Source: Branchiostoma lanceolatum
Lineage: Eukaryota; Chordata; Leptocardii; Amphioxiformes; Branchiostomatidae
Reading direction: 5' to 3'
Assembly (NCBI RefSeq): GCF_035083965.1
Contig: NC_089728.1
Span: 19,531,955-19,595,954, forward strand
Length of the DNA stretch: 64,000 bases
Under the pieces are notes generated by a model that saw nothing but the letters and a program-made list of their open reading frames with translations, ran no database searches and was not told the origin of the DNA. This document shows positions 1-64,000 of this stretch, piece by piece (the stretch's first letter is position 1; the number at the start of each line of letters is the position of its first letter). Both the position numbers and the translations under genes were made by a program.

Positions 1-3000
1 TGCTTGAGTAACTACTTTTGGCGTATTATTATCATTGCTTTGCCTTTGTCACTTACAATGGCTCTTATGGTGTATATCATATTCCAGCATATATAATATT
101 TAAGTCGCTTATCAACATATGAAAATACTGAAACTAATGATTAAATCAATGATTATAACACAGTATCGAAAACGTAAGCTAGCCCTTATTGTATTGTATT
201 AGTAATTATGACGTTAAGTCTTATTCTATACTTCCACTTTGTGTTATGTCAACGAATTCTTGCCATACCTTGTACTATGTACAATTGTCGTGTAATAAAG
301 TTCTTCTATGATCCGGAAACACATTAGTCCGTACGTATCTGCAAAAATAAGTCACCTGTCTGTAAGATCTGGGTGACCTGTCCAGGAGCTCACGGAACAA
401 TCGGAGTGCATGTTTGATCGGTTCTCTGAAATCAAGCTTGCGGTGGTCTGACATAGCTGTCGGCATTCCGTCGAAGTACCTTGTGAGAGCCTGGGCCAGA
501 AACTCTGAGTCACGTACCATCACAATAAGCTTCTTGGTGTTTTCTGAGAAATATGGAGTTATGGCACTTACTGAATATCAATGTTGCTGGGATGAAACGA
601 AGCAAAGTTTATATCAACACAATCAATCAAATTATAACTTGAGGCCACACCAACACCGACCCCCGTTCTCTGTACGAACGGTCCTATAATAGCTCTCTAC
701 AGATTCACTGTGCTCAATTCATTCAAAATGACATGATAAAAGAATTTGTATGTTTTCTCATACCAGGAAAAAAAGAACAGTCGCACGCTCGTGCAAGGAC
801 ACGGAGTAGTAATGCCATCAGGTCGGTTCTGACGAAGGTCTCGTCTAGCAGTTCCTGACACCCGCTTGACCGCTCCACCAACGTCAGGACGATCTGATAT
901 AGACGGGAAAATAGGTGTTATATTTTGAAACTGATGCAATATCCAGGCGACTTCTTCCTTTTTTTGACACTTTCTGGTGGCTTGCAAATGCCTCAATATT
1001 TTTTAAATTTCATTCCTCATTATGGAAGTTAAGTAAATGTGGAAGCTATTGATGAGTAAATGTAAACGTCCAGCTTGTCTAATCCTAGTGAAAAGGAAAC
1101 AGGTGTCAAACGGATCCCGTGGGACTCCGAGTGGTCTCCAGAATATTTATGGGCTCGGCCGGGCCCCGGTTGATTTTGATTCTTACATGTGACACAGGAA
1201 TGATACGGCCCGAGATTTTAATCATATTTTAGTCCAAGCTTCTTTGATCTCTTACAATCTAAATAGGTAGGAATGATTTGTGATGATGAAGGTTAGACAT
1301 CCAGGTAATAGGCAAATCGATGTACTCTGCAACTGGATATGATCCACTACATTTCATCAGTGACACTAAGCAAGATTTATCAATCAGCCATTTTTAAACA
1401 ACGAACAATGAATTGATATGCAAATAAAGTGAAGCCAATTTTAGATAGTCCAATCGAAAACAAAAACAAGATAATGTCAGGACAAAGTTGATGTTAATGA
1501 GTCAATCAGCTCCTGTTGGTTGAGCTAACGCTGGTTCGCAGGTAGCGCTTCGTCCCACGTGCCTGGCAGTTCGACACGTATGTCGCTCTCCTTTCCTGCT
1601 AAGGGTGGAATTGTACATCATATCATGCATGTATTGCCTCTCTAACCCCAAGTCTTTTTTTTAGTTTTGTATGTTGTACATTTTGCAGGCCTATGTATGT
1701 TTCTGTCACCTCTTTTGGGTCCTTCTCACACAGTTCCTGAAGCCTCCGGTACCCGATTGGTCTGATGACCCAGTCCCGCCGTCCGTCGGAGTCAACATCG
1801 GTCGGTCCCTGCCCATTTCTGTAAGGCATAAATAGATGGCATGAGTTGTCGTTTCGGTACTTATTTCATTCTTACAACACGTCAATGTTAGATCACGAAG
1901 ACTGCATATCGTTCTGAAACAATTCAACCTAAACCCAGCTAACCTAAATCTTTCAGGAAGACCTTAGTGCGGCCATGGCAGATAAACTGGTGTGGTCGGA
2001 AGTTGTGCATGGACTTGCCCCGTCCCCCCGGGGGGTCGACCGATGATGATGATGATGATTAGGTTAACTCTGAAAAGTTAATCTAAATCTAAGAGGACCT
2101 AAATTGTGAATTCACTGAACTGGGTGGGGGATAAGAAAAAAACTATTGCTGACCGACTTTAACAATTTACATCTATTAGATGACCAGAACCATATTCAGT
2201 GCAAACAACAGAATCGAGTTTGCACATGGCTTCATACATCGCTTGAGCTCACCTCTCCTGCTGATCGCCACCTCCTCTGCCCCTCCCTCCACCACACTGT
2301 CCACCCCTCCCGCCAGAGTTGCCGCGTCCGCGGCCACGCCCTCGGTAGCCGAGCCCCCTCCCTCTGTCCATGGGGAAGAGCTGGCTTCACAACAGCGACC
2401 AATAAGTATGCCATCAATTAACGATTTGTAGTAAATATTGCATCCCATCCAACCCTCAATACACACATAACACCCATCCTTTTAGCACATTTTAAACATA
2501 AGAAAGCCACAGCCACGTCTGTGTTGAGGGAGAAGCCACGAAGTAGCACTAATATTGTGATTTAGCATGAGTTTTTTTATAGCTTACTCGCTGTTTTCTT
2601 AGTTTGCTGTATAGTACGAGTTACATGTGGCGGTAAGTGATAAAAAATGACAGCATTAGCATCACGGTTTAATGTATAGACGACAGTTACTAATAACACC
2701 CCTCTACACGACAGAATATGTAAATTTTGTAATAACTCTTGTATTGAAGATGAAATGCATTTCTTACTAGACTGTGTATTGTATGAAGAAGAACGTCAGT
2801 CACTGTTCAAATTAATTCAGCTTGACAAGAGATGTAAAACAATATCAAAGCAAAATACTTTTAGACACTTGATGTCATGCAAAGATGTTAATGTGATGAA
2901 CGAAGTATGTAATTATGTAGCCATATGTTTTAAAAAGAGAGAAGAAGCCACTAGAACCTAGATATACAGTAGGACATTTAGAATAGTGCTTAGTAGTATA

Positions 3001-3873
3001 TTTAGACGTTAACGTCATTTTTATATTCTCTCAATTACCCTATGTATGGCCCCTGTGGCCCCATGTGCATTTATCCCCCCGGGGAACGAACATGCAATAA
3101 AGATTATTACTAAAATAAAATGTCACAATGACACTATTGGTAAACGTTAGTCGTCTGCCATTATTATGCCTCCCAGCCTTGATCTTTACGACCTCAAACA
3201 TCTGCATAATATCCAACCTTTACGAAATATCAGGTATCTAGTACATGAAATGTTTAACATGACATGAAACAACGACAGGGATTCAAAATATCCTCTACAG
3301 GCCAAGAGGCAGGCGAAACTTACCCCCAGACCAATCACGCTAGCATTTGTGGCTGCAGACAATGCTAGGAACTAAACTACCATAGTTGTCACACCACATC
3401 GAATATGAAAAAAAGCTACAGATAGTGTGCAGCTTTCCGAGTTATTCTTCAAGCAGAGGTTTCGGTGGGAGGGGGTGGGGCTAGGAGTGAGGGAAACATT
3501 AAACATTGCGGCCACTACCAACACCCCCCTCCCACCGACCGAAACCTATGCTCGGGCGTAGAATATTGCCCGGGCCCACTTCTATGGTAAACTTGATACT
3601 AGCTCGTCCAGACTGAATAGCAGACCTATCGTGAAAAGGTGCGAACACTGAAGCGATCGTTGCTTCGAGTCCAGTTTCACCTTAGGTATCTTTCACGGAC
3701 AGGTGAGTTCACCTACGGCGAAACCAACCATCTAAACAAAGGTAAATCTTACCTGAGACACGCCAGACTCGAATAAAACAGCTATAACGTCTATTTCTTG
3801 CTTAAATTCGTCACTTTCTTCTCTTTTCTGGTCAGTTGTAGAATGCAGAGCTGCCGAAACTCAAATGCACTCT
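1..3873 (-). CDS. ZNFX1-like: ZNFX1 paralog, 5' part, cut by the left window edge
   Basis: This is the N-terminal portion of a second ZNFX1-type helicase gene. On the minus strand I read a 5'UTR exon (about 3873 to 3753, donor GTAAGA) and coding exons 2371-2253 (ATG at 2371), 1818-1710, 893-764 and 543-356. Lengths are 119, 109, 130 and 188 nt, exactly those of the corresponding coding exons of the complete plus-strand ZNFX1 gene, with the same phases. The first coding exon gives an RGG-rich start (MDRGRGLGYRGRG). Later exons carry IRPIGYRRLQELCEKDPKE, LVERSSGCQELLDET and FREPIKHALRLFRELLDR, each closely matching the plus-strand copy. No in-frame stop is visible. The large helicase exon would lie left of base 1, so whether the gene is functional cannot be judged. 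Bases 1-355 are intron. Confidence 0.85.
1920..2060 (+). mobile_element. Possible LINE 3' tail fragment
   Basis: A short stretch reads W-SEVVHGLAPSPRGVD and ends in (GAT)n at about 2042-2058. This resembles the C-terminal end and microsatellite tail of non-LTR retrotransposons. It lies in the second coding intron of the minus-strand ZNFX1 paralog. The call rests on a short motif only. Confidence 0.3.
2675..3118 (+). mobile_element. 5'-truncated LINE, C-terminal ORF end and 3'UTR
   Basis: The open frame ending at 2961 carries a zinc-knuckle-like stretch (C-x2-C, then HFLLDC) typical of the C-terminus of LINE ORF2. It is followed by a short 3'UTR with AATAAA near 3098 and an A-rich tail. No reverse transcriptase is left. 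It sits in the first intron of the minus-strand ZNFX1 paralog. Confidence 0.6.
3442..3564. mobile_element. MITE, GGTTTCGGT-type hairpin, copy 1
   Basis: Inverted arms begin ATTCTTCAAGCAGAGGTTTC and end near ...GCTCGGGCGTAGAAT, with a GC-rich core containing GCGGCCACTA. A related copy is at 34762-34880. No coding capacity. Confidence 0.5.
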
Positions 3874-3965
3874 GATCTATGGGTGGACTATTGTTATATG
3901 ACCTATAGCCTGATGGGAAATGGGTTTCCCGTTACGCAACATAACAGTTTCGCCCACGTCACTCT
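3867..3965 (-). promoter_or_regulatory. Core promoter of the minus-strand ZNFX1 paralog
   Basis: Read on the minus strand, a TATA-like CATATAA (3900-3894) lies about 25 nt upstream of GATCAGAGTGC (3877-3867), the same block found at the inferred start site of the plus-strand ZNFX1 gene. Upstream, a TGACGT half-site (3961-3956) and GCGAAACT (3954-3947) also recur in the plus-strand promoter. The start site is inferred from this similarity, not observed. Confidence 0.55.
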
Positions 3966-4313
3966 GTTGACTCGGGCGCAGACATGTTTATGTACACAGA
4001 CACAGTATAGTAGCGATCTCGGTGCTGCAAACTGCATTGTTGCACACATTGTCACATATGTTTGCGATGAAGACGGCCCACGAGCCGTTATCAGTAACAT
4101 TGATGTTATAGTAATATTTCAAACGATTTGTCGGTGGCTCGTATAAAGTTGGACAGGTGAAACTTTAGTCAATGGCAGAGTAAGACGATACATGTATCCA
4201 TTGTTCAGTGCACCATACTTGTGATTGTAGTCGCATATGCTTGATGATGATGATCCACCGTGTTCTGCGGCTCAGAGGTTGTGGAACCAGTCGTTCTTGC
4301 TTACGAAAGAAAT

Positions 4314-4394
4314 GTTCAAAATCGTACTAAGGATCTTGGCAAGCAATATCAAAGCTCAATATTGCTAGCTAAGATCATTAGTACGATTTTGAAT
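4314..4394. repeat. 80-bp near-perfect hairpin
   Basis: The arms TTCAAAATCGTACTAA and TTAGTACGATTTTGAA are exact reverse complements, and the inner arms (GATCTT.GC.AGCAATAT) pair with few mismatches. Probably a small foldback MITE. Confidence 0.6.
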
Positions 4395-4610
4395 TTTCGA
4401 TATTCGAGTTGTCTACATCCTGAGATTTAGATTAAGTAGAGACCTCGAATACTAAAATGCAATTCATTCTATATACTTGGACTAGACATTAAAAACAGGG
4501 GAGGACAACTAACGCTTTCACGAGGATTCGGATATATTAAATATCAGGTGCATTAGAGAATTCATCCAGCGTTGGAGGTGACGATCATGTATGCAACAGG
4601 TGGGGCAGAC

Positions 4611-4780
4611 TAGCCTCCGTTACAGCCTTCTCCCACGGCGATTTTTCAACCGCCGGTTACAGGATCCCAAGCAGATACGGGGCAGATACGATACGCCCCC
4701 TCCCCCCCCCCCCCCCCGCCGAAGAATCTAGCCCCGATAAGTTGAAAAATCGCCGTGGGAGAAGCCTGCAACGGAGGCTA
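4611..4780. mobile_element. Foldback MITE with 40-bp terminal inverted repeats
   Basis: The ends TAGCCTCCGTTACAGCCTTC... and ...GCCTGCAACGGAGGCTA are inverted repeats over about 40 bp with two mismatches. The centre contains a C homopolymer of about 17 nt near 4700. No open frame. Confidence 0.75.
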
Positions 4781-6837
4781 GGGACAGACGGTCTGGAAAC
4801 ATTTAAAGTGGGTGACCCGATTTGAAGACTATATCACTTCTCAAGTTGTTCACATATTAAATCTCTGCAAACTATAATCATTGCAAATCAGTGAGAGTGA
4901 GAGGGAGGTGAAACCTGGTAGCGAGCCAAGTTTCAGTCGTATCCCGTCTTTTGTCCGGATCTTTTGTTACGGATGTAACCCTATATACTATTTTTGTTTA
5001 CTTTGGGGACTTGATCGCAAGGGGGTTACCTTCGGTTGCACTGGCGTCCTAGAGAAAGACTATATCAACCTGTCATTGCCTTCCACAAGATGTTGTGATG
5101 TTGTGTAATGCAACAATATTTGAACAGATGAAGCTTTTACTGAGCTTAGAGGACAGTCAAAGTGCATATTTTGTTTTAAAATACGGACTGAAGAAGTCTC
5201 GGTTAAAAAGACACAAGCAATGATATAAGATTATTACTCATTTGTTTATTTATTCAACCTACAAATTATTTGGGTTGCCCTTCAACAATATACCTTAATT
5301 GATTTCCAAGGGGGGCCCGAGAACATGGAAAAATCTGAACATAAGTTAAATGAAATTGAACGTATACACAGAAACTGATAATGAACTCACGAATAATAAA
5401 TGAATAATACAAGCATATGAAACGAAAACGAGTATACAAAACCAAGCCCTTAAGTCAGAGATGTTGTCCAAGTCGTAAATGGAAAAATTATTTCCTTCTT
5501 GATAGTTTAACAACATTTTACAACCAGCAAAATTCATCCATGCAAATAACTTCACAGCAAATTTGGGTAAGTCCATTTTTTGTTTTACAGAAATTACAGT
5601 TAAAACTCGTTTAAGAACTTCACAGCAAATAGTTTTGTAATTGATATTCATATTAATCGATAACGTTAGAAATAATGACAACAATACGTAAAGCGGGCAT
5701 GGTTCTCTAGCAATTTGTAAAATTTCTGAATAGAATGAGTTACAAATGATCGAATTGAGTTGTATCATTGTTGTCACATTATGAGAAAAATAGAACAAAA
5801 GTCATTATCAAACACTTCATTATCATACACTATACACCAAAACAGAAATAAACTCTGACTATAGTTCTTATGTATGCGACAGTTCTATGAATGCTTATTA
5901 CAAGTCGTCTATTTTGAGGCACGAGACGCTCTCTTCAGCATCACCATATTGATGTTGAAATACGTTTTTTTTACCAAAAAATTAATAGATATTTACATTT
6001 TTTATGCAAATGGCAGCTTTGTGCCTGAAATAGGTTAATGTAACTTTCTAACGGAAAAGCGGATGGCAACAAACACCTCGGATAATATACGAAGAACAAA
6101 ATAGCCGTACCAAGCTAGGGCACGTACCAATTTGGGGCATGCCCCGTTAAGTATTGCAATTGTGTTGGATTGTTTAACACGGAAGTTGATTTATTTAAAG
6201 TTGTATTTGCCACAAAATCATGTCATACACATGTAAGGTAATAGGTCCCAGGCTCAACCAACCAGCAAGTTTGTTGTTTTAATTGCATCTATCACAATGA
6301 GGGCAAAACAGGTGAATAAGCATTATCAATTATGTATTCTACCAACAAGGATGAGCTAACATTCGAGGTGCATAAGCACCTTTACAAGTTTCCCTACCAC
6401 ACACTATTAAGATAAGATAACATCAACAATATAGTACAGGAAAAATCAACTATATCTACAAAGTAATGTAGTGTGTTTCAACGTAGCTGTGACGTCACGT
6501 TAAAACATAATTCATGTAAGACAAGTATATGCCTAATGATAATGTCTATTGTACACTTTTTATTGTCAAAACATTATATAGACCTCCGCTTTGTTGCATC
6601 CTTACTTGAATAAAAACATTGTTTAGACTTTCTCCTGATTTGTCCACTGCATTTTTAGACTTTGTTCGAAGTCCTCTTTTGTAAAACCAAAAGTTTGACA
6701 TTTGATACATGTTTCTCAATAAAAGTCTATCATATTCTTCCTCCCAAGCTCGCAAACTGCTTTGACTTATGTACACGTACTTCACAAGGATTGTTTCCGT
6801 TGTGCCCTTTTTTTCAAAAGATTTACCTTGACTGTAA
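4781..6837. other. Non-genic stretch
   Basis: AT-rich DNA with no recognisable gene. It contains a 150-codon minus-strand open frame (5798-5346) of hydrophobic, low-complexity composition and another of 100 codons (6848-6546). Neither shows a motif I recognise, and I do not call them genes. Confidence 0.4.
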
Positions 6838-7193
6838 AGAAAACCCAAGCAATATCAGGGCCCGAAAATGGGATTTTGAAAGTCAATTTATTTAGTCATC
6901 TCCATACATTATTACTTCAAACAACACTATCACAATATATAGCGACATCCATGATGCAAAAATATGACGTCGGTATGATGTGAGACCTCACTGAAAATCG
7001 TCGCGGGCTGTTTTGTAGGTTCGCAAAACTAAGGGGATCATCGTACGGCTCGTTTTTGCACGGGTTTAAAATTAATGCTCAAAGTTTTAAGTTATTACGC
7101 AAATGTCATAAGAGTGTTATTAAATGTCCTACAATAACAATTTCAGCATTTTTCATTTCCATTTTTTTGGCCCTGATACTGCTTTGGTTGCCT
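6838..7193. mobile_element. TTAA-type MITE, copy 1 (inverted)
   Basis: The ends are ...AAACCCAAGCAATATCAGGGCC and GGCCCTGATACTGCTTTGGTTGCC followed by TTAA. Two further copies at 62.1 and 62.7 kb share the ends and the interior ('cacaatatatagcgacatcc', 'cagcatttttcatttcc'). TTAA target sites suggest piggyBac- or Kolobok-derived non-autonomous elements. Confidence 0.7.
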
Positions 7194-7588
7194 TTAAGGT
7201 TTTTAATTATCAAAGTGGGGATTCCAAATAAGCGATCCCTTTGGCCGTCCAAACTTTGAAGATGAATGGGCCTTTCAAAGATTGTCAATATCATTTAAAT
7301 AAACTCCATGTTATTGTTATGATTTCTAATTGCAGTTCAGTATTATTTCATTTTTCTTATTTGTTCGCTCAAACAGAAAATACAGAGAAATAAAGGAAAT
7401 GTAAAGAAGTAAAATCAATTTTCGGGGGAAGGGATGAAGCCTACATGGTTTATACTATGCCCTCCTCCTTCAAACTTAACAAATATTAATCATGAAAGTA
7501 ATATGATAATGTCATATCAAAGACCCATCAACTTTTTGACGCTCATCTGTGACCCGACTATCTCTTACCGGTGGAAATGTGGATTTCA

Positions 7589-9917
7589 TCATGGTGTTTC
7601 CGAATCTGTATACAGAGAATTCAGCTGTGCGGCAATCGGCCCTGTGCCATAACTTAAAGACAGATTTTTATCATCCAAGGATTCAGTGATAGCCGGATAC
7701 TGACCCTGCGCTGTCTGATCGTGACCACTGGTCACTGCAGTAGCGGTCGTGTTTGTGTTAGATTCAGAGCCAGTGGTGGCCTGAGAGTGACCCTGCCCTG
7801 TCTTATCATGACCACTGGTCACTACAGTAGCGGTCGTGTTTGTGTTAGATTCAGAGCCAGTGGTGGCCTGAGAGTGACCCTGCCCTGTCTTATCATGACC
7901 ACTGGTCACTACAGTAGCGGTCGTGTTTGTGTTAGATGCAGAGCCAGTGGTGGCCTGAGAGTGACCCTGCCCTGTCTTATCATGGCCACTGGTCACTACA
8001 GTAGCGGTCATGTTTGTGTTGGATTCAGTGATGGTCTGAGACTGACCCTGCCCTGTCTTATCATTACCACTGGTCACTACAGTAGCGGTTGTGTTTCTGT
8101 TGAATTCAGTGCCAGTGGTGGCCTGAGACTGGCCCTGCCCTGTCTGATCATGATCATGACAACTGACCATTGCTGTAGATTTTGGGTACATTTTTGGCAT
8201 TTCCACACCTGCGTACATAGAATTTGGCTTCAAAGCAGCGAGCACATCGTGACGTGATACATTTTCAACTGTCAGAGATTGATTATTGGCCTGAGAATGG
8301 CTATACCCTGTCTGATTATGAAGGTTATCAATATCTTCATACTGGTTACCACTGGTCGCTACTGAAACTGCTGTGTTTGTGTTGCTTTGGGGTTTAGTCC
8401 TAAAGGAGGATGTCCGATCCTCCTCTTGTACCAGATTGTCACGAGGATGGTACCAATAAGGACGATGCCAGCTACTGGACCACCTACAGTGCCAATGAGA
8501 ACAGGTACTTGGGACCTGGGAGTAGAACTGTTGATTTCTGGTTTGTCTGCAGTGATTACAACTGGTGTAGTTAGTGGTATTAGTGTTTTAAGTGCAGAAT
8601 GAGCTGTTGGGCCAGTATTGTATTTAAAGCACAAGTGATGGCGAGAAGTGATGGTGCCATTGGAACAATTGTTAGAACTTTCTAATGGGCTATAGATGGG
8701 CTGTGTGGCAGACATGGAGCGTACATGATTTTCGTTGTTGTCAAATGAAGTAAACGCTAACACTGCAGATCCTAATGTTTGGCAGTAATTTCTGCGTTGG
8801 CAAATGAATAAGATTTTGAAAACAGAGGCAAGGCGTATGTGGTTTGGAAATCAACTGGCAGAGTTGTTATGGTCGGTTCCTCACATATCAATTTCTCAAG
8901 ATTGACATTAAAAAACTTCTGCCCCTGTAATTTGGCGGGTCGGACGCAGACTATCTGGTCTTTGAAGGAATGAAATTGAGTGATATCTAGCCTGAGGGGA
9001 GCCATCCTACAGTCACACTGCCATGGGTTCCCGTCAAGTTTTATTGTAAGAATATTTGCAAATAAGCCAGGATGAATGGTGGTTATCTTGTTATTGGACA
9101 ACTTCAAGCTTTGAAGCTGGGGTAAATTTGCAAACGTACTGGGCGGAATCATTTTTATCTGGTTGTCGTTCAAATGCAACTTTTTTAGTTTTGGTAGGTT
9201 TCCAAATGTACCAGAATGAATATTTTCTATCCGGTTATTGTACAACTCAACCATTCCTAGCCGGGGTAGATTTGCAAATGCATCAGGCTGAATCTTTGTT
9301 ATCTGGTTGGAGGGCAGCAGAATCGATTGTAGCTGGGGTAGATTTTCAAATGTACCGGGCAGAATTATTGTTATCTGGTTGTAGGCCAGAGACAACATTT
9401 CTAGATAGGGTAAATTTGTAAATGCACCAGGCTGAATCTTGGTCATTCGGTTGCGGTCCAGGTTCAATTGACGTAGCCTGGGTAGGTTTGAAAATGCACC
9501 AGACTGAATATTAGTTATCCGGTTGTGGGACAGTACCAACTCCATGAGGCGCGGTAGTTTTGAAAATGTACCAGGCTGGATGTTACTCATTTCGTTTCTA
9601 TCTAACCACAGCACAGTAAGCTTTGGTAGATTGAGGAAAGGATCAACAATGCTAATGTAATTACTTGCCAAGTTCAATGTAATCAAATACTTATATTGTA
9701 ACATCTCAGACTGAGGTACAGTTCTAATAAGATTACTTGACAAATCCAAGGAATAGATGGATATTGGTAGGTTCTGAGGGATGCTGGTGAGGCAGGGGCG
9801 CAGGTTGGAGCATGCGCAGGATGACGATGGTGCACAGCTGCAGCCAGCTTCTGGAATGTTGGGCTCTTTCAGGATGATAAGAAGGAAAATCAGCAGGTGT
9901 CGCAGCTTTCTTCCCAT
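7589..9917 (-). pseudogene. LRR transmembrane protein with two frameshifts
   Basis: This is a single-exon LRR cell-surface protein. The ATG at 9917 is in a strong Kozak context (ACCATGG). It is followed by a hydrophobic signal peptide, a Cys-rich LRRNT (CSCAPSSSCACSNLRPC), about ten 24-residue LRRs (LxLxxNxI..I.PGTFxNLPxL), and an LRRCT (NPWQCDC). The first frame stops at 8772. The next frame (8763 to 8359) supplies a Ser/Thr-rich stalk and one transmembrane helix (about VAGIVLIGTILVTIWYKRR). The third frame, from about 8395 down to the stop at 7589, gives a cytoplasmic tail with YEDI and 29-residue repeats. Each junction needs one extra base at an A or C homopolymer, so these could be assembly indels in an intact gene or true decay. 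The family is plausibly an innate-type LRR receptor; the ligand is unknown. Confidence 0.75.
7700..8160 (-). repeat. 87-bp coding tandem repeat in the LRR tail
   Basis: About five units of 29 codons are present (consensus ...TVVTSGHDKTGQGHSQATTG...). The middle units are almost identical at the DNA level (for example near 7791, 7878 and 7965). The period is a multiple of three and the frame stays open, so the array expands without disrupting coding. Confidence 0.85.
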
Positions 9918-11035
9918 GGTTTTCTGCAACCTGAACAGAACAGGAAGCTACTCTGTAAAGCCATACTAACTTTATGTCTTACCTCGAATCAAAAGATATC
10001 ATTCTCAGCTGGAAAATAAACATGAAAACAAAGTTTGATTGGGACGTCAGTGCCGCGTGGTATATGCTACAAATAGTTTCAGAGGGTAAATATAAAATAT
10101 CGTTAAAAAGGGTAGGTCTTAGTTCACACAGGAGAAAAATGTAGTCAAACTAATGTTGCCACCCAAGCACTATCTTTTCATTGTATTCTCTTGCTAACTG
10201 TATTGAAATCTCAGAGAACAAAGAAATTAAATTGGTGAATAATAATTAAAGTGACATTTTCCCTCCTTATTTTCTTGCTGTCCTTGTAAAATTGAATTGA
10301 ATTGATACGTGCCTCAGTAGTTGTTCCTTTGTAGTGTGTAAGTGTGTAACAAACAGATTAAAGTGATGCGGTCGTAGTGATCACATGATATACCGTTGTG
10401 TTTATTGTATGAAGCTGGCTGTTTGAATATTCATATTAAAGTTGTTTACTCTTTTTGCTGACGATTTTATGACAATATCCGCATACGGATACGGAAATCG
10501 GCAGATGGATAGAAAATTTAACACTTATATTACAAAGTTTCATCAGCTAATTTTGAAATCGTGAGTGTTTCGGACGCCATCTTTTATCGCAGTCCTAACC
10601 AATAACAGTTAGGCCCGTGAAATACCAGCTGTCACGAGAAACGGAATCTCGAGAAACGTTACGATTTTGCCTTTTTATATCTGCTTTGAGATGAATGTTC
10701 GTCCGATTGAATGCGCAATCCGAGGGTCCTGCTGCAGAAAGGGTCACTCCTACAATTTAACTTTCACACACACAACTTATGACATAAAAAGTACTCAATG
10801 ACAACGCACATAAATCATGTCACCCACTTACAATTTTTCCCTGATAAAAAAGTGCACTGCCATAAAGGTGCACAAAAGTACACACAGTTTCAGTGTGGGA
10901 ATATAAAGAGAATAACATAAGTTGGTTCACAAAGGAGGAAAAATGAAGTTAAAATCAATTTGCCCTCTCAGCACGTTCTTTTCGTTGTGGTGCTTTTTTT
11001 GCTTGTTTTTGTCAAAACTTTACATACATACCTAA

Positions 11036-11145
11036 GTACATAACATAACAACATAACATAACACAACATAACATTACATAAGATAACATAAGATAACAAC
11101 ATAAGATAACATAAGATAAGATAACATAACATAACATAACAGCAC
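11036..11145. repeat. ATAAC/ATAAG microsatellite
   Basis: Degenerate pentanucleotide repeat of acata/ataac/ataag units. Confidence 0.85.
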
Positions 11146-12427
11146 ATTTACACTTTACATTTACAATTGCACAAATATGCATATTGCTACAGGGGTCATT
11201 CCCACTGGCTTTTCTGGCTAGGGTGTGCTCCCTAGAACTTTTTTTGACAGGGGTGTTTCATTCCCCCTGGCTTTTATGTGCTAGGGTTTCTTCCCTGAGA
11301 CTTCTGTGCAGGGATGTCTTCCCTGGCTTTCTGTGCAGGGTTTTCCTTCCCTGTGGTTTTGAATTTAAGACTTACCGCTTGTCTGTTTTCATAACATGTT
11401 TTACAAATTGTACGCAATTACAAATACATTTACATGTAAAATATTTACAGATGAACCAACATTAGACGCTTTATATTTGCGAATCAAAGTAATATCTTAA
11501 CAGATACAAAAAAATGTCAAAATATTCACATAAACATATCAAACAACTGCATCATCAAAGTTATCAGAGTATTTCAAAAGAACCATCAGAGGGTTTAATC
11601 AGTTTAACCCCCCCCCCAATAAAACAAACATAAAATATTCAAATAAACATGTATACAAATACACCAACACGACAAATCATAACAACAAAAACAAACATTA
11701 AACATGTAAAGAATGAGAACATTAATAAAGGTAGATATTCAAAGAACAGGTTATCTATCAACACGCAAATACATTCTAGTCCCTTGCTAAATGTATTACA
11801 GATGGCTAAAAAATGTCAGAGAACAAAGAAACTGAATTGGTTTTACCTAAAAGCAAGAGACGTCGAGAAACTACAAAATGTTCTGCTTGGCAGAAAGCCA
11901 TGTGACATGTTCCCTTCTTCTTGTCAGCTGTCCTTGTAAAATTGAATTGAATCGATACGTGCTTCAGTATTTGTTCCTTTGTAGTGTCTAACAAATAGAT
12001 TAAAGTAACGCGGTCTTAGTGATCACATAATATGTTTGTGTTGATATGTCTGAATCCGGGTGTTTGAATATTAATACCTAGGCTATTTTCTTTTTTTGCT
12101 GACGTTTATAATTTTATGACCCTCTAGTTAACGAAATCAGCAGATGGAAAATCTAACACTTCTCTTGCTATGGTTACTTTTTCCCACATATTTATTCAAA
12201 CCTGCATTAATACATAGCATAACAGCACACTTACACAGTTTACAAATCCATAAATAAAAACAATTGCATATTGTTACAGGGGCCATTCCCACTGTCTATT
12301 TTACCTAGCGTGTGCTCCCTAGGACGTTTTAGACAGGGATGTTTCATCCCCCCTTTCAAACGTTAATCTGCTTATTTCTGAAATATAATTGTTATAACAG
12401 CCATTATAGGACTCTAGGTCTAAGTCA

Positions 12428-12735
12428 TGCAATAATAGAAAACAGCTGTTACGGACAGCCAAATAAGCTGTGACAGCTGTACATTTATACAATATTAGAA
12501 AACACCTGTTGAGGGCAGCCAAATAAGCTGTGACAGCTGTACATTTATGCAATAATAGAAAATAGAAAACACCTGTTGAGGGCAGCCAAATAAGCCGTGA
12601 CAGCTGTACAATTTATACAATAATCGAAAACACCTGTTGAGGGCAGCCAAATAAGCCGTGACAGCTGTACATTCATGTAATGATAGAAAACAACTGTTAA
12701 GGGCAGCCAAATTAACTGTGACCGATGTACGTTTA
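12428..12735. repeat. Minisatellite, about 60-bp unit, about 5 copies
   Basis: Units contain 'gggcagccaaataagc', 'tgtgacagctgtacattt' and 'aatagaaaacacctgtt'. Open frames across it are products of the repeat, not genes. Confidence 0.85.
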
Positions 12736-13839
12736 TTACCGAACGCCTTGTAAGAGGGAAAATTAAATTAACAGGCCACAAAGGTGGCATAGCTAACATA
12801 GATTTGACGGTTATTTCGGAAGTTGTACTCTAACTGCGAGTATAGCGGCACAAAATAAAAAATTTAAGTAAGGCGCAGCACCCCTTTTCCCCTGTTCAAC
12901 ATTTTCTGACGGTCTGGCTTCTCTGACTGTGCCATGCCAACAGTCAAAAAACGCATTAAATCTTTCACCCCGACATAGAATTGGAGAATTGAACCATTGT
13001 TAAGGTATAACAAACTATCCATACACAACAGATTTACCATTTATGTTTATCTTATAGCAGAAAAATACCTTTCAAGCCACTCAGAACAGCTTCAGTTGGC
13101 ACTTTCTGGGCAGGCGCTCGTGTAGAACTTCTGCCACAGGTTGCTATTGTTCTTGTAGGGTGTGTCCTCCGGTAGCTGATCCGTGATGCCTTGTGACAAA
13201 CAACCCAAGATTTTACAGACGTATACGGCGATGCTAATTGTCTGAAGCTGGCTATTTGAATAATCACAGGTTGGTGTAGTTCGTGAATGATAGCGAAAAC
13301 TTTTTTGAAATCGCATTGTGGGCGCCATATTTTACGCTAGGAATTCTAACCAATCAAAGCATTCAGCTTGGTCACTTGACGCATCCAGACCAATCAGACT
13401 GTTGATTTATTCAAATTTGAAACCTTATTCTTACGTCACACCCTCGCCCACACGATAATATCTTAATGCAACATTTATTTACAACAGACAAGTCATAAAC
13501 TTATTGTCATGCCGCCACCGAAATAGGCATTACATAAATGCATAGATTCGAAGCAAGTAAAGCAAATTATACAGATATGAATTGATAGCCATAGAGTTCA
13601 CAAAGTTTGAAGTCCATTGAGACAGATAGGTCGATGTTGGGGAATAAATCGTTTTCGAATCTATCAAAATGATTCAAACGGGAGCTTGAGCAACATTCCG
13701 ATTTTGCCTTCTTCCATCATCGACAAAATAGCATAATTCCGTAGACGGTAAACTACGTTAAGTTCTTACCTGCAATATGTGGAAGTTAAGAAAGGTGAAC
13801 ATTATTAGACATAAACCATGCAAATCAGAGCTCCATTTA

Positions 13840-13932
13840 TCAGTTATATTAAGTGTGCTCCAGGGCTTCATCCTTGGTCCCTTACTGTTTATTTTACATA
13901 TTAATGATTTACCCTCAGCAGTCACTTGAAAG
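13840..13932 (+). mobile_element. LINE reverse-transcriptase fragment
   Basis: One frame reads SVLQGFILGPLLFILHINDLPSA then a stop. This is the conserved (V)PQGS.LGPLLF..(Y)INDLP block of non-LTR reverse transcriptases. Nothing else of the element is evident, so it is an old fragment. Confidence 0.65.
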
Positions 13933-14349
13933 ATGAAATAAAGACATTTACATAATTCATGAGGAAACTAGACTTCCACGAACACATTATCTTCGCCAAT
14001 TAATCAAGGCTTATTATGGAGAGTGATTAATACTTACATGCTTATCACCCCCTGCAGATTTGATCATACACCATACCGTTTGGAACTTATGAAGGTTGCG
14101 AATGAGTCCAGATGGTTGCGCACTGCTTTATCCTTTATACCCGAACTACTATTTTCGGGGGGGGGGGGGCATGGAGATAGGAATTGAAAGAAGGGAAGAG
14201 CAAGGAAGACTGAGAAGGAGGGAACTTTTGGCAAGAGTTTTGCTGAACCTAATTACGCTAAAAATGTTGTTGCCAGTAACGATATATCATGCAATGTATT
14301 GTTATAAGATATATCATGAGCGATTGGCATAAAACTTATTTCGACACAG

Positions 14350-14578
14350 ATTATTTGCAGTCGCACCGACGAGTATAACAGCCTCCGGACGGTTTGCGAT
14401 GGAACACCGGAAGGGCCTCTACAGAGGAACCCTGGGAATTCCGAAAGGGCGTTGTCACTGCCGACGTGGGAAGAGGTTCGGTCCGCCTTGAACCTGGACC
14501 AGTATGAAGCACCTCCTTACGACATTTCGGCGAACATCAGCTTTACAAACTCCCTGGAAGGTTTCGCATCTCCAGATG
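14350..14578 (+). pseudogene. Isolated tyrosinase exon (equivalent to vertebrate TYR exon 2)
   Basis: After an acceptor (...CGACACAG) the frame reads IICSRTDEYNS, then CDGTPEGPLQRNPGN, a Trp-Glu-rich middle, and ANISFTNSLEGFASPD. This follows vertebrate tyrosinase closely in order and motif (CxGTPEGPLRRNPGN, Q-Y, N-F/ISF-N-LEGFASP). The exon is 229 nt and ends in phase 1, consistent with my recollection of human TYR exon 2. The donor would be the non-canonical GCAAGT at 14579. If read through, a stop follows within 15 codons. I found neither the copper-site His exons nor the following exon nearby. It is therefore either a duplicated orphan exon or part of a gene with very long introns. There is no frame damage inside the exon. 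Confidence 0.72.
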
Positions 14579-15590
14579 GCAAGTCTTGTACTTTCCCTTC
14601 TCTTCCAAAATAATGTTCTTAGACGTTGAGCACTGAATAATACAAATTACAGCTGAGGTGAATAAAGAAGTAGAATGAAGATAAATTTTCCTCATCTTCC
14701 TTTCTTATAAACCACGATATAAATGGTAAGACTCTAAGAGAATAAACCAAAGACTTCTGGGTTCCTCCTACACGAATCTTACTGTCTGACTCCTTGTCTG
14801 AGATTTTTTCAAAGGCCGTTCAATTATGAAACTTTTTTCCACGCAACCGCATGGTTGACAAAACTTGACAAGAACATGACAAAATGGCAATCCCGATAAA
14901 AACGACAAAAAAGACATAAAAAAAGGCCGGGGCCTGCTTGCGGAGTAAAGCCATGGGGTGAGCCGTACGACCGTCCTCGATGCAACCAACCAACAAAATA
15001 AAAACCTGTCAGAGGCTTGAAGGTCAGAGACTGCGGAGTGCGAAGTGTGCCTACACTACCAAAAATAATTTTTCTTGCTTTTGTTGGACTCGTGGACAAA
15101 TTTTCTTATATTAAGAATTTCAAGAATGAATAAGAAAGAAAAATGGAAGAATTAGTTCCATGGAAATTCTCACAACAAGAAAAACGGTCCTAATTCTCAG
15201 AAGTTAATCAACAAGATTTTCACCCTCAAGAATTTATTGAAATTCAAGTCTAAAGTTCTTGTCTTTATTGACTTCAAGATTATTTTTCTTGTTATGTTTA
15301 AGAAAATTCTAGAATTGTTCTCTCATCTTTCTTGAATAATCTTAATACAAGACAAATTTTCTAAGAAAAAATTACTTAAGAAAAAAAATCTTAACTCGTG
15401 GACAAACTGTGTTTCTTGAACACGGAAAGTTTTCTTTTGAGAATTACGAAAAATAAGAAAAGGCATTTTTGGTAGTCTAGCAAAACGATGCATGCATCAG
15501 ACAAAATCAATGATGATACTAGCTGTACAACGTTATCCAACTTTGAATAAAGGAAGTGTGAATAACGAAAATATTTAAATTCAACACGTG
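14579..15590. other. Downstream flank shared with CTHRC1-like copy C
   Basis: No gene seen. Stretches around 14880-15110 and 15480-15700 match 28480-28680 and 28930-29110, marking this as the 3' flank of a segmental duplication. Confidence 0.5.
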
Positions 15591-15596
15591 TTTATT
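15591..15596 (-). terminator. Poly(A) signal, CTHRC1-like copy A
   Basis: AATAAA on the minus strand, about 410 nt past the stop codon. The same signal and flanks occur at 29020-29025 behind copy C. Confidence 0.6.
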
Positions 15597-16269
15597 CCAC
15601 CAGATCAATATAACACCTGAAAACATTCATAAATATACACTCTACATATTTATCACTAATAGTAAAACCTACTTTGCCCTGGCACGGCAACCGTTCAGCG
15701 ACCATTACTCTCATTAGTAGTTCAGGCAACTTTTATTGAATGTCTTTTTTTTCATGTTGTGTTGTCTTTCAAATCACACTTTAGCATCATGGGGCATGAA
15801 GTCGTGATCATAGGTCGTACAAATCCAATTTTGGTCGCTTAAATGGTCTTCACTCAGTGAAAAGGGGCCAGGGTTTTAAGTAAATAAAACCGTCGACGTC
15901 ACACTGCAATCATTTTACTACGTCCGTAGATTACTAACGTTCACCTTAACCCATGTAGGAATGCAAGCTTGTTGAAAAAAAAGTTGTACGCAGGAAAAGC
16001 CTATTAGTCATTTCCGGTTGAAATGTTGACTTCCTCAACGATGATCCTTGAGTAAGAGTTCCACCCCGTGTGGGCGTCTCCATTCGCACGCACCGAAGCG
16101 CACTCGCCGACGTTCAGAGCCACGGTCACAGGCCCGGCCAGCAGGTTTAAACACAGGCCGTCAACTGGGGAGTGCGAAAACAAAATATAATGCACTTGGG
16201 TTGGCACGAGATCTCATTATGAAACCTTTCCATTTTTGCAATTTTTGCTCTCTATTTGTGCAAATTAGG

Positions 16270-16835
16270 AAGTCACTTGCATAATTGATATCTGTTAATG
16301 TTCTACCTTCAATTATATACATAATGTTACATGTATTTGAGTCCTATAATGAAAAACACTGCAAATATAGATTTTCCTCATCAATTATGCGAATTAAGTT
16401 CCAATTTTCATAATGTACATTTCATTATGTACACCTCTGTCTAATCTACCTACATACTAAATGTGATGGAAATCCGTCGTTCCATTGTTCAGTTATTCAC
16501 CTTGGAAGATTTTGACAACACCGCCCCTGCAGTTCCAGAGCAGTTCCATCTTCCTTACATCACAAGCTATTTGCCACTAAAAAAATCAGGACCCTAGCAC
16601 ATCCAGGACAAAAGATAGAAAAACGGACGTTCTGCTGCAGTACCAAAGTCACAAACCAGGGGGCCTAAAATCGACCTTTACCTATGTCTTCCCGACACCT
16701 ACCGATATGTCAAATATCATAATAATCTATCCGGAGGATCTTGAGTTATGCTGACTACTATGGTCCGGAAACACAAACAGACACACAGACAGACAGACAC
16801 ACCCAAAACTATTTTTCAAGGATATAATAATAACA
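16270..16835 (+). repeat. Dispersed repeat family, copy 1
   Basis: It shares 'gaaatccgtcgttcc', 'cgcccctgcagttcca', 'gagttatgctgac' and a terminal (CAGA)n/(CACA)n block with stretches at 24449-24800, 24900-25500 and 63465-63782. No coding capacity; the class is unknown. Confidence 0.7.
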
Positions 16836-17298
16836 CCCCTCTCTGGAGTTTAGGACTCCTTTAAATTAAGCCTCTACAAGCCCTTCCACCAGCCAAGCAT
16901 CTAGAAGCTATCTGGCCAACACATATTAAGCCGGGAGAATTAGAACATCCTAATCGGTCCCGTTGCTCCATGCAGATCTGCATGGTGTTGGAGGATGGTA
17001 TGACTGGTTTCCATAGAGATAGAGAATCATGAGCTCCTATTGGACTGTTTTCCATCGTGATTAAGAATCCTGAACTCCTATTGGTGACTCAAGCTAGGAA
17101 AGGGAATTGTTCTTTTAAGCTGAGGTTATGGCCACAAGCCTAAGATCTCGGGTGTCGAATGTCACTAAAAAGTGGCCCAATCGATATATCAGCCACACCA
17201 GGCTGTAACACAGGCTAGACCGATTTATTACTCCGGGAAGGAGGTATACCTCCTTCTGGGAGTATTGGGAATGCATTTGTTTGCGCGTTCGCAGCTAT

Positions 17299-17651
17299 AA
17301 CTCACGATCCCGTTGTCGCATTGGTGTGTAACTTGGCATATCGTTTGCCTGGTTCGGCGTGGTGATGCACAATGTCTTTGTTACGCCGTAACTACTTTTA
17401 TCGTCAATGCAATATCGAAATTGCACCCCTATAATTAATGGTAAGGGCCACTGCCTTTGCATAGCGACCATGTTATAACCCGTTACGCTTGAATGCAATA
17501 CTTCAGGCAGATACGGGGTACGAAAATTTCCTACTTGCTATGATCGTATAGTCACTGTTACATTGTAAAATAGACAACGTGCATCACCACACGCAACCTA
17601 GCTAGCGATATACCAAGTTACATACCAATGCGGCAACGGGAATTGTGAGTT
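17299..17651. mobile_element. Inverted-repeat element (MITE-like)
   Basis: The arm 'aactcacgatcccgttg...taacttggcatatcg' at 17299-17343 pairs with 'cgatataccaagtta...caacgggaattgtgagtt' at 17607-17651 over about 45 bp. There is no coding sequence between the arms. Confidence 0.6.
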
Positions 17652-18349
17652 TTCACTGCGAACATGTGCCGAGTGAGCTTCAGTCTGTGTATGCCGTGTC
17701 CAGTCGCAGGTCGCATACTAGTTTTGCGCACGAGACGGACGGTGCACTTTTACGCACAGTGTGAAAATGGGATATCTCTGGACCTTCAAACTTCTCACAC
17801 TTGTAGTTTGTAATACGGAGGCTGTGACAATATAAAACGTTTACGCAGGGGATGAAAGAGTGTTAAGATATCTCTCTCAGAATAGTGCGCGAGGGCCGCG
17901 GCCAGACTGTGTCACTTCCGGGTGGATTGAAAGATCCGGTGACCTTTGACCTTCGAGAAATGTTACGGTAATACAAATAGGCTGATAGCTATAGATCAGG
18001 CATGCCTGCAATGAATTGTGGAAAGAGAATTTACTGCATATTTGTGTTTTCTGAAACATTTTAGTTGTAAGGCTGAATGGTTCGTTGATCTTCAAAAGAA
18101 GCCATCTAGATCTAAATTCGTGACTTTTCCCGGAATTTCTAGATCCTATCTGTGCCATGCTGTAAAAACGTACTTTTCAGCAGGTTGACCCCTCCTGTAT
18201 TGAAAGAAAAAGATAAATAAACACCTTTTCTTTACTTGCTATAAAACACTACTTGGACTGTACAGAGATGCAATTTGTGTGGGTCAATATTTTTACTTCT
18301 TTAATTACCGCTTATCAAAAATGCACTTTTCACATAGTCTCTACCAGAC

Positions 18350-18625
18350 TAACTACGCCAGGGTTTCACTTGCAAACGGGCGAAATATGATCGTCACTGT
18401 GGACTGACTCTGCCAACCTACCTGCCTACATGCTCAGGCCAGAAAGTGGCCCCTTGCTTTCCAGGAGGATCCTCCATGTAGTCCTGTCCCTTGCCCTAGC
18501 CTCTGCTTCCCGACTGTTTAAGCCGACTGTGGACTGACTCTACTGGCTAATTATTCCTTTTTCTGGTGAATTGTACGATTCATACGCCCGTAAGAGGGCC
18601 TGGTGGAGGCTACTTTTCACACCTG
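18350..18625. repeat. Dispersed repeat, 'gactaactac...gagggcctggtgg'
   Basis: The sequence from 'ctaccagactaactac' through 'catacgcccgtaagagggcctggtgg' recurs at 58015-58175 with moderate divergence. Non-coding. Confidence 0.6.
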
Positions 18626-18927
18626 GCACCACATACAATCCACGATTCCGTTGCTGAATGGGTATGTTAAGTTAGCCTGAGTGTCATCCTGTTTCAGTTC
18701 CAGGCTCTAGAAATAAATTGTCTGTGATTCCACACCTTGCATCAAGATCCATTTGCTTACAGCTGAGCAGGTCACTAGCAAAGGAAATGAATAAACACCT
18801 CACCCAAAATTTACAGACTATAAATACTTCACGGAGAATTGTGTCCTACGGACTCTTGTTTTTTTTGTGTGCGTGAATTGCAATGGTGCAATACACGTGG
18901 GACACAGGCAGCTATTGCTGATGTCGT

Positions 18928-19087
18928 GACCCAAACAAAGAATGTACCCGTTTTTTTTTTTTTTACACTTGGGTGGAGTGGGGAAAGTCGTGTTCCCGAG
19001 GACACAAGATCGGTGGCGTAAGAGGATTCGAACCCGGGACCCCTGCCAGGTTCTGAGTCGAAAATCCTGCCGTTACGCCGCACGACC
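18928..19087 (-). mobile_element. tRNA-derived SINE in copy A
   Basis: Read on the minus strand it has an A-box-like GCGGCGTAACGGC and a B box GGTTCGAATCC, then a tRNA-unrelated body, an A-run and the end GGGTACATTCTT. The same arrangement is at 32262-32417. It lies in the intron of CTHRC1-like copy A. Confidence 0.75.
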
Positions 19088-19570
19088 CCACTAGAGTGAT
19101 GATGGCTTACTTGTAGACACACGGTGAATATCGAGCCTGTCGGCGCCGTTAGTGTACATGACACCGTCGATTGGGACGGGATCGCTGCACTCCGATCCGT
19201 CAAGCGTGAAGAACCAACGCTTGCATCCACCGGAGGTGGACAGAACTCTGAGGCAGCCGCTCCACGTTAGACGGAGAGCGGATGTCGCGGACACCTTGTT
19301 GAACGCACACTCCTGTGGTTGAGGGTGGGAAAGAATGTTGTATGTCAATGAAATAAGAAAGAGCAATTAACCCTATTCAGACGGAGGGGGGGTGCTTTTG
19401 ATATTTAATATTCTGCTATTCATCATTTCTGTTAAGAATTTGTTGTATACCTTTGAGTTTTATGGGAGTACACTATTTATACGGTTCCAGCCGGTTCAGA
19501 GTCACGTGAATGACGTCATGATTACGTCAATGGCTCATATTTGACTTAAACACCATCCTCTAAAAAAATG

Positions 19571-19574
<4 letters not shown>

Positions 19575-19617
<43 letters not shown>
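19575..19617. repeat. (TA)n microsatellite
   Basis: About 21 uninterrupted TA units. Confidence 0.95.
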
Positions 19618-19622
<5 letters not shown>

Positions 19623-19927
19623 AAGTAGTTTGGGAGTAACAGGGGTCCGAAGAGGAGGGCCTCAATAGCACCCCCGGTCCAAGGATGACCAGAAAAGCCA
19701 GGTCTGAATAGCGTTAGGTACAAGATACAATTTGTCCGAGCTCACCATTTTACGACTAGTACCCCAGCTCTTCATTCAAACTTTTTTGCACAACAAATGT
19801 AACAGGTATCAGCGCACCACCTTCCAATTACAGGGACATATAATAAACATCACAGTTCTATACATACTTAGTAGATATAACCCCGGCGTTCATTTCTTCC
19901 TATTCTCCATTCAGTGGCGGCGGCACA

Positions 19928-20012
19928 GGGGGGGGGGGGGGGCGGCTGCCCCCCCAAAAAATATGTTGGGGGGGGGGGGGTGCCCCCCCCCCCCCGCCCC
20001 CCCCCCCCCCCA
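19928..20012. repeat. Alternating G and C homopolymers
   Basis: Runs of G (about 14 and 13) and C (about 8, 14 and 15) alternate within 85 bp, a self-complementary, G-quadruplex-prone block at the edge of the copy A deletion. Base counts here are unlikely to be reliable. Confidence 0.8.
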
Positions 20013-20039
20013 AAATCAAGCTGAAACCACTAACAGAGA

Positions 20040-20860
20040 TTTTCTTAACTTTGCTTACTATACCAGCACAATTTGCCTCTCAAAATGCAGGAAATAGCGT
20101 TTCAGCGGGTCAAGATTTCAAAATTTTCTCCGACGTACTCCCGGATTGTTGTGCCTCCTGCGTATATGTCGGGACGGCGTCGCCCCCAAAGCTCATGCCG
20201 AAACCCTTCTGTATTTGTTCAATCTATCAGCAAAATTTGCCTCTCAAAATTCAGGAAAAAGCATTTCAGGGCGTCAAGATTTCAAAATTTTCCCGGAGGA
20301 GAACGTTGCAGCCGGCGAAAAATATGTCGGGAGGGCTCGAGGGCGTCGCACCCCGAAACTCAAGCTGAAACCCGTCTTTACTTTTTTTACATATAGAGAT
20401 GTCATAAACCCCTTTTAGCTTACTTTGTCAGCAAAATTTGCCCCTCAAAATTCAGGAAACAGCATTTCAATGGGTCAAAAATTTTAAATTTTCAATGTCA
20501 CGCTCCGGCGGAAAAATCATATGTCAGGAGGGCGTCGTCCCCCAAAATTCAAGGTGAAACCCTTCTGTAGTCTTTTTCACATATAGAGATGTCATTTAAC
20601 TTAGATTACTTTACCATCAAAATCTGCCCCTCAGAATTCAGGAAATAGCGTTTCAATGGGTCAAGAAATTTAAATTTTCCTGTGGGAGCATGTCGTGCCT
20701 CAGGCGAAAAAATATGTCGGGAGGGCGCCGTTCCCCCAAAATCAAGCTGAAACCCTTCTGTATCTTTTTTTTACATATAGAGATGTCATGAAACCTAGCT
20801 TACTTTTCCAGCAAAATTTGCCCCTCAGAATGGAGGAAATAGCATTTCAGAAGGTCATAA
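20040..20860. repeat. Degenerate tandem repeat, about 175-196-bp unit, 5 copies
   Basis: The phrase 'gcaaaatttgcc(c/t)ctcaaaattcaggaaa' recurs at about 20054, 20228, 20423, 20605 and 20801, with 'atatgtcgggagggcg' and 'acatatagagatgtcat' between. It occupies the place of the lost 5' half of CTHRC1-like copy A. Confidence 0.85.
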
Positions 20861-21242
20861 CGTCTTCTCCACGTCTATCAAAAACTGAAACGTCAGTGAA
20901 AACGTCTTGTGGTCCGGTCTTCTGATCACCCTTGGCTCAAGTATGTAACACTATCCTTCTTCAATGTCATGTGACACTGTCTATTGTTTCAAACTATGAC
21001 TTATAGCCCCATGCAGGCTTTTACCTTGTAACGCTAGTAGCAACCTTCCTAAAATGGTACTAGTAAAGACGCACGGTACACTTTGTGGTACATTAATACG
21101 AACCTACGGCTGCACACATGCTTCGACCGACAACAACTATCCCCTTCTAGCAAGCATTTTCGTCATCAACCGGTCAATATATAAGTTGATACTAAGGTCT
21201 CGTTCCTATATTATTCCGTGTTTGTGTAAAATGCACCCCTAA

Positions 21243-22557
21243 AGCCCCCGTCACAAATCAACAATTTCGCTCGGCCGACTTGTCGGCGAGCTCCAAATGG
21301 CGATTTTCGGCCGAAGTACGACCGACGTCCTGGCGATTCTGCGAGCTTCGGGCGATTTTTTGGAGCTCGGCCGACGTTCGCGTGTTACTGGAAGCTGCGC
21401 TTAAATTCAGCGAGGCCTCGGCGACGATTTTTGAACTCGCACAGCTCGTAAACAGCTCGCCCGAGCAACGCCCAGCGCTCGGCCAATATTCGGGCGGGCA
21501 TCCGACGATTTTAGACCCGATTTTTGGTCGGCCGGAGGTCGCCCGAGCTCTTCGGCCTCGTGCGAGCCTCGCACGGGCTTTGTACAATAATCGGACGACC
21601 GTCGTCAGTGTTCCGGCCGACTCATGAAAAATAAGGCGTGCTTCGGGCGAGCGTTGTACTGGTATCGATGGGCGCTTGGACGGGCTCCGGCCGAACTCCT
21701 TCTTGTTTATATATAAAAGGTAACGACAGTTTAGTTTATGACATAAGATGATAGATGATACTGTAATATTATCTAATACTAATATCATCTTGTCAAAGAA
21801 TGCTGCCAAACCTTTCTAATGAAAGACAATTCAATTGCAAAGTTAAATTTTCATTGAAAAAAAATTATCATCAATGAGATTTGGACACCGAAAACAATAC
21901 CTGTTTCGTTTTTGTTATTGTTTTGGATGTTTCAATTTATATATCAATGAACTGGGGCTTGACTTGACTTCCTGAGTTTTTCCTCCACAAACGACTACTA
22001 GTATTTGAAAGTCCACTGAGTCATTATAGATCTATGTTTGTCGGCCGAGGCACGCCCAGGCGTCGGCAGGGCGTCGATAGGCTTACCAACGGTCGGCCGA
22101 AGCTCGGACGGCGTTCGCCCGAGCTTCGGTCGATTTCCGTTTGGTGAAAATGTTTGGATCGGGGTTGAACGACTGATCTATTGACTTTGTGGCTCCTGAG
22201 CTTGTATTTGGATTGGTCTATAACAAAATTCCTGTCTATAGTATTATTTTCAGTGTGGCCGTTCACTTCACTCATGCCCTACAGATTTGCCACAACTCAG
22301 AAAGTAAAGTTGGTCCAAGTATGCGCTTGTTACTAGGTCAGTTGATTCTGACTTCGTCCGTGTCCAAGAGATGGTACCGTCTCATGAGGTATTTATGATT
22401 ATTAGTGTTTGACGGACGTCGCCCGAGCTCCGTTCAATTTGTGACGGGGCAGGTTTTCAGCGAAAAATACGGTCGAAGCTCGGGCGATTGTGAAATTCGG
22501 CGAGCTTCGGGCGATCTACAAAATCGGCCGATGCTCGCATGAATTGTGACGCCGGCT
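21243..22557. mobile_element. Harbinger-like non-autonomous DNA transposon
   Basis: Terminal inverted repeats AGCCCCCGTCACAA and TTGTGACGCCGGCT (12 of 14 pair) are flanked by a TAA duplication (21240-21242 and 22558-22560). This fits the 3-bp TWA target sites of PIF/Harbinger. The interior is full of GCCCGAGC, CGGGCGA and GGCCGAAGCTCGG sub-repeats on both arms around an AT-rich core. No transposase frame is evident. Confidence 0.7.
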
Positions 22558-22754
22558 TAACCACACAACACACATGCAGTGTGTGCAACAGGGTGTGCAA
22601 ATCCAGAGCTGGACTCTCAAGCCACAGCCGAGGTCAAAAGAGAACTCCATAGGCGCACAGATAGTCTCCCGAGACTGAACTGCCAAAGAAGAAAGAGAAG
22701 AAGAAGAAGTGTAGAAAACTGGTCACGGGAGAAAGTAGTTGTTCAGTTGAAATC

Positions 22755-22760
22755 TTTATT
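22755..22760 (-). terminator. Poly(A) signal, CTHRC1-like copy B
   Basis: AATAAAGATTTC on the minus strand, about 570 nt past the stop codon of copy B. Related blocks are at 27424 and 33155, upstream of the promoters of copies B and C, so the block belongs to the duplicated unit. Confidence 0.5.
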
Positions 22761-23324
22761 GAACCGCGCTCGTAAGTCTTGTTGTACACGGGATATCAAG
22801 CATCATATCTAAATTTATATTAGATTCCGATTGTAAAGGAATAAGTCATATAGTTTCAATATTCGAGAAAACGGGACCTAATAAAACATTACAGCATTCA
22901 GAAAACCGGACGGTAGGTAATGAACAAACAATAAAACAAACAAAAAGCAAACAGGCATTGTCAAAAAACCGTCCCAATATACTTCAAAGGCTTATTGTGA
23001 TCTCCAAACAGATGTATCGGTCGGGCTCGTTTTGTGGATCTTTTGTTACCTTCAGTTTTGCTTTTCCACTATCTTCACTAGGGAAGCCCCTTTTATTACT
23101 GGTCCACCTACCTGTGAGGAATTAGAAAACATAAACTACCGGAAAGATGAATCAAAGTTTGCAAAAATACGTTCCAATCACTGAGACATAGCCGGCACTT
23201 TGCATCTGCTTGACTTCGCTGATGCGGATAGCTACATATAAAGGAAGAAGTTTTAAATCTGCATCATATGTCGTTTCACTAAAATCACATGGCATAAACT
23301 GACCAATGGCCACAGAAAAGCTGA

Positions 23325-26300
23325 TTAGTCATTTCCGGTTGACATAATGTTCACTTCCTCCACGATGATCCTTGAGTAGGAGTTATATCCGGTGTAGGCG
23401 TCTCCACTCCCTACTGCAGATGCGCATGCGCCGACGTTCAGAGCCACGGTCACAGACCCGGCCGGCAGGTTGAAGCACAGGCCGTCAACTGAAGAAGACG
23501 AAAACGACATGTGTTACATTATATATAACTTTGTTAAGACCTTCAAGTTTCGTTTACCAAAACAATGGCTCGAGATTTATTTTGAACAGTCATACATGCA
23601 CATTGCATCCGATACCAATGACAATGTTTTTCAGTAGCTGACATTTAAGTATTCTCGATTCCTTGATGATCACGGGATAGACGACCGTAAGTGTCGGAAC
23701 CCACAAAGGTCACGAACCAGTGTATAAAGAATGCCTCATCACTCTTTTTTGTTGTTTTTGTAATCTTCCCTGTGAATGTGGAATATTTCTTATTATTTCC
23801 TCGGGAATGCCTAATCTGTGAATACGTTTTGCAATCCCCAAGATCAGCCGCTTATAGCTGTTAGACCGAGAGTTTTATGACTCACATGTAGACACACGGT
23901 GAATGTTGATACTGTTGGCGCCGTTAGTGTATATTATACCGTCGATGGGGACAGGGTCGCTGCACTCCGATCCGTTAAGCGTGAAGAACCAACGCTTACA
24001 GCAGGCGGAGGCGTACAGAACTCTGAGGGAGCCGCTCCACGTCAGACGGAGAGCGGATGTCGGGGACACCTTGTTGAACGCGCACTCCTGTGGATGAGGA
24101 TGACAGAAGGTATTTTACGTCCAGTCTGGACTGGGTACAGATTTCAAACGTATCTACATATTGTCACGTGGCATTCTTTTTCTTCTTCTTAATGCTCACA
24201 GTCAATTTGCTGACTATCATAGCATATATTATGATGTTTCGAGAGCGCAGAGCCAAAATAAAATAAAATATTGTCGAGCCAAAAGAAAATAAAGTTGTAA
24301 TTTGCTGGCCTAGCTTGGAGGCATGTTATAAAATTAATGACTGTGCCTAAACATTTCTTCTTATCCTCCGTACAACAGTTTCCAGTTTCAAAGGTCAAAG
24401 TTCCGCAAGCCGGGCCTCATTCTAGTATATAGCAATAGAGCATGCCTAGAATGGAATTATATTTTCCTCATTACTTATGCAAATTGGGACTTAATTTGCA
24501 TAATTCGCACTTCATTATGTACGTGCTGTCTAAGATACCTGCATATTAAAAAATGTGGAAAGCTCTTGTTCCTTTGTTCACTTGTTCTACTTGGAAGAAT
24601 TTTACAAAAAAAACCCAATGCAGTTTCAGTGTCACATACCAGGGGGCCAAAAATCGACCTTGACCTTTGCTCTCCAAATACCTACCCACATATATACCAA
24701 ATATCATTACAATTCATATAGACGTTTTTGAGTTATGCTGACTGCAAGCATCGGGACACACACACAAACACGCAAGCAAACACACAGACAAACACGTTCA
24801 AAAATGACTTACACATTTACATAATATATGCTTGGTCATAAGCACCTTTATCTTATGTTGCAATATTGACAGTCCTAGGATTTTAAAATTAGATGAATTA
24901 TGGCGCTTTTGCATTAATTATGCAAATTAGGAATTTATTTGCATAATTGGTATCTGTTGATGCTCAACTTGCTATAAACTACATGTTACATGTATTTGAG
25001 TCTAATAATAGAAAACACTGCAAATATAGATTTTCCTCATTAGTTATGCGAATTAAGTCCCAATTAGCATAATTTGCACTTTATTGTGTACATCTCTGTC
25101 TAAGCTACATGCGTATTAAATATCATAGAAATCCGTCGTTCCTTTGTTCAGTTAATCTCTTTAGAAGATTTTCACAATAACGCCCCTGCAGTTCCAATGC
25201 AAGCTGCTAGGGGGCCCAAACCTACACCACTTCTTTATTACATTACAAGCTGTCTGTCAGCTAAAAATCAAGACCATAGCACGTCAAGTCAAAAGATACA
25301 AAAACGGAAGTTCTGCTGCAGTACCAAGGTCACATATACCAGGAGGCCCAAAATCGATCTTGAATTTCGGCTTCACAACACCAGCCCACATACCAAATAT
25401 CATACAAAAAGACAGACAGACAGACAGACAAGCAGACAGACAGACAGACAGACACACACACACACACACAAAACTATATCTCCATTTTTCATAGAGATAA
25501 AAATAAAGTAGATACCACAATCTTCCCGGAGTCCGCATTATTGTTCAGGTTATTCCAGAAACACTGCTTTATGTTGCTCCCCGACGACAAACCGGGAGAC
25601 CCCGTCTCCCCCGCAATGCTCTTCTCCCCGAGTGGCCCCTGCTCTCCTCGGTCTCCCTTAGCACCATCCCCCCCAGGCGGCCCCTGCTCTCCCCGGTCTC
25701 CCCTCGCACCATCCCCGCCGGGGGGCCCATTTTCTCCTCGGTCTCCCTTAGCACCGTCATGGCCGTTGTTACCAGGGACGCCATTGTTGCCAGGAACGCC
25801 ATTGTTACCAGGGTTACCGGGGTTACCAGGGAGACCGTTGTTGCCAGGGATACCGGGTAACCCTTGAGGCCCGCTAACACAACTGCCGCAACACTGTGTA
25901 AAACGGTGAAAAGAAAAGAAGAATGTAGTATAAAATATGCATAAATCTGAAAGATAAACCCAATGTGAAAATATGCATAAGCTGAAGACATTGTCAATCA
26001 TATCCGCCTTGTTAATGACCAACCACCCGATTGAATATCATGGTCTGGTGCGCTCTCTACTACTGCCACATGGTGCCACTCAATGACGACATACTCAGAA
26101 ATACCTTGCGTGCTTCATACTACCCTAAACAAAAGGTTAGGCAATGGATTATCTTTCAACGATTTTCGTTATAAAATTTTCCGGAAAACCTAAAAAAGCA
26201 TGCTCTAAACATGTTCTTGAGACATTTAGAAGTAAGGACTCCTGGAGTTTTATTCCATCAATGCTCTTCGTGACACTGCATATGATACAACCCGGAAAAA

Positions 26301-26811
26301 AATCAGAAGAAAACGTCACACGTTCTGATCAGCAGTGCATGGGGTAGATTTTACTAAAGCTTTTGAGACGACAATTATCATTCTTTGAACAATCTTTATT
26401 GGTAGTTTGTTAATAATAATACCCAATGACTATTTGGGGTGTATTTGTGATGACTGATGATATCGATCATCTAACCAAATCGATGCAATAAAATCACAGA
26501 AAATTCATAGACCAGCCGCTGACATCAAGATACATGTAAATTTTGACTGCATGTCCAGTGTCAACTTGAACAAGGAGGCTTAATGGTTGCTTTGACATCG
26601 TGAATTGAGAATCAAATCACTTGCAAATGGCTGTTAACATGTTACAGGGTGACCAAACGTAACGACGACCAAGCCCCCCCCCCCCTGTACATGTCCCCCT
26701 CACCTGTCCCGTCCTAACGTCTTGTCCGTGGTTTGTCTGCACAAACATCGCCACCACAAGTCCCACAACTGCTACCCACGAGTGTAAAGCCGTCTTTTCT
26801 ACGTCCTTCAA
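23325..26811 (-). CDS. CTHRC1-like: CTHRC1-like secreted collagen, copy B
   Basis: Four exons: about 26811-26704 (hydrophobic signal segment VAVVGLVVAMFVQ then NHGQDVRTGQ), 25893-25516 (Cys-rich start [11 protein letters not shown], about 27 Gly-X-Y triplets, then IKQCFWNNLNN), 24087-23886 and 23488-23325 (CTHRC1 domain: [69 protein letters not shown]). Human CTHRC1 is a 243-residue secreted glycoprotein with the same order (signal, short collagen, globular domain) and acts in matrix and Wnt/PCP signalling. Oddities: at the position of the ATG of copy C this copy has AAG, and no upstream in-frame ATG is obvious. One triplet has lost its glycine (GEKSIAGET against GEKGSAGET in copy C). The last exons are intact. 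It may be decaying or use an unrecognised start. Confidence 0.8.
24449..25500 (+). repeat. Dispersed repeat family, copies 2 and 3
   Basis: Two successive members (24449-24800 and 24900-25500) each end with the ggacacacag or gacagacagaca block. The second abuts the collagen exon of copy B, with the (AGAC)n(CA)n tract at 25410-25472 only about 40 bp from the splice donor. Confidence 0.7.
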
Positions 26812-27606
26812 AAACTTAAAGGTTAGCAGTAGAAAGGAAGAAAGTCCGGACTTTATGCTGCTTTTTGACGATCTTGCCTCAGGTATGTAACGCTATGGTT
26901 CCTTGAATTTCAGGTGCATGACAATGACACTGTCTACTGAAGCATGACTGCCAACCCTCTTCAGTCACGGATTTTACCGTGTTGCTTTCTACTTGTAACG
27001 CTAGGAGCAACCATCCTGGATACACTGGTGAAAAACGCATACATGGTAATGTAACGAAACCACAGCTGCAAAATTGCCCCGACAACTATCATTTCCTAGC
27101 TGCATTTTAGTCTCTTCGACATTAACTGGAAGATATATGGTCTCGTTCCTTTATTACCGCAAGTGTGTCTAAAAGATTAATGATTGTAACTGGATAACTT
27201 TTAATGTGCAGGCAGCATATACAAGAACCCGCTGACCAATCTGCATTGAACCGAGCATATCATGACCTTTTACTCTACCTAATTAGCACCTGTAAAGATA
27301 CAAACTGCTGGAAGCTTAGAAATAAGAATAACAATGTGAGCTAAGGAGATAAAACGAAATTGTGAATAATGTGAAAATTCAGCTTCGGAATCCGAAAATG
27401 ACAAGAATTTAATAAGGGGAAATCTTTATTAAACGGCCCTCTTGAACCTTGTACAAGCCTTGTACATGTACATACACCTTGCCCTGCGAAAGTAGCCGGG
27501 TGTAGTACTGTAAACAATAGAAACAATGGGCCTGTTTACGCCGGTCGTTACACCTTGCCCTCAAATCAGGTTTCATCTATGCAACATTGAACAGCCAAGT
27601 TATCAA

Positions 27607-27775
27607 CAAACTATGACGTAATGGAAGACCCATTAGCCTACAGCCTGATGGGAATGGGGCATCTCGTTACGTCATGATAGATTTACTACGTCACCGGACA
27701 CATACATGTTTATATCCCGAGTAGCGATCTCGGAGCTGCAAACTGTTTTGATGCATATTTCGCTCCCATTTGGAA
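27607..27775. promoter_or_regulatory. Orphan ZNFX1-type promoter relic
   Basis: The block 27640-27760 matches the upstream region of the minus-strand ZNFX1 paralog ('agcctgatggga', 'acatgttta', 'tagcgatctcgg.gctgcaaactg'). The adjacent 27610-27640 ('ctatgacgtaatgg...cattagcct') resembles the plus-strand promoter, so two promoter halves meet head to head with inverted TGACGTAA sites (27614-27621 and 27667-27674). No ZNFX1 exon follows on either side. Confidence 0.5.
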
Positions 27776-27779
27776 ATAG

Positions 27780-28480
27780 ATTTTTGCAATAGAGTCCATT
27801 CCAACTCACCAAAAGGGTTGTCATTGTAAACATTTACAACTGTTTTTAATTCTTTGTAATTATTTGTCTAGGAGATTTCATACTTTAAAAATACTTTGAA
27901 TGTCATTTCAAGTTTATAATTATTTGCCCGGTTGTGTAAAACTTTGGTTATATTAATGATGTGGAATATGATATGTCTAATAGTTTCTAAATGATGGTTA
28001 CAGCATTCTACCATTTTCTACCATTTTTTGATTATTTGTAACATTTTGGAAATGGGTCAGTGGGCTGTAAAGAAAGCATTTCACATATCTTTGCGAATCA
28101 TGCTTGGGCACCATGCATAGATGGCTTGCACATAGGACCTTACAGTGCCCAGTAGTAACATCTAAAAATACACAGAGGCAGACGATAGGGCTGGATTAGC
28201 ACCTACTTTTATGGGGGCAACTACCCTAATCCACTATTTAGAAAGTTTTGTAAACATTTCTCTATATTTCGAAATTTAGAAGAAACACATACTATAGATA
28301 TTTGCAAATTATTCTAAACAAAGATATATTGTGACTCAGATATCCTTATATTCAAATGATTTCAAACTAATTACAAATACCATTCTAAAACCCTCTTGGT
28401 GACTTGGAATGGACTCTAAAGAAGATCCACGAACCTTTAGGCAGACAAAAACAAAAACCTTACAAACTAGAGGACCCGAA
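27780..28480. other. Non-genic stretch
   Basis: AT-rich DNA without recognised features. Confidence 0.4.
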
Positions 28481-28686
28481 AAAAAGACGTCCAAAACAAG
28501 CCGGAGCCTTCTTTGAGAGTAAACCCTGTGGTGAACCCTGCCATTAGCCTGAGTGCCAGCCGGCGTACGGAAGCTAAAAAGGCTGGCACTTAGGCTACCC
28601 TGCCATCGTCCTCGATGCAAAAAAACGTGCCAGAAGTTCACACTATGCGGAGTGTGCTGAAAAAACGATGCATGCATGCATCGGAC

Positions 28687-28925
28687 TACCCTGGGAACCA
28701 GACTGCTTGTCGGGCCTTTTAGCCGGTTCCTTCTAGTCAATTCCTTCGGCGGTCCAGAGCTCGAAGCCCACCGATACCGTGATGAGCGCACCGGGAGAGT
28801 TCTAGCCCGAGAGGGGACCGGCCTACAACTCTCCGGATCGTTGATTAAGATCGGGCGGGCTGACTGTTCTTGGGCCGCCGAAGGAAATCGCTAGGGACCC
28901 AGTGCTAGTCTGGGCTCCCAGGGTA
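28687..28925. mobile_element. 239-bp MITE with target duplication ATCGGAC
   Basis: The ends TACCCTGGGAACCAGACT and AGTCTGGGCTCCCAGGGTA are inverted repeats. ATCGGAC occurs on both sides. The paralogous site behind copy A (15490, 'gcatcagacaaaatc') lacks the element and has the target once. Confidence 0.8.
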
Positions 28926-29019
28926 TCGGACAGAAACAAGGATGATACTAGCTGTACAACGTTGCCCAATTGTAAAAAGAGAAAGTGTGAATGAATGAAG
29001 AATTTGTATGGAGCACGTC

Positions 29020-29025
29020 TTTATT
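29020..29025 (-). terminator. Poly(A) signal, CTHRC1-like copy C
   Basis: AATAAA on the minus strand in a context conserved with copy A (15591-15596). Confidence 0.55.
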
Positions 29026-29578
29026 CCGCCAGATCAAAATAACATCTGAAAACATTGACATCTATGCACTCTACATATTTGTCACTAATAATAATAACTA
29101 CTTTCCACTGACGCGGCGGCCGGTCAGCGACCATAACTATCAATATTAGTAGTTTATGCGAATTTCATTGTCTTTCAAATCACACAAATCATACCAAAAT
29201 TGAACATAAAGTAATGATGTCATGATCATAGAACAGTCTCCACTCAGTGAAAAGGGGTCAGGGTTTTAAGTAAAAAAAATAAAAAAAATCACGCTGTAAT
29301 CATTTTACTACGTCCGTAGATTATCGTTCACCTCAACTCATGTAGAAATGAAAATACAGTTGTATGGTGAAATAATTGCTCTAGAAAATCACACACAACT
29401 CTCATTATCATTTCAAACATGCAGACCTCTTATTTGTATCTTAAGATAGATTGTTTTTCGCCCTTGTTAGCAGGTATTCTACTTCCAAAGAAAAGGAAGC
29501 GCAGGGCAGTCTAAACATCTCAAAACTCCGGCACCCTACAAAATACAACAGCAATCAGAAGACTGTACGTTAACGTTA

Positions 29579-29614
29579 TCAACAAACAAACAAACAAACA
29601 AACAAACAAACAAA
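29579..29614. repeat. (CAAA)n microsatellite
   Basis: About nine tetranucleotide units in the 3'UTR of copy C. Confidence 0.9.
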
Positions 29615-29706
29615 AGGCCATTATCAAAGTTTTGAATCTGTATCACGTGTCGTTTCAAGTGTCACATCAGATGGCACAAAGTGACCAATAGCATCAGACA
29701 AGCTGA

Positions 29707-32520
<2,814 letters not shown>

Positions 32521-33694
32521 AACGTCTTCTCCGCGTCCTTCAAAAACTAGAACGATAGTAGAAACGTTTATCTTGTTGTGCAGAAGTCTGCTTCCTGACG
32601 ACTTTGACTCAAGTATGTAACACTATCCTTTTTCAATGTCATGTGACACTGTTTCATTGTTTCGAGGCATACCTGTTAACCCTCTGCGGTTACTTTTAAA
32701 AACCATGCTGCTTTCCACTTTCCTAAAGACAGTAACTGATAGTAAAATACGCATGGTACATAGTGGATAGTATGTACGAAACAACTACGGCAGTGCACAC
32801 TTCCCCCGACGGATCACTATCTTTTCCTTCTAGCTAGTCTTTTCGTCACACGGTCTCGTTCCGCAGATTATATTAGCCCAAGGGTGTCTAAAAGAATATG
32901 TATAATTGTGTAGAAATATGAGTTTAGAAAAACAACCAGTGTATGCAAAATCCCTCTAGATTCAACCCAACAACATTACTATAAGTGTTTTCATACTGAG
33001 TTGAATGCAGAGAGGTACTCTACATTAGCATCTGTTTAAGAATGAACTATTGGGAGCTCATAAATGAGAAGAACCATGTAAGCTATAGGGATATGTACTA
33101 TCATTCATGTGAAAATTTAGCTTCTGACAATAAGAAGACGTTGGTCAGGGGAAATCTTTATCGAACCGCCTTCTTTAAACCTTGTACCACACGTGATATA
33201 TGTACCTGCGAAACTAGCCGGGGGTGGTTCTGTAAACAATAGAAACAATAGACCTGTTTACGCCGCTACCGGGCCTTACACCTTACCCTCAGATCACGTT
33301 TCACTTGCCGAACCTTGGTCAGGCCATCGGCAAATTTTCCTGAATCTTTTTGATTGAAATTTCTGCTAGTATTAAAATGTTGTTTGGTCGTCTTTCAGGC
33401 AAACATACCCAAAAATGTTTGTAAGAATACTTTGAAAGCACAAAGTCGCAAGTTTATGTATGCGTCCGGTGTGAAGCCAAATTTCTGCCCCTACCAAATA
33501 AATACCCCAATACGTGTCACACACTTGTGGCCTGGATTTTCAAACAGAAGTCTGATCGACCCATGTAACCCTAACCCTAATCGCCAACCCTGAACCTATC
33601 TCCAAGCCTAACTCTTAACTCCACGCAAGAGCACTACCATGCGAAGCATATATCTGGCAGGGCACAAATGTGGCGTCACACCGGCTCAACAGAG

Positions 33695-33800
33695 TGACGT
33701 ATGCGAAACTATGAGTATGACGTAATGGGAAGTACCCTTCCCATCAGCCTTTGGGCTATATAAGGAAACAATAGCCTGCCAGGAGATCAGAGTGCAGTTG
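33695..33800 (+). promoter_or_regulatory. ZNFX1 core promoter
   Basis: TATATAA (33757-33763) lies about 32 nt before the inferred start A in GATCAGAGTGC (about 33789). Upstream are TGACGT (33695-33700), GCGAAACT and TGACGTAA (33718-33725), CRE/ATF-like sites also found in the minus-strand paralog. The 5'UTR exon (about 33789-33877, donor GTGAGT) matches the paralog's, and similarity continues into the start of intron 1. An ATG at 33871 opens a short overlapping upstream frame. Confidence 0.6.
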
Positions 33801-33879
33801 AGTTTCGTCAGCTCTACATCGAAAAACTGAGCAAGAAAGAGAAGTTAGCGGCTTCACTCGAATCTGACGTATGTTAGGT

Positions 33880-36530
33880 GAGTTCTTGGTTTGTCAAAAT
33901 GGCTTGTTTCGCCGCAGGTGAACACACCTGTCCGTGAAATGTACAGGTAAAAGCGGGACTCGAATCGCGTTTAACTTCCGTGTTTTCCCCTGTCGTAAAC
34001 TGAACGTCACAAGCTGTCTTTTTCACCGTACAAGTGGGGGTTTTCCGATTCTAAAGGCAAGATCTAGCTTGTTTTTGTCGTATTCAATGTGACGTCATGA
34101 CAATCATGGATCGAATCCTTGCTGTCATTATAATATATTGAATATATCTAGTCGAACTTCTAAAGCTGCAGTTATCCCAGGTCCGTTCTGTGTATCCCTC
34201 TGTGTGGTTATCTATGTATGTTAGCAGAAGGGAACGAACAAAGCAATGTAGCGATGATAACGTGACGACGACTTATGCTTTGCGTGCATATACTAAAAGA
34301 TTCTGGGTCTATTTCAGGCTTTCAACTTTCGGTATTTTTAAGGCTTGTAAAAATCTTGTAGACATCGATTAAATTGTAGTCTGAATGCCGATTTTAGCTT
34401 GTTATGAATAAACAAAGGTTCAAGCATACCTAACGTTAACATTGGTCTAATTGCTGTAACATTACATGCTAGTGAAGTTGGGGGGTAAATACATGGCAGA
34501 CGGCCAACATTTCCATCCCCTTACATAGCCTCCATAAGCAGTCCCCTGGCGGCGTTACCATTAGTGCAGTTACTACTACAAACATGTTGATCTAGGAATC
34601 GCTAAATACCAGTTGCCACATTCTTATCACCTTTCGCCACTGGATTAGAACTAACCTTGGTGACATCCCAGTTAGTTTACCGGGACTCTCATACTACTGT
34701 TGGTTGGAGGAGAGTATGGAAGCCCCTGTAAACTAACTAGGGTGGGACCCAGGGGCATCAGGTATTCTCCAATCAGAGGTTGGGGGGCTAGTAGTGGCCG
34801 CGATTTTTAACGAGGGAGGGAGCCATTAAAAATCGCGGCCACTACTAGCCCCCCGACCGAAATCTCCGCTTGGAGAATAGCACTAAGGCTAGTTTTAAAA
34901 TAGGCAGCAATAAGCAATGCATAACATTCCTCGTAAGGTTATTTTTGTCGGATTTTCAACAAGACTACAGCGAACCTTTGGTCACAGACGTACGGATGTC
35001 TTACATAGCTTCTGAACAATCTAAAACGTTCACGAAAGAATTAGGGGGTTCAAATTGTCGTAGTTGCGACTAAACTTTGTTGGGCATTGAAAATCTATCG
35101 GTTGCCAACTCTTTGTGTATAGAATATTGGGGCACAATCGATAAGAATTGTTTGTAGAAGGGGGATGGCAGTGAAACTTGGAAGGGAGCCAAGTTTCTGT
35201 AGACCGACATGTCATATAGTAATACGCGCGTCTTGATTGGTCAACAGGTGTAACCTTGCACCCATTGTGTACGTGTACCTTGATTGGTCGTCAGGTGGAA
35301 CGGGGCAAACCATTACAAATTATGTTATGGGGTCCGTTGTAATCATAATACTGGTTGTTTAACATGGTGACAAGAGCCATGCGATATTTGAGCCATAACA
35401 TGTTACACTGAACTGATTAGGAAAAGCAGGCGTACTTATCTGTTAACCCTTGTCTTGCTGACGTTTTTAATGCAATCTATTTCATTAAGTTGGTTTCTTA
35501 ATTAGGACATTTTCCCTTGACTTTTTTTTGCGCTGCGGTGGCATGGTTACTTCCGCCTTCGGTGCGTTTTGCTGCGGTGTGATGCGTTCAGTTGAAAAAT
35601 ACCCCCAACCTGTACATACACAGGATCCACATTCAGGTTCTATTATATACATAGAGAGCCTATAGATATAGGCTTCCCGGACGACAAGGGTTAATATGTA
35701 TGGAAACTAGCTAAAGGCCACCCCTGATGTTTGTAACATATCGATCATAACTAGCCTAGGGCATGGACTTTACCATGTACTTCAAGATACGCTACTGTAA
35801 TTTCATGATTTGTTAACGATAACTTAATTCTAACGGTCATTGTTCAACCACTAAATTGCATCAGAGCAAATACTTGATCGCTAGCATTTGGGACAGTAAT
35901 GTTTGTTCCCACCGTTAAAATTAAATGCAGTGAACTACTCACTTTCCCCCAACCCGCTAAAATTACCAACTGCAATATTAGATGTATGTACAGTATTTGG
36001 TGCCCGTGATGATTTTTGCTATTCTAAATAGCTCTTTAAATCATATACATAGTAGGGAATGGTGTGTTACAGTCTGGTTAAGAAATAAAGATGTAGATCA
36101 CATTGAAATGCGACAAAAAAGAAAGAGAAATTCAATAATCAAACCGTAAGAGCGACAAAAAGTCATCCTCGCTACCTACGTTTGAATAATAATCAAAAAT
36201 TCATTCCACGCCCTGAAATCCTTAATTTTCTATATGTCTCGGAAAAAGAAGTCAAACGCAAATAAGACAATCTAGAATAAATTTTTAGACTAGAATAGTC
36301 ACATGCTATATTTTTACCCATTGTCTGTCCGTCCTTTCATGTTACATGTACTTGCAATTAGCCTACGGGGAAGAACTTGCAATAAACTTCACATATTTTC
36401 TTTGTGTATGAAAGGAAAATTTCTCTGGACAAGGTTGTTGTCATGCCGACCATTCTTTTGTCCAAAGATTGGAGGTCTCCATGAGCCATCAGCCAAACGG
36501 CTCATTTTTATTTGTATTTTTCTCTTGGTA
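33880..36530 (+). other. Intron 1 of ZNFX1
   Basis: No gene inside. It contains two foldback elements (about 34663-34751 and 34762-34880); the rest is featureless to me. Confidence 0.6.
34663..34880. mobile_element. Two adjacent foldback MITEs
   Basis: First hairpin: 'cccagttagtttac' pairs with 'gtaaactaactaggg' (about 34663-34751). Second: 'ggggggctagtagtggccgc' (34779) pairs with 'gcggccactactagcccccc' (34834), within outer arms ATTCTCCAA and TTGGAGAAT (34762-34880). The second is related to 3442-3564. Confidence 0.7.
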
Positions 36531-36568
36531 GATATTCGTGGGTCCTCTTGTGACGCCAGCTCTTCCCC

Positions 36569-39500
36569 ATGGACAGAGGAAGGGGGTTCGGCTACCGAGG
36601 GCGAGGCCGTGGACGAGGCAACTTTGGCGGGAGGGGTGGACAGCGTGGTGGAGGGAGGGGCAGAGGAGGTGTCGATGGGCAGGAAAGGTGAGGTCAAGTT
36701 TATTTTTTCTTCAAATTTTCGACCGAGTTCTGTTTAATTTTCACTCTTGGCCCACTAACTTAAGTTTGGTTCCGGCCAAAGGGGACTTAGAGTGTGGCCC
36801 AACATATTGGAACTAGTGCTGCGTACCGGTACACAGTACCGGTACTCTACCATAAAAATTGATTAGGTACAGGTCCAAAATACCGGATCATGAAGTACCG
36901 GTACTGTACCGATATAAATTTACACCAAGTATGTGCTTATTTTGTGACTGATCTCCTGACCTCATGGCCTCATGCAACACCAAACGTGACCAAAGTGACA
37001 CCTTGGAACAGCGTAACTAATATGCAACAGTGGATTTGGACGGTAGGAATCTTTTTTTTTCCACATTTTATTCACAATATACATCAATGTTACAGCATAA
37101 TATATTACACATGTTACAATGTTGGCACCAAAGAGTATATGACATTGTGTTACAGTACATAGACTGGCAGGATGGTTCAAGATTAAACCACGTATCACAT
37201 AAAGATGCTGGTTGTGTCATAGTAACATATTTACAGTGTATTATACATTTTGTGCTAAGTCAGGTTATCAGTTGTTTGTTTCCCGTTTACTCCACATTTT
37301 AAAGTAAATAACACATTCACAACATAAAACAGCGTAACTAAAAGGCCGTCAAAAAAAAACAAGCCATAAACTAAAACATAACTCATACATGCATAAAATA
37401 TCCTAACAAACTCAGTTCCTTGTTTACAAAAGTCAACAAAACTCATCAATAAAAGCTATCTATAGTAATCAAGAGGTAGCTAGAGGTCAACAGGCAGTGG
37501 TAACTCTGTTCTTCATTTCCCATTTAAAAAGAATGGGCAAATTGTTTTGATGTGAGGCGGGATTTTGGGTCTTTCTTAGAGATATCCATGTTTTGAATAT
37601 GACCCATTTAGCTATAAATATTATTAATATTCGTCTTTTAAGGTGGGGTATGTTCAGAGTCTGACTGACTTTTCCTAGTATTACTTCTTCAAAATCTATT
37701 GTAGTATTACTGCTACTGAAAGGTATGTAATGCTGAGCTGTGTCCCACAGGTCTGATAATCTCTTACATTCCACAAACATGTGTCTATAATTATCAATAT
37801 CACCACTATCACATAGTTTACATATAGGATCTATTATTAGCCCATTTTCATCATGTATTCTCCATTTGTTTAATTTTTCACCACACGGTAATATTTGATG
37901 TAGTAGTTTGTAATTTAGTTCAGCTATTTGTGTGTCCTTACATGCAATTTTGCAGAGCAAAGTCCAATTTTTTTTCCAGTCAAAAGATTCAGTGAAATGA
38001 AAAATTGTCTGCCTTTTTTGTTGACAGCTTGGCAATACTGCATGTTTAAGAGCGAGTGTAGAATAGAGTAATTTACAGGATTTTGTTGTAGCTTTAAACT
38101 GATGTGGAGGTGGGGCTACAAGATGTGTTGGGCGGTCATCTGAGTAGAGTTCTTTTTTACAAGAGTTTTCCAGGTGCTGGGTAGGGCTTGATACAGGGTT
38201 ATTTGCTCAATTAAAGTACTGGGTCGGTGGCTAAGTGTAGGGTATTCATTTGATGAGATAAATTTTCCCCTGGGGAATAGGTCTTTCACATATATTATGC
38301 CTTCTTTAATCCATTGAGGGAAGAATAAAGTTTTACCTTGTGATCTAATATTTCTATTACACCATATTATCTGTTCTTTTAAGTCCTGGGGCCTTACGTC
38401 ATCAATTTGCTCCATTTTGTGATAGGATAAAATGACTTCTTTATAAAATTTGGATATATGGATGAAGTTTGGTCCATCCCCTTCTTTTTCAAAGTTCATC
38501 TACAAAATAAGATTATTGGGACCAAAAGAATTAACATACAACAGGGGGAGTGCTTTCCATCTAGATTTATCATCCACTATCAACCTATATATCCAACGTG
38601 ATAAGAGTGCGTTTTTCTGGTAATCTAAGTTTAACATGTTGAGTCCACCCATTTCAGTGGGTTGGCTTATGACATCTCTTTTGATTTTGTCCGTTCTGCC
38701 TTTCCATAAAAACTTGAAAATTTCTCTTTTTATATATGTAACAACCCAGGGTGGGGTATCAATCATTGCCATATTGTGTATTATCTGTGAAAGAGCTAAT
38801 GACTTAATGATAGTGATTTTCCCATACAAAGTTAGATTTCTACATCTCCAGACTTGCAATGTGTTTTTCAGCCTTTCTATCTTTTTCTCCCAATTTAGAA
38901 GTTCACACTCATGGTGGAGGGAAGAGTTATAGAAATAGATGCCTAAGGATTTTATGATGATGATGATGACAGGTTTATTCAGTAGACAAACAGATACAGG
39001 CCTCATGGCAGCCCTGAGGCTGAATTAATAGGCTTGTTCACAATATCAATAATCAAATTTACAGTACAGTTCACAATATCAATAATCAAATTTAAAATAC
39101 ATTTCATTGTTACCATAACAATTACACATTTCTTCGGATTTAAAATCTTGATGTCATATTCTCTTACTAGTCAGTGCTGTTTAGCAGAGTTACCATGTAG
39201 TAAATGGGGCTCTTAGTGAATCTAGCGGTATTTGCTTTAAAAGTCTGTAGCCGGTTACACGACCGAGTCTTTCTGCCGGAAATCGCCTCGCGGCACGGTG
39301 GGAGGCAGTCTCGGAAGATCGGGGATCTCAGTAGGGAGCGAGCATAACTTCTGCATAGTTCTAGTCGTCTTTGGGCCAGTGGTGTAAGGGAGAGTTCTGT
39401 CAGGGCTGAGCTGTAGCAGGTGTAGTTCTGTCTCAAGATGATCTTACACGCCCTCTTCTGCACTGTCTCAATTGACTTAGATTCAGCCACAGTCAATCCC

Positions 39501-42500
39501 GGATGCCACACTTGGCATGCATATTCTAATACCGGACGCACGAAGCCGATATAAACAAGTACAAGGTCATCGGTAGTAAGGCCATGCTTGGACAATGTTC
39601 TTAACATATAGAGACGTTTGCTGCCCTTCCCAACAATCATCTCGACGTGCTTGGTCCACTTAAGGTTGCTCTGTAGTATGATGCCCAGGATGCGCGCATA
39701 TTCTACAACCTCCAGCTGAGTGGGACCCACTGTGATGACAGGTGGGGGTGGTGGATGCTTCATGAAACAGAACAGAAGCACTTTACATTTGGACGGGTTC
39801 AAAGTCATATGGTTTTCATCGGTCCATCTGGCTAAGCCGTCGATGTCATCTTGGATGGTGGGCACTCTAAGAACATGTCGTGGTTCTAATAACGACAAGT
39901 CGTCGACATACTTGAAGGTATCTGCTGTCGTGTTGTCAACGGGTACCGCGTCGTTAACAAGAACTAGAAAGACCAACGGCCCAAGCTTAGTACCCTGTGG
40001 CACTCCACACGTTAGTGTTTGCCATTCTGACACTTCACCTTGGTATCTGACTCGTTGTCGTCGTTCCGAGAGAAAACTAATGATCCAAGGTATGACAGAT
40101 GGGCGGACTCCAAGCTCAATCAGTTTGTTGATGGCAGTGTGGTGATGGACGGAGTCAAAGGCTCGTGTAAAATCCGTAAGGACTAGCGTCGACAGGTGGC
40201 TACGTTTGTCTGCTGTTTCCAGAATCTTGTGCGTCAGAAACGTCAAGTAGTGTGTAGTCGAGCGGCCTCGCAGTGACCCATATTGTCGCGGGTCTACACG
40301 GGGAAGTATATCCTTGAGACACCACTCAGTTATGATGCCTTCACACACCTTGGCAAACACTGATGTTAAAGAGATAGGTCTCAACTTTGACAGACTTGGT
40401 GGCATCTCCTTAGGGACCGGGATGACATCCGCGTCCTTCCAAACGTCGGGTACAACACCTTCACAGAGCGAAGTGTTCATGATATCGCACAGTGGTTGGC
40501 ACAGTTCAAAAGCGAACTCCCGGACGATCCTGGGGGAAATATTATCGCTGCCAGTGGCCTTTCCGATCTTCACCTTCTTGAGTCTATGCCACATGTCCCA
40601 GAAAGAGACAAAAGGTGGAGGGGCTGGGGCAGGCAAGTACGCTGGGAGATCTTGGAGCTGCAAAGGGGCGTGCTGCTGTGATGCCACTGCCAAGTGGACA
40701 TTGATGGCGCTCGCTACAGCCTTGGGCGATGATGATGGTACGCCAGGTACTTCAACACAGAGCTGTCCTTTGCTGCAGTTGGTTATATCTTTGATGGCAT
40801 TGTACCACTTTCTGGGATCTGTCGTTTTGAGGTGCTCTATTTTGTTTCTGTAGAAGGCTTTCTTCGACGACTGGATGTTTTTAGAGATTTTGTTCCGAAG
40901 ATGTTTCCACTTTGGGCGATTTCCCTCCGCAAAGGCCCGTTGTCGGTCTCTGATCAGAGTTTTCAAATGTGGATTGATCCAGGGTTTATCTTGCTTGTGG
41001 ATTCTTACAGTCTTAACTGGGAAAAAACTGTCGACCGCACTGAGCAGAGTAGTGTAGAACGCTGAGCTCTTCTCCTGGGTGTTGTCTGCACAGTACACTT
41101 CCTCCCAATCATGGCCAGTAATCCAACATCCAAAGGCTCGCAAGTCTGACTCTCGCAGGGGTCGCACCTGTTTCTTATGGGTCTCGTTACCAGTTTTGGA
41201 AGTTGGTCTTTCCTCCCAGATAACACAGTTGTGGTCGCTGTCACCAATGGGGGGATCAGTTGTTGGTTCTTGGTAGCAGGTGGCCAAGATGTCATTGGCC
41301 AGTATCTGGTCGAGGATGGCATTCTCACGTGTCGGCATCTTCACAAGTTGTTTCAGTGAGTGCTGCGAGCAAAGGCCAGTAACATCCAGTCGGTTAAGGT
41401 CGCCAAGAACGACCACTCCTATATCTGGATATAGTCTACGAATATCGTCAATCGATGTTGACAGAAAGTCAACTAAAGCCTCTTCATGAGCCGAGTTTGG
41501 GGGATGGTATACCGCACACAGAGCAATAGATGTTACAGATCTCGGGAGCCAATAGGGGCGGATGTGGATCCAAACACACTCAAGTTCCGTTGGAATAGGA
41601 ATGTCCAGAGGCTTCGAAGGAATGCTCTCTTTAGTGTACACTGCGACTCCTCCTCCACGCCTGTCGTTTCTACACTTAGAGAAGAGGTTGAAATTCTGTA
41701 TGGATGTCATTTCGGCTGGTAGTTGTGGGGTAAACCACCATTTTATGGGGCGCTTCGGCCAAGATATATCTAGGGGGGTGTCTTGTCTGTCTACATACGT
41801 TCCTATCCATAGACCTTCACATTTTTTAACATTTAACTTAAGACTAGAAACACTACAAAAATTGTGAATATGTATGAAGGCATTTTCCATAGATGTAACG
41901 TCAGACACAAATAAAGTGGTGTCATCGGCTACCTGTGAGATTTTAATTTCAACAGTATCAACAGAGTTAGTTTTAACTTTTATTCCAACTATGTCCTGTG
42001 CATCCCTAATGTTCACTGCCATAACTTCTACAGCTAGGATAAAGAGAAGTGCAGATATAGGACATCCCTGACGGATACCTCTGTTAAGGGGGAAGGATTC
42101 AGACATCCAACCTTGATTGATGATATTACTACTTATGTCACTAGAAACCTAGTTATGTTCTCTGTATATAAAGATACTGACAAGTTGAAAACAGATAATT
42201 TATGTTTCTGTCATTATTGAAGAAGTTCAGGTACAGGTACAGGTCCGGACCTGTACCTTAACCTCTGTACCTGTACTTGTACCTGATGTTTCGTTTAGGT
42301 ACGCAGAACTAATTGGAACGGTATGCAGTCTTGGATAGCTTTATTCACAAACAAGACATACAAATGCATTCCACGTTTCGGTGACCGTCTTTCTTTTTTC
42401 ACCTTCCCCATGGCAATTTTGACTGGTACTAATTGCACACAGCAAGCTAGGTTTACGTATGGGATCGTATTGTACGCAGTGACACCTAGCCTATTGAATA

Positions 42501-45500
42501 TTGTACGACTGACAACTTATGCCATCCATTATGTTGTACAGATATGGACAGGGGCCGTCCAACGGCAACTTCGACAGACGGCGGGAGCGGGTCATCAGAC
42601 CTATAGGGTACTGGAGGCTGCAGGAACTGTGTGAAAAGGACCCAAAGGAGGTGAGAGAAAATACATAAACACAATACAAGATATAGACAATCACACAAAA
42701 TGCATGAATTATTTCGAAAACATATACTGGTTAATTCACACTTTGTGTATATCAAGAAAATTTCAACCATTTGTGAATATTTGGGAAATGATGACTCAAC
42801 CCTATTCAGACCGGGCCTTTTTTTTTTGGCATCCTGTGACGGAGGGGTCGGGGAGATGATCCCTTCCGCCGTAACTCCTAAACTACCTACGTACACCTAC
42901 TAACTTCTCTACCGTCTATCTCAGGTCGTTCTAACGTTGGTGGAGCGGACTAGCGGATGTAGGGAACTGTTGGATGAGACCTCCATCAGAAAAGACATGG
43001 TGGCTTTACTACTCCGTGTTCTCGCACGAGCGTGCGACTGTTCTTCTTCTCCCGGTATGTAGCATTTATCTTCTTACATATCCTACCTAACAATCGTGGG
43101 ATTATGGGATCTTAGTATTCTACTTGAACGTCATAGATAATCACATACATTTTTTATTAATCAACATAAGAATATACAGGACACAGAGGTGATGCATTCT
43201 AGCAAATAGCTAATATCAAACATTATCTCTGAAAATAGACATTACAGCTGGCGACTACAATAACAAAACAATTAAATAACAAACAGCATTTCGGTTGGGT
43301 AGTCCGATACAGACAAGCATACATGATAAACACAGTCATACTAAGGTTACAATTCAAGTTGCAACAAATATATAAATGTATAGTATGTCAGTCAGTCAGT
43401 TTTGAAACGTACAATGTAAGTTTGTGTTAAGCTTAGAATTTTACTATTACTTTCAGAAGACAAAAAAATTAACGCTTTAATAGAAAATAGGTGCGACCTT
43501 GTTCAGATAGACTGATAGAATCGAGAATGGGGCATAATAGATTCAAATAGCATTGCTTTAAAGGCATCCAGAGCATTTTATGAGGTTTGAAACTTGAATG
43601 AAAAACTCCAATTTCTTGGCATACCTACACATAGTAAGTTTTGATAACACTATACCATTACATATCGACATTAAAGGAGCAAAGATACGATGTCGTTGTG
43701 TGGTTAGACGTGATAGAAAATCCAAGCCCTAATAGACTGATCCTGTCTGTCCATCACGATTAGCGGTTCGACCAATGAGAGAGTGACTGCTTGTCCGTCA
43801 AACATTTGCATTTCTACGTTTTGACGGAGGTGGGCGGGTCTATGGTATCAGTCTTTTTACACTAGGCGCGTGCAACTAAAAGATCACCATGTAGCTTATT
43901 TTTGTGCCACTTTTGTGCACTTTTGATAAGAAATCCGCACGCAAATGTAGTAAACAGTGGCATTAAATGTCAATTTCATAAAGATTACAGCAACTAGAAT
44001 ATTTCCAGTTTTCAAGCCTCATAAAGTGCTCTGGGTGCCTTTAACTTCGTTCGAGATTCTGAGGACGCAAGCTCAATGACATGTACTGTGGGTAATATGT
44101 CAAAGGTGAAGGCCCCTGAGACAGAAACGAAACTTGTTTGAACACTTTTATGCAAATCTAGACAATGCTCGAGAGTCGAGACCAGAACGGTTTACACGTC
44201 AGGGGCCTTCGCCTTTGCGCATGCGTACACGGAATCATAAACGAACTTATCTATACGTTTAGGGCAAAGTCCACTAATCAATTCCCGTACCTATTTATAT
44301 AGAAAACATGCAAGAAAAAGGCTGTCAAGTTTATAGTTCATGAAAAAACTCACATTGGCGGCGTAGCTTGACCTCTAAAGTGTCTATTTAGTGGTTTGGG
44401 CCCGATTTCTACCGGTGGAAAGTCTCGTTACAGCTGGAAGAAGATGACCTTTGATAACCCTCTCTTGACAAGAAATTATATAATCAAACTGAACTTGTCC
44501 TACAATGTACCGGACACTAAACATGGCTAAAAAGCCTGTTTTTCTAACAAAATATAATAGCCACAACCCTTCTTACCTGTAATTTCCAGCTCCAAAATGC
44601 CAACATATTCCAACAAAAAGGCTTCTTACAGTTTACAATGCCAGCTGGCGTGGAAATGGACCCTCCGCCCATGCCTGTAATTTTGACCTTTGCCCTTTAA
44701 TGAAATGCCCTGTCTCCTTATTTTCTCAGAGAACACCATGAAGTTGATGGTGATGGTCCGTAACTCCAAGTTCCTGACCGGGGCCCTTGTGATGTACTTT
44801 GCCGCCATGCCAGCAGAGAGCTCGTACCACGTACAGCAGGAGTTCGGAGAACCAATCAGATGTGCTCTCCGGGTGTTCCGTGAGCTCCTGGACAGGAATC
44901 CCAGTTCTCACATAGAGGTGAGTTTTATGTTTACCTTCATTGTTTTTGCTCCGTTCCCTCCTCTTCTTCTTCTTGAAACAGATGAGGCGGTTGTTTCCAT
45001 GGTTACTGGAGGCGTAGCAGATACCATGTTGTGCTCGATTACATACTGTAGCGAGTGGCAGGACAGAGCTAGAGGGGCTGGTCATAATATATATTAATAT
45101 ATCTGAGTAAGAAGAAATAGAGCAGTTTTTAGCAGGCAAGACCATTTGAAGGAAAAATCATGTACATTTGTTTCCAAATGTTACCTTTCTAGTTTGTATT
45201 GAACCTATTACCCCTAGCTCTTATGATCACTGATAAGTTGTATTGTGTTTAGATGCTAAGTCAGCTATAAGCTTATTTCAAGCTCAACGATCATTGTATT
45301 ATGTATACTATAATTGCCTCTAATGTTTCAGGTAACCTTTGATTACCACTTTGCCATTGTAATGTCCTAACAGGTAGGGATCCCGTTAGCAGTGTTAGGG
45401 ACTACTATCAACACATTAAGAGCAGTAAGCACTGTTGTGGACGAAGACATAGAGACAAGGTTAGCGGAGGTTGATTCGCGCAAAGACGCGATTATCGAAG

Positions 45501-48500
45501 CCCATCGCAAGGGAGCAGTTCTAAAAGACGACGACGGGACACTGGCTAACCGACTGGACCGACAACTTCAGCTCGAGACGCCTCCGGACGATTTCAGGGA
45601 ACTGACGGTCATCCCAACTTTCGAAGACATCCACACCGACAAGGATCCCTTCCTTCGCCCCAACATCGTCCGTGGCCGCTACGCAGACGTGGACACGTAT
45701 CTCGACGTCCAGTTCAGGCTACTGCGAGAAGACTTCGTACGTCCACTGCGAGAAGGTATTGCCGAGTTCCTGGACATGCGCAGACGTGGGTTGGGAAAAG
45801 ACCGGAGGCTGCAAGACATCCGTGTCTACCATGACGTTCACGTTGTTCACCCTATCTGTACGGTGAGTGGGATCGTCTACAGGATACAGTTCGACGCTGC
45901 AAGACTCCGAGGTGTACGCTGGCGGTCCACAAAGCGACTCATCTTCGGGTCTCTTCTCTGCCTCTCCAAAGACGAGTTCAAGACCATGTTCTTCGTCACT
46001 GTCGCAAATCGCGACCCGAAACAGCTCGAACAAGGGTGCGTAGAAGTACGATTCGAGCAAAACCTTGAAGACGCATCGGACATCAGCCCAACCGACACGT
46101 TCATCATGGTGGAGACATCTGCCTACTTTGAAGCCTACCGACACGTCCTAAAAGGTCTTCAAGAGGTACAGCAAGACACAATGCCGTTCACCAAGTACAT
46201 CGTGGACTGCGACTGCGCCAACGGCGTGAATCCACCAGCCTATCTGCGAGGGAGGTACGGATTCGGTGGTACGGATGTCAACTACGACCTCAGGGCTCTA
46301 GTTGAGACCCCCAAGCACGAAACCCCGAGACGCCGTGCAAGGCCAAGGTTTAGAGACCTTGTTGGCTCCGATCTTGAAGAATCAGAAGGCTCGGACGATG
46401 AAATTGAAGATCATGGCGATGTATACGGCAGCAGCAACCCACATCTTGCTAGAGCTCGGTCAGTTCCCATTCTACGCGACCACATGTGGCCTTCTGCTGA
46501 TGCTCTACATCTTGACGAGTCCCAGTACCGTGCCGTGAAGATGGCACTGACTAAAGAGTTCTCCGTCATTCAGGGCCCACCTGGAACTGGTAAAACTTAC
46601 ATCGGGCTCAAGATCGTACAAGCTCTGCTGAAAAACAAGAGCGTGTGGCTGAGGGAGCAAGATCTGATGAACAGCCCGACTAGGCCGATCCTCGTGGTTT
46701 GTTACACTAATCATGCCCTTGATCAGTTCCTCGAAGGCATTTCTGAGTTCCATTCGACAGGCATTGTGAGAGTGGGAGGGCGAAGCCGCAGTGAGAAGAT
46801 GGAGCAGTTCCAACTGAAGACCATCAGGTTCAGTAAGAGGAAGGACAGAAAGGTCCCTCGGTATATTCACGAAGGCGCTGCTGAAGCGAGGAATGACATG
46901 CAGCGTTTTCAGCAACAGATGGAGATGGCCGTGGCACAGATGATGGCGACGCAAAGAGGACTCATTCATGAAGATGCTTTGACAACCTTCATGGACCACA
47001 AACACAGAGACACATTGATGGACACCTGGCTCGTTGCAAACGACGATCCGTACGCGTGGTCCGGCGGTGGACAGAAGGGTTCCGTAATGGTCCAGTGGCT
47101 TGGCCTGGCAGGGAATGTCTTCATACTACCTACAGAAGACGGGCAGAACCAACCTGAAGAAGGGAATGAAGAGGAGGAGGAGGCACTGGAAGACGAAGAG
47201 ATTGACGTCATGGAAGAAGCCGACTTGTTGGAGGAACAGCGCTTGCTCGACGACGAAGAGCTGCTGTACGGTCATGACAAGACGAGAGGGAAAGCCAAGA
47301 GGAAAATTGTCACTACGGACCTCGCGCTTGACGTCGAAGCGTTACAGTTTGAGGCAGAAAACCAGGGTGGATGGCAGGTACAGACCAATGCAAAGAAGAA
47401 GAAACAGAAGGTGAAGCACGAGCTCAGCAAGACGGACATGATGACGGAAACTGACGTTAGCCGCGTCCACAATGTCTGGACGCTGCAGCTACGGGACCGA
47501 TGGCGTCTCTATCGTCACTGGGTGGCCAGGTACTGTGCCGAATACAAGAAGTCCATCGAGGGCTATGAACGAGACTACGAACGTGCAGCCAAACGTCTCA
47601 TGGAGTTCCAGAGCCAAGAAGACGGAGAGATCATGAAGGAAGCAACCGTCATCGGAATGACCACTACCGGTGCTGCCAAATACCGGTCTCTCCTGCAAGA
47701 CATCAAGCCAGCTATCATCGTTGTGGAGGAAGCTGCAGAAGTTCTGGAAGCCCACATCGTCACAACGCTGTCTCAGCAGTGCCAACATCTCATCCTCATC
47801 GGGGATCACCAACAGCTCCGCCCCAATCCAACCGTCTACCAACTGGCGAAGAAATACAACATGGATATCTCTCTGTTTGAGCGAATGGTCAAGAACGACA
47901 TGCAGTGTCAGCGGCTTCAGTCACAGCATCGCATGCGGCCAGAGTTCGCACGTCTCCTGACACCGCACATCTACGAGTCACTGGACAACCACGAATCCGT
48001 GCTCAACTTCGAGAACATCAAGGGCGTCTCGTCCAATATGTACTTTGTGGATCACAGCTACTGGGAAGCACACGACAGCGACACCAAGAGCAGGTCCAAC
48101 ATGCACGAAGCACGGTTTATTGCCAGCTTCTGCCGCTACCTTCTTCAGCAAGGGTACAGCCCGTCCCAGATCACCATCCTCACCACGTACACGGGCCAAC
48201 TCTTCAACTTCAAGAAGGTCATGCCGCGGCAGGTCTTTGAGGGTGTCCGCGTCTCCGCCGTGGACAACTTTCAGGGAGAGGAGAACGACATCATCCTGCT
48301 GTCACTGGTGCGGAGCAACGACGAGGGCAACGTTGGCTTCCTCAAGGTTTGTAGATGTGTAGATGTTACACAATTTTATATTGTTTTTGTGTTGCTGTTT
48401 TGTCTCTAATTCTCTATGAAACATTATCTTAGGTAGAAAAATTCCTGTACAAGTTTCACTTCCATAAATGCATCGATTTCATCATTTGTTTCTCTTCTTA

Positions 48501-51500
48501 GGTTGAGAACCGTGTTTGCGTTGCTCTCTCCCGAGCCAAGAAGGGTTTCTACGCCATTGGAAACCTGACAATGTTGGCGGAAGCGAGTCCTTTGTGGAGC
48601 AAGGTAATGTACAATGTGGATTCTTGTCAAATCATTGCAAACTTGTTGCATTTCAACACAACATACGAAACCTTTTAGGAACTTAACAAAAAAAGGTTTT
48701 GTTTATTTTCTTTCTAGATCATCAAAGAGCTTCGAGAGCAAAGCTGTGTGGGCACTCACCTCAACCTGTGCTGTCAGAACCACCCTGGCAGCACGATTCC
48801 TGCTGCAACCGAAAAGGACTTTGAAAAGGCTCCAGAAGGCGGCTGCATGCTGCCCTGTGAATTCAGGCAAGTAAACACATTGTATACATGTATGTCGCCA
48901 TGGCAATGACTTGTTCTTATATTGGGCGGGCCGACTGCTCTCTCTTCTGGCTGAATTGCGAAGAGCTTACAATTGGCGGGGCTAGATTGCAAGGTTCTGG
49001 AGCCGCTGCCTAACTCAAGTGACCTCAATACGAAAATTGTCCCATGTGCGGCCACAGCACTGTAGGTTCGTAGTTCTTAGACTATGTCATATAGATACTA
49101 ATGACAAAGTTGTTATTCTCTTACAGGTACCTCAATACGACAATTGTCCCATGTGCGGCCACAGGACAGTAGGTTCTGAGCTCTTAGACTGTGTCATATA
49201 AATACTAACGACAAAGTTGTTGTTCTCATACAGGTGACCTCAATACGATAATTGTCCCATGTGCGGCCATTGGGCTGTGTGTTCTCAGTTCTTTAGACTA
49301 TGTCATATATAGATACTAACTACAGGATTGCTCTTCTCATACGGGTGACCTCAATACGACAATTGCCCCATGTGCGGCCGTAGGGCTGTTCTGAGTTCTA
49401 ATACAGTGTCATATAAATACTAACGAAAAAGTTGTCTTTCTCATACAGACTGAAGTGTGGCCATGTCTGCACAAGCGTCTGCCACCCAACAGACCCTGAA
49501 CACGAAGAGTACAAGTGCAAGAAACCTTGTCCTAAAGTTCTGTGTAACCTTGGACACAAGTGTAGGAAGCTCTGCTCTCAGCCATGCGGAGATTGCAAGG
49601 TTCCAGTGGAGAAGATCATTCCAAGGTGTCAGCACAAGCAGATGATACCATGTTCCACGTCTCCAAATGTGTTCAAATGCAAGGCACCATGTGCCAAGAC
49701 CCTGCCATGTAACCACAGATGCAAGAACACGTGTAGCCAGGAGTGCAGCATGCCCTGCATGGAGATGGTAACATATCAGCTCCCCTGTGGCCATACTACC
49801 CAGGCAGCCTGTTCAGCCAAGGAAGAGAGCCTGGTCTGCGACAGTCCTTGTCAGCAGTTGCTGAGGTGCCAACACCCCTGCGCTGGTACATGCGGCCGCT
49901 GCAAGCAAGGAAGGTTGCACCAACAGTGCACACATCACTGTAACCGTGTGCTCGTTTGCTCCCACCAGTGCACGGCACCTTGCACGCGGAATTGCCCTCC
50001 ATGCACCAAACCTTGTGAGAACCGCTGCATCCACAGCCGCTGCCCACACCAGTGCGGGAAGCCATGCGTCCCATGCCAAGAGCCCTGCGAGTGGACTTGC
50101 AGACATTACAAGTGTAACAGGCCCTGTGGTGAACCTTGCGATCGTCCACGATGTGACCGCCCCTGCCGGAAGACCCGACGCTGTGACAAGTGCAAGAAAG
50201 ACCAGCCATGTATCGGTATGTGTGGGGAACCATGTCCGAAGAAGTGCCCGGTTTGCGATCGTGAAGAGGTAACAGAGATTTTCTTCGGAACAGAAGACGA
50301 AGACGACGCCCAGTTCGTGCAGCTTGAGGACTGCGGTCACGTGCTTGAGGTCAGCGGAGTAGACCAGTGGATGGACACCGTTGACAAAAGCATTCAACTC
50401 AAAACCTGCCCGAAATGCAAGACACCAATCCGGCGCAACCTGCGCTACGGGAACATTATCAAGAAGACGCTGGAAAATATCGAAAAGGTGAAGAAGAAGT
50501 GGTACGGCGACGACGTACAAAAGGCACAAACAGCAGCCACTGCCAACAGGTTGATAAGAGAGCTCCAAGTTGATGCTGACCTGGTCACGTATTGCGCAGA
50601 GACCTCAGAAGATCTCCTTCAGCAAATGGAAAGCCGTCGGCTGTTCTCACTCGACCAGATAACCATGTATGAAAACAAAGTCCGTTTTCTGAAGGGGCTT
50701 TCAAAGATAAAGAAAGAGAAGAGGCGAGATCTTCTCCTCTTTGGATACACGCACCACAATACAGATATGGATAAGGAAATCACAGAGATGGAAAAGTGGT
50801 TGCATCGGCGGACGGCCCGTGTTGGTGATCAGGTAAGACAAGAACTAAATACACTTCACATATTAAGTTTAGCTCAAATTTGTGTTTGTTTTTGCTGCTG
50901 TTATTTTTTCTAATAACCTGGCGCTAGCTCATCACAAGATATCCTCTGTTCACAGGAGTGGGAGGAGTTTGGGAGAGAGATGATCCGAATGAACTTTCTC
51001 CTGAGGCTTCGAGTCCTACAGGCGCAGATCCGGAAGAAGGGAATCACCCTGCACGACCTGGCACAGGCGAACCTCGCCAGTGCAAAACGTAGGCTGACCG
51101 GGCTGAAACCTTTCACGGAGAACAGAGAGGAACTGGTCAAGCAAGCCCTGGAAAAGGTTAAGAGGTTGACACCCAGGCTGACGGGAGGTGCCGACATTGG
51201 TATCTCAGAGGAGGAACGGGTTCAAGTGGTTACGGCCATGGGTCTGACACGTGGACACTGGTTCGCCTGTCCCAATGGACATGTGTACGCCATTGGAGAC
51301 TGTGGAGGAGCAACGATGGTAAGCATTGTTTCATGCATCTGTGGTAAACTGTTATGTAGGCTCGAGTATAAATTTTGGCCATTTGTTTGTATGTTTGTTT
51401 GGCCATTGGGGTTTGAGTTTATTGAGAAACTCTTTAGCCTCTTCTCAGAGCTTGTCCTTCAAGGGGTCAGAAATAACATAGTACATGTACATACAACAGA

Positions 51501-51759
51501 CAATTCATAAAGGTGCATGTACTGGCACATTGGAGACATTCGTAGTTTATAAACGGACTGCGTCAGTAAACATCAACCCACCTCCTTCACTTGTTTTCCA
51601 CAGGAAAGCACGTGTCCGGAGTGCAGTGCTAGAATCGGAGGAGGCAGCCACACGCTTCGGTCGGACAACCGTTTGGCCCCGGAGATGGACGGAGCGAGGC
51701 ACGCTGCCTGGTCCGATCAGGCCAACATGGAGAACTACCTACTGGACTTCGACGACTAA
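36569..51759 (+). CDS. ZNFX1: ZNFX1, NFX1-type zinc finger RNA helicase (complete)
   Basis: Ten coding exons: 36569-36687, 42542-42650, 42925-43054, 44730-44917, 45374-48346, 48502-48603, 48718-48866, 49449-50832, 50956-51318 and 51604-51759. They join in phase to 1891 codons, predicting 1890 residues (human ZNFX1 1918). The N-terminus is RGG-rich (MDRGRGFGYRGRG). An SF1 helicase core follows: GPPGTGKT near 583, an acidic linker about 770-850, VVEEAAEV near 965, GDHQQLRP, QHRMRP near 1033, VDNFQGEE near 1145, and ALSRAKKGFY near 1180. NFX1-type Cys/His fingers span about 1258-1530 (repeated CGHxC and CxxPC). A C-terminal RZ-type finger (ACPNGHVYAIGDCGGAT, CPEC) ends the protein. In mammals ZNFX1 senses viral RNA and in worms it acts in small-RNA inheritance; the role here is inferred. 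All introns are GT-AG except 48867 (GC-AG). Intron 2 carries nested transposons. Confidence 0.93.
37050..42165 (-). mobile_element. Tx1/L1-like LINE, 5'-truncated and split
   Basis: Minus strand. Upstream part 42165-41740: DISSNIINQGW, then FPLNRGIRQGCPISALLF and QVADDTTLFVSD, the reverse-transcriptase core. Downstream part 38955-37487: SLGIYFYN, NLTLYGKITIIKSL, FKFLWKG, and a C-terminal C-x2-C...H knuckle (CKLCDSGD, HMFVECKR). A 3'UTR follows, then AATAAA and an A-run at 37050-37062. Stops and frame changes break the second part (38499, 38035). It is split by the insertion at 38956-41739. Confidence 0.8.
38956..41739 (-). mobile_element. CR1/jockey-type LINE inserted in the Tx1-like LINE
   Basis: One open frame (to the stop at 39167) encodes the C-terminal part of an AP-endonuclease (GGGVAVYT, VYHPPNS, VVLGDLN, IGDSDHNCV) and a complete reverse transcriptase (PVPKE..P..LRPISLTSV, RSTTHYL, DFTRAFDSVHH, GVPQGTKLGPLVF, FKYVDDLS, ARILGIILQ). 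It ends in a short 3'UTR with a (CAT)n tail. The start is truncated in the endonuclease. ATTTTAT flanks both ends (38949-38955 and 41740-41746) as a 7-bp target duplication. The long undamaged frame implies a fairly recent insertion. Confidence 0.85.
42795..42895 (+). repeat. 'CCCTATTCAGAC' repeat fragment
   Basis: The phrase 'aaccctattcagac' followed by a G- or T-homopolymer also occurs at 19371 and 30537, suggesting a shared transposon end. Here it sits in ZNFX1 intron 3. Confidence 0.4.
43562..44040. mobile_element. TTAA-flanked MITE in ZNFX1 intron 4
   Basis: The termini AGGCATCCAGAGCATTTTAT and ATAAAGTGCTCTGGGTGCCT are inverted repeats, with TTAA at 43558-43561 and 44041-44044. No coding frame. 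Confidence 0.75.
48867..48872 (+). other. GC-type splice donor of ZNFX1
   Basis: The junction ATTCAG/GCAAGT keeps the frame as CEF-R-LKCGHVC across the intron. The nearby GTAAAC at 48871 would shift the frame. GC-AG introns are a known minority class. Confidence 0.75.
49020..49448 (+). repeat. Four tandem 105-110-bp copies of an intron 3' end
   Basis: Each unit starts '(g)tgacctcaatacga.aattg' and ends 'ttctcatacag' or a variant. Ends fall at 49126 (ttacag), 49233 (catacag), about 49343 (catacgg, AG lost) and 49448 (the acceptor of the zinc-finger exon). Confidence 0.85.
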
Positions 51760-52148
51760 ATGACAAACGTTGAGTGTCAAATAGATGATAATTGTTGACA
51801 ACATGTCGTGTGGTGTAAATTGTTGAAGAAAGTATTAGTAGGATTGAGTCACTTGGTTTTTAGTTTGTTTGATAAGTTAACATTTGTTTTTACTAGGAAA
51901 ATAAAGTTACTAGTGGCTTATCTTGACCAAATACCATGGTCAGTCCTTGTATCAGTTTTAGAAAATTATGGCTTAGATATGAACTATGACCAAAACTGTA
52001 ATTTAACTGATAATTTTAAGTGCTAATAATCTGATGTGAAAATATGCCGTGTTGTTATTTGGAAAAGAGCATGCTTACACCTCGTGTGCCTTGGATTACT
52101 ATTTGATAATCAAAGACATCGTATTGTCTCCTTTCGCTAACAAAAATG

Positions 52149-52154
52149 AATAAA
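52149..52154 (+). terminator. ZNFX1 poly(A) signal candidate
   Basis: First AATAAA after the stop codon (390 nt). Others are at 52248 and 52652. Confidence 0.5.
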
Positions 52155-52259
52155 CTTTCTGACATAGTTTATGTAATTATCAGATTGCTGGATTGTAGAA
52201 TGACATAGAATTTACATATTTGTTTTACCTGATACAGAATATTACTAAATAAACTGTAT

Positions 52260-53320
52260 GATCATGTTTCATATCAGAACCATACTAGACTATGTGTGAA
52301 ATATTCCATTTATAGATACTTATAAACTTATGATAATTGATGCTGACGTGTCTTGGATTTCGCAGTGTTTGATAATAGTAGTGTTTGAGCGTTTTGTTGA
52401 AAATTGAACTTATTGAAGTCAACTTGACAAAAGTCAAGTTAACAAAATAATCGTACTGTGGTTTCGATCCCCCGACATCTGTGATGATCTCTTATTCTGA
52501 ATCACAATTTGATTGTGTAGTTACAATTTATTACTTCTGTCGCGTTCGGAACAGAATTTTAACTGGTGAATCTAAATGTTTCTCAAAGTAGTGTTTTGAA
52601 AAAAAGTTACAGTTCATTAGAAGAATTGTTTTTCATTCCAGGAAATGATTGAATAAAATCCTTAAAATTCTAATCGTAAGTGCTGACGTTTTTTGTGTTT
52701 GCTTGTAATCTTCACTTTGCTATTCTACGTGTGTGCAGATTATATAATTATTGCGACACAATTAACTACAAAAACAACCATAGACAGGATATTGCAACAA
52801 TAAAGTTACAAAACGTGATTTCACATGTGTGCCTATATCATAAAGCACTGCAGTCTGTACAACATACTACAACTGCTTGCGAAACAGCACCGATATTACT
52901 ATGCTACTGAATCTGATTGCAAACATGGTAGGCGTGGTTAGTCTTACTCATCTTACACAACTTTGTATACAGCAAAAATATTTCATGATCTTCAATTTTT
53001 ATTACAAGTTGCCGCAGATGAATTTTTTGGGAGGCTTTTGGCTGCACTGGATTATTCTGCAACTAACAACATTAAAAACAGATGTTATTTTGGAATCACG
53101 TTAAAAAACGGTATGATATTTATAGTACAGCTCTCACATGGTGCAATAACTAGATTTTCTTCCACACCCACATGCGCCCATAAACAAATTATGTCGATCT
53201 ATTCACCGACATAAGACATTCCGAAATCAGTTTTCCCTACGTATACGTGGTGAATCAAAATCAACTTTACAAAATGAAACCGTTCTTGAAGCTCGTATTT
53301 TTGCTCCAAGCAATAGACCT
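52260..53320. other. Intergenic, ZNFX1 to lysozyme 1
   Basis: Convergent 3' ends. A minus-strand AATAAA at 53003-52998 could serve lysozyme 1. Nothing else is recognised. Confidence 0.4.
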
Positions 53321-53321
53321 G

Positions 53322-54365
53322 TCAGAGTTCAGGGCCTCCTCTCAGACACTTCTTCACCTGTTCCCAATATGCGACAGTTTCCGCGCTCTTGAAGCCGTTT
53401 GGTCCTTCATGGTGGATGCGGGAAAAGTCTTGACATGTAGGATTGTGGCCCAGCCGGGACAGGACGGCGTACCGCTCCATGTAAGCATTCAAGGCCTGTC
53501 GACTGCACGTCCAGGACGCGGCGCACCTCTGATAGTCTGAAAATTGAGAGAACACCCGTCACATATGTTAATGTTATGACGTAATGTTATGATGTAATGG
53601 AGTCACGTGCTCAAGGTGGAGCCCATTCGCCATCTTGGTTATTGTTCTGTTATGAGAACTCCGTTCATCTGCACATATCTGATTCATATCTCCGTCTTGG
53701 ATCCTCACTCGTGTCCATAACTGAATATTTTTTTTTCTGATATCTGTATCTATATAGCCGGTATAACCGCCTTTTGGTGTATCACACCAGCGGGTATCAT
53801 AGTTTCAATTGGGCATTTCATAAAAGTGAACAACGTGAAAATACTTGACACTGAGCAAGATCATTCTGTGAGAGGAGTTAAGGGGGGCATATACCTCAGA
53901 GCACCTCGACATTTTATCAACCGGGACGGGGGTCGATACAGGCTACCAAGCACCTTTGACCTTTTGCTGACGTCACGTGACGTATTGGGTGAATGCACCC
54001 CAAAGAAATACCGAGGACTTGGTCAAAAATTCGTTCTAGCTTTTCTTGAGTTTTGAGTTTTAAAGCTTACTTCATGTTGCATATCCACACATTCGAGCCC
54101 TTATATTCAACTCATTATCATATCATATACCATTCATGAGTGGGACGTCTCCCCCTTGATGTGCGTCTAGCCAATGAGAATGTTTCAGCTGGAAGGGTCC
54201 ACATGACAGGGAGTGAATGTCCATGTGACAAATAGGATCTGGCATCCGGCAACCCGTCTCCACGTAACAGATGCAGTTCATACAGTCATCCGGTACATAC
54301 CCAGCATTCACCGAGGCCAGGCAACCAATCAGGGACGCGAACAGGATGATGGGAGTTTTCAACAT
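53322..54365 (-). CDS. i-type (destabilase-like) lysozyme 1
   Basis: Two exons, 54365-54131 and 53536-53322, join in phase 1 (donor GTATAT, acceptor TTCAG) to 149 residues. A signal peptide (MLKTPIILFASLIGCLASVNA) precedes the mature enzyme: CMNCICYVETGC, CHMDIHSLSCGPFQLKHSHW, RCAASWTCSRQALNAYMERY, RLGHNPTCQDFSRIHHEGPNG, YWEQVKKCL. The Glu in VETGC and Asp in HMDIHS align with the catalytic pair (E18, D30) of the clam enzyme, so muramidase activity is expected. The family is absent from vertebrates and acts in secreted defence or digestion. A second gene in the same orientation lies 6.4 kb upstream. Confidence 0.9.
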
Positions 54366-54829
54366 GGTTGGTCGGTTCTTTCTGGCAAGACCATGGAACA
54401 AAGAAGTAATTCTTGATTTCTTAATTAACAGTAACTTTTAGCTACTTTAACGGTCACTAGTACGGTAGTCAGTCGCTAAAATGTCATCATCGCAAACACT
54501 TCATTACTAACATCAGCGATAGTGCTTTTGTTCCCACCGTTAAAATCAAATTAAATTTCCAACCGCACTATTAGATAGATTTACAGTATTGCTCGTTAAC
54601 ATAAAAAAGAGACTGAAATAAAGAAAAGGGCCGAGGAATGGTAGCCTACATACAAGACCCCTCCGGCCGGGGAGGCCACATGAGCCGTATAGAGTTGGCA
54701 CCCGATCTCTTATTTCTATCGCACTGGGGATAATCATAGGCGGTAGGCCATCGAGTTTTTGTTAAAATCGGTATTACTTTGCCGTATATGTATAAACTCC
54801 GATGATCTGCTAAGTAACAAACAAACGGA

Positions 54830-55355
54830 AGAATTTCGGTGAATCGTAGACTAACGTACTGACTGTGTACTCGGCCTACTGAAAGATTCCCGAGAACTTA
54901 CTCAAACACGCACTGTGTAATCGATCCACTGAAAGATAATCGTACACTAACTGTAACAACCACAACGCCCGATCCACACTACCTGCGTACTTGATCCACT
55001 GAAAGATTCCCGAGAATCGTACACTAACTGTAACAACAACAACGCCCGATCCACACTACCCGTGTACTTGATCCACTGAAAGATTCCCGAGAATCGTACA
55101 CTAACTGTAACAACAACAACGCCCGATCCACACTACCCGTGTACTTGATCCACTGAAAGATTCCCGAGAATCGTACACTAACTGTAACAACCACAACGCC
55201 CGATCCACACTGTGTACTTGATCCACTGAAAGATTCCCGAGAATCGCACACTAACTGTAACAGCCACAACGCCCGATCCACACTGTGTACTTGATCCACT
55301 GAAAGATTCCCGAGAATCGCACACTAACTGTAACAGCCACAACGCCCGATCTGCC
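54830..55355. repeat. Minisatellite, about 72-77-bp unit, 6 copies
   Basis: Units contain 'gatccactgaaagattccc', 'acactaactgtaacaac' and 'caacgcccgatccacact'. The inner copies are nearly identical. It lies just upstream of lysozyme 1. Confidence 0.9.
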
Positions 55356-55359
55356 GTCT

Positions 55360-56170
55360 ATTCCAAAGAACCATACGAACGGATGCCGCGAAGTCACCCG
55401 AAGATTGCCGAGAGCCGAACGCTTTGGGTAGTGTTAAGAACAAGAATAGATAGGTAGGAAATGCAGTTTCAAAAGCCCTTATTTTCGGCGAAAAATCGCC
55501 ATGAAATTAAACACGTTGATGATACTTATAATCTAGGGGTTATTTACTAGCCATGTAGAATTCCTTAGGATACAATACTTAATTTTAAAGCAGATATGCG
55601 GCATTTTAAAAAGCCCGATTTCCGGGGGACAGCGTTACCAGCAGTGCGACAATGACATCATTGATAGCCAATCAGACGCAAGACCCAGATTTCCCGCCTC
55701 GTTCGAAAATGGAACCACTATTCGGCACGGCGAGGTCCAGAGATTTGTTACACTCTAACATGTGATTGGTACCGTCTGTGAAAAGAAAACTGAATACAGA
55801 GATGGCAAAGATAGTTGCCAATAAGTAGACGGAGTGTTGTTGATGTAAGCGATGGGTGTCGTTTGCTCGATTACGTCAGTCAGGCCGCATTCACCGAGTG
55901 CGTCGGGCCGCATATTTAGTGGGTAGTAGCCTCTTTCCCTAAGCAGCGCCGTCGAACGTGGTTCTAAGTCACCAAAATCGCTGTCCACATGAAGTGGTAA
56001 CGCTGTCCATGGGTAGCTTTTCCTACCCTGTCATTTTTATGGAGTTAGTGAGTAAGCTCCCTGGCAGTTTTAGTTCGAACAGCGGCTTCGCGAATGCATT
56101 CGCGCAAACTGCGAACCCTGTTCTACTCCCTTCGGCCTTTGCGCGAACATTCCCTCTGACAAGAACGACG
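55360..56170. other. Non-genic stretch with one unassigned frame
   Basis: A minus-strand frame at 55988-55755 (78 codons, ending ...YWQLSLPSLYSVFFSQ...) could be a first exon of a membrane protein, but it has no in-frame ATG at its start and no confirmed donor. I do not call a gene. Confidence 0.3.
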
Positions 56171-56174
56171 CAGC

Positions 56175-56530
56175 GGACCGAGTACTCAGTGCGTGTTTAT
56201 TATCTTATTTAGTAGACTGAGTACCCAGTGCGTGTTTATCATTTGATTTAGTACACTGAGTACCCAGTGCGTGTACTGTTTAGTGTATGATTCTGCGGAC
56301 CGACTACCCAGTGCGTGTTTAGTGTGTGATTCTGTGGACCAAGAACACAGTGCGTGTTTAGTGTGTGATTCTGCGGACCCACTACACAGTGCGTGTTTAG
56401 TGTATGATTCTGTGGACCAAGAACACAGTGCGTGTTTAGTGTATGATTCTGAGGACCGACTACACAGTGACACAGTGTGTGTTTATGATTTGATTTAGTA
56501 GACTGAGTACCCAGTGAGTATTTATCATTG
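56175..56530. repeat. Minisatellite, about 42-bp unit, about 8 copies
   Basis: Units are of the form 'cagtgcgtgtttagtgtatga' plus 'ttctgcggaccgactac'. Frames on both strands through it are repeat artefacts. Confidence 0.9.
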
Positions 56531-56817
56531 CACAAAGCAACAGCGATTTCAACAAAAACTCGATGGCCTATCGCCCATGGGATAATTAGGGGCCGTGTGC
56601 TAACTGTGATGGGGGGCAATTTGCTTCCCCGGCCGAAGGATTTGGAAACTGTAGCGAGGTGGTCTGGTACCATGGCTAAGGGACGCCTTAGTGGTTGTCA
56701 ACAATGTCACCACTAAAAGCGACACCTACCGGCGACCTATTGTTCAATGTCAGCGAAGTAATACCATATGTACGTCTGTATCACGCCTCAAAGCATCGCC
56801 CTTATTAGTTTCAAATA

Positions 56818-57615
56818 CAGTAGAATCCGCTTAACTGCACCACCCATTTGTCAGCGTTTTTGGTGCAATTATCCGGCTGGTGCAATTATGCGAAATGCCC
56901 AGCTGGACCGCGCCACCATGGGCGAGGGGGTGTATTGTTAGTCAGAAACACTAGCACAAGGACAACAGACGAAATTATTCAGTTATTAACTTTATTTATT
57001 GACCTTTTTGCTGAAAATAAAGAAATGATTACGAACCTGATTTAAAAGATTTTGCATTCTCTCATTTTTCCATACGATCTACCGCATTACAACACTCGTA
57101 ATGTTACAGGGGAGGCATTCTGAAACATCGTCATGCCACTCATGGTCACTCATGGAATAACAGTTTTTGTGTTACAGTACGTAGAGTGCAGTTGTCGATT
57201 GACGTAAATCATTTACCGCCATGAAACTAGGAATTGAAAGTAAAACGTGGTTACTGATTACGGGTGACCCACCCGGGACCTCCCATACGATTCCTATCAA
57301 CGTAACTGTCAATGGAGACCGCCTTCTTTTGTTACTCAAAACAGTTTTAAACATGTTGGCGGTATTGCGCCTTTACACTGGCAGGCATCGGCTCATTTGT
57401 ACCGCGTTTGCCGATTTTAGCGCACCTTTTCAGTTAACTTGTCGAGGATTTTTGAAAAAAATTGGTGCAGTTATCCGGCATTGGTGACCATGCGCGGTGC
57501 AGATATGCGGAGTCACTAACAATGCAGTGAATGGGAACCGGTTTTGGATATTGGGATTCGGTGCAGTTAAATGGAAGGTGCGTTTATCCGAGGTGCAATT
57601 AAGTGGCTTCGTCTG
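56818..57615. mobile_element. pogo/Tigger-like non-autonomous element
   Basis: The ends CAGTAGAATCCGCTTAACTG... and the complement of CAGACGAAGCCACTTAATTG... are inverted repeats flanked by TA (56816-56817 and 57616-57617). 'ggtgcaattatccgg'-type motifs recur inside. No transposase frame seen. Confidence 0.65.
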
Positions 57616-57619
57616 TACG

Positions 57620-59535
57620 TCATACACTCTTTAGTATTTGCCTACGTTTAGCAGTCGCGAGGACAAAGACGGATAACTTTTAGTCTAGATTCGTAGAGAA
57701 AACGGATTCTTTTACTCTCCTTGCAAGAAATAGACACCGTGTAAACATACACGGAAAGAAACATACAAATGCAACGTTACACCGAACCAATGCAAGGTTT
57801 AAGGCAGATGTAAAGTACTTCCCAAGAACCATGTCCACAAAATATGTTTCTATATGTTAGCATACCGGTACCGTCTAGAATACTAACAAATTTCCTGGTC
57901 AGTAGACATATATTTTCCCAGTTCTCCAGGGTTGGCCAGGATTTCGCCATACATTTTTTTCTCGCATTCCCGATCTAGTAATAGAGTAATAGCAACACGC
58001 CAACACTGAGTACTAGTCTCTACCAGACTAACTACTCCGTCAGGGTTTTATTTGTAGGCTCCGTTACGTGGGCGAAATGTGATCTTCACCGTGGACTGAC
58101 TCTACTGGATTATTCCCTTTTCTGCCGACTTCTACGATCCATACGCCCGTAGGAGGGCCTGGTGGGGGCTACTGAGTTAAGTGTCAACCTAAAATAAAAA
58201 TTGCAATCATACTAGTTACAAGTTAATGAATGTCAAAGTGATCGAACAAATTTTGAACACATTGACTGTGTAAATAAAGAAAAGAAAACCTTACCCTCTC
58301 TTATCTGAACGGCAACCGGAACAAGGAAGTGAAACTGCATTCCAACCAACTTCCTCTTTTTGCGCAATGTTACATGGGAAGTACGTTACGTCATTTCAGA
58401 CTTCCTGTAGTTTCTTTTTTCTTCGTTGAGTCACACTGTCTTAGAATGAATTATTGTACTTATCCAAAAAAAAAATAGCATAGCCTTGGAGTCGTGGAGC
58501 ACTCGAGCTCATTCGCATTCTTCAACGTATGCTTCAACATCCTATCCTAGCCTTTACCAGGCTCCACGGCAGGTCGCTAAAAATCGTAAAATAGACGAAT
58601 AACATGCAGGAGAAGTTAAGCCGCTATGGAAGTTACAGTTTGCGACCTCTAGTAGCTATATTCGACCCTCTCTCCGTAGCTGACTCCCTTAGCGTACTAT
58701 TCACTCCCTTTGGCCAATTTCTACTACTTTTTCAGCCATCCACAGGGCCTGCTAGCTGTGATTGTATGTCTTATGGTACGTGTAACATGAGAACCATATG
58801 GTTCTATTTAACGATACTATACCATAGCAACATTGTTGTTAGTCAGCAAGTCCGAGCATTTCATGTTACTAGTACATGCTACCTGAAATGAGCAAAAATA
58901 TTATTTTTTCCCCAACATATCAGCAAGCACGAAGGAAAAACAGGATGATCCTCAACTTCCTCTTAAAGTTGGCAAAAAATCATGAAGGTACACGTGACCA
59001 CGTCGCCTAGTACGTTTAGGCGGTCTAATCATATTTTCCTACCTATACCCTGAAAAGGTTATGGGGGAAATATAATGTTTGCCGGCGTGTTTTTCTTTCT
59101 TCATCTTCTTCATTCCCTTTCTTCTTCTGCCAAAAAACCAAGTAGATATAGGGTGGTAGCTCAATTGATAGTATTATAGTTTTTCCCTGCCGTAGATGCT
59201 ATTGATGTCATATCGGAGGTGTGTGTAGCTTTTCGAAAGGAAAATAAAACGGAATGTATGTTCTGCTAATGTGGACCTTATTTGCATGATTTATGCATAA
59301 ACTTGTTGGCAAAAAATCACGACCATGGAGATACATGTGACCCAGTCGCCTAGTACGTTTAGGCTGTTTTCTTCTCTTTTTATTTAAATTATTTTTAGAT
59401 TGAATCAGTATATCATCACATTTACAGACACAAATGTAAACCCAATGATGGAACGGTATTAATTTCACAACATGATTTATTGCACAAAGCTGAGATTACT
59501 TCCAAACATGTTCAATGCATGACTTTCAAAATTTC
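57620..59535. other. Non-genic, dispersed repeats
   Basis: It contains a second copy of the 'gactaactac...gagggcctggtggg' repeat (58015-58175). Two copies of 'gtcgcctagtacgtttaggc' also occur (near 59003 and 59345). No gene recognised. Confidence 0.45.
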
Positions 59536-59539
59536 TTTA

Positions 59540-59960
59540 AACGGTAACAGCGCATGTGATACAAAATGTCTAGATTCGTGATCCGGATAACAGCGCTGGT
59601 GATACAAAATATCTAGATTCTATGATCCGGATAACAGCGGTGATGATATAAAATCTCTAGATTCGTGATCCGGATAACAGAATCGTCATCCGGATAACAG
59701 CGCTGGTAATTAAAAATGTCTAGATTCGTGATCCGGAAAACATCGCCGGTGATACAAAATGTCTAGATTCGTGATCCGGATAACAGCGCTGGTAATTCAA
59801 AATGTCTAGATTCGTGATCCGGATAACATCGCCGGTGATACAAAATGTCTAGATTCGTGATCCGGATAACAGCGGTGGTGATATAAAATGTCTAGATTCG
59901 TGATCCGGATAACGTAACAGCACTGGTCATACAAAATGTCTAGATTCGTGATCCGAAACC
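59540..59960. repeat. Minisatellite, about 43-bp unit, about 9 copies
   Basis: Unit phrases 'tctagattcgtgatccggat', 'aacagcgctggtgata' and 'caaaatg'. It starts about 90 bp past the end of lysozyme 2. Confidence 0.92.
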
Positions 59961-60049
59961 AAACAGAGAAACGTGGTTAGTCTTTAAATTGTCGGCTCGA
60001 AAATCTAATAGTATGCTAAATCAAGCAGAAAGGTTAGTGTTACAACGCC

Positions 60050-60055
60050 TTTATT
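60050..60055 (-). terminator. Poly(A) signal, lysozyme 2
   Basis: AATAAAGG on the minus strand shortly after the proposed third exon. It supports that exon being terminal. Confidence 0.5.
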
Positions 60056-60123
60056 TATGCGTAGTGAACTTTGTTCTTGGCTGGATGCCATGGCTTTGGG
60101 TTTTGGCACGAGCTTGCATGCTA

Positions 60124-61972
60124 TCAGCCCAGCTTGGTATGGTTCTTGGCCAGTTGCCCCAGATCAACCTGTAAAAAACAACATGAGAGGTTTCAATTTT
60201 AGGATTCAAAGAGTAAACAATAAACAATAAAAACAAAGAACAAGCTACCCGTCAGTGTTTCCTTTGTTAGCTTTCATTGTTATACATATGTTACATGTAT
60301 TAGTAAGCAATTATAGGTTTGCTTAATATTGTTATTCAATTGTAACTTGTTAGATGAAATTGTATTCTATTTTTGAGCATGATGTAAAGGACTCCAAGGC
60401 GATTAGTATACACATGTTCTTTAAACAAACAAACAAACAAACAAACGATTCTCATGATTTTTGGTTGATCAAAAGAAACATCCCCTTCCATTCTTCCTAC
60501 ATTGAACTCACCTCTCTAGAATGGGACCTGCCTTCAAAGCTTGCTAAAGCCCCCTCTCACTAGACCCGCAACACGCTGGCGACATCGCTGCGGCTGATCC
60601 AATTGACAAAGCACTCAACGAATTTCATCGACAAAAAAAATATATATATATTTGTAAGATTTGTGTGTTTTGCTGTCTTTGCTGGTACGTTTTTAATGAG
60701 ATTTCAGTATAAAGTCAAGGGTAACACAAATCCACTTCAGGACGCAGCGACGCCGCCAACGTGCCGAGGGTCCAGTGAGAGGGGGGGGCTTAAACAACCC
60801 ACCTTGTTCAGTTCGGGACCACCAGTCAGACACTTCTTCACCAGTGCCCAATAGCCGAGAGTTGCAGGACTCTTGAAGCCGTTGGGTCCGCCGTTATGGA
60901 TGCGGGAAAAGTCCTCACACGTAGGGCTGTGACCCAGGCGGGACAGGACGGCGTACCGCTCCATGTAACCGTTCACGGCCTGCTCGCTGCACGTCCAAGA
61001 TGCGGCGCATGTTTGCCAGTCTGCAAATTGAGAGAACAGCAGTCATTAAAATGTGTAGAACAGAATCTGATGTACGTTTGGGACCGCATAGTGATGCCAT
61101 CCGGTCCCCTGTGATTGTTCATATGTAAATACTTTGCGTTTGGGAGTGCATTTCATTATTATGTATAAGCAGCGACAACTGTGCTGCATTACTATGTGAA
61201 TCAGTCAGAATTGCCTTGAAGAAGGTGACAGATGGTGACCGAAACGTCGGTGGAATAAATCTCTTTGTTGTGTAAAAAAAGTCTTTCTATTCAGAATCTG
61301 ATGTGTTTTTCTGATATAGTAGGCTATTTGCCTAGGTACCTAGATAGACCATGTAAAAGATATACTGAACACTGATTTCTTTGTGACAGGAGTGAAAGAG
61401 GTCATTTAGCCATGCTTAAAGTCATTTTCCCTACACATAAGTCATGCTTAAAGTCATGTGACCTTCGCATAAGCCTGTAAGATTATATATCATATAAGAT
61501 ATCATATCATATCATACTTTAAATGCATCGAAGTTCGCGTGGTTTTAATCTAGCGGTAGGAAGAAAATGGAGCGGTGGTTTTAAGTTTGCATTTGAGACA
61601 ATAGTAGGCAGGGGGTAGAAGGGCAAAAAATTGTCGCGGTGGTTTTAAGAAAGCGGTGAAGAGCTTACCGCGAAAACCGCGAACATTAAACCACCGCGAA
61701 CATTTCTGCATTTACAGTATGCTACCATATCGTATCATACCATTCATGAGTGGACCTCCCTTGAGACGTGCGTCTAGCCAATAGTTCCTCTTCATCTGGA
61801 AGGGCCCACAGGACAGCGAGCCGACGTCCATGTGACAGAGGGGGTCCGGCATATGGCATCCCGTCTCCACAACACAGATACAGTGCATACAGTCATCTGG
61901 AACGTACCCAGCATTCACTGCGGCCAGGCAGCCAAGGAGGGCCGCGAACAGGGTGATGGGAGCATTCGTCAT
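60124..61972 (-). CDS. i-type (destabilase-like) lysozyme 2
   Basis: Exon 1 is 61972-61741: signal peptide MTNAPITLFAALLGCLAAVNA, then CMHCICVVETGC and CHMDVGSLSCGPFQMKRNYW. Exon 2 starts at 61020: WQTCAASWTCSEQAVNGYM, LGHSPTCEDFSRIHNGGPNG, YWALVKKCLTGG. The catalytic Glu (VETGC) and Asp (HMDVGS) are present. I prefer a third exon: donor AAG/GTGGGT at 60803 to acceptor TTTTTTACAG/GTTGAT, exon 60168-60124, ending VDLGQLAKNHTKLG (164 residues in total). A poly(A) signal AATAAA (60055-60050) lies 70 nt beyond. Without that splice, exon 2 reads to 60737 and gives 171 residues. Paralog of lysozyme 1 with the same exon 1/2 phase. Confidence 0.88.
61060..61285 (+). mobile_element. Possible Penelope-like element end
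   Basis: 'TTGAAGAAGG...GACCGAAACGTCGG' followed by AATAAA resembles the hammerhead-motif-bearing termini of Penelope-like retroelements, with a mutated CTGATGA core. It lies in lysozyme 2 intron 1. Confidence 0.35.
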
Positions 61973-62111
61973 GGTTGGCTTCGTCTTTCTGGCAAGACAC
62001 AGACAAAACATTTATTAGAATATTATACCTAGGGGAAGGAGGTTTACCTCCGACTGGGGTACTGATTTTTGTTGTTCTGTGTTTTCGCACATACATGTAT
62101 TACTTAATTAA

Positions 62112-62431
62112 AGGCAACCAAATCAATATTAGGGCCAAAAAATATAAATAAATAATGCTGAAATCTTTATGGTAGTGACATTTACTAACACTTTCTAGCA
62201 CATCTGCGTAGTAACTTCATACTTTGAGCATTTCAAGACCGCGCAAAAACATGCCATGCGATGATCCCCTTTTCAGTGAGTTCTCACATCACAGCGACGT
62301 CGTATTTTTGCATGATGGCCGTCGCTATACATTGTGATAGTGTCGTTTGAACTAATCATGTATAGAAATGACTAAATGAATAGACTTTCCAAATTCAAAA
62401 TTTCCGGGCCCTAAAATTGCTTGGGTTTCCT
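62112..62431. mobile_element. TTAA-type MITE, copy 2
   Basis: The termini AGGCAACCAAATCAATATTA and TAAAATTGCTTGGGTTTCCT are inverted, between TTAA at 62108-62111 and 62432-62435. Confidence 0.8.
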
Positions 62432-62704
62432 TTAAGGACCTTATGATGGATTTTTTAAGATTTTGGTATGTTGGTACATATTGAGGTCCCTTAGGAAATG
62501 GCGATTTGGGGCCTCCTATCAGTATCATCAAGTACTGCTGCATCACTGTCCGTCACCCTCTTCCCGAAAGTAATGTGTTACAGTCCATGGACACTGGTGG
62601 GCCGAACGCCAGACGAATACATTTTATATTGACCCCTTATATGAGAGATAACTGGAGGGGGTGTCACTAACATATACATGACGGCTATGGTATTAAGGCA
62701 TTAA

Positions 62705-63023
62705 AGGCAACCAAAGCAATATTAGGGCAAAGAAATGGAAATGAAAAAGTGCTGAAATCCTTACGGTAGTGACAATATTGTTTAGCACATTTGCGTAATA
62801 ACTTCATACTTGTAGGATTTCAAAACCTTTGTTTCACGAGCCTACAAAAACTCCGGCCACGATTTTCAGCGAGTTCTCACATCACAACGACAGCGTATTT
62901 TTGCATCATGGACGTTGCTATACATTGTGATAATGTTGTTTTAACTAATCATGTATAGAAATTGCTAACTAAATTGACTTTCAAAATCCGATTTTTCGGA
63001 CCCTAATATTACTCTTGTTTCCT
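62705..63023. mobile_element. TTAA-type MITE, copy 3
   Basis: Same termini as copy 2, between TTAA at 62701-62704 and 63024-63027, in the same orientation. The interiors are about the same length (319-320 bp). Confidence 0.8.
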
Positions 63024-63079
63024 TTAACAAAACTTTACATATTTCACGGAGGTATAAGACCTTTGATTTTGAGTTGGTC

Positions 63080-63400
63080 CCTGATTAAGAGGAAATCAAA
63101 GGAAGAAAAGGGGAACAAAAACTGCCAAATGAACAAAAGGGGAACGAAAACCAGCAGCGTCATCACTTCCTTAAAAGGGACCCCTATCGGCGATCTACGG
63201 CTCGATGTCAGCGAAACAATGGTCTGTGATTAGAGGAACTCAAACGAAGAAACGGGGAACAGAAACCACCAAATAATTTAGAAAAGGGGAACAGAAACTA
63301 GCAACATCACCACTAGTACTTCCTTAAAAGCGACCCCTACCGGCGATCTACGGCTCAATGGCAGTGAAACAATGCCATATGTAAGCTACCTCACCTCAAA
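63080..63400. repeat. Short tandem 'ccggcgatctacggctc' duplication
   Basis: Two units ('ccttaaaa.ggacccctaycggcgatctacggctc...', at about 63170 and 63320) also resemble 56710-56770 beside the pogo-like element. Confidence 0.55.
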
Positions 63401-63464
63401 GCAGAATTGATCGGAGTGCGCCAGACATCATTCAGTAAGTATCTACATTTAGCAATAGCCAGGA

Positions 63465-63782
63465 TAAAGATCCATAATAAAACGCCACTGCAGTTCCAGA
63501 GCAAGCTGCTAAAGGGCCCAAACCTACACCTCCTCTTCCTTACATCACAAGCTACCTGCCACCAAAAAATCAAAACCATAGCACGTCCAGGTCAAAATAT
63601 TTTAAAAAGGAGAAGTTTTGCTGCAGAGCTTTGACTTCTCAACACCTACCCACATACCAAATATCACTTTAATCCATCCAGAGGTTCTTGAGTTACGCTG
63701 ACTACAAACATCCGGAAATACAAACACGCAGACAGACAGACACACCCAAACAAAATCTCCATTTTTCATGGAGATAATAATA
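63465..63782 (+). repeat. Dispersed repeat family, copy 4
   Basis: It shares 'cgccactgcagttcca', 'gagttacgctgactac' and the gacagacagacaca end with copies at 16.3 and 24.5-25.5 kb. Confidence 0.7.
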
Positions 63783-64000
63783 GATTAACTTCGGTAAAAA
63801 AAAAATACGGATCCGCCGTGCGGTGGTTTCGAAATGGTCTTTGCTGTCCATTGCAAGAACTAGCAACCGTTTACACGGATAGGAAACATGTGCAACTAAA
63901 CAGAGCCTGCTAAACAAGGCTTTAGGAAGAGCTCTATTATTCCATCAAACGTTGTACACAAAACACGTCCCTACACAATAACCCAAGGTCGAGTTGATGA

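Follow-up and report, generated by a model that had tools for sequence, protein, structure and literature searches.

Two oppositely oriented ZNFX1 loci

The window analysed here is a stretch of 64,000 nucleotides from the lancelet Branchiostoma lanceolatum. It carries a complete ZNFX1 gene on the plus strand (the right gene) and, near its left edge, the first four coding exons of a ZNFX1-like gene on the minus strand (the left gene). The parts of the two loci are as follows, each listed in the order of transcription.

3664..3970, minus strand: left promoter, 5ʹ-UTR exon and start of the UTR intron, placed by homology to the right block
2253..2371, minus strand: left ZNFX1-like coding exon 1, 119 nt from the ATG, RGG-rich, GT donor
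1710..1818, minus strand: left coding exon 2, 109 nt, AG/GT
764..893, minus strand: left coding exon 3, 130 nt, AG/GT
356..543, minus strand: left coding exon 4, 188 nt, donor CAG/GTGACT
33686..33964, plus strand: right promoter, 5ʹ-UTR exon and start of the UTR intron, placed by homology to the left block
36569..36687, plus strand: right ZNFX1 coding exon 1, 119 nt from the ATG, RGG-rich
42542..42650, plus strand: right coding exon 2, 109 nt
42925..43054, plus strand: right coding exon 3, 130 nt
44730..44917, plus strand: right coding exon 4, 188 nt
45374..48346, plus strand: right coding exon 5, 2973 nt, with the ZNFX1 domain and the larger part of the SF1 helicase (PF25396, PF13086, PF13087)
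48502..48603, plus strand: right coding exon 6, 102 nt, contains VALSRAKKG
48718..48866, plus strand: right coding exon 7, 149 nt, GC donor
49449..50832, plus strand: right coding exon 8, 1384 nt, with a putative region of NFX1-type zinc fingers
50956..51318, plus strand: right coding exon 9, 363 nt, encodes the first half of the RZ finger (PF20173, E 6e-11)
51604..51759, plus strand: right coding exon 10, 156 nt, encodes the second half of the RZ finger and carries the stop codon (PF20173, E 8e-07)

The 10 coding exons of the right gene (36569-51759, plus strand) encode 1890 amino acids without an internal stop. This gene model was assembled manually on the basis of splice signals and homology, including the choice of each splice site, and its junctions are AG/GT with the sole exception of the GC donor after exon 7. 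An AATAAA sequence follows exon 10 at position 51900. The ZNFX1 domain was recovered by Pfam with an E value of 1e-38 and 132 bits against a cut-off of 27, and both families of the SF1 helicase core, AAA_11 (PF13086) and AAA_12 (PF13087), also exceed their Pfam cut-offs, as does the RZ finger. The region of exon 5 (query 45374-48358) matches human ZNFX1 chain 9q9z with an E value of 3.5e-266, and the right gene carries the sequences GPPGTGKT, GDHQQLRP and VALSRAKKG, which we take to be helicase motifs. Residues 1-329 match the human N-terminal domain (9eve, E 6.8e-21; 9q9z, E 2e-44), and 9eve probably corresponds to the ARM-type fold described in the accessible portion of PMC11959080.

The zinc-finger portion is a candidate assignment: 69 residues of exon 8 form a gapless alignment with residues 1383-1451 of human ZNFX1 (E 2.9e-18), where the aligned human chain ends at 1451, and the right gene has three matches to a regular expression for NFX1-type fingers. 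No Pfam family was found in exon 8, even at an E value of 10, and NCBIfam yielded six matches for exon 5, all below their cut-offs, and no match at all for exon 8. When exon 9 was compared with solved structures, RNF213 chains were recovered with E values of about 7e-4, ranking behind four designed proteins whose matches look like chance matches to repeats. A search for the exon 5 protein in viral contigs produced seven stretches that match a pattern, none of which was confirmed.

Intron 7 of the right gene contains a 107-nt repeat in four copies (49019-49448) directly upstream of exon 8. On visual inspection, an AG resembling the exon 8 acceptor (TCTCATACAG) is preserved at the ends of three of the four units, and several possible acceptors for exon 8 would therefore lie in a row.

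Between the two loci, a tandem array of CTHRC1-like sequences occupies positions 19097-31371 on the minus strand, with all of its pieces in one orientation.

19282-19097, 24057-23851 and 30444-30229, minus strand: CTHRC1-like C-terminal copies
25893-25522 and 31371-30973, minus strand: collagen-plus-CTHRC1 pieces

The middle C-terminal copy (24057-23851) has a stop near the end of its alignment. Two genes for i-type lysozymes (Destabilase) are located on the minus strand at 53346-54365 and 60830-61972, with identities of 78% and 72% over the two segments that were aligned. Together with the CTHRC1-like genes, they would be consistent with an invertebrate such as a lancelet. An open reading frame (ORF) with leucine-rich repeats was found by Pfam at 7589-9947 on the minus strand; it is followed in other frames by an apparent transmembrane segment, recognized by eye, and then by a tail built from 5.3 copies of an 87-bp (29-aa) unit (7701-8153). 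Searches of the window with Rfam gave no matches at the gathering score, and ARAGORN, under the bacterial genetic code, predicted no genes.

Comparison of the two copies

A preliminary description of this DNA had noted that four coding exons have identical lengths in the two genes, that their phases match and that both proteins have RGG-rich starts, and all three observations held. The lengths of 119, 109, 130 and 188 nt, with exon 1 counted from the ATG, sum to 546 nt on each side. The right exons start in phases 0, 2, 0 and 1, which are necessarily also the phases of the left exons because the lengths are equal, and joining the left exons gives an open frame. Within residues 1-40 there are nine RG pairs in the left protein and 10 in the right. 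However, paralogues commonly keep their introns, and equal exon lengths therefore add little beyond the homology itself. All seven visible junctions on each side have the expected AG or GT (the exon 1 acceptor, before the ATG, lies outside this count), and the splice donor of left exon 4 is weaker than its right counterpart.

The left and right N-termini are identical at 130 of 182 amino acids and align without an indel or a stop. At the nucleotide level, exons 1 through 4 are 91, 83, 82 and 72% identical, respectively, and the 106 differences among 546 nt (19%) are distributed as 33, 24 and 49 over the three codon positions. These values correspond by the NG86 method to a dN of 0.17, a dS of 0.43 and a dN/dS of about 0.39, and we judge the synonymous divergence to be well above what would be expected for alleles. 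In a blastn self-comparison of the window, the four exon pairs appear as inverted matches with E values from 4e-56 to 2e-29. Residues 59-179 of the left protein match the human N-terminal fragment 9eve (E 1.4e-12), the left N-terminus also matches 9q9z (E 4.6e-11), and no Pfam family was found in the 182 visible residues. Exon 1, which encodes the RGG segment (36569-36687 and 2253-2371), has a dS of 0.18 versus 0.48-0.56 in exons 2-4; this low value could possibly reflect gene conversion or constraint in an exon that is short and compositionally biased.

Outside the coding exons, similarity is largely confined to the upstream blocks. No match between left and right was found by blastn for introns 2, 3 and 4, and intron 1 gave a single match, of 20 nt, close to its 3ʹ end. 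Intron 1 is 5854 nt long in the right gene versus 434 nt in the left. Remains of a reverse transcriptase were observed on the minus strand within right intron 1 (37487-42148), where Pfam recognizes RVT_1 at 39167-42148 and, below its cut-off, zf-RVT at 37487-38206. The 5ʹ-UTR introns share four short blastn matches, the longest of which spans 78 nt at 81% identity and covers the intron start (33890-33964 and 3740-3664). In the right copy, the start of this intron also carries a palindromic pair of the form CAGGTG...CACCTG.

The upstream blocks themselves (3664-3970 and 33964-33686) match in inverted orientation with 69% identity and an E value of 6e-29 by blastn, and a putative 5ʹ-UTR exon with its donor can be placed in both from the stretch that is conserved in the alignment. 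The preliminary description had called the two promoters alike in their TATA and CRE motifs. This description is reasonable but approximate: one TGACGT sequence is aligned in both blocks (left 3961, right 33695), whereas a second TGACGT on the right (33718) corresponds to TTGCGT on the left, and the TATA-like box reads TATATAA on the right (33757) and CATATAAC on the left (ATATAA at 3899).

Origin and retention of the left copy

We consider it probable (about 0.82) that the locus arose by an old, local and inverted duplication of ZNFX1 that included the promoter, that both copies have been kept, and that the left gene is full-length, as predicted from its visible part. The ZNFX1 gene would have been copied locally into inverted orientation, and each retained copy would be transcribed divergently from its own TATA/CRE-like promoter. 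Each would then yield an SF1 helicase that binds RNA and combines an RGG tail and an ARM-like N-terminal domain with NFX1 fingers and, at the C-terminus, an RZ-type finger for ubiquitin transfer, and for the left protein the same helicase and finger exons are expected past the window edge. By analogy with vertebrate ZNFX1, the proteins may serve antiviral defence by sensing foreign RNA or gathering it into clusters.

Retention of the left copy was evaluated by introducing 106 substitutions at random into the right sequence in each of 5000 trials. A total of 52 amino-acid changes is observed between the copies, versus a random mean of 67.8, and none of the 5000 trials gave a number as low; moreover, 4840 of the 5000 randomized right sequences gained a stop. 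If only the left copy is assumed to evolve neutrally, 12-25% of simulated copies still lack a stop when 66 to 40 changes are applied, and the open left frame alone is therefore weak evidence. Where the right protein agrees with human, the left keeps 31 of 37 positions, compared with 56 of the remaining 89 (Fisher p 0.016). No asymmetry in rate relative to human was detected (four versus six unique matches), although the 126 columns compared offer few informative sites and low power. Estimates of dN/dS by exon, which cover 180 of the 182 codons because two that span or abut exon borders were omitted, are below 1 in every one of the four exons and offer no indication of positive selection. Conservation is lowest in exon 4, with 35 of 62 residues identical and a dN/dS of about 0.53. 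The best reading of these sequence statistics is that the visible left exons evolve under purifying selection.

A broader proposal, compatible with the duplication reading, is that the pair belongs to a larger ZNFX1 family that is expanding and diversifying under viral pressure. The neighbourhood is indeed rich in local duplicates, and the available text of PMC7253469 describes an expanded family of 11 ZNFX1 copies in the earthworm Eisenia andrei. However, no convincing third copy is present within the 64 kb, and the per-exon dN/dS values lack the signature of positive selection, such that we regard this extension as possible but tentative. Besides the two known loci, tblastn matched only positions 28518-28678 in the window, a weak Cys-rich pair of matches (E 9e-06) that we rejected as chance because each of the three frames read contains at least one stop. 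An inverted duplication of larger extent was also rejected because the intervening CTHRC1-like pieces all share one orientation. The other inverted self-matches (E values up to 1e-8) consist of one repeat, which pairs 6835-7197 with two sites between 62.1 and 63.0 kb, and of a further two short matches of 41 and 47 nt.

The left copy might instead be a truncated duplicate, a 5ʹ fragment that encodes a short RGG-ARM protein or decays as a pseudogene. Only 182 codons are visible, and the last visible exon is both the least conserved and the one with a weak donor. However, its four exons are without stop, frameshift or broken splice site, and the overall pattern is one of purifying selection. Furthermore, neither AATAAA nor ATTAAA occurs within the outermost 360 nt of the window on the side of the left gene, where 355 nt of left intron 4 are visible (right intron 4 is 456 nt long). 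We therefore consider truncation unlikely. Still less probable is a functional variant of this arrangement, in which the left gene has no helicase and produces a constrained, stand-alone RGG and ARM-like protein that would regulate the complete gene next to it or serve as its decoy, with a promoter shared by descent with the full ZNFX1.

Assemblies of highly heterozygous marine invertebrates can place a haplotype incorrectly, but there is very little chance that the left copy is such an artefact of the right gene: the two share a contig but point in opposite directions, show the exonic difference and dS reported above, have introns of different length and mostly unmatched intron sequence, and are therefore paralogues rather than alleles, as the preliminary description had maintained.

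Relationship to ZNFX1 and RNF213 in other animals

The N-terminal domain, the ZNFX1 domain, the SF1 helicase and the start of the NFX1 region of human ZNFX1 (9q9z and 9eve) all align to the right gene. The two proteins differ ahead of the aligned N-terminal domain, where the human protein has about 225 amino acids and the right gene about 55, which are RGG-rich. Six NFX1-type zinc fingers are listed for human ZNFX1 in the excerpted text of PMC11959080.

The RZ finger (PF20173) is common to the right gene and RNF213, consistent with the weak direct match to RNF213 chains. Residues C1834 and H1855 of the right protein are 21 residues apart, the same spacing as Cys4462 and His4483 of RNF213, and may by analogy be catalytic; the RNF213 authors, in the portion of their report available (PMC12075652), state that the dyad is also present in human ZNFX1. 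Unlike RNF213, the right gene has no RING family recognized by Pfam in exons 5, 8, 9 and 10, and the P-loop matches of its exon 5 are to SF1-type helicases.

The accessible sections of a 2026 review (PMC13270118) characterize ZNFX1 as an E3 that is activated by RNA and has an SF1 helicase, and contrast one group's finding of direct ubiquitination of RNA with another's that RNA is retained in ZNFX1 aggregates. Roles in dsRNA sensing, inflammasome inhibition and mRNA stability are named in what is available of a 2025 review (PMC11959080), and the grouper protein is presented in a partial text (PMC12585102) as an interferon-stimulated dsRNA sensor that is said to be without an ARM domain. Judged from its sequence, the right gene appears to have the parts needed for a role as an RNA-activated antiviral ubiquitin ligase.

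Multiple copies are likewise known from Eisenia andrei and from Aplysia californica, for which three candidate ZNFX1 genes are given in the accessible text of PMC9334734; in the lancelet, two copies share one locus in inverted orientation. The partly accessible literature retrieved for ZNFX1 with amphioxus, Branchiostoma or lancelet contained no report of a lancelet family, although earlier reports may exist. Expansion of ZNFX1 outside vertebrates is already known, and the locus described here adds a further duplicated pair of this conserved immune helicase. A complete invertebrate ZNFX1 with the RZ dyad spacing would indicate that the architecture combining a helicase with ubiquitin transfer is older than vertebrates. 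The pair is otherwise an ordinary duplicate, and its further interest is that a constrained paralogue next door may offer a natural pair for testing whether the roles of sensing and ubiquitination have been split.
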